Origin: Henricia sp. BOLD:AAB3569 | Lineage: Eukaryota; Echinodermata; Asteroidea; Spinulosida; Echinasteridae | Assembly: GCA_037783545.1 (NCBI GenBank) | Contig: JBBELK010000093.1 | Coordinates: 1 to 64,000, forward strand | Direction of reading: 5' to 3' | DNA: 64,000 bases | Part shown: one piece after another, positions 1 to 64,000 of the stretch | Layout of the letters: every line of letters starts with the position of its first letter | Position numbering within the stretch: position 1 is the first letter of the stretch | Translations under genes and position numbers: made by a program | Notes under the pieces: model-generated | Seen by the model: the letters and a program-made list of their open reading frames with translations, nothing else | Told to the model about the DNA's origin: nothing | The model's database searches: none

Positions 1-1043
1 CCTCCCCCCTCCCTTAGGTACAGGATCTGCAACTTAAGAAATGCCATTCGGAGGTCACACTTGCCCCACCTATTTGATTCCACGCTCAGACCTTTTGTAC
101 TCGTGATGATGAACAAATCGGTCTGGGCTCCCAGACTATTTCGTTTCCGGTTTGCAAGTACCTTTACGAAGTGAGAGGCTCAGCGGCTTTCCCCATAGAA
201 CTTTCATTGTTTAATGTTTAATTTAATTTAATTTTTGTTTAATTTATATTTTTTCCCACTGAAAACTGTATAAAGTGCTGTTTCTCTGGTGTAAAGTACG
301 ATGGTGTGAATGTAATATGTATACAAAATTGAAAAATAAATCTGGGTAGGGGTTAAAAGGGCATTAGCGCCTAGCGCACACGCCCCCCCCCCCCCCCCCC
401 CCCCCGTTTGAATTATGCAGCTGACAAACTGCAAATTGATGACTTTCACGAAGACCATAGATAGCCCTCACATATTTTCTGTAAATGTTGACGTGTCTGT
501 GAACTTGCCAACTGGCATGACTGGGTATAGCTACGTACGAAAAATCTGCTATTTGTCAAACAGCACGGTATTGTTCTGTCAAAAAACCGTTAACCAATGA
601 GCTTTTACGTCTCGGTGCTCTCTTTGAAAAATTAGCATAAAGAGTCCCCGCCCATAAAACACGTCGAGTACAGAAATAACAAGGCTATGATTTAGCCTCG
701 CGCGTGTAAGTCTGGATTTCAGACCAATAACCGGCCTATATGGTCGCTGGCTACAGTTTATCGCGAGAGGTCGCTCATGCCATAGAGTAGGTCCGAAAAT
801 TTGTCTCAGCTGTGGGCAGATCTCCACTTAAAAGATTTTGTTACTAGATCTGCTACGCTGACGTGACATGATCTCAGTGTAACGGGAAATATCAAACTAA
901 CATGATATGTAACACTAACACGTCCTGTTAACACGGTGTTCCCAACCACCCCTGACGAAGGCCTAAAGAGGCCGAAAATTTGGTCCACCCTCGTAAGTTG
1001 AGCACTAGTTTAATTATTTTTGCACTTTGCACTCTAGTTTAAA
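1..1043. other. No gene seen; non-coding
   Basis: Only the 22-base C run (384-405) and short unconserved ORFs. GACGAAGGCCTAAAGAGGCC at about 954 has the look of a decayed retroelement edge, but too little is left to call. Confidence 0.5.
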
Positions 1044-4000
1044 GAGGAAGAATCCCCCTTGACGAAAATCCAGCATTTAGGCTTTTTTCGATAGTCCCAA
1101 ACATCCCTCTTGCCGACGTGGATTTTTATTATTTTTTAATTGTCGGTTTTAAGTGGATAAATTGCAAGCAAAAGTGCGCTTTTCGAAATTGAATTTTCTA
1201 TTGTATGTCAGAGTTCCTATTTGCATAGGTATGCAAGAGGTGTTGAGGTAGTTTAAGGAAGGCGGGAAGGTCACTTGACCGTTTTCGACTACACGCATCG
1301 GACACCCCCAATTTTTTCTTCCGCGGAAATGCCCCCCCTGAAAATTTGTTTTCCATTTGGCATATATTTCGATCAAAGCATCGTGTTTAACAACAGCAGA
1401 GATCCGTCACATGCAGGTATCATAAACAAAAACCAAACTCATTTGCTCAGACGAAACCCCTTTGCTGCTGTGGTAAAGCACTTCCCCCGCACCTCCCCCC
1501 CCCCCGCATTCTCCCCTAGCCTACGCCCCGGGAGACGCCACAACCATTTAACCTTTTTACTGTAATACTCGGGTACTCCTGGCGCTGTTGCCATTATTTT
1601 TACCAGAACCATTTTGCTTCAACTATAGGTGGCTACATGGCCAAGGCGCACAACCCCATCAGCAGTTAGATTGTGGCGTTCCCCTAACAGCTCCACAAAT
1701 GTCGCTTGGGTTGACGATGCGATTGGCACAAGATTACGAGCACAGCTGTATACCCACTAGACCACATGCGCCGTCCCCCCCCCCCCCCCGCCGCCCCCCC
1801 CCCCCCCCCCCCCCCCCCCCGCCGCCCCCCCCCCCCCCCCCCCCGCCGCCCCCCCTCCCCCCCCGCCGCCCCCCCCCCCCATTGCAAGTCGATCTCATCC
1901 ACAGGTGCAGGGACATCTCGAGCACTCCAATCGCACCTTGCAAACAGCGCGGCACTCGTGAATTCTCGTTATAATTTTTTTCGGTACGTAGATCATCGTT
2001 CACAAGCCGTTGCTACTTCAAGCAAAACGAAGTGCGTGCAGGTATTTTCTTTGGAATTAACGACAGTGCATGTGAACGACGTGTACTGGCAAATCACTTT
2101 CAGCTAGCTGAAGAGATTCCATCTTGACAACACTGAGGAAGCACTGTACTACTCTCAGCGTGACCCTGGTCGGAAGTTATTTTGACTACATGGCAATAGA
2201 CGGGTCAGCCCAAGCGGTCACTCCAGCTGGTAAGATAACAAATTTCCACTTGCATGCCCATCCAAAGGGAATGGACATGCACATAGTGGTGGACAGTGGG
2301 TAATTTTATAGTGTTGTTAAGCGCAAAATTTGCTTAGCACAATATCGTACGTCAAATTGTGGCTTTAGAAACAATAGTAAAATATTCATCAATACACATC
2401 ACGTACGATTTTGGCTGGCAACCCATTTTTGCAATACTCGCGAAATGGCCGCAAGGAGGTAGTTCTGTAAATATTCTCATATACTTTGAGTACACCTGGC
2501 CATCCCCTCTCCTAAATAGTTCCAGTTACACAATAACTGACACGTCGTGTCAAATGGGGTGAAACTAATTACCGTCATCAGCCGCCCAGGGCCATCTGTA
2601 GTGACCAGGGTAGCTGCAAATAACTCGGGTTGAATTTAGCCCGGAGTTTCGCATCACACGTAAAATTTCAACCAGGAGAAACACTTACCAAGGTCGTATT
2701 TTACAAAGTGACCCGGCCTTTTCTCAATAGATTTCAATGAAATGTGCAAATTAATTGAAGTTTGAGCGTATTATCTTTACCTATAAATATATTTTGCTAT
2801 TTTAGTTATATTTTTCATAATCAGATATATTTTTATATTTACAGTGGAGCTGATTGTAGGAAATCACTACACATTTCGTATGTGAAACCACCCTTTAACG
2901 CTCTGGTTCTCATACGTTTTTTTCCTGGAAATTCCCCCCTCGACGGGGTCTTGGTACATCACCCCCGGATGCGATGCTGTGAGATCAAGTCCACAATGAC
3001 TTCAGTTTGGTATCTTGTTTGTTCCTTCATGTTTGTTCCCTTCGTATCTTTTATTCTGTCAACGATTCTATATACAGTCCTTTATAATTGATGTCTGGTA
3101 AGAAAAATTGGCTTGCATGGCTGCACAAAATCTATCAATGATGCACTCGTGAATGATCTCACCAATGATTGTTTCGTCGCAGTGCATTCCGGCATGTGTT
3201 AACCAGGGAACTATGTTTTTCCCCTCCACTCTATAACCCACCCCTGCAAATGTTGTACAAATAGGCAATGTCTGACCCATCGGTCAGTACAACCACATGT
3301 TCACAATGTGTAGCTCGAAACGACTTTGGGAGACGTGCGCAATGTATGAGGGATAGCTAGCTGAGTAAAGTTTGCCCTATAGGCACTACAATGCACACTG
3401 TAGAGCATCCTCTTTCAATGTAATTACCAGATTTAATTTTTAAAAGTAACTTTTTTTATTTTAAATGCGACCCTTTAGGTTTTAAACCAGTCTGATATAT
3501 CAACGTAGGAATATTTTCAGCCAGTTTCATTCAGGCGCCTGGGAGTTTATCAATTATAAAGAGAAAATGGCTTACTCAAATTAGGTGAATGCTTAGACTG
3601 GTTCCCGCTCCACATATTCCACATACAACGACTGAATATGAGGACCGGCTTCTGTCGTGTTTAAAATAGCATTTTAAGCATTACGTCATGCATTTATTTT
3701 TAGGAGCACATAATCGTTAATGTTCAAAGCGCGCTACGCGCTATATGGCATGAGTGTACAACGTTTCTACAACGCGATTACAACTTTTTTTCCGCCAAAA
3801 CCCGACAGTATTTGTTTAAAACGCAATTCAGTTTCGACCCTCTTCACCCGAAATTCTGAAACGCTCGAGGTCACTTGGTTTGTTTACAAACAGGGGCGAT
3901 ACCTCATCCTGAGAAACACACAAAACGGCCTGTGCAGTATTGAATGGAAAATATCCTAAGTGTAGGCTATGTTCATCATGCCTGTTTTGTCCTTGTAATT

Positions 4001-4626
4001 CAAAATACAAACGTGAAAACACCTGATGTAAAACGACAATAATCTACTATCACCTTTTTTGTGAAAAAAACCGTAAAATTGTGGCTCACAATGAAGTCGA
4101 GTCTTTTAAAGGAAACACTGGTGCATTAATTGCTACCGGTGTTTGTCACGGAACGAACAGCGGTCCGTGTACAACTAGCAGTGGGAATGGTGCCTGCGGG
4201 CCGCGCCGTAGTTCCCACGTGTTTGAAATTGGCACACGGTATATGCACATCGGCCGGTACAAGTTAGAATGAGCGACTCATTTTTCTCTCTCTTCGTAAT
4301 AAAAAAGGATCTTAGCTTCTGCTCTTTTTTTTCCATGATGTCTGGTAAAACATACAACCACGCAACTACTGGGCATATCTCTGGCTTTTTGGACCAAAAC
4401 AATTCTTCAAAAAACACCATCTAACAGAGACGGTTTTCCAAGTTTTTTGCGTGTAAACGTATGGAGCTAACAATCGTGTTGACTTTTCTTTCTCAGGATT
4501 GCGTCACGGGGTCACGCGCATATCATGAATACCTAATGAATAATAAAAATCCACGTCGGCAAGAGGGATGTTTGGACTATCGAAAAAAGCCTAAATGCTG
4601 GATTTTCGTCGAGGGGGATTCTTCCT
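1044..4626. mobile_element. 3.6-kb element bounded by 90-bp terminal inverted repeats
   Basis: The arm at 1044-1133 is the reverse complement of 4539-4626 with only about two differences. The outermost bases read GAGGAAGAATCCCCCTTGAC. No transposase could be read inside, so this looks like a non-autonomous DNA element. It contains the C-rich tract at 1775-1880. A related right-hand part occurs at 12.46-13.71 kb. Confidence 0.7.
1775..1880. repeat. C-rich tract with CCGCC interruptions
   Basis: About 105 bases of nearly pure C on the plus strand, broken by GCCGCC. The proline- or glycine-rich ORFs across it are artefacts. A separate run of about 22 C lies at 384-405. Confidence 0.95.
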
Positions 4627-4738
4627 CTGCAGCGCCATGAAATTGACCCCAGACAGGAGGGCTGCACTAAAGGGTCCCCAAAATCGAGATAGATCAGCTC
4701 ATGGGTCAACCTTATGAAGCCTATTGATAGCTTTCTCA

Positions 4739-5190
4739 TGACGTCATGTTGTGTGTCAAACAACGCCGCGCCACTGCGGAAGCAATGCGCGCGCGCGCCG
4801 CGTGTGTCCATAGCACGCGTAACGCTCTGTACGAAGGCTCCCATTGGTGAACTAAACCGCGCTACGCCCACTAGAGACACACGCAACGCGCACGCACATC
4901 ATTCCACAATTATTTGACTTACAAAATGGCGTATTCGCACGTGTTCGAATACTATCTATTGAGCTCGTGCCAATGACGTCATTTTGGGAGTAAAACAATG
5001 CCGCGTCGTTGTGGAAGCAATGTGCGTGCGCGTTGTGTGTCCATAGCGCGCTTAACGCGCTATGCTGAGGCTCCCATTGGTGAACTAAACCGCGTTACGC
5101 CAACCAGACAACGCGCACGCACATTGCTTTCACAATGACTCGGCATTATTTGACTCCCAAAATGGCATATTCGCACGTGTTCGAAAGGGG
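4739..5190. repeat. Two direct copies of a 215-bp palindromic element
   Basis: Copies at about 4739-4957 and 4973-5190 both begin ATGACGTCAT and end GCACGTGTTCGAA. Each is internally palindromic (GCAATGTGCGTGCGCGTTGT matches ACAACGCGCACGCACATTGC). Both share CTCCCATTGGTGAACTAAAC. Probably one MITE family inserted or duplicated in tandem. Confidence 0.7.
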
Positions 5191-5705
5191 TCAATATACT
5201 GGAAATTTGTCACAATCCCAGGTATCATATACACTGGTACACTTTCTGTAGTGACGTTGTGCCTAGCTGCCACACGCCCCCAATGACCCACCTCGAAAAT
5301 AGAGCTAGATCAACTCGTATGTGGCCAGATGAAAGCTGTGGTTGTTCACAATACACTGGACTATACTTTCAGTATAGGTTTCATGGAAGTGCCTCGAGGA
5401 CCGATCTAGCTAATTTTGTTCTCTTTTTTTTGGGAGGTGTTGGCTTTCCCATGGTCCTCTTGGCCACACTATATACGCCTGGCGTCCGTTTGCTTATGCC
5501 ACGCTTATTGATCAGCTATATACACATTACTGTACACATAAAAATAGGTTACCATTTCAGCTAGGCCGAACTCCATGGGCTACCGGTCTCCGACTGGGAA
5601 CGCGTACGTATGGCTCGATCAATATAATAAATTTGAGGCCAGAATTCTGGGCTTCAAATAATTTATCCCCGTTGGGACATTTCTTGTGGGAGGGCCAGGC
5701 GGTCA
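5191..5705. other. No gene seen between repeats
   Basis: Unique-looking AT-rich DNA. The 101-residue ORF at 5259 has no recognisable motif. It may include the 5' leader of the DIRS-type element. Confidence 0.45.
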
Positions 5706-6101
5706 GTGGCCATGACTTTACCACACTTTCCATATGTTGCGGGGGCGATGGACTTGGTCCATTCTCGGTTGACGAGTCATTTTCGGTTTGAGCAGCCGAA
5801 GGGAAACGTTATATTTTCAGTTTCTTTTGATCAAGTTTTTTGCAAAATGCCCCGTGCGAAATCGAGGCGACGAGTCGCCCCTGGGCCGGCAGCTAGCGGG
5901 CGACGGGGACGAGGAAGACCGCGCTCGTCCGCCGTGGCAAGGACAGGACATGATGCGGCTGTTTCTCTGCCGGCCAGCATCGCGCCGCCGCTGCAATCGG
6001 AGCCGGAGATGATGCCCCAGAGCGGTCGGTCCGGAGGTGACTTGGGCGCCTCTTTGCAGCCGGGTAAGTCTGCCTTTCCAATTTCTACGGAAATGCAATA
6101 A
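5706..6101 (+). pseudogene. DIRS-type element: basic N-terminal segment of the gag-like ORF
   Basis: Open frame with an internal ATG at 5847 giving MPRAKSRRRV, then a run rich in R, G, P and A, ending at a stop near 6101. The next frame (6102-6686) looks like its continuation after a frame change. A GTAAGT..CAG pair (6064-6126) could be an intron but joins the wrong phase. Interpreted as the basic start of a retroelement nucleocapsid-like protein. Function is inferred from neighbours only. Confidence 0.45.
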
Positions 6102-6686
6102 TTGTGTCTGCATTCTCCTTCTCCCAGTTTCTCGGTCATTCCCTCCCCGACAGTCACCGTTTCGACTGTTTCAGCCGATGCGACCCCGCCCTTGTCCATT
6201 ACTAGTGTTTGCGACGATTTGGGCACGGGTATTTCGCAATCCTTGCGTAATAAAATTTGGGACGGTGCGTACGTCGATTTCGGGTCCCTTCTTCGATCCA
6301 ACCGAGGTCCCGATTTCGATCTCGGGGACAATGAGTGCATTTTTATGATTGGATCTAAAGATTCGCCAACTTGGCAGATCCGCCCCCAAAATCTACGTAC
6401 CGGCCGTTTTACGTCCATCGAACAATGGACTTCTGCATTTTTAATGTTCGCGTCTGTTTTTCTCACACGCCACCCGGATCGTGCGGAACAGTTGCTTAAG
6501 TTTGCCGATGTCATTCGCTCTGCGGCATTCCGTCACGGGGGTTTTGGCTGGCGCGATTATGACATGCAGTTCCGGTTGCGTCAAGCGCGAACACCATCCC
6601 GTTCCTGGGCCATTATCGATGCCGAATTGTGGCTGATGCTTCTCGGCACTCCGATTATTTCACCGCATAATTTTCGTCTCTTTTAG
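6102..6686 (+). pseudogene. DIRS-type element: gag-like domain
   Basis: 194-codon open frame containing LRNKIWDGAYVDFGSLL, then SIEQWTSAFLMFASVFL, RHPDRAEQLLKFADVIR, FGWRDYDMQFRLRQ and DAELWLMLL. I recognise this block as the conserved region found upstream of the reverse transcriptase in many DIRS-superfamily elements of invertebrates. It ends at TAG. It probably served as the structural (gag-like) part of the ORF. The reading is from memory of the family, not from a search. Confidence 0.6.
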
Positions 6687-6939
6687 CAGCGCGAACGCAC
6701 CGGGCTTGGTGGCTTTGCTTTCGGATCAGGCCGCTCAAAACCCTCTGCCGGTCGTCAATTCACATGCAACGATTTCAACCGCGGCCAAGGTTTCAGACCC
6801 CATTGTCGTTTCTTCCACCGTTGCTCCTCCTGCCAGTCAGCCGGATATCCAGCATTGTACGTTGTGGACGCAACCAACCCGATCGCTCATCTGTTGCCCG
6901 CGCCCCTGCCGCAAGCGCAAACACCTTTAAATTATTAAC

Positions 6940-7272
6940 TTGCTTCCATTCTTACGCAACTACCCGAATGCTGCTTTTGCTCTGGCAGCAAGATGCTCAA
7001 ATTTTGGATTGACGGTTTCACTCACGGTTTTCGAAATGGTTTTTCGGGCCCCCGTGCCACCCATTCGGCTCGTAACGCTCTTTCAGCTCGTGATTTCCCA
7101 GCGCCGTTGCAGGAAAAATTGGCAAAGAAGTTGTTCCAAGAAGTTGTTAGGTCGTTTTGCGGGTCCGAGCCCTTACCCCATTTTTGTTATTTCGCCGATT
7201 TGGTTTGTTCCTAAGCAGGTCCCAGGGGAGTTCCGCTTGATTCACAACTTGTCTTCTGCTGTAGATGACTAG
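6940..7272 (+). pseudogene. DIRS-type element: N-terminal reverse transcriptase fragment
   Basis: Two overlapping frames together read LKFWIDGFTHGFRNGFSGP, then PLQEKLAKKL, then GRFAGPSPYPIFVISPI, then FVPKQVPGEFRLIHNLSS. This is the conserved lead-in to the DIRS-type reverse transcriptase (GF..GF.GP ... GR.AGP ... VPK..PGEFRLIHNLS). At least one frameshift separates the parts. The palm motif and RNase H expected downstream are missing, so the element has an internal deletion and cannot be autonomous. Confidence 0.75.
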
Positions 7273-7375
7273 CTTTTGTCATCTCGCACCCAGCTTGGCA
7301 ACTTTTTTAATGGTTTTGCATTAATCATAATTTTCATAGTGACCAATGCCCATCAGTTGAGCAGTTTGGGCAGTG

Positions 7376-8052
7376 TATTGCATTTTTGTCCATTTCCGGC
7401 TTTGCCCCCTCCCCCTCTTCCAGTTCCATTGCATCCTTTTTCTGGCATTTCTGCTCAGGTCCAGAATTTAGGGTTTCTTGATGTTTCTCAAACTTTTGTG
7501 TTTTTGATCACACGTTTGCTGGAGGGTTGTCGTCGGCGCAACTTAACTATCGTCGCCCCAATTTACTTTCGATTTGTTTTTGTTTGTTTGTTTTTTGTTT
7601 TTGTTTTTTGTTTTTTTCCGGGTTGGGGAATTGACAGCCAAGTCACGAAGGAAGTGTGCCCCGTTTGCCAGGTCCGACGTCTCTCTGTTAGATGCGCCGC
7701 GTCGGGTTGCATTTTCGGTTCGTCGGTCTTTAACTGACCAGTTCGGGAATGGTTTTGTTGTTTCCATTCCGGCATTGTTTATCGGGCATGATCCATTTGG
7801 TTCGTGCACTTTTTGTCCCATTTAATTTTTGGGATCGCCCGTGACACAATCCCAATTCACAGCGGTTTTGCGTAGGTCTCTTAAATGTATCGGCCTGGCT
7901 GACCCTAGATTTTCTTCGCACGCCTTTCGCATTGGCGCTGCGACATCGGCAGCTATGGCCGGTGTCCCTGAAGACGATTTTCAGATGATGGGACTTTGGT
8001 AATCGGGAGCTTATCGTCGTTGCATTAGAATAACTCCCGATGTTTTTACTTA
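7376..8052 (+). pseudogene. DIRS-type element: tyrosine recombinase remnant
   Basis: Fragments in several frames: TRLLEGCRRRN, then FRVGELTAKSRR, VRRSLTDQFGNGF, then SHAFRIGAATSAAMAG and SGAYRRCIR. HAFR is the H..R catalytic box and the Y of SGAYRR is the expected nucleophile. A stop (TGG TAA) directly precedes SGAY, and frame changes occur upstream. It would have carried out element integration by site-specific recombination. Now inactive. Confidence 0.75.
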
Positions 8053-8117
8053 ATCGTATCTTGTTACTGGGATAGTAGTTTACCATTATTATTCATTTTT
8101 ATTTGTTCCCAACCCTT

Positions 8118-8662
8118 TGAGCCAATTTGTCCGGCAAGCCAACGGTGTGGATTGTTGGTGACTCCTGCGTGACGTGCTTGGGCATCGCGGGTGGCCCGAT
8201 CTTCAGCCATTGGTGATCCCTTGAATCAGCTGGCCCACATCCAGGGACGTCTGGGACTACGTTTGGACGAGTTTCAGGAGTTCATCACGGAGGCGTCGCG
8301 CACCGCCGATGTCATGCCTGACGTCATTATCCTACACGTCGGTGCCATTGCCCTATTTAGGCCTTGTTCATAAACAATTGTTGATCTTTATGGCCCGGCA
8401 ATGACCTTTGGTAACTTGGTCTCTTTTCTCCCACGCAACTTTGTTTTTCTCTGCAATTTTGCCCCGGGTCACTAAGCCCGAGTGGTTTGTGACAGATGGC
8501 GCCCACCTGACCGATATGGGTCATCGCTGTATACTTAATAAAAACAATTTCGGGCTGCAGTTAAGACTTTCCTTTAATTATTACTTTGTGAACCGAGGCT
8601 TTTTTGGCGGCGGTCATGTTGGGGTTCCAACATGTCCGTTTGGCGGGAATTTTATTCCATGA
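8118..8662 (+). pseudogene. DIRS-type element: SGNH/GDSL-hydrolase-like remnant
   Basis: Directly after the recombinase, translation in shifting frames gives TVWIVGDSCV (block I GDS), LRLDEFQEFITEAS, then DVIILHVGAIAL (block III-like), and finally FVTDGAHLTDMGHRCI, a block V DG.HL motif. Order and spacing fit an SGNH-type esterase domain, known from some tyrosine-recombinase retroelements. Its role there is unknown. Frameshifts and substitutions (HVGAIAL for HLGGNDL) indicate decay. Confidence 0.6.
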
Positions 8663-8810
8663 CCCCCAAATTGCCTCGGTGATTGTTTTAATTCAATTCA
8701 CTTTATTGGCTTTTAAGCATTGGTGGATTATTTCAGTTTGTTGACCCCCTAAGGGCTGGTGGACGCATATATTTTTGTCTGCTCATTGCCAAATTTGATT
8801 TCAAGTTTAA

Positions 8811-9450
8811 GATGTATTGCGGGTTTATCCCATAATGTAACGCGGGTTAGCTTTGTCCGGGTACAAACTTATTTTGCTGTGGGATTTTAATATGTATTGC
8901 AGGTTTATCCCATAATGTACCGCAGGGGAGCTTTGCCCTCGTAAAAACTCATTTTGCTGTGGGATTTTTATATGTATTGCGGGTTTATCCCATAATGTAC
9001 TGCAGGGTAGCTTTGCCCGGGTACAAACTCATTTTGCTGTGGGATTTTAATATGTATTGCAGGTTTATCCCATAATGTACCGCAGGGTAGCTTTGACCTC
9101 GTAAAAACTCATTTTGCTGTGGGATTTTTATATGTATTGCGGGTTTATCCCATAATGTACTGCAGGGTAGCTTTGCCCGGGTACAAACTCATTTTGCTGT
9201 GGGATTTTAATATGTATTGCAGGTTTATCCCATAATGTACCGCAGGGTAGCTTTGACCTCGTAAAAACTCATTTTGCTGTGGGATTTTTATATGTATTGC
9301 GGGTTTATCCCATAATGTACTGCAGGGTAGCTTTGCCCGGGTACAAACTCATTTTGCTGTGGGATTTTAATATGTATTGCAGGTTTATCCCATAATGTAC
9401 CGCAGGGTAGCTTTGACCAAGTACAAACTCATTTTTGCTGCGGGATTTTG
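8811..9450. repeat. 80-bp tandem array, eight units, with 160-bp higher-order period
   Basis: Units start at 8811, 8891, 8971, 9051, 9131, 9211, 9291 and 9371, exactly 80 bp apart, each opening TATGTATTGC.GGTTTATCC. Two variants alternate (CGGG/..GCCCGGGTAC against CAGG/..GACCTCGTAA), so the real near-identical repeat is a 160-bp dimer. The first and last units are diverged. It follows the DIRS remnant and might be part of its 3' region. Confidence 0.95.
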
Positions 9451-9697
9451 ATATGTTTTGCAGATTATTGCCAAAAGCGTTTCGTGGGTTGGCTTTGACC
9501 GGAATCGCAAAGTTTGCAATTTTGAAGTGGGTCATTGTTTGTGAGACCCTTAGGACAAATGCAGTATTTCATAAGACTTTTGCTAAATGTCTTGTTCAAT
9601 TAAATTATATATAAAAGCTGCTCAAGCCATCATGGCAAAGAAAAAATGTTGTCTCAAATTTTCCTTTTGTTAGCGTGTCTTGGATTTAGGCGCATGC

Positions 9698-11680
9698 GGG
9701 GATAACAAGTACATGTATATGTATAACGTTCATGCATAACCTGCGTATTTTATTGGAAATTGTTAGCACTAGCATACAGGGTGGTCCAAAAAGTACCGTT
9801 ATATTTACTATAATTTCGTGTAGTAATTTACTGTACGTTTTATCATCAAACTGTCTCCAATCGTAAGCAATAGACTACTAAAGTGTGACGTCAGTTGCCA
9901 TGGTAATTGGGTCTAAACATTCGCTGGTTTTAGTGTAGACCCTGTAACCATGGCAACACACAAAGGGTGACGTTTTTACTTTAGTACTCTATTCGTACCC
10001 CCAGTTGTTTTCAAATCTGATCAAGTCTTTCTGTGTAAAATATTTCTAAATAATTACTGTACGTTTTCTCATCAAACTGTCTCCAATCGTAAGCAATTCA
10101 CCTTTCCGACCTGTCAATCAAGCCAAACCCGCCGACCAATCACAACAGAGCTAGCAGACGGCGCCCACAAAGGTCAAAGTGATGCAATCGTCACCCAATC
10201 ACGCTATTTTCTGCCCATACAGTTTGTATATTGTATGCGCCAGTGACCGGGTGAATTTTGGTTTCAATGTCGGGCGATTCGCTGTTCAAAGGTAGGAAAG
10301 CGCATTTGTATGAATATATGTCATCCCTGCATTACTAGCCCTTCGCTCAGTGTGTGCTACGGTAACTGTCGACCCTAAAACATAGATACCTTTGAGTTTT
10401 CTTCAATGAATCTGTGCTTTCAATGCCGAGTCCCGTTGCTTTGTACGTTGAGTCGCCATTTTTTTGCGATGGCTTGTGAGCACATAGCAACAATATCTAA
10501 GGGGCGGGGTTAACTGGGCAATCTCGGAACTATGTATTCGTACCACCAGTTGTTTTCAAAATTTAGCAAGTCTTTCTGTGTAAAATATTTCTGTTTATCT
10601 ATGGCAATGTATACACAATTGTACTTTTTATTAATTTTATTGGCCATTACAATATATTTTAACAAATGCCAGCTCGAACCCTGACGAAATCAACTGCAAC
10701 TTCCTTACGTTTTATGTCACGGGAAAGAGTGCAGAAATGCTTTAAAATAGGCCTACAATATTGTACAAAAATAAAATGCCCTCTCGAGTCCAAGCGTAAA
10801 AACTGCCAATCATGCATGGCGACTTACTTGATGCGAAGTTAAACACAAATTAAGTGTATTTCTTTTCTTCATTTTTTTAGGACAGATAATGGTTTGAAAA
10901 GTGCACTTTCATTTACTACTTTTATTACAAACTTTGCTGTGCTTTCCCTGCCTTTAATGAACAACCAACACGCAAAAAGGAAGCCCGTGCAGACAGTTTC
11001 TATGTAGTTTAGTATCTAACAGAAATTATTTTATAACAAGTACATGTATAACGTTAATGCATAACCTGCGTATTTTATTGGAAATGTTTACCACTAGCAT
11101 ACAGGGTGGTCAAAAAAGTACTGTTATATTTACTGTAATTTTGTTTAGTAATTTACTCATCAAACTGTCTCTAATCGTAAGCAATTCGCACAATTGTTTT
11201 CAAAATTTATCAAGTCTGTCCGTGTAAAATATTTCTGTTTATCTATAGCAATATAATGTATCCGAAATTGTACTCTTTATTAATTTTATTGTATTTAAAA
11301 AATTGCCAGCTCGAACCCTGACGATATCAACAGCAACGTCATTGCATTTTATGTCACGGGAAAGAGTGCAGAAATGCTTTAAAATAAAATATTGTACAAA
11401 TATAAAAAATATTTCCTCTCGAGTCCAAACGCAAAAACTGCCAATCATGGCGACTTACAGGATGCTAAGTTAAACGAAAATGAGGTGATATTTCCTTCAT
11501 TTTTTAGGACAGATAATGGTTTGAAAAGTGCACTTTCATTTACTACTTTTATTACAAACTTTGCTGTGCTGACGATTCTCTACAAAACAAAGAAACCATC
11601 TGCAAGTGCTTTCCCTGCCTTTAATGAACAACCAACACGCAAAAAGAAGCCCGTGCAGACGATTTCTACGTAGTTTAGTA
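9698..11680. repeat. Direct repeat of a mobile-element-like block
   Basis: The block beginning AACAAGTACATGTAT at 9698 recurs at 11035, and shared sequence continues through CAGGGTGGTC.AAAAAGTAC, TGTCTCCAATCGTAAGCAA and GTCACGGGAAAGAGTGCAG to the AACCAACACGC segment. The first copy has about 600 extra bases (9.85-10.55 kb). The CAGGGTGGTCCAAAAAGTA start resembles mariner-type ends, but no transposase is visible. Confidence 0.65.
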
Positions 11681-12459
11681 TCTAACAAAAAGTATTTAAC
11701 AGACTTAGCAAAATATACAGCCTATTAAGGACATTGATTAAAAAACATATTGGCACATTGAAGTGTTTATTTAATTCCAACAAATGTGTGTTCGAATCTC
11801 GGTCCCATCTGTATGTGGTGCGTAGGCCCTCTATATATATTGCGCTTCTTCATCTCCATCAAGAAGTAAACGCAACGGGAGATACCTCTGAGCGCTTGTG
11901 TCAGGCTGCTGGGTAGTTGTGCCCAGTTGCCAGGTTTGTAGAGCGCCGTGATGTCCTTCAGGGTTTTTGTGCGCTACATTATATTATATCAGACCCCGAC
12001 ACCATTATTACACTACATGTATTAACATTATCAGTCGTCTGAGTATGCTATAATTTGACAATTATTCATTTTACGTTGATATAATCGTGGACATATGAAG
12101 TTAGTGTATATTCAGGTTATATTCTAAATTAATACATAACTAATGTCACAAAATGTTCTGTGTATAATAGTATACTATGGCAGCAAATGTTCAGGCATGT
12201 ATATGTGGCACTTTCCTTGTTATTTAGGGGGAAAAAAGGGGGCAAGATGTCAAAAGTTGTCCAAAAAAAGATTTTCTTTAAAATGCTTTGTTCTGTTGTT
12301 TCGTTCTTTTCCGACAAAGATACATGTACGCTTTGTGGTTGCGTACGTATAGAAAACGTTTTGCTGCCGTGTCCTCACTGTCCTGTTGTTTTAAACGGCT
12401 ATAGTAACCCCCATCCACATTTTAAAAAGTTTTTCTGTTTATCATTGAGGTGTATGTTT
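11681..12459. other. No gene seen
   Basis: Short overlapping ORFs (for example 12143-12525) without motif or codon signal. Probably repeat-derived spacer. Confidence 0.45.
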
Positions 12460-13710
12460 TTACAACTCCGTCAAAACGTGTTTTCCGCCATAACGCGACT
12501 TTTTTTAAACGCAGTTCAGAAATGAAATGATCGAGGTCACTTGGTTTGTTTACAAACATGATTGTGACGTCATCCTGAGAAGAACACAAAACTGTGTAGC
12601 CTGTGTATTATTCAATGAAAAATATACGGAGCGTATGTTCATCATGCCTATTTTGTCCTTGTACATGTAATTAACATTTCAAACGTGGAAAATAACTTTC
12701 TATAACATCATGACGACAGTTAATCATCTTTTTTGTGGAAAAAAATGATGAAATTGTGGCTCACAATTAATGGGGCTCTTTTAAAGTAAATTCCAGTGCA
12801 TTGCGGCGTGGTTTTTACACGGTACGACAGATACACAGCAGTCCGTATAGGAACCGTTTTCGCGACCACAATCAGAATCATGTTTCTAACACAGTTGCTG
12901 GTTCAACCAATGGATGGCTTTGGTTGTTGGCAACCGGCCAAAGCCGTCCATTAGCTGAATCAGTCTATTACGCCAGAAAGATGTTTCTGTTGTGGTCGCG
13001 AAAACAGTAAAAAATAAATGTTGTGCACATTTACTTTAATAGCGGCGAGGCATAATTTCGATGTACTTATTTCGTATCCGAAATTCAAGAGATTCGAGGA
13101 TGGTTCGAGAGACGCGTTTTAAACCATACTTTTGCACACACTAAAGGTACGTGCGTAGATGGTATGCACAGTCCATTTTGGTCTCTTGCCGAGTACGTAG
13201 TGTTTAAAATTCTGCCATAGTACACATCACACGCCCGTCACGGTCGGCCGGTACAAGGTACTCCATAGAAATTTTATGTGCGACTTATTTTTTTCTCTCT
13301 CTCTCTTGGAAAGCAGAAAGTCGATAAGTTTCTGCTCTTTTTTTTCATGGTGCCTGGTAAAACATACAAGCACACAACTACTGGGAATATCCCTGGCCTT
13401 TTGCAAGAAACAAATCTTCAAACAAAAGCATTTAACAGACGGTTTTCAGCGTGTAAACATATGGAGCTGGTGATCGTGTTTATATTTCTCTTTTTCCAGA
13501 TTGCGTCACGGGGTCACGTGCATATTACTAATACCTAATGAGCGTTTCAGAAATCGCAAAACTTTTAATTTCGAAAATGCACTTTTGGTTTCGATTTATC
13601 TACTTAAAAGGGGCAATTTGAAATAAACTGCGGTATAAGCCGGCTAGAGGGATAGGTTGACTGTCGAAAAAGATGCAAATGCTGGATTTATCTTTGTATG
13701 GGGATTCTAG
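12460..13710. mobile_element. Second, partial copy of the 1044-4626 element
   Basis: Aligns with 3740-4626 over several stretches (for example GGTCACTTGGTTTGTTTAC, then CTGGTAAAACATACAA, then ATTGCGTCACGGGGTCAC). Its right end (CAAATGCTGGATTTAT) stops about 13 bp from the receptor stop codon. It contains the 12856-13005 fold-back as an extra insertion. Confidence 0.65.
12856..13005. repeat. 150-bp fold-back element with perfect 16-bp ends
   Basis: GTTTTCGCGACCACAA at 12856 is exactly complemented at 12990-13005, and inner arms also pair (GGATGGCTTTGG / CCAAAGCCGTCC). A related, more diverged copy lies near 57055-57200, sharing AATGGAT..., GGCTTTGGTTG and the GCTGAA...CAGAAA right half. Confidence 0.7.
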
Positions 13711-13722
13711 CTGTTTAAGCAT

Positions 13723-14068
13723 TCAGTTAGAAAAATAAGACTGGGCTATTTTCTGTCGCTCATCAACATCCACTGTTTCATCCTTTTCTTGACCCCATCC
13801 GATGACTTCCATTGGAATGTGGTGGCTGCCGCCCTTGGTTGCACATTCCACAGTAGGCTGGAGATAGCTAGGCTCGTTGCAGTAAGCGGCTCCAGAGATC
13901 GATGCTGGGCTGTCAACCTCACTCGATGCGTTCCAACCTTCGGGATTTTCTCTTGGAGACGAGTCATCATCTAACACAGCGACCAGGCGGTCAAGCTCCT
14001 CAACTATCTCTCCGAAAGAGCATCGCATCTTCGGTGAATCCTTCCAGCACTGCTGCATGATTTCAGAT
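13723..14068 (-). CDS. Receptor exon 27: end of kinase and C-terminal tail
   Basis: Codes residues 1539-1653 plus [18 protein letters not shown] ends the kinase. The tail is about 85 residues and rich in D, E, S and P. It holds two close tyrosines in the contexts YCNE (Y1601, a Grb2-type YxN site) and YLQP (Y1607), with a third, QSYFSN, at the very end. The stop is about 13 bp from the edge of a repeat copy, so the 3' UTR is probably repeat-derived. No convincing poly(A) signal was seen close by. Confidence 0.93.
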
Positions 14069-17000
14069 CTGAACAAAAATATCGAAAAATAAGACATATT
14101 ATGCTACAAGGTTTAGTATAATTTTCATTCCAAAATGCACGTGCGACAGTATTGGTGTCCCTAATCCGACTGTCAGGAGATTCCTGGCAGATACAGGCAT
14201 TTTTGTTTTCACCCATTCCCGAATTTAAGCCTAATCGCCGCGATTACAGCAATTTGTCAGTAAATCAAGGAATAGTTTTTGGCTGCCTTGGGATGATTCT
14301 CTCAGTCCGCTCGGTGCAAGATCGTAACAGTTTGGATAGCCCTGACGATTGTCGGGGTAATTCAGGAACAAATTGTTGTATTCGTAACCAATGATGGATA
14401 TTCCTACATAAGCTACCAATTTATTTTACTTTAAAAATAAAGAGGACTGCAGGGTCGAGTTTGGTCGCAATGTTTAATGACAGCCTTGCACATTTTAACG
14501 TACTGAACGCGCCCTTGCAACCCGTTATCATCCACAGGGGCAAGGACAAAGAAAGCGGTTTAATCGCACCCAGCATATAGCGCAGCACTGTTGCATCCTC
14601 GTTGCCAACCCGTTGCTACTTTTAACAGAACGAAGCACAGCATGTAATGTGTACAGGTAGCCTATTCTTTACGTACAGTTTCGGTGGAGATAATCCTGGC
14701 GGATCCATGCGTCTCCCTTGCTGGAGAAATTCGTAGACGTCCCTGTTACGAACCCCTGGATATGGCTGTCGACCTCCGGAAAACAGTTCCCACAGAAGAA
14801 CACCGTACGACCACTGGGGAAATATTTCTCATAAATTGGCATTTTTTCTGTTCATGAATGCTGCAAATTAATTTTAATCAGTAGGGAAAAATTGTGAAAC
14901 ATTCTTCTTCCATAGTGAGCCTCCATGCAACAACCTAGAGAACAGAATGCATGTAACTGTTTTGAGTGTGACAATATTTGGAGTGTTATGGCCGAGCGGT
15001 CTAGTGCGTCGAACTTAAGTTCCTGTGCTAGTACTAGAATTTAGGTTCGATTCCTGGCCGTGACGGGTAATCCGGTTGTGGCACCTGTGCCCTTGAGCAA
15101 GGCACTCAACCACACTTGCTCCCATTCCTGTAATTGGCGGTCCCTCTGCTGTTGGATGTGGTATATAAATAAAATAAAATAAAATAAAATAAAATATAAT
15201 CAGTTGCGTCGGCGAGAGCAGTCCTAAACAAAAAAGTATCGTTCCTCCTGGTGACAGTGTTGGTTGAAACCACGATCTTATACAGGGAAACCAGAGGGAG
15301 TACACTTAAATGCATCTTATCAGAGGTTTTGGGTTCGAAATCCAATGAGAGCCATTTGATTTTTCTTTCACCCCGCATTGTGTATTTGTGAAAGTCACAA
15401 TAAAAACAATGTTGTGCATTGGCACCATAGCCGCAGCCTGGCAGTTGAACTTACATACATGTGTAACAGAACACCGTGTGACTGTTGGGCCAATTTCCGG
15501 CAAGATAAACCCATCCGCAAGGGGTTAAGGATGATTCAGCCCCATGCAGATTGGGCGATTTTTAGTGCCACGAAAAGTGATGCAAGATTCGATAAAACGG
15601 TCCAAAAGTAGAATAACATGTTACTCAAATATTTCTTCAAAATGTTGTTAGTAATGACTTTTTGTGGCAAGACTAACTTGCACAAGCCTTCCCAAAATTT
15701 CGCTGAGGCAATTCCACCATAAGTGCCAAAGGGTGTGCCTGCATGATGTACCTTTCTGACTGGGCTCGTGCACCTCGAGGGCCGTTTGAAAGTGTGGCTC
15801 TAGAAGTCAGTTTAACCCACGCACGTTCAATCAGGTTTAAAGCCGAACAAAATGGGTTTTCTGCAGAGAGCCCTTAACCACAACATTCTCCCATAAACAG
15901 GAAATGTCACATTTCATTGCTGTGGGAATCACTTTAGTTCTTTTTGGAAATAGTATACAGAAAATCAAGGCACGTCTCGCTTCATTTGAGAGTTCTAACT
16001 TTGTACTTTAACTCACCACGTCTGTTTTCATGTTATACACCTTTCGTTCCATTGACTCCGGTGCCATCCACTTCACTGGAAGTTTGGCCTGCTTGTCTCC
16101 ACTTGTGTAATAATCCGACTCATCCAGATCACGAGATAATCCAAAATCCGCTATTTTGGCTGTCTCTTTATCATCGATCCTTGTATTCAATGGGAGAAAA
16201 CCGATAAATGTGATCTGCGACAACCGTTACTGTTGCTTGAATAACAAGATTTGGCGAATTTAGCGTTTGGGCTTTTTTAGGGCTACTGTACAGTTTTCTG
16301 TCGCGCGAAACAAACTGACCAATCCAGCGAGTCTTTTATGTTGTCTTTATTGGAACAATTTTAGGTGTACAGTTGTAGAAATCAAACCAAATGTGTGAAG
16401 ATAACAGTCCTTACATGCAGTTTCTTGCTGCTAAATCCCTGTGGACAAAATTCCGATCAGAAAGGTACTTCATCCCACGAGCTATGTGCAGGGCAAACGT
16501 CACAAGCTGTCGCACTCTCGGATTCTACAGTGGGATTATGTCAATATTTGCAAGAACATGAGCTATTATGTAAGAGTAACTGTATTTAATGGTAATGTCT
16601 ATATATTGCAAGTACATGTGAACATTGTATCACCCAACAAAAGGGAAATGGTAAATCATAATGCAAATTTCAGTTGAATTTACTCATCTCTTCAAGTAAA
16701 GTCAATTTAAAACGAAATAAGAAGCGAACTCCACAAGTTCATTATTTACCTGTTTTCGTTTTACTATATAGGACTTGAGATCACCGTTTGCCATGAAGGG
16801 AAGAACAATCAGGGGCTGACCGTTGGGGTCAAAGGTCAGACCGAACAGTCCGAGTACGTTGGGATGATCGAAGTTTTTCATCATTAACCCTTCCTCGAGA
16901 AATTTTATGACGTTGCGTGAATCACTTGCGTCTAAAATCAACAAATAATACATTCCATTTTGTTTCCGTACAAAGATGTAATCAGTCATAAATAGCTGAA

Positions 17001-20000
17001 CATTTAAGACAAGAATCAAAGATCCCTTTCCATCCCCTGGATGTTTAAAGAAAGATATAAAGAGAGTTGAATATAGTGTGGGTACACTTCTAGAACTTTA
17101 CTATATAGAACCTTGTATTGTCTTGACGGCCACTTGACGCTCAGATCCAGATGACGCCGCGTTCATAGTCGCCTGGTAAACTATCCCAAAAGCACCTGGG
17201 TTTATTGAATGAAACAGATAGCTCTAAAAAAAACAGTGGGAAAATGTGCATATTTCTGGCCAGTATGGAATGTGCTCGGAAAACACCTAGTTTTTTGGAG
17301 AACCTATAATAGGTGAGCAACAATTTCAAATGCAACAAATCTAACAAATGGCTGTTGAGAGAAAAGAAATAGCACCAGGTGCAAAAACGCTCATGGCTCC
17401 ATTGTTCTCTCCCTTGTTCTACATGTATAGGCCTAGAGAAGAATTACGGAAGAGTTTAGTGACTCCAAATGATATTATAGGCTTAACTGTACGATACGAC
17501 GGATGGCTAAACAATAACAAGAAACAAGTGATACGCACCCTGCCCAAGGACTTTCCCTATGTCCAGCTGACTGAATTTGATCTGCAGGTCGCCTGGCACA
17601 ATGCTTATATTGGCATTCAAAGCAACAGTCTTCGCAGGAATGACCGGTGGACGTTGTTCATCTGTACTGCCAAGCGATCGCCGTCTCCTTTCTGGAGGAG
17701 CTTGTTGGTCTATACGAAACAAACACGCCGGAGATTAAAGTGCATCCATATAGCGACACACCCGAACAGTGAATGCTTCCGAGCGTTCGCTCCTGTAAAA
17801 CTCATCATCGCCAATTATAATATATTTATAACGGAATGGATCTTGGTATTTCGCATTACGTGTTAAAAGTGAACAGTTAGTCCTGTGAAAAAAAATGTGG
17901 CATCGTACTATACCTTCATGAAGTTGTCGTATCAGAGTTAAGAGGCGCTCGTTGTATGTCCTCACAAGTTGCTTCTGCTTATTGTATTTGAACGCGAAGA
18001 CCACTATGAGAGCCAGCAAGGGAACCCCGACTATTGGAACGACTGTTGCCAGAAGGATAGTCAAATAGTTGCTTGGATAAATCACCTCTCCGGCGGTAAA
18101 CGTTTGGTCGGTATACCAGTGAACCTGCAACGACAGGGAAAACAGTCGCCTCAATTTATTTATCTGAAGAAAAAAAACGAGGTAAATTAACTGGGGAAAT
18201 CGCAATTGTTTGCCTGTGACAGTTTTCTATTATTAACCTGGTAATATCACAGCAGTGTGCAAAAAGCATATTAATTAAGTTAGAATGGTTCAGGAGCGTA
18301 TATCAAAAGAATGTCAATAAAGTAATGAGGGAATAATCTTACAACAGCTAATGGTATGCTCGTATCGGGGTTGCCGTCTGTATCCAAGCCAGGTGGTTCA
18401 TTCTCTGGAAGCACACAACTAATAAGAGTGCTAAAAAGGTTTTTTATCGTACAATTCTCGCTGCCAACCTTTACGTATATCTCCGTTTTATCCAATGCAT
18501 CCTTAAGCCTCTCACCCTGTCACAGACAAAAAAGAGACGGAAACTTTATTTTACCGTTAAACTGAAAATCAATCAAAAGGAGGCACAAACTCAAAAACAC
18601 GACAACCAGGCAGCGACAGTTGGCCGTACAGGCATTCACGTCACTGCATTCACGTCACAGTTTGAGCATGCAAGGTAGGCTTGCTACCGTGTGGCCATAC
18701 AGGCACTGCATTCACGTCACAGTTTGAGCATGCTATTGGGTTAGGTACTATTATTGAATCTGCCTATACTATACACAACCGTACCACAGTCAACCTGGGA
18801 TGGCTGCTAAGTTGATAGATAGTAATATACTTGAGGGTATAAACAAAAGTATGTACGGTGCATCATACTTACGGTGATTTGTAGAATGTTCCCGGAGTTA
18901 CTAATTTCAAATTGGCCATTAACAAACGTGTCGAATTCTGGATCCTGACAATAACTAAAGTCACCGATTAAAAGCTCAAGGTTATCCATCATGAAGCCCG
19001 GAGTGAATGTATTTGTCTTGTTCATTGGAGGAGACCTACACTCCATGGACGAGTCGCTTTCTATACTACATGCCTGTTACCAAGAGAAAATACATTCTAG
19101 TAAAAAGTCAAGTTAATATTTTGCAACATCTAAAACCTTGACATTGCCGTACGCGAGGCGAAAATCCATGGCTGTAGTGCGCAGCGTGAAAGGTGGGCCG
19201 ACTTTGCAGTACATTTACATGTAACTATGCGGCAAAAGTAATACACGATCAAAGAGCGGGAAATCCTTTGTCCATATTTCAGTGGTGGCATTAAGATTCC
19301 ACAGGAAATTCCACATGGTGTACAACCAAAACATGAGTAGCAGGCTCATTGCTACCAGTCTGTGAATGAGACGCGGAAAAAAATATGCGTGTCAGTGAGA
19401 CTAGCAAAATAACTACTCACTTCATCAGATGTCTCTTGGTCATTTCGAACAAAGATTCTTGCTACTTGCACAAATGAAAAACCAGTACCGTTGACCCTTA
19501 GTGTCCTTCCGCCACTATATGACAGAATGATACATTAAAACTAGAATTTAGGCACGACTAAATGCACCATGAGTTTGGCAGCATTGCATTGCTTTTCACG
19601 AAAGAGGTACACAACAGTCGGGCGAACATTGGGACTCGGGGCATTTATCTGAACAGAAGTAGAGCCTACGAAGAAGAAGCCTCTTCTCAGGAAGCACTTG
19701 CAATAAATCTATTCACCAGCTGATTTTGCAGTACATGTACAATATTTAACAAAATTTATTAAACAAAAGAAGCCTCTTCTCGTGAAGCACTTACAATAAA
19801 TATATTAACCAGCTGATTTTGCACTACTATATTTAACAAAATTTATCTGCACCTGGTGCCGCTTACCTTCGATAACTTTTACGAGGTTGTACATCCAATA
19901 CAGAGGGGTTTTTCTTAAAAGTAAACAATTCTGCTGATGTTCTTATAGCTCCGTCGAATATCACTGAAATTGGCCCGGTATTGTCTTGTATTGACATTCC

Positions 20001-23000
20001 AGTGCAGCATTGGAGAGAGGAAACAGTAACGCTGTATGCAAGGAAGATAGAATGTCCCAAAGATTTGATACATGTATAAAAGGCCAGTGATCAGTTTGCG
20101 GCTTCTGGTGTACCATAAGATATAAGAGTATGTATATGCTTCCCTTTGACCCTTCCTTTCATTCATATGAAAAGACTGAATTGCATGCAAATTGTACTCA
20201 CCTGCTCTGGATAATAAGACATGGAATATTCTTTCCGACAAAAGCTCGAATGTCTCTCCCCGTGTTCAGTTTGCTTCCTGTAACTGTGATCAGGGTTCCA
20301 CCGGCTTCAATTCCCTCAATGGGACTGAAACTGCCAATCGTGGGATTCTGGAGAGATAGAGAAGGTGCTAACTAATAAACCGATTCACAACACATTCATG
20401 TCAAAACACAAACATGTAGCCCGCTCCGTGGCAGAGAATAGATTTCCAGAACTTTTGACTTTGGTACACATTTGTTGTTTTGTTGTAAATTGTATGGCAT
20501 CTTAATCTAAAACTATACGGAATTAGATTACCTATACTTATTATCAATTTGAGATGACGAAGAAGGAGTTGAAATTTTATGAGTGGGAGGAAAAACCCTG
20601 GAGAAATCCCCACGCAGTCAAGTAGGGACTGCAAACCTAATCCACATACACGCCCCGGATTCGAACCCGGGACGCCAGAGGTGAAAGGCGAGGAAATAAC
20701 CACTACGCCAACCGGACCACCCCTTGATACGCATTCTACGACTTGAATTCGAGTTTTATAAGCACATGTCATTATGGTTGCCCTAAAGGGACTAAATATT
20801 GACGTACATATTCACATCCAAATTCACGACTTTCTCTTTTTCCCCCACAAATATTTACGTATATATTTGACGTCAAACTTCACGACCTTCCTCATTTCTA
20901 CAAATAGTGACTTACTTAATTAGCGACAAAACTTATGCTCATACCTGTTGGGCGACAATCACCATCATGTCTGGGCACGAGACTGAAACCAATGATATAC
21001 ATGTACACTGGTTTGAATGCAATATCAGAAACAATGTTTATGGCATGGCATAAACGTTATACCGTATATGTGAAGCTGACATCACCAGAGCTGGTCAACT
21101 GAGCACCATCTGGAGAGGAGACTGAAGCTACAGAGACGGTAATGGGCTGTGGTGTTCCAGGGTTCATTGGAGCGGTCCTGCAGCGAACACTGGAAAAACA
21201 TTGATGGAACTAGTCATTTAGTTAAACTACGAATGATACTAAAATGCAAGTATGTATGAACCTGCTTAAAAGTACTGCACCATTGTACTTCCAAGAAGAA
21301 AACAAATGTCCAAATCTTATTAACCAGGGCATAATTTGGCCAGTAAATGTTTAGTGCATGTAAAAGCTTAAAAGGTAGATTTGCAATAACTAAAATAGGA
21401 AAGGTCCACGGTATTAAAATAATCACTATATAAGAAAGGTACAGAAAGCTAGCAATCAATCACTAAAGTAAAATCAGAGCACCAGATTTTCAGCAGTTTA
21501 AAGAAAACAAGTTTTTGTCTAATTTTTTTGGAATAATTGACAGACTACAAGAAGAATCTGACTTCCCCTTCTATAACCACTATGCATATTTTTAAACTTG
21601 ACTATAGCGCTTTATTGTTTTAATGGGGAGGGGGTTGGAGTTAGATTCAGATTAGGCCACTGCTGAAACAATGTTAAATACCCTTTTCCAGTAATATATT
21701 GGTCACCGAGTCCAGTCAAGTCACAGGGCTGCTGACCCACCATCACACTGCGTACATCCTGAAACCTCCGTCCGATATTCGTCCCGATGATTTCAATGGT
21801 GGTGTTTCCTTCTATTGGTCCAGTGGGAGGATCCACCTGATGCCGTATTTAACAATCAATTAGGCATTATTTACTCAATATTTATTAAAACAAACGAGGA
21901 ATAATTACCTGCCGTTTCGTCTTTCAATATTTTAAAATCTGAAAGCACAGAACAAACGTCAAACAACGTTGACGTGCATGGTTTATTGCATTGTTACAGA
22001 TTAATGTAACAATCGGCGGATTTTACTTGACTGAGATTCACTGGCGTCAACAAATTTGATGATATAGTCTAAATCAAATACTTGCATTTTTAAAACAAAA
22101 TATCAGTTTCTAAAAACGAGAACCAGGCCTTACCGTTTCCAGATGAGGAGCAGGACACGGATCGCTGGAATCCAGAGACCCAGCGTTACACACAGAATCC
22201 TCCTTGAACGCACACCGGCTGCCGCACCACCGACACCCAAGCTCGGGTCTTGCCGTTTCACCAGACAGACATCGACTGCAGTCTTGACTATCAACATCAC
22301 ATTTATAAAGTGTGACTGCAAAGTACACAATCAGAAAGTTTCAATAAACACATAACACTGGCTAAACAATTTAAACGCAATATAACTAGTATGGTGGCTA
22401 TACACATGTGTAGCAATAAAATAACCAAACATGGGATACGAAATAACTCTATACACCTCTGGTATAATAATAATACCGGCGGTATAGTTAGCCTACATTA
22501 GCTGCGCTATGAGGCACAATGGCATGCTCAATAGTTTCCTTTCAGGAGCCCAATATTTCTCTTATAAAGTATGGTTGCACAACTGCTTATAATAACAATA
22601 TTATTTAATATGATGAAATAACGAAATGTAGGATGATGGAAAAATCACATGGTGCAAATATATTGCATTCGCTACTCATTGTTCGGCTATAAACATTTTA
22701 AGAAAATACAGTAAATTATATAGATAATATATAGTGTGGCAAATGTACATGTATAACCTCGTTGTATAGCCATCAGTCATCGATTTTCAACGTGTGACTT
22801 ACCTATGAAGTTATGAATATCGTCTAGCTGTCTGTTGCCATTCCAAACCACCTTCAATGACGCATCAAACGTCTGCTTTCTGGCGCTATATGTGTACTTT
22901 GAAAGGAAGGAAAAGACATAATCCAATAGGAGCTTATAATGTATCGATACATTTCATTAGAATGCTTCAAAGTATTCATCAGTTTACGTTGCTCATTTAT

Positions 23001-23819
23001 GAAAAAAACACGAGAGTCATCCTAAATGTAAATCAGTAAATCCTCAACGTACCATTCGACTGTCACACTGGATAACATCATTTGAAATCAATGTTGCTGT
23101 AGTGGTTTGTTCATCACCATCCACACTCAGGGAACATTGGTACTGCTTTGTAAACCGAAAATAAAAGGAACGATTTAGTACATGTAATAATTATGCCTAT
23201 CTGTGTGTAGTTAATAAATGTGCCTAAGTAAGTCTATTTGCTCCCCAACAAAACTTACAAAAAAATGTTTATGTGTGAAGCAGGTAAAACACTTGGAGAT
23301 CGAAACACGTGTTAAGTGAATTTATCTATAATGTCTATAATTGGAATAATGCTTGTACCATTTCCTCTCTAAAATTTTAAACCTTGTGAGGTATATCACA
23401 ACATAACTCACAAACGTGTTTGTCTTGGATCAGTACAAAATATGACAAACATCTGTGCAATGTTTTACCTGACTTGGGTAGGGCAAGTTGACGGCATTGA
23501 CGGAGATAATGCTGGGGATGCCAACCGGCACAAGCACCTCCCTCATCTGGGGTTGCAACTGTGGACAGAAGGACTGTCCACGCATAATGGACGCATCGGG
23601 ATTCTGCAAATATGTACAAAGTTGAAGTTTATTCAGCAAATTGTGACCTGTGCTTATTTCCCGAAATTTTGCATGCTTCATGTTGTTCATTCGTTGTTGA
23701 TAAAACAAGCCAAGCCAGGCGCTAACATCCAAAGGGGGTGGATGTGGGGCGTGGGGCGTGGGGGGTGGGGGTGGGGGTGGGGGGTGGGTGTGGGGGTGGG
23801 GTTGGGGGTGGAGGGTGGG

Positions 23820-23850
<31 letters not shown>

Positions 23851-26800
23851 CTCAAAACCCATCCCTGCTCTATCTGACACCAACAAATCAATGTAATGCA
23901 TTTTCTGTGTATCCCCCTATCCGCAACGAGCTGACATACGAAATCTGACTGGAAAAACCCCTCCCATGGTGGCAAAACCTCTCCCTAAATTAATGGATCC
24001 GCCCTAGACTAAACATTTTATACACTGCAATACAGTCAATATTTTCGCTATTCCACTGCATGACGTCTTTGAATTACATTATCTCCTGTGACGATGTAGC
24101 TATCTCCCTGAATGCACTCTTCACTCATGTGGGTGCACATGTTGTCGTACACACACCAATCACAATCCCAGTTGCTTGTAACACACGGTGTACACCTACG
24201 ATAAAGGTAATAGAAATGATTACAGCTCCATATCACGAATCTCTTAAGGAACTGTTCCATATTTTCCACACTGACACTGCTTATAATATGGCCAAAACTA
24301 AAACACACAGTACATTTAAATATCTCAACATTTCATGTTTGCGAATGAGATAATGAAAAGAATGGTGCGTCTTTATTTAAATCATGACAGTTTATTTGAA
24401 TCATCAAAGCTTGTTTATGGAGAGTTGAACCTTTTTGAGCACTAAACACAACACGGCCCAATTAAAAGTCCAAACATGATGTACCAATAATTTATCTTAG
24501 GAAATTGTCCCATTGTTGCAAACACACCTATTGGTCGAAAACAACGTGCGCAGTTCACAAGTGCGCGCAGTCGTACATGTGTGCGAAGTATCCCTCGGAT
24601 TTTTTGTGAAAAAACGTGACAATCAGAATTCTGTGTCTACATCTTAAAGATATGTTTAATTTAAAGACTTACGAGGAGTGTCTGGAACAGTCATAGAAGT
24701 TGAAAATTACAGATACAAAGTTGATGTCAGTCTCGGACGAAAACACACTCAACCGCATCCCAACGTGGTCTTCTGCAAAACAGATACAAAAACGGCAAGT
24801 TGTAAAATGGCAAAGAGTATATTTAATTTCACCCTTGAGTTCAGCGGAAGAAATTGATAAAAAGAAAACTGTGATGCCTTTCTAACAACATATAATCACA
24901 TCATGCACATCATAACGAATGAAAAAAATAGTAAAGGTAAATTACCCATTGATAGTATTGATGGTCTATCCCCCGTATCTGGAGTCCTACACTGTATAGT
25001 GTTGCTGTTGGTTGTTCCTGCAGACCGTGGTAGGTCATCGAATTGACAGATGTAGGATTCTCCGTCCTTAAGGTTCGGAAGCTGGTCTACTGTCAGTGTG
25101 ATCTGTTGGTAAATGATTGAAAATCGATCACTGTACTCAAAGTGTCTTTATACACACAGGCAATCGTTTCTATCCTTTCCACCAACATGGGTAAAGCGGT
25201 ACTATAGGTCATCGGAAATTAGAAGAGTCCGTATTTTATATTATGGTGCCGATGGAATATTTAGATACGAAAACAAAATTTATTCTGATAGAAATAAAAT
25301 TACGTTAAAATTGGTAAAAGTGACAGTAGTACGTGTATAAAATATGATATTCAAACATTGCTTGTGTATGTAATAGGAAGGTCACAATAATCTGCCCTTT
25401 TCTGATGTTATTTTTTATGAAAACTGGCAGACTATACGGTGTAGTTTTTTTTATTGACGCGTCATCAAGTCAAGACGATGTACGCTACCATTTGGGATGG
25501 ATCTGTTATTGCCAAGTTCTTGGGGTCTGTCTGATTGATGTCCACGCATTGTGCAACATCGTATGGTAACCAGCGACTGGATACAGAAGCCAACGGACAC
25601 TCACTGTGTCTGGTACACCTGTATGGCAAAAAGCAACGAATCGGTATAGAGTTAACTTATGTAGCCTATAATAGGTTCATAGATTTTTTTTTTTTTTATA
25701 GACACAACATTTGGTTCGGTGGGATTGGAGTTTAAACGCAATTTTGTATGTTTGGTGCGAAATCCGTCGCCTCCAAGATAATCAGGTTGGATCGCTATGA
25801 ACTGCCCGCCCCTTTCCCATTATACATCATTTAACGGGAATGCACATGAAAACATACACGTACACACGTTCTGTGACCTGTCAAGACGAAATGAGCGTAA
25901 AGTCGCACTCCGCTGTTTCCTATATAACGACGGGTTAAAAGTCAAAATTTTAGAAGGTCGATTTCAGGGTTTTCTAATGTTTAGAAATCAAATTTTATTT
26001 GATTCAAATTTTAGCGTCATTCAACAATTAAAAACATCATTTTCAGACCAATTTTGACGATAGCTTTCTTCGTAACCCGTAGAAAATTTTGTTTTAAGAT
26101 TTGTTTGAAGACTACCACTTCTCCAAGCGTGTTGTGTTAAGGGGATAGTTTTACCTTATGTGTTATATACCATTGCAAAGTTCTTTTTTATGCTGAATTT
26201 AAAAATACCAACATCCAATTTTTCAAAATTCCGACTTTACGCTCATTTCGTCGTGACATGCCACATATTATTGCCGTGATGTTGTATAGGCCCACGTGCA
26301 GCATGTTGTCTTAATACCTCTTTTGTAGTGTGCACCATCCGCAGTACGGGTCGCCATCTTGTCCTCCAGCTTCACCAATACAAGAGTTGCAGCTTTTGTA
26401 CTGGTTACAGTTCTCTACCCTCAATCTTAAAAACTACCAACAAAATGACATTTAACCATGCAACACGGAGAGAAGAATTGGGTCCATAGGGATAACACGA
26501 TGGAGTATACCAACTGTGCCTTATAGCTCAGCTGGTAGAGGATCTACCTATTGAGCCAGAGGTCTCGGGTTCGAATCCTGATAAGGCCCTTACGTTTCAT
26601 TTAAATGATGATCAGGCACCATATCAGATGTTGTGTTCAATATTTGTTCCTAACAGAATAGCTATTTTTCAGTGCAATGTATTTTTAAGTTAACAAACGT
26701 TAGGCTGATATAATTTGCACATCAAAATTACAATTGGACACACTGTATACGACATTTCCGTTTTCAAAGATTGTAGAACGCTTAATGTGTGTCACAAAAA

Positions 26801-29800
26801 GTGGAAAGTTTCAGTACGTCTGGTGGGTATAAAACTGTTACAGTACTCATTGTTTTTATTCCAAGTGCTTTGGTCACAATTTTTGAATGCAAACACTCGC
26901 CGTTCTCAAACGTGCAGAATATTTGCAACACAGTACATGCTTGAAGACGACCGATGCAAGCCACTTAACGATTAAACCTATATACTTAACACAGACCTAT
27001 TTTGTGTGCATTTATGTTGTAAATTAAATGACACTACATGTATTTTCAAAAAGTAAAAGCTTGTACCAATTGGAATAGTTCGTACCTCACACAAATAAAT
27101 GCCAACAACACACGAAGTCTATCAGTTATCACGAGCGAAAAAAAATATTACTGAATTATATTTTTAGATGAAAATGTATAGATGACAAGCCTAAGTTACA
27201 GGATCTGAAGGACATCCAGAAAAGAAAGGTAAAGAGGAAGAAACTAAAAGGGACTTTTTTCCTTTCAAAAGACCTGTCACCCTAATTGATACAAATTTGA
27301 TTCAGGAAAACAAACACCAGAACTCAAATCGGAAAAAAATGTGAACTGGATGGAAAGCCTTTCACTTGTGAAGTTGGTTTTTTCTAAACAATGACAATTT
27401 GTATACACTTCTCAATCAGCTTCTTATCACCATTGTGTGTCACAAATAGGGCTGTACCCGGTACGACATGTCAATTATCTTACTCAAGTTATCGACCGTT
27501 GTACAATTGTTTTTGAAAGACCATTCAGGCTCAGAACTTTGTCACTGTAGCAGTGTATATCCGCTACTTGAGACTGTCGCTTGAGAATTGTGATCGATTT
27601 CCCGTAACTGGCATGTCAAGATACAGAAGCATTACGACATATATAACTTTTCTATTTTTTCATTGAATAGAAAGATTTAGCTGTTTAATTCTCTAAATAA
27701 AAATTGTGCTTGTTGCACGATAGTGACCACAGAAATTGAAAGAAGCACATTCTCGAAAATACATCATTGAGCTTTGTGCGTTAGCATTTCCTCTCTTGTT
27801 GTAGGCATATTGCCACTAGTGTTTGTTCATTAGGGAAGACAAGTGCATACGAACATTTGGCCAAAGTGTGTGCTTTTGAACCATGTGTTCAAAAGCAAAT
27901 TTTGAATCCAATGTTGTTTTTTTGTTTTTTTTACATCAATGTTTTTAGTTTAGAGGCTCGTGTAAATTATTTCTCGATGCTTGTTGGGTTTATAGATCCT
28001 TCGTGCACTGTGCAGAGGAAACGAAGCATTCTTCAGTTGTAAAAGATGGCTCCTTCTGTCAGGCCGCTGGTCAGGCACAAATGTGTCAAGAAAAGACTAA
28101 AGAAGTTTAAACGTCATCAGTCGGACCGTTACTACCGAGTCAAGGAGAACTGGAGAAGACCCAAGGGTATTGATAACAGAGTTCGACGTCGTTTCAAAGG
28201 CCAGATGAGGATGCCTAATATCGGTTATGGAAGCAACAAGAAAACCAAGCACATCTTGCCTAACGGCTTCCGCAAGTTCCTCGTTCATAATGTCAAGGAA
28301 CTGGAAATCCTAATGATGACCAACCGACGTTATGCTGCAGAGATTGCCCACGGAGTCTCGTCCAGAAAACGCAAGATCATTGTTGAGCGCGCTCAGCAAC
28401 TGGCTGTTAAAGTGACCAATGGACACGCTCGTCTTCGCAGCGAGGAAAATGAGTAGACCGGTGTCTTGGATTGGAATAAAACCACTTGAGATATGTTCTG
28501 TGACGTACACTTTATAATAGAGCCCTTGCATCAGCAGCCATGTGACTATATATTCACAAAATGCTTACTCAAGCATTATGCATGGCGACAATGCGACTGC
28601 CCCGTCATGACCGCCAGTGCAAAAGGTCTATTGATGTTAAGGGTGTTCTGAATAGACTTGCTTCTCACGAATTACGACATCCCGATTTATTTATCACGTT
28701 CAAATGACGTCACTTCCTGCAAATCACTACGTGCATCAGAATTTTGAGCGTATTTTTTTGTGAAGCACATTGGCTGTGCCGTATTTCAAACAAATTACTT
28801 GATAGCGTCTAATACGCAGTAGCATTTTTTACTAATTTATAGTAATAGGCTGGATCCGAATTAGTGGCTTTGGCTGTGGCTATGGCTGTTGTTATGCTGT
28901 TGCTACGGGCGGACAATGGAAATCCTTAGAAACAGCATAGCAACAGCCGCAGCCACAGCCAAAGCCACTAATTCGGATCCATGCCTTACTATAGTATGAT
29001 TATGAGATTTTGTGCGTGTCTCCCCAAATTTGTTGTAATCATATCATAAGCGCCATGAGCATCTTTTATGATGGATACCGGCGCATTATAAATTTTCATT
29101 ATTATTATTATTATTATTATAGTGCATCGAAATATTGCTTTGCACACCGTGTGTAAGCGATTGGAAAAGGAAACTATGTAAGGCGAAATTTACTCTTAAA
29201 CTCTTCGGACAACAGATATATGAAGGAAATTACCTGTTGTTCTGTGAGTATGTTTATATACTGCATCTGTTTGTTGAGGCTGATATCCGTTAGTACTGGG
29301 CTGGCTCTAGCTACATGTAGCTGAACAGTCTCGTAATGTCTGGCAGGTGCACCATCCTCAATGTGAACCTGAGTTTAATGCAATAGACACAATTATTCTG
29401 GTCATGCTTAAAAATACCTCATGCAGGAATAAATATAAAAGGCACATTGGGAATGGGTATTTTTTTGGTTCAGATTGAACACTGATTTTGGTAAATTGAT
29501 ATATTGGAATCGATAGCTTATTCAATTCTAAGATATACTCGGAAATGTTGCATAAGTTCTTAAATAAATATATAATAAAATTACTGCATAAATTAGTAAT
29601 GCACAAAATTAAGGCGCGAGCGGTCCGTGCGTAAGCGAAAAGGCAGAGGACATGTACATGTGTGAATGGTTATCTTGTGCACTGAAATTGTTTAAAGAGA
29701 AAATGTGATTTTTCTACAGAAAGCAACATTAACGACAAAAGTGGAAAGTATATCTTAGAATTAAATAAGCTATACATGTGAGTCATTCCATAAATACGGG

Positions 29801-32800
29801 ATCCAGTGTCCCCCTTACGTCACGACACTTCCGGAGTTGATTTTTATACATAACCTCAGCATATGAACAATATATGGCCTCGTAAATAGAACAACACCTT
29901 TGCCTGTTAATATTACCTAAAACATGACGAGAATGATTCAATAAACTGGTGCGATCTTCTATAAATGCAAGTGTGACATTTTGAAATTTATATTGAAGAA
30001 TTATTGAAATTTCGCTCATAATATATTTGAATTTATAAGGTACTGGTTCTACAGGTGGGGAAAACCAGAAGCTCCATTTTCCAGAAAGAACCTGGTCAAA
30101 AAGACTTTAAATGCAAGCGTAAGAATTTAAAAATGCCTTGGTGTCTCCACTTACGTCGGTAAACAACTTTCTTAAATATTTTCAAAACATGACCAAGACA
30201 TGTCTAAATGTTTGGAAAATGTTTCAAATATCATACACTATTCAGAAATTGCACGGATATTTCTTCAAAATATTTTGGTAACTTGAAATGGCCATTTTTA
30301 CAAATGCATCAAAATGTCACACTTTGGCCCCCGTATTATTTATGGAATGACCCGTGTATAAATTTACCAAAATCCGTGTTCAATCTGAACGAGAAACAAA
30401 AAAATACCTGAGAAGGTTACGTGTTAATCGGTTACAAATGGAAATGTTCAATATAAATCTCACCTTCAGCAATGCACCCTGTGATGTGCCAATGAAAGCG
30501 ACTGTGTGGTTCATCTCAATGCTGGTCACTATTGATGACATGCGAGTTCCTTCCAGCTGAAGCAATGGCATTGCTGGAACTACATCAGAGTCACTGCCTC
30601 TGGCATACTGGTATTCACCCTCCGTGTCGCACAGCCATGCTCTGTAATCTACACCTGCAGGGAGCTGCAAAAAGGAATCGATTGGATCCTTAAGTTCAGC
30701 ACTTACATGTACACATAAAAAAACTTTCATGCTTGTACAGCAATTCTAATACCCGAGAGACAGTGTCCCTGTTACATCCGAGATGTTTTTACCCTATTTT
30801 TGGATTTATGAATTTCATGAGTCAATACTATTTAGAAATATCAGTACATGTAGTTTAATGAAATAAAAAAATTCCATTATTTACAACAAAATTTAAGAGT
30901 AACAGTCAAACTAAATGGAATTATAAGTAATTTATGTACACATGTAGGTGTGATTTCAGTGGTTTTCAACCAATATTCTTGAACCACATAATTCATTTTA
31001 TATGCTTCTAAATTCAAATTACAATGATTGTGTAGGTCGTGTGTTAATGGCAAATTCAACAGATGATTACTTTTATGGTCGGGCTGATGAAATTAGGTAC
31101 TACATATTGGCAGTTACTTCGCAACCATCAATTTTATCAAATTCCATCAAGACTGAAAACCCAAACATTATCCCCAGGACTGGAAACGCAACCGTTTGAT
31201 GCAACATAATAGATGACTTGCTGACCACTTACAAAATGTACAATGTATGTAGGCATATTGGCCATATTATAAAAATGAAGAAATTTCACATTTTGTTTCT
31301 CAACTTTTTGGAATGACCTTGTGAGTGAGAACTTTGTTATCAATGTATCCTTACAGAAATCTTCCAAGCTTGCTGCAAGCGTGTCTGCAAGCTTGCGGCA
31401 AGCTTGTGGGCGCCTCCATCTTGACAATGTATTTTGGCAAACAATCCATCCACATAAAGTCATTGAGCAAACGTTAGTGCCAACGTTAACATCCCGTTCG
31501 CGTATTTGGAACGCAGCCCAGATGACAAAAATCTACACATTCGGTATATAAAACAAATATTGACTGCTGTTTATTCGGGTCATGGTTAAGATTATAGGCC
31601 CTCGATCGGTGATCTCGAAGCCATGACTATGCCCCTCGGCTTCCGCCTCGGGGCATACATGTACATGTAGTCATGGCTTCGAGATCACCTTGGGCCTATA
31701 ATCTTAACCATGCCCCTCATTGCAGTCAATATTTGTATAATATTGAATGCTTTTTTTTCTGGGTCTTGGTTAAGATTACAATATGCTACGTACAGGCCTT
31801 CAGTGATGTCAAAGCCATGACCATGCCCCTCGGCTTCCGCCTTGGGGCCTATAATCTGGCTGATGGGTTGTTTGATTATTTTTGCATGTTTCTACTCTCT
31901 GACATGTCTGATATATTAATGATCAATCCCTCGTTTCCTTTTAAAAGAAGTGAAAATTGAGACTCATTTTTAACCCACAAATTTGCTCTTCGCTGGAAAA
32001 TATCAAAATTCTGCCGCTGCGGGCAGCAAACAGACTTGGCCAATATCGTGATGTCATTTTACGGACTCCATTCCATCCTGGAAAAACAAAGTTCTGGCTT
32101 GCAATAATTCAACAGTCTGATGCCGCACACATGTTAAAAGGAACATGTGTTTAGTGTTATTCCCCTTGCTACATTTATAAAAACGGGCTACAATACATGT
32201 ATGTGCATGCATTGAGCTTCCCGCTTGAACAGCATAAATATATTTTACTCACCGTTTCCGTCAAAAAAGTTGGCTTTTGTAATGGAATTTCAAAATTGCA
32301 CTATTTTAATGCCCCTAAACCTAAAAATTACTTTGGACAACAGAATTGGCCAAAAAACAGTGAAAGAAAGAAGAAACGACGACCTCGTCTGGCCTACCGT
32401 ACCATGCAGTCAGTGTTCTGTTGCCAACTCTTGATCAATTCTTCCTCGGTTATTGAATGTAACTACATGTACACATGTACATCACTGTCTTCATGTAATG
32501 AATGTGGTGAAAACAAATACAAAATTGCTATCCTTATAATAAAAAAAACCCCACTACAACACTTGAGTCACTGCACAATGCGGCGCCAGCAAGAAACAGC
32601 CAAAATTCTGATGATTTTCTTAAGGCCGATTAATTCCTTGTTTATCATTACTCAAAGTCATATTTTTTGGCCGGGATCCGGAGGGCCTTTGATATTTGAT
32701 ATTTCAAGTTAGTATTACATGTAGATAGTCATGAATCGATAGTCAATGCATGCGGCATACTCCATGTGGGTATTATTATTATTACTTTCTGGTATTCATA

Positions 32801-35800
32801 CCAAGGATTCCTCAATAGTGCTCATTGCACTGTCACTCGCAAGCGTGAGGAAACCCATGAAGAATTAGAATTAGAAATGGCCAGAGACACCGGGGATGAT
32901 CCCCCTTGCTCTTCACGAAAGAATGCTCTGGGATCTTTATAGTGCGTTTCCATTACCTAACACACTGGACCAACGGCTTTACGTCCCTTCTGAAGGATGG
33001 AGCAAGTGTGTTTGAGTGCCTTGCCCAAGGGCACAGGTACCATAGCCGTGGGGAGGTTCGAACCTGCAACCCCAAGTCTTCACCTATGATTGCGAGTCAA
33101 TGACCTAAACCGCTCGACCACGGTACCCCATGGGTTAAACCTGGAGGTGGTTGGAGTTATACCCGGAGGTACATGTGTACATGTACGTGTACGCGCAATT
33201 GGTGCAAATCAAAGTCCAGATTTGTCAAAGTATGGCATAAGTAGCTAGGGGTTCTACTCTATGTGCCTCAACTGCATGAAATCAGAACACACAGGTCTCC
33301 ATCCACCTCCGGGTTTTAATACAAAATTCCCCATTCGTCGAGTGCGCGAACTGTTTCACAGAGGTAAACAAATATACCATATCGCCAATCGTGTTTCACC
33401 AACAGAGGGCGCCCTTCTGCAAAGCACTATGGGATTTTTCAGTGGTCAAACTATCAATGGTTTGATCCATGGAGCTATATTTAGAAAACTAGAGTGCGCA
33501 GTCGCTATACTGTGCGCGCTACGCGGGCGTGCCGCCCTGGGACCGCGTCCGCCATTTTGTTAGTGGACAAAATGATTGATAAATACCCGGATGTATCCAC
33601 TGCAGTCAACGGCGCGGCAGCTATAAATAGGCTTTTGAATGATTTATTGGCTGTTTAACACCAGTCATGAGTGACATTTTCCTATTGTACTTAGGCAGGT
33701 ATGAATACCGTACACCTCTGCCACTAATTGTGACATAATAATGTAACAGAAAGTGCGAATTTGGTTAGAAACGTGATTTTGGAATGAAAAAATTTCCAGT
33801 TTTTCTCTTGGAAAACGGGTTATGCCATGCTCCATGTACTTAATGCATGGACCCAACTGGCGGTTTCAGGCAGTCGGTTTCAGTTCACCGGGAAATCCTG
33901 CACCTGTTTCATACTGGCGCACCACAGTCGCGCCGAACTAAATTATCCCAGAAATTTGAATTAAGTTCGACGTATGAAACAATTTGGAGCGACTTGGTTC
34001 GCCAGAAGTCGAAAGATCGACTGTTCCAGTCGGTCAGAACGACTGAACAGCAACTTGGTTTCAGACGTCGATCTTTAGTGCATGTGCGCATGGCTCGCAT
34101 TAAGACGGCTGTCTGAAACAAAATTTTAATCGGAACGACTCTGGTGCGCCTGTATGAAACGGCTGTTACTTTCCCCCAAGTCAGTGGCTGAGGTAATAAT
34201 ATACCCTAATTAAGTTGCTCTATCTACACACGCAAAGAGCAGTGGGGGACGGAGCAGGAAAGAATTAAGAAGTTGATGGTGGCTTCAGACCTTGTGTGCA
34301 AAATGCATGAGGCAGGCTGAACAAAAATCCAAAGTGTTTCCTCACAAAATATTAAACTTTGCCACTCCAAATTTAGAGTTTTTCCATCAAATCTGCACAT
34401 TCCAATGCTAGATAAGTCATTAAAAAAAATCTGATCAAATTCCCAAATCTTATACAGTACCCGGGCGACGATTTTGGATGTTGTTTGGCCCATGGAGGAA
34501 GAAAACATGTTTGGCCTAACTAAAGTTTCAATCTTTTAAAGTAAAATATAAACAGGGGACAATGTTTCGACAGTCAGGATGATTGTAGTTAGCAACCACA
34601 TCTTTCTGCACCCCTATCACTGAAAGCATTAATCTTAAAATAAAATTTAAGCTGAAAATACGCACGTCGTCAATACATTAGCACGTACTTTTTGCCCACT
34701 AACAAAATGGCGTCCACGCACCCTTGAGGGCACGGGGTCAAGTACTCACTCTAGTTCCTATATATAGCTCTATGGTTTGATCCCTAATAAATCCCATAGT
34801 GCTTTGCAGAATTAGGGCGCCCTCTGTTGGTGAAACACGATTGGCGATATGGTCTATTCGCTTGACACAGGGGTTTACCAAGCAGACGCTTGAGGCTACA
34901 TATAGGATTGGGCTTCGATTTCTGCGCTCGTATGGTCATCACCGCCACGCGGTGACTGAACATTTTCCAGCTGAGTTTAGCATAAACACTGTATTTCGTA
35001 AACACCCCCACACTGCGACAGCTGAATGTGAACAGCATGTGAACAGCGTGCGACTGGCCGTACATGTATGTGTCAGCCGGCTATGGTTGAGGGCAAGACT
35101 GGAGAATTAGAAGGACACAAGACCATTGTTGTGGCGCGGAGACATCCACAAGGTTGAAAAGGGCTGGGAATTTTTTACAAAATTGAAAATATCAAATATA
35201 AAAAAAAAATCAGGGCGGTAGGGAAAATCCGGTTGGGTGGTGATGATAAACAAGGAATTAATTGTAATCGGCCTATGGCAAACCTTTTAGATTTCAAAGT
35301 GCCCATTTTTCACATTGTTTGCTTGGCATATTAAATGGATGTAAATTATGTATTTAATGGTTTTAAATGTTTTTGTTTTTAGGGGAGGGGGAATTCTGTC
35401 TCCATCGTATTTCGTTAACATGCTGTGTCAATGAATACATGTATGTACAAGTTTAGATGCATGTAAAAACAACTTACAATATCACTGCATTTGCTGCCTT
35501 GCAGATAAGGTACTTGATAATCAGATCCCTCCTGAATGCAGTTACTCACAGCCGTCTCAACTGCATTCACAATGTCAGTCATACTGAATGCACACAGAGC
35601 TGAGCTATCGCCAGGTGCATTGGTGGAGCCAACGTTCTTGGCAAAGACTGCAAACAGCATCGAAGCTCCTGTATCAATTCCTAGTGATTCTGCTAAGGCT
35701 GGTCCCGCTGTTCCAAAGTAAGCAGCTTGAGCTAGGTTGTACAGGTTGAGTCCGTTACCACACTGCAGGGTGATCTCTGTGTAGGAATCTAAATCAGCAC

Positions 35801-36539
35801 TGGTCTGGCAAACGCGAACCACTTTGGAGACAAATACCGGACGAGTAGACTGCTCCAGTTGCTGTGCAGTGACGAAATATGCGAAGCCATCTGAATCAAA
35901 GCCGTATACATAGTTAATGTCAAATGGATTACTTTTGTAGTCAGTTGTAAAATAAACTGAATTGCCTGCATAAAGAAAACCCCCGTCAGGTAATAGATCT
36001 CGTCTTGCAATTGGTGCAACTGATGTGCCTGAATCAATATTAAATGTGCTTGCTACATATAGCCAGTCCCTATTTTCAGGCCCAGGTGCTAGTATACTGA
36101 CAGTGGTTTTGTCTCTGCCTGGAGACACCCTAATCTTATTCCTTGAGATTATTGTCAGTTCCTCCGTGTATCTCTGCTGACAAGTCCCAATACTGTCACT
36201 CCCACAGGTGATCAGTGTATTTCTAGTGGGGTCCACGAAGAGAACTTTGTTATAGTTGAGACACCCATCCTGATCACTTGTACAATCTTCCTCCGTACTA
36301 ACGTTTGCCCGAAGCAGTAACTGGTCATTCAGCCGGTAGAGTGAATTCACAGCTCCGATGTATATGTTGGAATTGTTTAAAAGCACATGATTTAGCTTAG
36401 AGTTGGAATCTGGATCTGGGTTTTGGAATGCTGCAATCTGATAGGCTGAAAGTTGGCCGGTCCGTTGCGCAACAGCTGTCTTGCACAGTGTACTGAGAGC
36501 CAGTACTAGGAGCAACATTGTTTGGATCTGTCCATCCAT
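13723..36539 (-). CDS. MET-like: Plexin-ectodomain / MET-type receptor tyrosine kinase, 27 coding exons
   Basis: Predicted cell-surface receptor tyrosine kinase of about 1653 residues, assembled by hand from 27 exons. All introns are GT-AG and all phases are compatible, with 4962 coding bases including the stop. Domain order: signal peptide (1-25), Sema (about 26-466), PSI1 (about 474-528), IPT1 (about 545-633), PSI2 (635-673), IPT2 (674-772), PSI3 (773-832), IPT3-IPT6 (833-1195), membrane helix (1207-1231), juxtamembrane segment, tyrosine kinase (about 1305-1570), short tail. The kinase has GQGAFG, VAVK (K1338), HRDLAARN (D1432), DFG (1450-1452), an activation-loop DYY (Y1462/Y1463) and [11 protein letters not shown], all MET-like, so it should be active. 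MET itself has one PSI and four IPTs. Three PSIs with interleaved IPTs is the plexin plan. By family knowledge the ligand could be a semaphorin or an HGF/MSP-like protein; nothing here decides. The start has a good context (GCAATGG) followed by a hydrophobic signal sequence. Exon edges are inferred, without transcript support. Confidence 0.93.
14677..14813 (-). CDS. Receptor exon 26: kinase C-lobe
   Basis: Codes residues 1494-1539, phase 0 in and 2 out: [20 protein letters not shown], then [11 protein letters not shown]. Joined to exon 25 it restores DVWSYGV. The donor CT|GTACGT was preferred over a site 4 bases downstream because only it avoids a stop in exon 27. Confidence 0.93.
14981..15192 (+). 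mobile_element. tRNA-derived SINE, (AAAAT)n tail, receptor intron 25
   Basis: Starts with a tRNA-Leu/Ser-like head (GTTATGGCCGAGCGGTCTAG, then box B GGTTCGATTCC), has a body with GCCCTTGAGCAAGGCACTCA, and ends in repeats of AAAAT. A second copy with the same structure is at 59320-59517. Antisense to the receptor. Confidence 0.85.
16017..16179 (-). CDS. Receptor exon 25: DFG and activation loop
   Basis: Codes residues 1439-1493, phase 2 in and 0 out. Reads [20 protein letters not shown], then [12 protein letters not shown]. The paired tyrosines Y1462/Y1463 correspond to the MET activation-loop pair. [10 protein letters not shown] is MET-family wording. Confidence 0.95.
16415..16524 (-). CDS. 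Receptor exon 24: catalytic loop
   Basis: Codes residues 1403-1439, phase 0 in and 2 out. Contains [17 protein letters not shown] followed by RDLAARNC. D1432 is the catalytic base and RDLAARN is the tyrosine-kinase form of the loop. Donor GTAAGG. Confidence 0.95.
16750..16931 (-). CDS. Receptor exon 23: kinase N-lobe
   Basis: Codes residues 1342-1402, phase 1 in and 0 out. Reads [20 protein letters not shown], then [17 protein letters not shown]. The FL.EG..MK.F.HPNVL and LP.M..GDL stretches are strongly MET/RON-like. The E of EEG is the likely helix-C salt-bridge glutamate. Confidence 0.95.
17112..17195 (-). CDS. Receptor exon 22: glycine loop and ATP-binding lysine
   Basis: Codes residues 1314-1341, phase 1 at both ends: [12 protein letters not shown], then [10 protein letters not shown]1338 in VAVK is the expected ATP-anchoring lysine. 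The donor CAAG|GTTCTA is weaker than the others but fits phase. Confidence 0.9.
17539..17709 (-). CDS. Receptor exon 21: juxtamembrane segment and start of kinase
   Basis: Codes residues 1257-1314, phase 1 at both ends. Contains [10 protein letters not shown], with an RRxS-type basic serine site, and then [14 protein letters not shown], the start of the glycine loop. The acceptor gtttcgtatag was chosen because an in-frame TAA lies just upstream and this AG alone gives the right phase. The donor splits the GQG|AFG loop. Confidence 0.88.
17914..18124 (-). CDS. Receptor exon 20: membrane helix and start of juxtamembrane region
   Basis: Codes residues 1187-1257, phase 0 in and 1 out. After a short extracellular stalk comes one hydrophobic helix of about 25 residues (1207-1231, [12 protein letters not shown] to LIVVFAF). 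A basic stop-transfer segment, KYNKQKQ, follows. This fixes the topology as single-pass type I. Confidence 0.92.
18343..18516 (-). CDS. Receptor exon 19: IPT6
   Basis: Codes residues 1129-1186, phase 0 at both ends. Begins [18 protein letters not shown], then [16 protein letters not shown]. It completes the last IPT (I.G..L.......I.V.VG...C.I..L....I.C..P). Acceptor tgtgacag, donor GTAAGA. Confidence 0.9.
18873..19073 (-). CDS. Receptor exon 18: IPT5 end and IPT6 start
   Basis: Codes residues 1062-1128, phase 0 at both ends. Reads [18 protein letters not shown], then [10 protein letters not shown], and ends [11 protein letters not shown]......G.M.D...L......Y..DP.F..F is shared by plexins and MET. 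Acceptor ggtaacag, donor GTAAGT. Confidence 0.92.
19421..19514 (-). CDS. Receptor exon 17: IPT5, part 1
   Basis: Codes residues 1030-1061, phase 2 in and 0 out: [17 protein letters not shown], then [20 protein letters not shown] is the typical opening of an IPT in plexins and MET. Donor GTGAGT. Confidence 0.9.
19867..20031 (-). CDS. Receptor exon 16: IPT4, part 2
   Basis: Codes residues 975-1030, phase 2 at both ends. Reads [13 protein letters not shown], then [12 protein letters not shown], then [17 protein letters not shown]. The F.F..NP.....P transition marks the start of the next IPT. Acceptor gcatacag, donor GTAAGC. Confidence 0.88.
20202..20347 (-). CDS. Receptor exon 15: IPT4, part 1
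   Basis: Codes residues 927-975, phase 0 in and 2 out. Reads [20 protein letters not shown], then [26 protein letters not shown] is the usual IPT-to-IPT transition, which argues against an extra exon in the preceding intron. Confidence 0.92.
20472..20724 (-). mobile_element. tRNA-derived SINE with (CAA)n tail, receptor intron 14
   Basis: Reverse-complement copy of the family at 40.7-41.3 kb: box A region GGTTGGCGTAGTGG, box B GGGTTCGAATCC, TTTGCAGTCCCTACTTGAC, and a CAA-rich tail. Same transcriptional direction as the receptor. Confidence 0.85.
21063..21189 (-). CDS. Receptor exon 14: IPT3, part 2
   Basis: Codes residues 884-926, phase 2 in and 0 out: [20 protein letters not shown], ending DVSFTYT. 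The FTYT ending leads directly into the next IPT when joined to exon 15. Donor ACG|GTATAA precedes an in-frame stop, so the exon cannot extend further. Confidence 0.88.
21682..21836 (-). CDS. Receptor exon 13: IPT3, part 1
   Basis: Codes residues 833-884, phase 0 in and 2 out. Reads [20 protein letters not shown], then GQQPCDLTG. The P..GP.EG.T...I.G.N.G opening is a classic IPT/TIG start. Donor placed at AAAAGG|GTATTT by phase. Confidence 0.9.
22134..22315 (-). CDS. Receptor exon 12: PSI3
   Basis: Codes residues 772-832, phase 1 in and 0 out. Begins [16 protein letters not shown], then [12 protein letters not shown], and ends [12 protein letters not shown]....C..CL......C.WC...C is the third plexin PSI. 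Its presence completes the three-PSI plan. Acceptor tttgcag, donor GTAAGG. Confidence 0.9.
22803..22872 (-). CDS. Receptor exon 11: IPT2, part 3
   Basis: Codes residues 749-772, phase 0 in and 1 out: [20 protein letters not shown]. The L.VVWNGN stretch is diagnostic of plexins just before PSI3. Acceptor gaaagcag, donor GTAAGT. Confidence 0.88.
23053..23142 (-). CDS. Receptor exon 10: IPT2, part 2
   Basis: Codes residues 719-748, phase 0 at both ends: [20 protein letters not shown], then [10 protein letters not shown]. It continues the plexin pattern (Y.C.L...G......A...S..V.C). Only 90 bp, so visible only through splice sites and frame. Confidence 0.87.
23469..23603 (-). CDS. Receptor exon 9: IPT2, part 1
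   Basis: Codes residues 674-718, phase 0 at both ends. Reads [19 protein letters not shown], then [19 protein letters not shown]. The CPQL......LVPVG.P..I...A.NLP series is characteristic of the plexin segment after PSI2. Acceptor tatttgcag, donor GTAAAA. Confidence 0.9.
23740..23850. repeat. G-rich tract in receptor intron 8
   Basis: GGGGGT and GGGGTGT repeats running into about 25 pure G on the plus strand. On the receptor strand this is a C-run, so the transcript carries C and the template strand carries G. Confidence 0.95.
24078..24195 (-). CDS. Receptor exon 8: PSI2
   Basis: Codes residues 634-673, phase 2 in and 0 out. Reads [20 protein letters not shown], then [10 protein letters not shown]. 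The CxxC.....C.WC.Y...C......C pattern is the second PSI of plexins, which vertebrate MET and RON lack. The donor AAT|GTAATT is inferred from frame and from the next exon. Confidence 0.88.
24673..24772 (-). CDS. Receptor exon 7: first IPT, part 2
   Basis: Codes residues 601-634, phase 1 in and 2 out. Reads [19 protein letters not shown] and ends [11 protein letters not shown]. The F.FYDCS ending leading directly into PSI2 is a plexin hallmark. Acceptor tttgcag, donor GTAAGT. Confidence 0.88.
24946..25102 (-). CDS. Receptor exon 6: first (atypical) IPT, part 1
   Basis: Codes residues 549-601, phase 0 in and 1 out. Reads [19 protein letters not shown], then NTIQCRTP. In plexins this segment between PSI1 and PSI2 folds as an IPT-like domain and carries the same L..LP.L..GE.Y.C core. 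Acceptor ccaacag, donor GTAATT. Confidence 0.88.
25489..25618 (-). CDS. Receptor exon 5: second half of PSI1 and linker
   Basis: Codes residues 505-548, phase 2 in and 0 out. Reads [11 protein letters not shown], then [13 protein letters not shown], closely following the plexin CTR.SEC......RW.......QC pattern. MET PSI is shorter and lacks this stretch, so this exon is good evidence for a plexin-like rather than MET-like ectodomain. Confidence 0.9.
25877..26260. repeat. 384-bp MITE in receptor intron 4
   Basis: TGTCAAGACGAAATGAGCGT at the left is matched in reverse by ACGCTCATTTCGTCGTGACA at the right. The inverted ends are about 28 bp and the interior is AT-rich. It lies 58 bp from exon 4. 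Confidence 0.75.
26318..26433 (-). CDS. Receptor exon 4: first half of PSI1
   Basis: Codes residues 467-505 and ends in phase 2. Reads [15 protein letters not shown], then [11 protein letters not shown], the cysteine pattern of a plexin PSI1 (VENC.QY.SC..C.....P.CGWC). The acceptor gttggtag was chosen over two downstream AGs because only it keeps phase and gives the normal spacing between the end of Sema and the first PSI cysteine. Confidence 0.9.
26517..26588 (+). tRNA. tRNA-like sequence, probably a pseudogene or SINE head
   Basis: Seven-base acceptor arms GCCTTAT / ATAAGGC pair perfectly. A D-arm-like AGCTCAGCTGGTAGAG and a good T-arm (TCGGGTTCGAATCCTGA, with box B GGTTCGAATCC) are present. 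The anticodon stem (TCTAC / GCCAGA) pairs badly, so the anticodon cannot be read with confidence (ATT if the loop is CTATTGA). No T-run follows. Most likely a decayed tRNA or a tRNA-derived repeat within receptor intron 3. Confidence 0.45.
28046..28456 (+). CDS. RPL32: Ribosomal protein eL32 (RPL32), intronless, nested in receptor intron 3
   Basis: Intact 136-codon gene for large-subunit protein eL32, a structural component of the cytosolic 60S ribosome. Hallmarks run the full length: [55 protein letters not shown], and the terminal ARLRSEENE. Length matches the family (about 135). It has no intron, although animal RPL32 genes usually have several, so it is either a retained retrocopy or an intron-poor functional gene. 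Some usually conserved positions differ (for instance [10 protein letters not shown]). An AATAAA lies at 28475. No poly(A) tail or clear target duplication is visible, so any retroposition is old or secondary. It runs antisense to the receptor. Confidence 0.95.
28475..28480 (+). terminator. AATAAA poly(A) signal of RPL32
   Basis: Canonical hexamer 19 bases after the RPL32 stop codon, suitably placed for its short 3' UTR. Confidence 0.65.
28838..28993. repeat. 156-bp near-perfect fold-back in receptor intron 3
   Basis: TATAGTAATAGGCTGGATCC at the left matches the right end in reverse. GAATTAGTGGCTTTGGCTGT pairs with ACAGCCAAAGCCACTAATTC. The loop is about 35 bases. It lies about 380 bp downstream of RPL32. 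Confidence 0.85.
29094..29121. repeat. (ATT)n microsatellite
   Basis: TCATTATTATTATTATTATT run in receptor intron 3. Confidence 0.85.
29234..29368 (-). CDS. Receptor exon 3: end of the Sema domain
   Basis: Codes residues 422-466, phase 0 at both ends. Reads [19 protein letters not shown] and finishes [10 protein letters not shown]. It matches the last Sema strand of plexins (VQLHV..SPVL.D......YV.SE.Q). Too short to stand out as an ORF, but the acceptor (aaactcag), donor (GTAATT) and phase are all consistent. Confidence 0.92.
29458..30407. repeat. 950-bp fold-back element filling receptor intron 2
   Basis: Outer arms: GGTTCAGATTGAACACTGAT at 29466 against ...GTGTTCAATCTGAAC near 30376. A second inverted pair (CTTATTCAATTCTAAGATAT / ATATCTTAGAATTAAATAAG) bounds 29511-29773. 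It ends only about 55 bp from exon 2. A related copy is at 52150-52540. Confidence 0.7.
30464..30664 (-). CDS. Receptor exon 2: Sema domain, continued
   Basis: Codes residues 355-421, phase 0 at both ends. Begins [10 protein letters not shown] after a tttttgcag acceptor. Ends GTSQGALLK before GTGAGA. The GT..G.LLK stretch is a standard late blade of the plexin/MET Sema domain (AFIGT..G.LLKV in relatives). Intron 1 before it is about 4.8 kb and filled with repeats. Confidence 0.93.
31559..31730. repeat. Long palindrome in receptor intron 1
   Basis: GGTTAAGATTATAGGCC at 31583 pairs with GGCCTATAATCTTAACC ending at 31709, and GTGATCTCGAAGCCATGACT pairs with AGTCATGGCTTCGAGATCAC. Outer ATTGACTGC / GCAGTCAAT also match. 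A related sequence follows at 31764-31860. Confidence 0.8.
32768..33128 (-). mobile_element. tRNA-derived SINE of a related family, receptor intron 1
   Basis: Read on the minus strand: head with GTGGTCGAGCGGTTTAG and box B AGGTTCGAACC, body with GCCCTTGGGCAAGGCACTCA (shared with the other SINEs), a longer 3' part, and an (AAT)n-type tail at the low-coordinate end. Confidence 0.75.
33374..34860. mobile_element. 1.5-kb element with about 130-bp inverted ends, receptor intron 1
   Basis: TACCATATCGCCAATCGTGT at 33375 is complemented at about 34838-34858, and pairing continues through ACCAACAGAGGGCGCCCT, GCAAAGCACTATGGGATTT and AGCTATAT. CCGCCATTTTGTTAGTGG (about 33548) pairs with CCACTAACAAAATGGCG. 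Inside is a second palindromic unit (about 33903-34162). No transposase seen. Confidence 0.7.
35478..36539 (-). CDS. Receptor exon 1: signal peptide and most of the Sema domain
   Basis: Codes residues 1-354, phase 0 at its end. It opens with a signal peptide (MDGQ, then a Leu/Val/Ala-rich core ending near AVAQ) and continues into the Sema beta-propeller. Recognisable stretches are [16 protein letters not shown], then GCLNYNKVL, then [13 protein letters not shown]. The donor GTAAGT begins at 35477. One large exon holding most of Sema is typical of plexin genes. An upstream acceptor-like site (cttttacttgcag) suggests this exon begins near 36617 with about 78 bases of 5' UTR, so at least one non-coding exon may lie further up. 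Confidence 0.93.
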
Positions 36540-36617
36540 TGCTAGTGCACCCTACCCAACACGAACACCAATAAAGTACTTGTCACCGATATGGTCAATG
36601 CATCTGTTATCGTCACT
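36540..36617 (-). promoter_or_regulatory. Probable 5' UTR of the receptor gene, after a spliced upstream exon
   Basis: A pyrimidine-rich acceptor (cttttacttgcag on the minus strand) sits about 80 bases before the start codon, so this stretch is probably 5' UTR joined to an unseen upstream exon. No TATA box or other clear promoter was recognised above it. Confidence 0.4.
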
Positions 36618-37502
36618 CTGCAAGTAAAAGAGAAAATCGAAAGAAAAAAATAAAAATAAAAAGTGTACATAATAAAGAATTTTACAAACTTGTCAAATGT
36701 TAGACATTAACAGTGAATGCAGCAATGCATCCTATAATGTACATAACATAATCACTGATCGATATGGTTGGCATTACAATGTACAATGTACAGTAGTACA
36801 TGTTAGCTTGCCGATTAGAGCTTTTACACTGGGGAAACTCTCAGTTCATGTGAAGTTAGCATGCGACGGTTTTTAAATTTTAAATTCAACCCCGAGATTG
36901 GTTTTGCTCAGAAAATGTTGAACCCAAGGCGAAAGGCTGACACATTGAAGAAAAAATACGCGCAGGAAATTGTGGGGGAACCGTAAAGGCACGAATTGTG
37001 ATCGAAGTGATAACACAATGAGCATCATCACATAACGCATGTACCGGTAGTTCAATCACTGGGACCAATAGGCCTACATATACATGTATTTGTGACATCA
37101 GGAATTGCACCACATAACCACAAATACTTGCAACATTTGATGGAAAAATCACCTCACTGGAAATACTGTTATGACAATCTTCACTGGAAAAAATGCGGTG
37201 TTAAAATCTACACCACTGGTGTAAAATTTGATTCTTCGTTGGTATCCATTTTGGGCAAGGATTTGGGTGTTAAGTAACACCTATTTGGGAATTACTATTT
37301 TTTAACACCAAGAAGAGTGTTGAACTTTAACACCCCATCCGGTGCCAACGTATTCTTCTTGGTGTTTATTTTGGGCAAGGATTTTGGTGTTAATTGACAC
37401 CTGAATGTGGAATTAAATTGTAACACCTGTACAGTTGATTTATTCTTACAGAATTAAAAGCCGACACCAATTGGTAGTAAAATTGGGGAACCACTTTAAA
37501 AT
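36618..37502. other. Upstream flank of the receptor gene
   Basis: No coding signal. From about 37180 it is filled with short GGTGTTAA / TTAACACC words belonging to the neighbouring element family. Any promoter or 5' exon of the receptor could lie here or beyond. Confidence 0.4.
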
Positions 37503-37705
37503 AAATCACGCACTGCAAAACTCTTGTGTTAAATTTAACAACTGTGGTGTCAAATAACACCAGTTTTGGTGTTAAAATATTTCAACACTGATCTGTTCGT
37601 GGTGGAACAGTAATGAAATTGGCAAAATACCATTGGTTTCATCATGTTGGTTTCACGATTTCTTCACATCCTTCTATACTAAGGAGTAGTGACGATATCA
37701 TAGAG

Positions 37706-38788
37706 TTGTTGTTGTTGTTGTATATTTTATGGCATCTTCGGCAACTAAGGCCCTTTATGCCATCAACTATACTACATTATCAACTTGAGATACGAAGAAG
37801 GAGTTGCAGTTTTAGAAGTGGGAGGAAAACCCCCAGGGAAAACGCCCAGAGAAATGCCCCAGGGGAAAACCCACGCGGTCAAGTAGGGACTGCAAACCCA
37901 ATCCACATACACGCCCCGGATTCGAACCCGGGAGGTGAAAGGCTTTTTCTAAAATGTTTTATTCGTCCGAATAAAACACGCTAACCAGTCCAACGTTGTT
38001 ACCGATAGAACCAGTGCTTCAGCCGTTGTCGTTGCCAGTCCAGGTCATTTATCCACCAAATTTCCTCATTCGTTGTCGTTGCCAATTCAGGTCATTATCC
38101 GGCGAGTATTCTCCATCACAATCATCACCAATCTTGGTCGATCGTGTCCGAGTATCAGGTCATATCCTTCGAGAAGCACCACAGGTACATCCTCATAAAA
38201 CCACAATCGTCACCAGTCCAGGTCTGGATGAATCAAGACCGCAGACTCGGATCCAATCGTGTTCCAAAATTGTATCGGCGTTCCCCGTGACGTACGTACT
38301 GGTCACTCCATCATCGAGCAACGTTCCAGGACATCACGGGATTCCGCGAAAAACTCCTCCAAATTACCTATGTGCAAGGGTAGTCCTTTGGAAAGCGGTC
38401 ATCACAGGCCACTTTTTATAAAATGTTTTATTCGTCCGAATAAAACACGCAAGCCAGGTCAAGTCCAGTCCAATGTCGATTCCGTTTATAACCAGTTCCT
38501 CAATCGTTGTCGTTGCCAGTCCAGTCCAGGTCAATATCCACTATCATCACCAGTCCAGGTCGAGCCATCATCAAGACCGCAGACACGGATCCAATCGTGT
38601 TCCAAAATTGTACCGGCGTTCCCGGTGACGTACGTACTGGTCACTCCGTCATTGAGCAACGTTCCAGGACATCACACGGGTTTCCGCGAGAAAACTCCTC
38701 CAAACTACCTATGTGCAAGGGTAGTCCTTTGGAAAGCGGTCATCACAGGCCAGCGAGGACAGAACCCGTACGCCAACCCGACCGCCCT
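37706..38788 (-). mobile_element. (CAA)n SINE split by an 810-bp insertion
   Basis: Tail and body at 37706-37943, then foreign DNA, then the SINE head (reverse complement of CGGTCGGGTTGGCGTACGGG) at about 38751-38788. The whole is flanked by GATATCATAGAG on both sides, which looks like its target duplication. Confidence 0.8.
37944..38750. repeat. Insert of two imperfect direct units inside a SINE
   Basis: Unit 1 (about 37944-38405) and unit 2 (about 38408-38750) both open with the hairpin TTTTATTCGTCCGAATAAAA, share CAATCGTTGTCGTTGCCAGT-like text and a long 3' half (GGATCCAATCGTGTTCCAAA), and end GCGGTCATCACAGGCC. Unit 2 lacks about 110 bases of unit 1. I do not recognise the element class. 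Confidence 0.75.
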
Positions 38789-39592
38789 GATATCATAGAG
38801 AACAAAAATTCACATAGTCTAGCCATAAGTACAACGTGATGGTTATGGTTTTTATGCTTAAATGCAGAAAAATGATCAGAAACGCCTGTAGCCAATCAAA
38901 TAGCTGAATTTCTGCGCATGCTCTCTTAGCATTATATAAAAAAAAATATTTTTTTTCTGCAGTGAACACGTGGCCGAGCCATAATTTTCTTGAGATCAAC
39001 CAATGGGATTAGAATACTACATGTAAGCGTCATGCATTGTGATCATGCGCAGTTTATCAAGTTTAACACCATGCAAATTCTACACCACTTTTTTTGCTGT
39101 TAATCTATTACACTGGTGTTCGTTTGACACAAATGTAACACCCAAAGAATTTAAAAACCTTGCTGTTAGAAATTTAACACCGCGTTTTTTGCAGTGTTCC
39201 CGACCCAACAAAGATTAATGCCAATATTGTTTAATGTTAGGTAGAGTACAATGTACCTCTTTGGAGCTTACAATGGGCTGAGACTAAAAATGGCAACCTT
39301 GCACCCTAATCAAATTCAAACCACTGTCGTCAGCTTAAATGCAGTTACCGTTACATGTAATGATCAAGAGCACAGGTTTATTACCATGCACGGACACCCA
39401 GGATTTTCCTTGTTATGACATACCGGTACGTATAAACCATGCAAAAATGTTACCGTAGTTTGATGATAAAAATGCAAAATTAGGAGGGAAAAGTGTCATG
39501 ATTTTACTAAGGAAAAAATGTTTGAAAGTTGTCTTATACGTGTACGTTTATTGTATGGGATCCCAGTATGGTAATCTTTCCCAAGAGCACAA

Positions 39593-39733
39593 TTAAAGGC
39601 ACAGGCTTGTCAATGCATGCGTGAGGCTAATTTCGTGCCACGAAAAACGCAGCTCCATAGCAAAGGCATGAAGCTGCGTATTTCGTGGCATGATTTTGGC
39701 CTCACGCGCGCATTGACGAGCCTCTGCCTTTAA
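39593..39733. repeat. 141-bp MITE, about 60-bp inverted arms, TTAA ends
   Basis: TTAAAGGCACAGGCTTGTCA ... TGACGAGCCTCTGCCTTTAA. Arms pair almost to the centre (GTGCCACGAAAAACGCAGCT / AGCTGCGTATTTCGTGGCAT). A half-copy lies near 49556 (TTAAAGACGCAGGCTCGTCA). Confidence 0.75.
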
Positions 39734-40616
39734 AGCTCCACAGTACTTAATCTTTTCATCTTTGACAATTATTGTACATTAAAGAGGCAGCCGTCACTTC
39801 GTATGGCATTTTGACACAACTGTCTGTCATAATAAATGGCAGTTTGTGAACCAAATGTTTAGTTTGCTGATTTGATACTACAATGTAGAAAATCACCCCC
39901 TTCACTAGCCTTGACCAAGGCTTTGGGATTGTCTTCTAGACGGCCCGCTGAAGTTAAACTGAACAAAGCGCTTACGAGCTATACGGAATCTGTTGCACGT
40001 ATATTGGCTCACAACGCGCCGCGCTACGACTATGCACACATGCACGTACATGTATCGGTACGGTCCTAAACTCTATCGAGCTAGACCAGGCCGTACGCAG
40101 CTAGTACGCAGTATGTATTGCCGTACGGGTTTACTACAGAAGTCGTTATCTCAAAGTGGCTCGTTTTCATGCCGTGTGCAGTTTGCATGCGCTAGACTAA
40201 ATATTCCCTCGTAAAGCAAAAAAACCTGCAGACGGCCTTGGACAAGGCTACCCCTTCACCAACAAATGTGGCCAAAAAAACCCTCTTTTTTGTTTTACCA
40301 GATAAAGTTGTTTCTTGAAAAATTGTAAAACAGCAAAACATTTTCATTTTGATTTAACATATTGATAAGGAACGTTTATCAAATGAAAAACAAACTTTCT
40401 GTAAAATTAGTTTTTTTAAATTGTTGGATGATGGTGTTTTGATATTAAAAGTGAGAGCAACCAGGCACATGGTGTACATGTAGGTTTGACGACAGCACCA
40501 AATTCTTTACTTTCAAATGGAGGTGCAGTTTAGAAAGTCACATACATGTACGCTGTTGTTGGTACGTGGTGCACTCCGTTGCCTAGCAATGTACAGCCTG
40601 GTTGCCTTTAGACTTA
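39734..40616. other. No gene seen
   Basis: Unremarkable sequence between a MITE and the split-repeat element. The short ORFs look random. Confidence 0.45.
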
Positions 40617-40744
40617 TGTTGATTTATTCGTTTGAGCTACAGAGCGAATTAGAATGAATCTACTTTACCCTTGTTATGTAAAGTGAAACGGTTCAGTGGT
40701 CACGAGTGGTATAAATAAGCACGAGTGACGCGCAGTGCTTCACT

Positions 40745-41036
40745 AGGGGCGGTCGGGTTGGCGTACGGGTTCTTTCCTCGCCTTTCACCTCTGGGGTCCC
40801 GGGTTCGAATCCGGGGCGTGTATGTGAATTGGGTTTGCAGTCCCTACTTGACCGCGTGGGTTTTCCCCTGGGGCATTTCTCTGGGGGTTTTCCTCCCACT
40901 TCTAAAACTGCAACTCCTTCTTCGTCATCTCAAGTTGATAATATAGTATAGTTAAAGCTAAAACCGTATAGTTGATGGCATAAAGGGCCTTAGTTGCCGA
41001 AGATGCCATAAAATATACAACAACAACAACAACAAC
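40745..41036 (+). mobile_element. (CAA)n SINE, copy 1 within the A1 repeat
   Basis: Full-length: GGTTGGCGTACGGG (box A), GGGTTCGAATCC (box B), CTACTTGACCGCGTGGG, and a (CAA)n tail. Flanked by the target duplication AGTGCTTCACT. Nearly identical to copy 2. Confidence 0.92.
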
Positions 41037-41047
41037 AGTGCTTCACT

Positions 41048-41336
41048 AGGGGCGGTCGGGTTGGCGTACGGGTTCTTTCCTCGCCTTTCACCTCTGGGGT
41101 CCCGGGTTCGAATCCGGGGCGTGTATGTGAATTGGGTTTGCAGTCCCTACTTGACCGCGTGGGTTTTCCCCTGGGGCATTTCTCTGGGGGGTTTCCTCCC
41201 ACTTCTAAAACTGCAACTCCTTCTTCGTCATCTCAAGTTGATAATATAGTATAGTTAAAGCTAAAACCGTATAGTTGATGGCATAAAGGGCCTTAGTTGC
41301 CGAAGATGCCATAAAATATACAACAACAACAACAAC
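41048..41336 (+). mobile_element. (CAA)n SINE, copy 2 within the A1 repeat
   Basis: Differs from copy 1 by about one base in a G-run and by tail length. It is bounded by the second and third occurrences of AGTGCTTCACT. Confidence 0.92.
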
Positions 41337-41429
41337 AGTGCTTCACTTCACGTTTGTTCGCTAATGCTGCATACTGCAAAACTTTTTACTCTTAACAAAT
41401 TAGCATTCCTTGCATACACAATGTCAACA

Positions 41430-41500
41430 AAGCCGTGACATTTGTTACGCCTGCGGTACTCAAGGCCATTGGAGTAGAATCGGCCCAAATTACCGCAACA
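41430..41500 (+). pseudogene. Element zinc-knuckle remnant
   Basis: Frame reading CYACGTQGHWSRIGPN, a C-x2-C-x4-H zinc knuckle in which the last cysteine position is G, followed by a stop. This is the nucleocapsid-type motif expected before the reverse transcriptase. Confidence 0.45.
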
Positions 41501-41724
41501 GCTAAGCACTTCGGCACCAGAATGACGTCCAGCACCGGAACGGTCCATGGGACAAGGCAACATCGGCGTTCCCGGGCGGGGAACGCGTCCGCTGGGACCA
41601 CCCCTTGTAGGGCGAGAGAGAGAGGTCGAGAGGAGGGGAACGGGCCACAGTCCCGAGAGTCACAAGAGCAAGTTAAGTTTCTTGATTCCAGTAACCCCAC
41701 TTTATATCACTTATGATTATTTTG

Positions 41725-42350
41725 AGTACGAAGAAAATATGAAGACTTAAGTACAGCCTTTTTTCCCTTGGGGAAAATGGTTTTCTGTTAAGTTTGACCT
41801 CGAAGCGGGGTACCACCACATTATTATCTTTCTTGAGCATCGAAAATACCTTGGGTTTGTGTGGTTTATTAACGGGAACCCCACGTTTTACCAGTTTAAG
41901 GTCTTGCCTTTTGGCCTTTCGATCGCCCCTTATGTTTTTACAAAGTGATCAGACCATTGGTTCAGAAGGGAGAAGCGAAGGAAGGTAAATCGTAGTATAT
42001 CCGGACGATGGACTGGGTTACGCGAAGGGTTTTCATAAAGCCATACAACACAGTGAAGCGGTCAAAACAAAAGTGTATGGAATCCTGTCTCGGAAACAGT
42101 ATGGCCGGGTCTACATTTGACTTACAGCTTGGTTCACTGAATATGCCAGAAAGACGATTTTCCAGCATTGGATACCTAATGGAGGGGATACAGTCTCTTT
42201 TCCTCAAACCATTAAAAAATAATAAACCTTGGACGTACCAAGTCAGTGTTCGAAATCTTGCCATCTTTGGCCGGGAAAATTGCCTCGGCATTTAAGGCAT
42301 ACCTTGTTGTCGGACTAACGAGCAAGATCATGACAAAAGCCATTCATTGT
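41725..42350 (+). pseudogene. Element reverse transcriptase remnant
   Basis: Translations in changing frames give YEDLSTAFF, then FDLEAGYHHIIIFLEHRKYL, then YQFKVLPFGLSIAPYVFTK, a palm-like VVYPDDGLGY (normally YLDDG), and the connection LQLGSLNMPERR and SLAGKIASAF. The GYHHI..., LPFGLS.APY.FTK and DDG series is specific to DIRS-superfamily polymerases. Stops and frameshifts show it is dead. Confidence 0.8.
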
Positions 42351-42789
42351 TCAATAGAACGGAGATTCCTGGAATTCCCAAGTCGAACTTCTATTCATGC
42401 GCGCGAAGAACCGCATCTTTGGTTGCATAATATCGAGTCACCTAAAATTACGTGTTTTTTTTTAGACATGTGGTGTAAGACCACGGGCATGTTGCATACA
42501 ACTGACAATATAATATAAAGATTAGACATGTCCCTCGACAGTCTCACAAAACAGATCGATGCAGACAAGTGTTGTCTGGCTGCAGCCAGATGGCCTCTCT
42601 TGTTGGCCAGATAACGTATCTGACTAATTCAGACTAGATCTTTGTATTGCTGTATACATGTAGATGCAAGAGCCAGCTGGAATGCACCAGTAATTGTCCG
42701 TGGAGATACATATAATAAAAGAAGTCAGAGCCCTAAACAACCAGGGACTAAGTATTTAGTATAAATTACTAAGGAGTAACGTAGAAGTT

Positions 42790-42880
42790 CTTGAAAACGA
42801 AACAGTAAGATGGTTCACTGACAATAAGAATGTAAAGAATATCATAAGCTCGACACTTCGATCTGTCCAGCCTGGTAAAT
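42790..42880 (+). pseudogene. Element RNase H fragment
   Basis: Reads REVLENETVRWFTDNKNVKN, the VRWFTDN.NV motif of DIRS-type RNase H (the D is catalytic). A second, more decayed version (VGWFADGRSVKTII) is at about 43325-43400, and the end of a third (KTIINSG) at about 43770. Confidence 0.65.
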
Positions 42881-44130
42881 CGGGGCCATATTGGGTCGTT
42901 CTATTCCAGATGGTCTTTCGATAAGATCAGAAATTGAAAAATGTTCTTGAATTTTAAGTCCGTTCTTTTGTTCAGAGCAAGCAGAGGAGCAAACACAAAG
43001 TTTGTGGAAAACATGTGTCGCAGCACAGTACTGGCAGTGAGATTTAACGGCTCTAACCAAGCCAGAAATGCGTTCAGAACGCAGTACGTTGGTTGCCAGC
43101 CAACCCAAAGCACTCGTGTGCAATTATCCACAGCGGATGAAGCTGTTATGAGACATGCTTGATCGGTTACCTTTGTATACATGTAATTTTGGCGGATATG
43201 TTTCCCTTAGTGCGGGAACCTCGGCTGAAGGTGCGGGGAGGTCGGTTCGTGCATGGGATCGTAGAGAGGCTCGGCGGGGCTCCGGTTGAAAATGAGGGGG
43301 GCAGAGGCGGTGACCGGATGGGGAGTGTCGTGGACGTTCTTGAGAGCAGAACGGTGGGATGGTTCGCTGATGGTAGGAGTGTAAAGACAATCATAAACTC
43401 GGGACTTTGACCTGTCCAGCCTGGCAATCGGCGCCAGATTGGGTCGGTCTATTTCCCGATAGTCTTTCGTCAAGATCAGAAATTGCCGAATTTTTTTTTT
43501 TTAATTTTCAGTCCGTTCTTTTGTTCAGAGCAGACAGAGGAGCAAACACAAAGTTTGTAGAAATTATTTGTCGCAGGACAGTACTGGCAGTGAGATTAAC
43601 GGCCCTAACCAAGCCAGAAATGCGTTCAGAACGCAGTACGGCGGTTGCCAGGCAACCCAAAGCACTCGTGTGCATCCATCCACAGCGAATGAAACTGCTA
43701 TATATGGGGCATGCTTGACTGGTTACCTTTGTATACATGTGCCTTATAACTGAAACATGCGTAAGAACGCAAAGACAATCATAAACTCGGGACTTTGATC
43801 TGACCAGCCTGGCAATCGGCGCCATATTGGGTCCGTCTATTTCCCGATAGTCTTCCGTCAAGATCAGAAATTGCCAAAATTTTTGAATTTTCAGTCCGTT
43901 CTTTTGTTCAGAGGAGCAAACACAAAGTTTGTGGAAAACATGTGTCGCAGTACAGTACTGGCAGTGAGATTTAACGGCTCTAATCAAGCCAGAAATGCGT
44001 TCAGAACGCAGTAAGGTGGTTGCCAGGCAACCCGAAGCACTTGTGTGCAGTCATCCACAGTGGATGAAGCTGCTATGGGACATGCTTGATCGGTTATCTT
44101 TGTATACATGTGCCTTATACCTGAAACATG
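42842..44130. repeat. Three tandem-like units inside the element
   Basis: The landmark GTTTGTGGAAAACATGTGTC occurs (with variants) near 42998, 43552 and 43927. Each is followed by the CCAGAAATGCGTTCAGAACGC block and by TTTGTATACATG, and preceded by a copy of the RNase H end. Spacing is about 555 and 375 bp. The units interrupt the link between RNase H and recombinase. Confidence 0.75.
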
Positions 44131-44440
44131 CGTTTTGTTCTTTGTTTGGTTAAGCTCGTCTTCAGTAGCCAACCAGGGAGGAAGGAGTCTCTTTGAGTCG
44201 GCGAGCCCGAACGACACCTTGGATCGCATGGCCAGTCTTTCGGACCCCACATGGGACGGTATCGTGCTTCGGACCTCGGAGGGACTTAAACGGACACTGT
44301 TAAAGTCAAGGAAGGAACCCATTGCAACGGAGATCGTTGCTGAACTGGCGCAGAAGATTGGAGCAGACAAAACTGTCGCTAATTCGATGAACATTTATAT
44401 TCCTAGCAATGATAGACCTACGCATGTTTTCTGCGTTTAA
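44130..44440 (+). pseudogene. Element tyrosine recombinase N-terminal fragment
   Basis: Reads SLSDPTWDGIVLRTSEGLKR, then LLKSRKEPIATEIVAELAQK. EG.KR.L.K..KEPI..E....L corresponds to the region ahead of the catalytic core in DIRS-type recombinases. The catalytic boxes are missing. Confidence 0.6.
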
Positions 44441-44805
44441 TGAGTTAGCCTCGCTTTAAACCAACAATCTGCATTTTCAAGATGACCATCTATTCATAGA
44501 TGTTGTATTGAGTAAAAACTGATGTGAACGGGCAGGGAAGTTCAGTTACAATATCAAGGTCATATCTGTACACGTGCCCGGTCGCCACGTTGGAACTTTG
44601 CTCGACTCTAGCCAGGGTTCAAAGTTCTGACAAGGGCATTTAAATTTTCAGGAATTTATCCGAAACGGATAGGTTTTGTGTAAAATTACAAACCCATGAC
44701 GTTTCTCGTGTTAGAGAGATATTTTGGATGTCATCCCGTTGAGTGGGTGACGGTGCGAGGGGCGGGAGGGGATCGAGGTAGCGATCCGTCGTAGCGTGCG
44801 TCCCG

Positions 44806-44836
44806 CACGCACCGGCGAGAGAGAGAGAGAGAGAGA
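44806..44836. repeat. (GA)n microsatellite
   Basis: GCGAGAGAGAGAGAGAGAGA run near the 3' part of the split-repeat element. Confidence 0.85.
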
Positions 44837-45073
44837 TCGGACAGGGCTCGTATGTAACGGAGGATGTATCAATGTTGCTCGGCATAGTTTGAGAGCAGAA
44901 GGAGCCTCAGAGGCTGCCAATGCATGAGTTCCCGACAGGTTTTTCAAACGCCACGGGCGTTGGAAGTCGGAAACAACCAAAGACACATATACGTGCGAGA
45001 CAGTTTTTAAGTCTCTTATCAGTTTCTAAGTCTTTGGGTATCTAAACTAGCCCGTTCTTTATTATTCATCCAG

Positions 45074-45151
45074 GTCACAGCGCCAAACGGTGTATACCAA
45101 AATCATTGTAGTTGTGGTGTTGTTTCTTGTGAAACGTGTTTAAAGGGTAAA
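45074..45151 (+). repeat. B1 repeat of the split-direct-repeat element
   Basis: GGTCACAGCGCCAAACGG to TTTAAAGGGTAAA, repeated at 45600-45679 and directly abutting A2. Confidence 0.85.
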
Positions 45152-45325
45152 TGTTGATTTATTCGTTTGAGCTACAGAGCGAATTAGAATGAATCTACTT
45201 TACCCTTGTTATGTAAAGTGAAACGGTTCAGTGGTCACGAGTGGTATAAATAAGCACGAGTGACGCGCAGTGCTTCACTTCACGTTTGTTCGCTAATGCT
45301 GCATACTGCAAAACTTTTTACTCTT
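45152..45325 (+). repeat. A2 repeat, uninterrupted copy of the 174-bp direct repeat
   Basis: Identical to 40617-40744 plus 41348-41393. Contains a TATA-like GGTATAAATAAGCACGAG, so it may carry the element promoter. It preserves the unoccupied SINE target AGTGCTTCACT at 45269-45279. Confidence 0.9.
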
Positions 45326-45599
45326 GGGGGAGGGGACACCGTTGTTTTTTTTGCTAGCCTGAAAGCAGTTGGTTCGCATAGGTCAGGCGTACGTTTCCAT
45401 TTTTCCTGGAAAGGTTTTTGTGGTTTTTCGTATCTGGCAGCCAACATAACAACGGGTGTGCGGTCGGGTAAAATATACCCGTCAGCTTCAATATTAAGTT
45501 GATTATCCATGTCTTTGTTTGTCGATAAAGGAGTTGAACCTTTTATTCTTAGTTAATTGAATTGATGGACATGGAGTTGTTTCGTGCAATAAAGCAGCC

Positions 45600-45679
45600 A
45601 GGTCACAGCGCCAAACGGTGTATACCAAAATCATTGTAGTTGTGGTGTTGTTTCTTGTGAAACGTGTTTAAAGGGTAAA
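45600..45679 (+). repeat. B2 repeat, probable right end of the element
   Basis: Same sequence as B1, and preceded at about 45588 by an AATAAA that could serve as poly(A) signal. Confidence 0.8.
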
Positions 45680-45782
45680 AGCAGTAACAGGTGCTTTAAT
45701 ACTGTAGAGGAAAAGCGCCATCATAGTCGCGGCGTGGTTAAGCATGCGCGCGCCAGGAAACGGCTATTGTTGCGTCACTGTC

Positions 45783-46268
45783 TTAAAGGGCCCTACAATT
45801 AATTTACAGTCATAAAAACCCTACTTGGAAGTTGATTTAGGGGTTAAAATCAAGGTTTTTGATTTTTATGCTAAAGAAAATTTACATATTCATAAGCAAA
45901 GTTGTGATGTCACATTAGGCAAACACAGGAAAATCTCATTAAACTGCACACACAAGATTTCAGTATTTTCTCCAACTTACTGCTACTTTTGTAACCTACA
46001 TGTACATGTATGGTACATATATGGTTGTTTGGGTTTGTTTTAAATGTTTCCTGTTGTAGGCCATGTATACATACATGTATGTGAGGCTGTTTTTGTACAT
46101 GTCTGTTTTTCTGCTGTGTGTTCCTTAAGTGAGTTTCTGTAAAGAAAGTTGAAAAACGCCACCTTTTATTGATGGGGCATTAAAATGAACAGTTAGTAGT
46201 ACATCTTTTTAAACAATTAATCCTTCATACATGTATGCAGCAAAAAATGCATTTCAGGGGCCCTTTAA
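45783..46268 (+). mobile_element. TTAA-flanked MITE, copy 1
   Basis: Starts TTAAAGGGCCCT and ends GGGGCCCTTTAA. The interior (CCTACTTGGAAGTTG, AAATCAAGGTTTTTGATTTTT) is shared with the copies at 54803 and 60479. No coding capacity. TTAA targets are used by piggyBac- and Kolobok-type transposases. Confidence 0.8.
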
Positions 46269-46925
46269 GCAAAGTTTGACTCTGCAGTTACCCTAAGGCA
46301 CGTTTTCAGTTGTTTACCATTAATCGGCCGTGTGTACATATATGTATAAGCAGCACTATGAAATTGGCCTCGCACAAAAAAAATCAGTATGGTCAACATG
46401 GTCAAGTGGATACAAAGTGTGCATGTGTAGCGACTTGGACATTCATGACGTCATCAGCAGCGCAGTCTTGGCACTATGATTGGTCAAACTTTAGATGGAC
46501 CATCGCGGTTGGTTGTCATCGCGGTTGGTTTCCCTTGTTGGAAAATAGTGTCCTACGAACACTATGTACATCCGTATTTTTCAATATGCACACAAATCTG
46601 CCAACAGATTTCATAAAGAAGGGTTTCTGGGTGTTGATATGGACGAGAAAATCTCTCAGATTTACGTGTCTTCGCTTCGCGTTCGCGGCGATAAATATAC
46701 GAAGAAAAAAAAACAGCATAGGCCTATTGAGAGCGCTAAAGACACCAAAACGTTGCGTTCGATGTGCTTCCTCGAGTCAGCGCTGACCTAAGGGATCATG
46801 CAAGGTGTGATGAGTCGGGTAAAACAAGGAATCGAGGTTAAACACGTGTCGACCCATATCGAACGCCACCTTTATTTACAAACACTTGATACATAATGCA
46901 TCGCGACGGCTGGTAAAGCGTATAG

Positions 46926-47627
46926 CCCAACATTTGTCTCTCTAGTTAATTATGTGACATTTTGATGATTGTTTTTCACAACAGCCATCGAAATATTATT
47001 GTCAAGGATGCTATATTGCTACATTATGTAAACAGTAAGCCGGTGTGTCCCTTTAAAACCCATAATCCATTCCCAGAGCGTTGATGGCGCACTTCTCAGC
47101 AACCGTTCGGAGCGATTTGAAAATGTTAATTGTAAAAAAAAATGTCATGGCAATATACCATTTAAGCTGACCTCGAGAACAGATTCATCGACTTCCGGAG
47201 ACCACAAATAGGACTTTTTTTCGGTACCATTTTGACGCCATGCACGTCAAAATTAATGGCCCTAGCCGAAGGCGCTGGCCATTATCAAGACCTGCCAAAC
47301 CCACTTTTAATCCCATTCATAAATACCTTTTTTTGGTGTAAATCGGTAAAACTCACCCTTGAAAACAAAACCTTAATCTTATTCGTACATTGTACGTTTA
47401 CTCACGTTTTAAAACTGTAGGGGAAAATCGTTATCGGATTGGAACAAGACATTTCGGGTCACACTTGTACTTCCGGAGACCAGTCAGGGAATGGCAATGG
47501 GGTTTTAACGCCTGGGACGATATTAGGGAGGTTTAGATGCACGTAAAACGCGAACGTAAACGCGAAATACTTTGAGCACTTCATTATTCTTAGGAAATCT
47601 TAGAACAGATGGAGCATTTAGAACAGA
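46926..47627. other. No gene seen, within inverted block
   Basis: Flank of the pseudo-exon. It does not resemble the receptor intron after exon 1. Confidence 0.4.
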
Positions 47628-48483
47628 TGCACACAGAGCTGAGCTATCGCTAGGGGTACTGGTGGAGCCAACATTCTTGGCAAAAACTGCAAACAGCATA
47701 GGAGCTCCTGTATCAATTCCTAGTGATTCTGCTAAGGCTGGTCCTGCTGTTCCAAAGTAAGCAGCTTGAGCTAGGTTGTACAGGTTGGGTCCGTTACCAC
47801 ACCGCAGTGTGATCTCTGTGTAGGAATCTAAATCATCACTGGTCTGGCAAACGCGAACCACTTTGGAGACAAATACTGGGTTTCGTGTAGACTGCTTCTG
47901 TTGCTGTGCAGTGATGAAATATGTGAAGTTATTTGAAGTAAAACTAAAATGAACTGAATTGCCTGCATAAAGCAAACTCCTGTCTGGTGATTCTAGATCT
48001 CGTCTTGCAATTGGTGCAACTGCTTTCTCTGAAGTAGTATATGTGGTTGCTACATAAAGCCAGTCCTATTTGCAGGTCCATGTGCTAGTAGACGAACAGT
48101 GGTTTTGTCTCTGCCTGGAGACACCCTTATAGTAACTTCACTCCTTGAGATTATAGTCAGTTCCTCCAGGTGTCTCTGCTAACAAGTCCCTCCACTGTCA
48201 CTCCCACAGGTTATCAGTGTATTTCTAGTGGGGTCAACGAAGAGAACTTTGTTATAGTTAAGACAATCATCCTGATCACGTGTACAATCCGCCTGCGTAC
48301 TGACGTTTGCCCGAAGCAATTTTGTAAAATCACATGATTCAGCTTAGAGTTGGAATCTGGATCGGGGTTTTGGAATGCTGCAATCTGATAGGCTGAAAGT
48401 TGGCCGAACCGTTGTGCGTTAAGTGTCGGCAGAAATGTGCAGAGTGAGGCGAGTATAAGCGTAAATCTTACCACCCCATCCAT
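47628..48483 (-). pseudogene. Broken duplicate of the receptor Sema exon
   Basis: Closely resembles receptor exon 1. From the ATG at 48483 it reads a signal-peptide-like start, then [18 protein letters not shown] as in the parent. It has lost about 50 bases (jumping from the LNH region to the RANVST region), has TAG in place of a CAG codon near 48180, and carries further frame changes. The 3' part (47628-47975) again matches closely: [31 protein letters not shown]. Similarity stops inside the exon at SALCA, short of the splice donor, and no downstream exon copies lie between here and the functional gene. The signal-peptide region differs far more than the rest, so the source may have been a diverged paralog. 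Confidence 0.88.
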
Positions 48484-50118
48484 GGCCTGTGGATACCAGA
48501 GGAAGGATCAATAACTGATTCTCATCATCACGTGAGCAATTGTTAATTTACCACAATACCAATTTATTACGTTAGCTTTTGTGGAATTAACGTCTGAATA
48601 ATACCGAACTGTATACAAAAACAATTTCCAAATGCACCACAAACTAGGAAAACGACAAGGCTCTTGAACAAATATTTATGTTCAAGATATGGAAAACTGT
48701 TACAAACGGTATCATCTCATTTCTGATTGAGGATGTGTTTGTGATGAAAACCAACCGGTGTATAAGTCAGCTTTTTATCCGCAATCTACAGTCCATGCAA
48801 GAAAACAATAAAAACTGTCCATGTTTTCAGAAATTGTGCCGCCCCCACTTTTCGGCCTAGCATGCGCATCGGCATTCTCATTAAACAGCGCAATTCGCCA
48901 CTTGCACAGTCGCGTTCAAAACAAGGCTTTCCTGGCATACATCATATTTTACAATGGACAAAAGTCAACGTCACAGCAACCGACATGTTAACGACGCGAG
49001 GGAGTCATTGTTCATGCAAGGAAAGCCTCGCTGTTTTGCCAATATGGAGGTTCCGCGCAATTAGGTGGTGAATAGGGGGCCATGACTTACTTGAAATCAC
49101 TATTTGAATGTGATGATTCATGTATAGACGTAAACAAATGAACTTCTTCAAAACCAATGCCAGTGCAGTTCCTGTTGTAATGGGAACAGTGCGTTATCGT
49201 GTACTTCACTTTGTATTACATGTTGCTTTGCCCACTCCTTCTTTTCAAAGAGCTTGCCACACCGCTGTAATACAAAATCTGCTAAAAAAGCAATACCTAA
49301 CATTTCATCTGATTTCCTCGGCGCGTACTTTCTGATCTAAAATGCATTTAACAAAAATAGTTATATATTTATTACGGTTCAATGTCAATACATTTTAATT
49401 ATTTGTTACGTATATTTGTGCTATACGTTTACGGTTAATTGGCATATTGCAAATGTGGATGATTTTAGTGTAGGTTTTCGCGGCCACATTCGGCAAATAA
49501 GTGACCGATTTCATTTATATACCCCCGTGTTAAAACGGTCTCGGGTCTCTGGCAATTAAAGACGCAGGCTCGTCAATACACCACGAACAAATTCATGCCA
49601 TGAATTTCACCGCGCCCCCAACCTTGCCCGAGTAGGACAGCTGCTCTTACAATCCCAAAGGGCGGGGCTCATTATTTATGCGAGCTCGCCACTGTGTTTA
49701 TGCGTTGCTAGGCTAATCGAATCACGCACGCACGCTTAGTTGTGTGTGTTGATGTCGTTTGTACCAAAGAGATCCCATCTACGGTCAATTCATGAATTTA
49801 ACCATCTGTATATGACACCTTCTTGAAGCAAAATAATGTTACCATATCTGCAATAATGTGAATATGGCTAAAACTAAATGTACTGAATTTACAAAGGGTG
49901 TGTTTTCTGTGATAAATATTTGATTTCGAAAAGATACACACCCTATTTGCAGAATTGACGTGGCTATTAGTACATTGCCGAACATTTAACAAATCGTAAG
50001 GAACACATGTAGCGATCTAGCATCATTGACAATGGTACTTGTAAAATAAAATCATCACAATTTTACGTAGAAATGTTTCAAATTAACAAAAGAGGTCAAA
50101 TCATTGGACTATAAGGCC
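48484..50118. other. No gene seen, within inverted block
   Basis: Small ORFs without motifs. A half-copy of the TTAA MITE is near 49556. Confidence 0.4.
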
Positions 50119-50505
50119 TATATACGCTTTACCAGCCGCTCTGCGCTGTATTATGTATCATGTGTTCGTAAATAAAGATGGCGTTCGATACGAGTCGACA
50201 CGTGTTTACCACGTTTCCTTGTTTTTCCTGACTCATCACACCTTCCATGATCCTCCCAAGGTCAGCGCTGACTTAAGGAAGCAACTCGAACGCAACTACA
50301 TGTAGTTAGTTTCTTCAACGTCCGCAATAGTGCTGTTTTTTTATTCGGGTATTATTTTGTTATCGCCACAAAGACACGAAAATCTAAGAGATTCTGTCGT
50401 CCATATGAACACCTACACTCCTTTAGCAGTGCTTTGCGCGCGCCACTTTAGTTTGCCCGCTCCAACCACTGCTAAACTTCGCCGCATATCCTGCGAAGCC
50501 AATCA

Positions 50506-52149
50506 GCACACCGCTTACAAAATCGTTAGGATTGTTGCACGATAGCCAATCACAATCGGGTATTGCGCCGCGCCTCCTAACGTCATGCATATGCATATAT
50601 ACAGCCGGTCCGCAGCGCGAGCAGTGAAATATACGTTTGCAAAAAAGACGATGAAACACACCCCAAAAATCGGCAAATATTTCCCACTGCTAATACTCAA
50701 AACAGTCCATGTTTCCCTTCTACACAAAGAATATGTAATATTCTACCCATAAATAATGAAAATTCTACGTACATTTGTCTAGTCCAGTCGGGATCCAACG
50801 AAATCTAACGGCATTCCGAAAAAACAGAAATCAAAAATTACCGCCGTGGCGCCGTTTGGTTTCCCGTAGTCTGATTGGCTAACGATGACGTCATTGCTCG
50901 TTCCAGATTAGACTGCTTTACGGTCCACCTATTTTGCGTTGGTTAAGTTGTACGCAAAGAGCTTTATTGAATCGCCCCGAATTCAAGTACACATACCTTA
51001 TTTTTTTTAATATCTATATTTCTCTTCTTTGAACAGTATTATTAAGCCCCACTAAATCAAAACCAATAAGCTATTAAAACTCAAAGCATAGCCAATAAGC
51101 CAGCGTGCATTTAATCAAGTTTTGATATGTTTTTACTTAAAATCACTCAGCAAGGATTTGCAAGTTCAAATTTAAATCTGAAGATTTTACTTTGTTGTAC
51201 ACAAGATTTAAGTAAAGGTCAGCTACTCTATTTCCCAATCTTCTGTTTCCTTGCTCTATGTTTACATCTGCCCAAATAAATGTAAATAAACAGCCCAACT
51301 CTTTGGGAAAAATATATATTATGGTCTTGTTTTTGTGACACAGAAACACATCATGACATAAAATGATAGACTGTTAACGGTTTTCTTTATTTATTCACCG
51401 TCACACAACTTTACACAGTCACTACACAACTGATAAATATGACATGGTGGATTTCAAAAACGTAAATATTGCCAAAAATGTAACCCATAATACACTGTAC
51501 ATGCAAAACCATCTGCTGAATAAATAGTCACATCAATTAAAAGGTTTTGCTGTTGCAGAGAGTACATCATGAAGAAATATTATTAATTAAACTCCTTAAC
51601 AGCATTGTTCAATTCCAACTTTTTGAATAGATACTGAAAATAAAGAATACTCTCTGACGATATTTATTTTTAAAACAATTTTTTTTTTATATTTAAATTG
51701 GAACACAGCAAGATCTTGGTTTGACGGTGAGATTTCTGGTCCAAACAGGGTAGTTTGTGTTGCGAAACAGACTTGTGAAACCAGCGACAGTTTGGGGAGA
51801 TTGTTGTCTGTGTTTGTGCAAAATTTCAGTGTAAAAAACATGCCCTTTGTTTGTTTTAGCACACAAAAATGATTATCAGTTCCTCTTCGTGAGCTTCGTC
51901 GAGTGCGTAGTTTTCATTCCAGGCGTAAATGTGTGCTATTACGTTGACAACGACGTTGCGTGCCCCCACGTGTGCTACGACAACGTACTCCTGCTGCATT
52001 TAGGCTTTTGTGACAAAGCTTATAGTTTAGCAGAAAACGAGACAGCGTGTTGAACTAAGACTGATCAGACTTGAAGTTGAGGAATTATTCGCTGGCTTGG
52101 CGCAATATATCTCTGTGGGGGCGCTTCATACTGCACCGCATTCTTCGGT
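50506..52149. other. No gene seen
   Basis: AT-rich with no motif-bearing ORF. Confidence 0.45.
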
Positions 52150-52540
52150 ATTTTTTTCGTATACATTGAACAAAGATTTTAAGGAAATTACCTCCTGGAA
52201 TCAACACATAATGTAATTTTAAGATATACTTCCCACTTGCACTTTTGTCGCAAATGTTGCTTTTCTGTAGAAAAATCACGTTTTCTTCCTCAAATTGCCT
52301 TCAGTTAGTGCACAAGATAACCATTCACGCGCGCGCGCAGCGCCCTCTGTTGTCGCGCTTACGCACAGACCGCTCGCCACGTCATTTTGTGCATTACTTT
52401 ATGCAGTACATTTATTTATCTGAGAAATTCAACATTTGCGACGGAAGTGTCAGTGGGAAGTATATCTTAGAATTGAATAAGCTATCGATTCCAACATATA
52501 AATTTACCAAAATCCGTGTTCAATGTATATGAAAAAAATA
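52150..52540. repeat. Relative of the intron-2 fold-back element
   Basis: Shares TATATCTTAGAATTGAATAA, AATTTACCAAAATCCGTGTT and the GTTGCTTTTCTGTAGAAAAA block with 29.5-30.4 kb in the opposite arrangement. Contains CAGCGCCCTCTGTTGTCGC. Confidence 0.65.
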
Positions 52541-52672
52541 CCCATTCTTCATCTCCAGCGCTACCCTAATCATACACACATGATTTCGCGGTAAATGAGC
52601 TTGAAAAATGTGATTTCCCTACCTTTCTATACACGAATCCGGTTGCTAAGGACTCCTTCTCTAGCTCTGCAA

Positions 52673-52879
52673 GTCCGCCATAGCTGGGGGCCATCCACTG
52701 CCATGCACTGGGCGCTTTGTCTTGTTGTTAAATCGAACAGCGCACAACGCGTACGCGTACACAGGCTTCGCAAGCAAATAAACGCCAAAATTGTTCGAAG
52801 TGACAACATAATGTAACACAATATCATCAACACAAAACCCACAGTTCATGGCACTGGATGGCCCCCAGCTATGGCGGAC
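52673..52879. repeat. 207-bp MITE
   Basis: GTCCGCCATAGCTGGGGGCC at the left and GGCCCCCAGCTATGGCGGAC at the right are exact complements, and pairing continues for about 35 bp. Confidence 0.85.
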
Positions 52880-53380
52880 GTACACGGACCATGACTTTGC
52901 AGCTCGGATTGGTGTATAGGGATGTACATGATCACGATGAAGGATTACTGATGTCCGTGAAACAAATACTTACTGTGTAAAACCACACTAACAACCAGGA
53001 CGAAATAATGACAAAAAAAGTCGACGCGACAGTGGGCAAAGCAACGTTAGTGTTGACGTACCTGGGCGCAGCCATCTTTACTGTGTCAGATGCATGTCAT
53101 GTGACAGAACCAACGTCAGGTGACAGAATCTAGCCAATCATGGCAAGTGTCATCCAGGCTCGGTCTTGGGTGACGTCACACCCACGCGCTTCGCAGGATT
53201 TGCGGCGAAGTTTAGCAGTGGTTGGAGCGGGCAAACTAAAGTGGCGCGCGCAAAGCACTGCTAAAGGAGTGTAATGAACACCCAGAAACCCTTCTTATGA
53301 AACCTCAGTGTTTGCAGGCTTGTCTACAACTGAAATTGGAAAATACAGTATGTACAGTGTTCGTATAGGACATTATTTAC

Positions 53381-54802
53381 CAACATGAAGTAAAACCAGC
53401 CGCGATTGTTATGACAGAAGCAACTCGCACTTCGCCATGGTTTCTACGGCTGGAAATAAAACTATAACTCACAAAGACATGTGATTTATCCGAACCAGAA
53501 ATATGGTTCAAATAATCACGTGACCTTGATTTTTTGAAAAATGCTCAAAAACGGCAAAATTTGATGCTTATGGTTTGTTTTTAGGATCTATTATCTTTTA
53601 GAATAATTGCATGCTTGTCCAAAAAATACATTTGAACGCAAAATAACGAAAAATATGAATACTTGTTTTAGGAAAACGAAAATGTGTGTTCAGTCCATCA
53701 GTGGGTAAATGCGTGAAACGGATTGACGCTTTCATTGCGAGGCAAAAGTGCGAAGTCGGCCAAGAAAACCTATATTAAATTGAAGAGATTGTCAGCACAG
53801 ATTAATACTTCAAAGTCGTCAACGACTTTAGCACAGCGCTCTTTGCGGGCAATTTTAACCACAATCGTCATTTTTGTTTTCATCTACGGGGACAATATCG
53901 ACATCGCAAAATTGATAAATATGTGAAAAGACAAGCGACCGTTTTATGCATCTTTGCTTTGTTAGCAGCTGGTCCATACAGTATGTTTATATACAATACC
54001 ATAAATTTGTTTGTTCATAATTAGGCTATACTCCGAAAATAGATTAGTTGCTTTCCTTTTCAACTTGTTTACACTGATGTGAATAATCACGAATCTGTGT
54101 CGTTTAAATTATTACCACGTCTCTTTGTGCGTGGTTGTTTGTTTGTTTGGTTTTTTGGGGTTTATCATGTTCCTGCTTTGAGACCGATTTTCCTCAATCA
54201 TCTGCATTGTACATCATTGACCTTTTTGTTCGTTTGTGTTCTTCTTTTCTTTTTTCCCCACGAATTTGTGGGCTATAGCGATCACGCACAATGCCGAACA
54301 TTTAACAAACCAACAATTTGAGTGCAGTAATTTCCCAAATGTCTACCCGACTGGTGAATTCAGATGACAAGTGTGTGCTTTAAAAAAAGATTTAAATGCT
54401 GACCAACGCAACTTTAAATCGGACGGCTGTTTCCATCATGTCTATAGGTTTTTTTCTCGCTCGAATTCATCAGAAATACATTCGAATTCGTTAGTGAAAG
54501 TACGTATTCGTGCGATTTTGATCAGGACGATATTTTCTCTGCTATTATGGTTGTTATTCATTTCCAAAAAAAACATTGAGTATTCGGTCTTGCTTCAGTT
54601 TGGCACACGTTCAGTTCCCACGGTTTTGCTTTTATTTTTGTTTATGTGCGACTGATTCAGCACTTTGCACATTCAAAACAATTCCACGCAATTCAAACAA
54701 AATAAATATAAGAAAACAGTAAACAGGTTTAAATCAACATTCAGAACAACTTTGTACTTTTAGCGATCATTTCCTTATCTTATCACTGTTTCACTTTTTG
54801 TT
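53381..54802. other. No gene seen
   Basis: AT-rich with short ORFs only. ATTCGTTAGTGAAAGTACGT and CGATATTTTCTC-like blocks near 54.4-54.7 kb recur loosely near 60.2 and 61.1 kb, so this is probably older repeat. Confidence 0.45.
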
Positions 54803-55354
54803 TTAAAGGGCCCCTAAAATGCTCAATAACTTTATGCACAGTTTTTGCTGCATATGAAGGATTACTTGTGTAGAAAGACAATACTGTTCATTTTGATGGC
54901 CATGAATAAAAAGTGGCATTTTTCTTCACATAAACTCACAGAAAGAGGGCGCTGTTTGGGGCATGTCACTTTAGGAATACACAGCAAAAAAGCAAAGAAA
55001 AAAGATAAGACTTCAAACTGGAATTGTGGAAAAATGCTGCAGTTTCCAGCCTTAGTTTTTTTCATGATTTGCAATAGGCAACATGTAAAACAAACCTAAA
55101 CCGTCATGGGTTACAAAAGTTTCAGCAAGTTGGAGAAAATTGTAGAAGCTTTTGTACACAGTTGAATGAGATTTTCCTGTGTTTTCCTAATGTGACATCA
55201 CTCATGCATATGTAAATTTTCATTAGCATAAAAATCAAAAACCTTGATTTTAACCTCCTAAACAACTTCCAAGTAGGTTTTTATGATTGTAAATTATTAA
55301 CTAGTTCCATAGCACAGATTTCATTGATAAAAACACCATTTCAGGGCCCTTTAA
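54803..55354 (-). mobile_element. TTAA-flanked MITE, copy 2
   Basis: Reverse-orientation copy: TTAAAGGGCCCCT ... AGGGCCCTTTAA, 552 bp, with AAAAACCTTGATTTTAAC and AACTTCCAAGTAGG as the complement of copy 1, plus GAGGGCGCTGTTT. Confidence 0.8.
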
Positions 55355-55432
55355 GAGGTATTATGTTCTTCAGTAAAAGTGTTCAAATACTGGGCCCATG
55401 TTCCCGAAGCGTTAGTTAACGTAACGAGACTC

Positions 55433-55638
55433 TAAGCCGGCCGTACATCTTGCGTTCCGACTCCATTGCGATTGCACAGACACGCCAATTTTCGAGCATG
55501 CTCGAAATTCTGCACAAAATCGTGACCACATCGTCATCGGAACGCATCGCAAAACCCGTACACCTTGTGATGCGACTGCACAACATGCGCTATCGTGATC
55601 GGATCATGGACGAAACGCAAGGTGTACGGCCGGCTTTA
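55433..55638. repeat. 206-bp MITE with TAAGCCGGCCGTACA ends
   Basis: TAAGCCGGCCGTACATCTTG against CAAGGTGTACGGCCGGCTTTA. Internal arms also pair imperfectly (GCGATTGCAC / GTGATGCGACTGCAC). Confidence 0.75.
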
Positions 55639-56707
55639 GACCCTCGCCGCTAAGCCATCGCAACGACAAGAGCGCTGTTCTCGAAGCTCTTGTTGCGATT
55701 AATACCTCGTCCGATAAGTTAACGGCCAGTCCAGATTTGTTGTTATGCTCTCGATATGCGTCTGACTGAGGCGTTTCAAAATAAAATGAAATTTCAAATT
55801 TATGCACTGTAACTTGCTGCTCAGCAATCACTATCAGTTATTTCATATATTTCATGAAATGCCTTTCGTGCTGTTGGGCACAAATTTCATTCTGGAATGG
55901 TTGTTTTCGAAATATACATAATTATGTGTCCCATGCGTATAAATGCTTTTTACGTCAACCGAAGAGCACATAGGCCCTAACACCAATGTTGCCGATGTGT
56001 TACTTTGATATATGTTAACTGAAATATTAACGACCCTCCTGAAAAGTACTTTATAACATTGCCACTTCTCAAAATGTATATGGTGTATAGTAGTTCAAAA
56101 CTTTGCGAGACTCGTCGACTTCCGGAGACCTTAGATAGGAATCATATCACGCGTGGCGACCGTTTTCTCGTAACTATTTTGACACCACCGTGACGTCAAA
56201 ATTAGTTTCGCCTACCGATTCGGGGTCCACTATAAAAACCCCATGTCGGGGGGAGGGGGGAGGTATATATAGAAGGACCTTCCGAGGTTCTCCAGAAGTC
56301 CCAGCTGCTGCTGCCTCGGATTTGTATATATACTGCAGAAATCAGTGCACACAACGTGCGTTGTAAGTGGGGAGCACGTGCTTCCTCGGTACGGTCCACG
56401 TGAGTTCTGCGTGCTCATTTGACAGTTGAACTGGGGAAGTGCCGAGTAAGCAAGGACCACGCACTTATCACGTGCGCAGCACGCACGTGCTAAGTGCGCC
56501 GTCCGTAGAGCAACTGACCGTGAGAAAAATTTAAATTTAAACTTTAAACCTTTAAACCTTTAAAAGACTCACGGAGTCAGTGCGTTGTGCGCTTATTGGC
56601 TGTAGAGGGCACGCGCGTCACCCGTACTGGGGGTGAATCCGTAGCCCGAACGCAGCGAAAGTTCCTCGTGCACTAAAAGTGCTGCGGCGTGTCTGCTAGT
56701 CTTGGTG

Positions 56708-56846
56708 CAAGACGATACTGTGTGATATTTGTCATGACCGCCGCGCGCTAACCAACACTCACCGACATTCGCCAAGAGAGGGCGCCATACACTGTACTAT
56801 GGGGACAGGGAACCAGTCTACGTCCGTGCTCTGCAGTATCGTCTTG
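56708..56846. repeat. MITE with CAAGACGATACTG ends, copy 1
   Basis: Begins CAAGACGATACTG and ends CAGTATCGTCTTG. The interior has CGCGCGCTAACCAACACTCA and CCAAGAGAGGGCGCCATAC. Confidence 0.75.
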
Positions 56847-57054
56847 GGACTTTTCCTGGATCCGCTCGGGAAATTCCGAGCGCATTCCAAGCATTGCTCA
56901 TTATGCCATGCATACCTATGACGTAGGGCTTATTAACATATTTCAAGCCGAGCGCTGTGAAGTCTGGTACCTGTACGTACGTCTTATCAAACAGGAAAAG
57001 CACACGTTATCGCGTCAGACAAGTCCGTGCTTTATTTGTTTTTAAAATAAAAAA

Positions 57055-57200
57055 TACGAAAGTGTGGCAAGTTCTTTTTCAATGGATTCAACGAACTTCG
57101 GCTTTGGTTTGTCGGCCCGGCAACCGAAGCCGTTATTTGGCTGAACCCGTACGCTGCAGAAACGTGTCTTTGTTATGATTTCACAAACTGCGAAAACCGT
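57055..57200. repeat. Diverged relative of the 12856-13005 fold-back
   Basis: Central hairpin CTTCGGCTTTGG / CCGAAGCCG and the same order of motifs as the 12.9-kb copy, but the outer ends have decayed. Confidence 0.45.
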
Positions 57201-57479
57201 ACGGCACCAGCACTCGCTAGCTAGCTAGCTAGCGCTACTCAGCCGTCGGACGAGACTGAGAACTAAATGCGTCCTGTGTTTTTGAAGAAAAAACATAATT
57301 TTTTTTACTACTAAAATCACGTTTCCTCGCCAAATTTAAAGATAGTACATGATTGGTAAACTGTTGCAAATAGTTTTATCCCCCTGTGTGATTGAAGATA
57401 TGCATGATTAAAACCAACCTGAGCAAAAACCAGCTCCGTACTTCGTCTAACTTTTGAGAAAACAGACAAAAAAGGTTTG

Positions 57480-57680
57480 CAGTCATTTCCCCCCAAAACC
57501 ACTTCGCCCTGAACCATTTCGCCCTGAACCTCGGCCTGTGCACGAAGTGGTTTTGGGGCGAAAGTAGCATGTGGGCGATGTAGTGTTTGTATGTACGAAG
57601 TGATTTGGGGCGAAATGGCACTCGGGCAAAGTGGTTTGGGGCGAAATGGCACTTGGGCGAAATGGTTTTGGGGCAAATTG
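57480..57680. repeat. Short repeats of GGGGCGAAATGG
   Basis: Several near-copies of TTGGGGCGAAATGGCACT and its complement, with a hairpin at about 57492-57560 (CCCCAAAACCACTTCG / CGAAGTGGTTTTGGGG). Confidence 0.65.
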
Positions 57681-58873
57681 AATGTTTGTCTCATGAGACG
57701 AAAACTAATTGTTTTACTCATTTCTCAAAGACTATAGCACTTCAGACAAAACCATTTCAGGGGAAGTTTTCTACGGTCATCATGTTAATATTGTGTAAGT
57801 TAGGCGTAAATCTGTGAACATTTCTGATTTTCGAGAATAGTGGCAAACGTGTAGGCCTATACAAAAAAATTCTGATTTTTTTTTAAAACAAAAGGTCATG
57901 CGCTGTTTCCGCAAATGATCGACGTCTCGCAGCAACTTGGGGAAAATCAAAAGTTCAATTATGAAGAAAAATGATTCTCTAGCTACACACAATTGAGTTA
58001 CAACACATTTTAGAAATACTTTGGTTGCAAAAATTGACCAAGCGGTTGCTGTGTTATGCTTGGTACAGTTCGTCCATCTCCGTGCGGAATACAGTGAATT
58101 TACCACTAAAAATTGTGACGCTGGCAAAGGGCAGGCTTTAATTTGTGGGCGACAAACAGCACCCGTAGCACACGTTTATTAGAATACAATTTTAAACAAA
58201 TACGAACAAGTGTCCCCATGAACAGTAGACAGTTTCACAAATCTGTCTGGCAAACACGAACCTGGACACGATCGAACTTTTTTTATTTTGGTATATTTAG
58301 CAGGCATCGCATTTTCATTATTCCCGGTCCGGCACACGCAAAATTCTGCAAAATGTGTGCAATGCCGTGCAGCACGCACAGAAACGGTCTCGAAATCGGT
58401 CGGAAAATTGCACTTTCTTTAAGAATGTAAGTCAGTCATTGCACTCGGCTAAAACCTCGATAGGCTACTTGAACCTCAGATGGTGTACAACGTGTATTTG
58501 TGGCCATTTTGAGGTTACTAGCTGTTGCTTTTGGGGGCGTGTGTGGATCGGGAATTCCACCGCGAGGCGCAGGCCGCGCCGGGTAAGTCTATAGGTCGAC
58601 GGCAGCGGAAAATCTGAGCCGTTCTTTTAAATTTTACGTTTATGATTCTCCCCAATTTGTAACACACTTGATTCGGGTATAACGTATATGCTTTTGTTAG
58701 GGATATATGGGACCATGATCTCGTAGGAAGGAAATAACCCTAGCTGTGCAGGCACAGAAAGTTGCCAGGCTGGCATGCTCATTATGTGGAACTCTGTTGA
58801 CCTCTATAATGAATATGTATAAGCTTAGGTTAGAGGTCACACAGTGTCACATACCAACGTTCGACAAATGTCC

Positions 58874-58981
58874 CAAGACGATACTGGAGACTGGTGCGTA
58901 TGGCGCCCTCTCTTGGCGATTGTCGGTGAGTGTTGGTTAGCGCGCGGCGGTCAGTGACAAATATCACACAGTATCGTCTTG
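58874..58981. repeat. MITE with CAAGACGATACTG ends, copy 2 (inverted)
   Basis: Same ends and interior as the 56.7-kb copy in reverse orientation, about 30 bp shorter. The flanking GGTGCAAGAC text is also shared. Confidence 0.75.
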
Positions 58982-59319
58982 CACCAAGACTACGTGTCTG
59001 CGTGCTCCTAAATCCGTACTGAGGCGGTACTCACCACGTACGGATCTCCACGTTTTCGCAAGTAGACAGCACGCACTTGCAAGTACGGTGGGTTGGGACC
59101 GTCGCTTAATGGTTGCACACACAGTAAATAGGGCTCCCATAGGAACCAATGGTAAATGCCCAATTTTCAAAAATCATTTAAAAATACCCACAGCTCTCTC
59201 AGCGTCTGGAGACGACAACCAAAATACACATTGAAATCTCATCTTTTTAATTCTGTTAAATTTTATAGGGGTAATCCGTCACTTTCATTCCATAATTTCC
59301 ACATATGAAACAATATGGG

Positions 59320-59517
59320 GTGTTATGGCCGAGCGGTCTAGTGCGTCGAACTTAGATTTCTGTGCTAGTACTAGAATGTAGGTTCGATTCCGGGCCGCGA
59401 CGGGTTGTGGCACCTGTGCCCTTGAGCAAGGCACTCAACCACACTTGCTCCCATTCCTGTAATTGGCGGTTCTCCGCTGTTGGATGTGGTAAATAAATAA
59501 ATAAAATAAAATAAAAC
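59320..59517 (+). mobile_element. tRNA-derived SINE, second copy
   Basis: Same head, body and AAATA-type tail as the copy in receptor intron 25, with a short deletion after CGACGGG. Confidence 0.85.
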
Positions 59518-60478
59518 TACCCCTGCAAGAGTGAACATTGCCAAACAGACCAGCGCCATTTTGAAAAAAAAGTCACATTCGCTACTGGGGAAAATAGGGC
59601 AACTTTCACGAGCTACATTCTCCAAAATGTTTGTACTTGGAAGAAAAAATACCCCACATCACGATGGTGGCCAGTTTCCCCACAAGACCACACTAGTTCA
59701 GCTCGAAATTCTCTCTAATATAGAATAATTTGAGGGCATACAAAATATTCATGAGCTTGGCGCACAGATCTCTGCCTATTTACTTGCCGGGTGCAACTAT
59801 GTATTAATGTATGAACTCGCGGTGACCTTGTGCCAGTATGCCATGCACGTAGCACGTGGGACTGCATGGGAGCACTGTGTGAATAAACAATATGGGCACT
59901 GCAGGCTGCATGCGCATGTGGGGCTGATAGGGTTAATGGACAGTTTACAACTCAAATCTGTCTTTTTACGGGAATATGCTTTGAAACTTCCACCAATGCC
60001 ATTAATTTACAGCATTGCCTTTAAATCAATGGCATTATGTTAATCAACAGTTTGAACGGATGTATTTACATGCAAAACCTCTGTAAAACCACAAATACTG
60101 TCCGACACCGTTATTGTACACGAAGAAAATCTTGTAATTTTACGGGAATATTTTACAGTGCACTTAATATAGGTTTTCTCGGTCGAATTCGTCAAAAATG
60201 AATTCGATTTCGTGTTTGAAAGTGCATGTTCGTGTAATTTTGATCAGGTCGCTATTTCTCTGGTTCTTATTCATTTTTACGCTTTTACGAGTCCGGCATT
60301 ACTCCTGAAGACGAACAGAGCACGCTGTTCGAAACGTTGAGTTCACACTCACCGGTTCTTTTCAGAACCACACATATACAAATGAGATTCACATGGTGCT
60401 ACCGTAAACCCATACACACGTTGATTTCCACCATGCATAGCTTTAAGTTTTACCCATTTTTACGCTATTCGATTTCGT
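59518..60478. other. No gene seen; possible retroelement scrap
   Basis: CTGAAGACGAACAGAGCACG followed by TGTTCGAAACGTT at about 60305-60340 resembles text often seen near Penelope-like element ends. Too short to assign. Confidence 0.3.
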
Positions 60479-61014
60479 TTAAAGGGCCCCTTATTTAGGA
60501 TTTTTATCAATGAAATCTATGCTTTAAAACCACTCTACTCAGTTAAAGTCATAAAAATATGACTTTGGAGCTTGCTTTGGGGGTTAAAACAAAGGTTGCT
60601 AGTTTTTATGCTAATGAAAATATGCATATTCATGACCAAGGTAGCTATGTCACAAGAGGCAAACACAGAAAAATCACATTCAACTGTGCACAAAAGATTC
60701 CAGTTTGTTTTACATGTTGCCTGCTGTAAGCGATGACAAAACTGGGGTTAGAAACTGCAGCAATTTTCCACAAGTCCAACTTGAAGTCTTATGTTTTTTC
60801 TTAACTTTTCCCTTCTGTCTTCCTTATGTGATGCACTCAAAACAGCGCCCTCTGTCTGTGATTTATTGCAGTGAAATCTTCAAAGTTGAAAAAAGGCCAC
60901 CTTTTATTGATTTTACATCCAAACGAACAATAGTATGTCTTGCTGAACAAGTAATCCGTCATTATGAAGCAAAGCTTAGGCACAAAGTTGTTTAGCATGT
61001 CACAGGCCCTTTAA
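60479..61014 (+). mobile_element. TTAA-flanked MITE, copy 3
   Basis: TTAAAGGGCCCCTTATTTAG ... CACAGGCCCTTTAA, 536 bp, the most diverged of the three but with the same order of internal blocks (GGGGTTAAAACAAAGG, CAGCGCCCTCTGTCTG). Confidence 0.75.
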
Positions 61015-62488
61015 AGACGTTCAAATTTGTGCGCTAAGCTATCCATTTTAGAACGTGCGTCATTCAAATTCACACCATCGAATCGTCACTCAATTTGGCA
61101 CACGCTGAGTTCACGCGTTTTCGTTTATGTGCAACCAGTTTAGCACTTTGCACATTCAAATTAATCACATGTAAATAAAAACCAAATAAGTAAAAGAAAA
61201 CCACTAAAAGGAGTTAAATTACCAACCAGGAAACCTTTGCTTTTAGTGGCAAGCTCTCTTTTTGATCACTTTAGTTGTTTAACCGAGTTTTAATTTTCGT
61301 TTAAGACGTCTTGTTTTCGTCATTAAAATTGTTCCAAAACTGATCAAATAGTCTTTAAGTATATGGGATATACGAAGAACCTTTCCATTCAATTGACACG
61401 GCTGAGATAATAGAGTGAAGCAAAGGGATTCATCACCACGACCTTATGACAAACTAATTGTTTTACTTTTATATTTAAGTGAACGGTGTTAAAGAAACTA
61501 AACGTATATGGTCAAGCTTCTTTTAATTTCAATGTCACAATGCCGAACATGTTTGCCTATTGACAAATTCATTTGACCATAAGGCTCTTGGCGGGAGGCT
61601 TGGGCGAAATTCGTTTATTTTTGCTGGTATTTCCAATTCGTACGAGCGTATAAATTTGATTGCAGAATTTTGCCGATTGCGTGCTTGAAATCCAAAAGTA
61701 ATGCTCTTTTTAAATAATTGAACGGTGATCCAAAATATTGCAAATATTACGACGCATCGAGACGTAATATGGCCGTTTTCCAAAGTTCTCGATTCGGATT
61801 TAGACGGTCTTTGCGATTTCCGTCCTGATCACGTGTACTTTTTTTGTTTGAGTTTTTTGGTGTAGGTTTGACCTACTCTCAACAGCAGTGGACGTCAAAG
61901 CTGTCGTTCAAACCAGGTATTTGCTTAGCCTCGTTAATGCTTCTCAGATGCACCAAGCCCGAGTGCCGTACTTTGCAAATGTACTTGCAAACAGGAAACA
62001 AAAGGTTGAACAATTTTATTTGTTTGTGACAAGTTCGGACAGCATTTCCTTCATTTTATTATTGAATTGATAGATTTTGAACTCCTTTTCCCATTTATCG
62101 GCGTTTGAGCGCCTATAAACGCGGTACGATACGGTAACAAATCAATTCAGTGTGACCTGAAACGAGACTTACACAGTCTATACATGGGACACACGCAATA
62201 CAAAATGCTAATTAACATTTCATTGTTATATAGGCTCACGTATATAAGGCAAGCATGATCTAATGTATGCATGTACAAATTTAATGTGTTTAAAACGGAA
62301 AGGGAAATATGAATAAGAAGAAAAATCCAAAGTGAAATTGATTTCCAAATGACTACATCGTTTCATTCGTATATATTTGGCAACTGCTGACGACGAAATC
62401 AAATAGTCTTTTTCGAAAAAATATACGAACACGAACGACCAAATACGAATGCAAATTCGGAAATTTTCGATACGAGATTGAAGTTAAA
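61015..62488. other. No gene seen
   Basis: AT-rich; no conserved ORF or clear repeat structure recognised. Confidence 0.45.
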
Positions 62489-63419
62489 GCCACGGGCACA
62501 ACGAACCCACGACGCATTTGTGCCACGACACGACAGAAAATTTCGGCAAATCGTGGGTCATCGGGGGTCGTCGCAAGACAGTCCTACGAAATCGTGGCAT
62601 CGACTTGCCGTCGTGAGGCAAAATTGGACACGACGATATTTTGTGGTATCTATGTCTTGTGGCTGTCGTGGGTCTGTCCTACGACAGTCTTGCGACAGTC
62701 TTGCGACTGTCGTGCGATAAATATCTTGTCGTGGGTACCAGAAGAATTGTTTTTAGTCAAACAATCTTACGACTGTTGTACGAATGTCCTACGACTGCCT
62801 CACGACTGTCGCAGGACAGTCGTGAGACAGTTGCAAGATTGTCTAACGAATATTATATGTCGTAAGAGGCTCGCACAACATTGCAAGTACGGTCGTGCGT
62901 TAGTCTTGCGTTAGTCTTGCAACATATTTTCGTTTTTCGAGGGGTATATAGCTCGGGCGAATGAACGCTTGGAAAAAACCCACGACTGTTGAGCGACGGT
63001 TTGTTGTGGTGTCTATGTCTTGTGGCTGTCGTGAGTCTGTCCTACGACAGTCTTGCGACAGTCTTGCGTTATATAGTCGGGAGACGACGCGCGAGCGTTC
63101 CACGAGTAACCCACGACTGTTGTGCGACAGTCTTGCGAAAAACAGCACCCCCCCCCCCCCCCCCCCCCGACAATGCCCGACAACTCACGATGGTCCTACC
63201 GTACGACTGTCGCACGACTGACTTGCGACACACCCACGACGTAACCACGACATATCCTTCTGTCTGTCGCGTTCCCATCGCCAAACGATCTTTAATTTGT
63301 CTTAGCCCTTGTGACCACTTGAAATAGATTTCGGGCATGCATGTTGCAAGATCTGGCCGCGACAAATATTTTATGTGTATACCACGACAAGATTTCGTAG
63401 GATCCGTTGTGCCCCGGGC
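62489..63419. repeat. 930-bp fold-back element built from TCGTG / CACGA words
   Basis: Ends GCCACGGGCACAACG and CGTTGTGCCCCGGGC are inverted copies. The interior is crowded with short inverted words such as CCTACGACAGTCTTGCGACA, GTCGTGGGT and CCCACGAC, so most of it can fold on itself. A run of about 20 C at 63149 interrupts it. Apparent ORFs here are by-products of the repeat. Confidence 0.75.
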
Positions 63420-64000
63420 ATAAACGGAAATTTATTTAATTGAAAAAGTTTTAAAATGTGCGGGAAAACCTTTGCACCAATGGTCGTTTAATTTGAAAAA
63501 AAAGAGGCACACTAATTCGTAAAAACCCCAGCAAATTCCGCCAATACTCATTTATAGTCAGGGAATATTTTCCGATATTTGCCAAATCTGGGAACTAAAT
63601 CCTTACCAAATAATTTCTTCACCAATTTGTTACTGAAGGTGTCTACTAACACCCCTTAAAAAGTTTAAATTCAATTCCCCTAGGAAAGCCCGGGACAGCT
63701 TCTTAAAGATGCAGTACAGACTTAAAAATGTAAAAACTTAAAAATGCAGTACATCGGACAACAGCCGTTGGCAAACGCAAAGTGCCCATTTGTTTTGAAT
63801 AGCGTATACGCTGGGTCAGACGGCTGTTTTGTGTTTCATCTGGCGCAAATGCCGACAGCGTTGTGTGTAGTTCTCCGGCCATGGGATTGCAAAAATATAG
63901 TGTCACATAATTTGGAGAACCCTGGCTGCGTTCCATTTAATCAGAGACCTAGAGATAAATCTGATTTAACCATGTGCTGCCGACGTTCGCTACTGGTTAC
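63420..64000. other. No gene seen at window end
   Basis: The 77-residue minus-strand ORF at 63703-63936 has no recognisable motif. Confidence 0.45.

Follow-up and report, generated by a model that had tools for sequence, protein, structure and literature searches.

The window, a stretch of 64,000 nucleotides, carries on its minus strand a 27-exon gene whose product is, very probably (about 0.92), a Met-LP receptor tyrosine kinase, i.e., a receptor of the kind that Junqueira Alves et al. 2019 named "Met-like with plexin ectodomain" (PMC6374515). Judged from its translation, the predicted receptor combines, within one reading frame, the complete ectodomain of a plexin with a MET-family tyrosine kinase, and it agrees with the definition in the available text of that paper, in which the same complete plexin ectodomain and an intracellular tyrosine kinase are described in one protein; the match is one of described architecture. 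The fusion architecture itself is thus already known since 2019 as Met-LP (PMC6374515, as far as its accessible text goes). A sequence-only reading of this DNA had listed an earlier description of this architecture for MET in related species among its refuting conditions; this condition bears on the novelty attached to the gene, since the available text of PMC6374515 places Met-LP in both Lophotrochozoa and Echinodermata.

Structure of the gene and its product

The exon chain, rebuilt from the window sequence, starts with an ATG at 36539 and ends with the stop codon at 13725-13723 (Table 1), exactly the coordinates that the sequence-only reading had proposed. All introns have GT-AG ends (26/26), the phases are compatible at each junction, and the joined frame of 1651 amino acids contains no internal stop. 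Where more than one splice site was available, preference went to the one that kept the phase, came closest to the consensus and agreed best with plexin or kinase sequences. The length of 1653 residues given before is two residues longer than that of the rebuilt protein, a difference probably due to a splice choice of one or two codons.

Table 1. Features located in the window, with the evidence for each (aa, residue numbers of the predicted receptor).
Feature	Position	Strand	Evidence
Exon 1: larger part of Sema propeller (aa 26-354), preceded by signal peptide (aa 1-25, by eye)	35478..36539	-	open frame, donor gtaagt, phase 0; Sema-PSI1 region against Drosophila PlexA 217 bits
Exons 2-3: remaining Sema, to aa 466	30664-30464, 29368-29234	-	Pfam Sema 55.7 bits on segment
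Exons 4-5: PSI1 (aa ~467-535)	26433-26318, 25618-25489	-	PF01437 37.3 bits
Exons 6-7: IPT1 (aa 537-627) and first part of PSI2	25102-24946, 24772-24673	-	TIG_plexin 73.5 bits
Exon 8: PSI2 (plexin-specific)	24078..24195	-	PSI_PlexinA-B 42.2 bits
Exons 9-11: IPT2 (aa 685-773) with VVWNGN (aa 754-759)	23573-23469, 23142-23053, 22896-22803	-	TIG_2 ("found in plexin") 72.1 bits
Exon 12: PSI3 (aa ~770-830)	22134..22315	-	PSI_Plexin-B 20.7 bits, below cut-off 27; cysteine pattern fits
Exons 13-20: IPT3-IPT6 and one transmembrane helix (aa ~1204-1229, by eye)	21836-21682, 21189-21063, 20347-20202, 20031-19867, 19514-19421, 19073-18873, 18516-18343, 18124-17914	-	TIG 42.7, 34.8, 22.9 and 28.4 bits (cut-off 20.9)
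Exons 21-27: juxtamembrane part, tyrosine kinase (aa 1304-1562), C-tail with Y1599 and Y1605, stop	17709-17539, 17195-17112, 16931-16750, 16524-16415, 16179-16017, 14813-14677, 14068-13723	-	PK_Tyr 303.9 bits; placed in MET family by both search and tree
Decayed partial duplicate of exon 1, upstream of the gene	48483-47628	-	window searched with the protein by tblastn; 3 pieces, 68, 81 and 72% identical
Ribosomal protein L32 open frame, intact, intronless, 136 aa	28046-28456	+	Pfam Ribosomal_L32e 173.8 bits; antisense in intron 3 of the receptor gene
Histone 3' UTR stem-loop match	60349-60394	+	Rfam RF00032, 37.8 bits (gathering 34)
Weak tRNA-like match	26516-26590	+	Rfam 31.1 bits (gathering 29); ARAGORN without assigned amino acid

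The domains of the receptor are arranged in the order of Sema, PSI1, IPT1, PSI2, IPT2, PSI3, IPT3-6, one membrane helix and a tyrosine kinase. The domain search that had been suggested for the translation was run, and the whole protein matches Pfam models of Sema, PSI (two stretches), PSI_PlexinA-B, TIG_plexin, TIG_2, TIG (four stretches) and PK_Tyr_Ser-Thr in the plexin order. When ten hand-cut segments of the ectodomain were scanned singly, nine of them exceeded the curated Pfam cut-offs, with scores from 22.9 bits for IPT5 to 73.5 bits for IPT1, so that the ten-domain order claimed for the ectodomain is borne out. PSI3 is the exception: its best model, PSI_Plexin-B, stays below the cut-off with an E-value of 0.00038, though its cysteines and its place in the domain order fit a PSI domain. 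PSI2, the VVWNGN segment and PSI3 had been described as plexin-specific and in frame with the kinase; all of them are indeed in frame, and PSI_PlexinA-B and TIG_2 match, while for PSI3 the claim lacks a Pfam score above the cut-off.

At the intracellular side, the kinase motifs (21 residues, letters not shown) are intact, as is the YY of the activation loop. No Pfam match to a plexin cytoplasmic or GAP (RasGAP-type) model was obtained in the 1651 residues up to E 0.1, and an NCBIfam scan gave bacterial kinase models only, all below their cut-offs. Together with the PK_Tyr score and the MET/RON affinity described below, this upholds the earlier view that a MET-type tyrosine kinase takes the place of the plexin GAP region. 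No furin-type site was found outside the membrane, the sole RX[KR]R match (residue 1262) being intracellular.

The membrane-helix exon 20 and exon 21 are separated by an intron of only 204 bp and the next intron has 343 bp, behind which an exon carries the end of the glycine loop; these gaps leave little room for GAP exons. Because the phases stay compatible from the membrane exon over both short introns into the kinase exons, the locus is regarded as a single gene. The idea of two separate genes was rejected on the same grounds of distance and compatible phases, and a misreading of two adjacent genes, or of an assembly chimera, as one is very unlikely, as both halves are open and the same architecture is known in other animals.

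Affinity of the kinase

Among the best 60 of 980 matches to PDB chains, the single-domain scores of the window kinase are highest for MET (277 bits) and RON (260), followed by MER (241), AXL (233) and insulin receptor (229). The top summed score in the same set, 337.9 bits, belongs to a tandem EGFR construct and is spread over two copies of 167.8 bits each; this construct is not a closer relative of the window kinase. A separate kinase phylogeny was built, as the sequence-only reading had advised: in a tree of 13 rows the kinase of the window gene branches as sister to MET+RON with support of 96/96, and AXL/MER/TYRO3 form the next branch (92/91). In this tree the MET and EGFR rows came from database output (apart from the last four MET residues), and the other ten human rows were entered by hand. 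The TAM family (AXL/MER/TYRO3) was rejected as the source of the kinase, a clade of the window kinase and TAM having a p-AU of 0.030.

When the kinase part is aligned to human MET, its six exon junctions come after codons 1086, 1113, 1174, 1210, 1266 and 1311, with phases 1, 1, 0, 2, 0 and 2, respectively. We take the ends of human MET exons 15-20 to be the same in both position and phase at six out of six junctions; the MET values are background figures, set down before the mapping but after the exon sizes of the window gene were known, and the comparison was made with MET only. In the literature searched, as far as its text was accessible, no printed MET exon boundaries were found beyond a 141-bp deletion for the mouse exon equivalent to human exon 14. 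The comparison of intron phases with MET that had been called for thus yields equality at all six kinase junctions, with background values standing on the MET side. On the sequence evidence, the predicted kinase belongs to the MET family (MET/RON).

Affinity of the ectodomain

The Sema-PSI1 region scores highest with plexins of the A type (Drosophila PlexA 217 bits, PlexA4 204, PlexA1 186), then with PlexB1 (147), MET (104), Plexin-C1 (62) and RON (53). The contrast is smaller by global-alignment identity than by score: 31-36% for Plexin-A rows, 31.8% for Plexin-B1, 29.4% for MET and 25.8% for RON. A separate ectodomain phylogeny had also been proposed, and its outcome is less sharp than that of the kinase. 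The best Sema tree of 10 rows puts the window receptor with plexins, beside Drosophila PlexA with weak support (77/78), and none of three clades held together was rejected: with MET+RON (p-AU 0.145), with Plexin-B1 (0.229) or with all Plexin-A (0.223). Long branches were flagged in this tree for RON, Plexin-B1 and the window row, and the MET/RON Sema branch has a length of 2.18.

The IPT3-6 region, by contrast, is colinear both with IPT1-4 of MET and with IPT3-6 of PlexA1, and the two tie at 96.9 bits each, with pairwise identities of 32.1% for MET, 29.2% for Plexin-A1 and 25.2% for RON. This contrast between Sema and IPT3-6, compared without an outgroup, could come from a chimera or from unequal rates.

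The receptor is like MET and RON in its kinase family, its Sema-PSI start, and four IPTs (its IPT3-6), and presumably like MET also in its kinase intron positions and in having two close tyrosines in the tail. MET and RON have one PSI and four IPTs, whereas three PSIs and six IPTs are present here, so the truncated ectodomain is absent; compared with MET, the furin-type site outside the membrane and a counterpart of exon 14 were likewise not found. With plexins A/B, the receptor shares the full Sema-PSI-IPT-PSI-IPT-PSI-IPT-IPT-IPT-IPT ectodomain, including the matches to TIG_plexin, TIG_2 and PSI_PlexinA-B; unlike them, it has a tyrosine kinase where plexins have the GAP cytoplasmic region.

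Origin of the fusion

According to the available text of PMC6374515, Met-LPs are found beside ordinary Met genes: one in Capitella teleta, one in Aplysia californica and four in the starfish Acanthaster planci. In its Sema+PSI tree they are polyphyletic, starfish Met-LPs grouping with starfish Plexin-Bs (PP 1.0) and lophotrochozoan Met-LPs with local plexins, and two kinase-acquisition events were inferred (PMC6374515, same text). That text gives no kinase tree; one is contributed here, together with the intron positions.

One reading of the two events is that plexins independently acquired an unrelated tyrosine kinase. The polyphyly of Met-LPs speaks for it, but for the window gene the sister position to MET+RON and the match of introns, whose MET side is background, argue against such an acquisition; the kinase evidence from the sequence makes it very unlikely here. 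A different account starts from the MET-type kinase: the IPT-TM-kinase half of a MET-family gene may, within a lineage, have captured a neighboring plexin ectodomain or been gene-converted by it. Such re-fusion or recombination, a serious possibility that we would put slightly short of even odds, is consistent with Sema-PSI1 scores far higher for plexin-A than for MET beside IPT3-6 equally close to both and a MET-type kinase, and with the Plexin-B model as the best one for PSI3. Furthermore, one Plexin-B and one Met-LP adjoin in A. planci, as the accessible text reports (PMC6374515). On the other hand, the long MET/RON Sema branch alone can produce the contrast, and the contrast comes without a breakpoint.

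Or Met-LP may be the ancestral form of MET: a single plexin-kinase fusion in stem Bilateria would have given Met-LP, and MET/RON would have lost IPT1-PSI2-IPT2-PSI3 and gained the exon-14 juxtamembrane part. The branching of the kinase just outside MET+RON agrees with this history, as do the kinase introns matching those of MET (taken as background), the colinearity of MET IPT1-4 with IPT3-6 at a score equal to that of plexin-A1, and the p-AU of the Sema clade with MET+RON. Against it stand the best Sema tree, in which the window receptor sits weakly with plexins, and the published grouping of Met-LPs with starfish Plexin-Bs or local plexins (PMC6374515, in the text available). We regard the ancestral history as doubtful, and equally tentative is its corollary that the two independent kinase acquisitions of the published account are an effect of using Sema+PSI sequences only. 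Because of the grouping of published Met-LPs with local plexins in that text (PMC6374515), re-fusion is slightly favored over the ancestral form.

Juxtamembrane region

Exon 20 joins directly, in phase 1, to exon 21, with which the kinase part starts and which matches MET exon 15; MET exon 14 is presumably bordered by phase 1 as well. A tblastn search of the window with a MET juxtamembrane sequence entered by hand revealed no counterpart of this exon: the best 20 matches had E-values of 3.4 or worse, and none of them lay between 18124 and 17539. If a further in-phase donor, at 17860, is used instead, exon 20 gains 18 codons, and the juxtamembrane length varies accordingly. Loss of MET exon 14 drives human cancers. 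A 141-bp deletion for the mouse counterpart of human MET exon 14 transformed mouse fibroblasts, according to the available text of PMC11042802. The missing counterpart in the window gene suggests that the regulatory segment of MET exon 14 is perhaps a later addition.

Intron 20 itself (17913-17710, minus strand), read on in the frame of exon 20, meets no stop until close to its end. Its retention would yield a short-tailed membrane receptor that lacks the kinase.

Surroundings of the gene

The decayed copy of part of exon 1 that lies upstream of the gene is interrupted by two frame breaks and one stop, and it ends abruptly inside the Sema domain. No further receptor-like exons were detected by tblastn up to E 1 elsewhere in the window, including downstream of the duplicate. 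In the available text of PMC6374515, Met-LPs of A. planci are multiplied, one of the four standing beside Plexin-B; the duplicate here fits this expansion in Acanthaster, as a remnant only.

The L32 frame in intron 3 is probably a retrocopy, with AATAAA soon after its stop; no poly-A tract was found in the 180 bases following the frame. When four other frames of the window were scanned with Pfam, three gave no match and the fourth was L32. The histone stem-loop match is perhaps a remnant or due to chance; inspection by eye of the three plus-strand frames over the preceding 600 bases revealed no histone frame. The tRNA-like match is possibly part of a dispersed repeat.

Implications for signaling and for the MET family

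By analogy with plexins, a Sema-domain ligand, such as a semaphorin, would bind the receptor and dimerize its Sema-PSI-IPT ring, and the two MET-type kinases would trans-phosphorylate Y1460/Y1461 in the activation loop. SH2 adaptors may then dock on two tyrosines of the tail that are six residues apart, Y1599 (YCNE) and Y1605 (YLQP), YCNE presumably being a GRB2-type pYxN motif; this resembles MET, whose adaptor tyrosines Y1349 and Y1356 are seven apart. Without a GAP domain, the receptor would signal through its kinase, in place of the Rap inactivation expected of a plexin. Semaphorins have been proposed as possible remaining ligands of Met-LPs (PMC6374515, in its available text).

The useful part of the present analysis is the comparison of kinases and introns, which ties the window kinase to MET itself. 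The origin of this important oncogene family is now testable: either the kinases of all Met-LPs fall with MET in a single clade and their ectodomains go with the local plexins, or the two halves are congruent.
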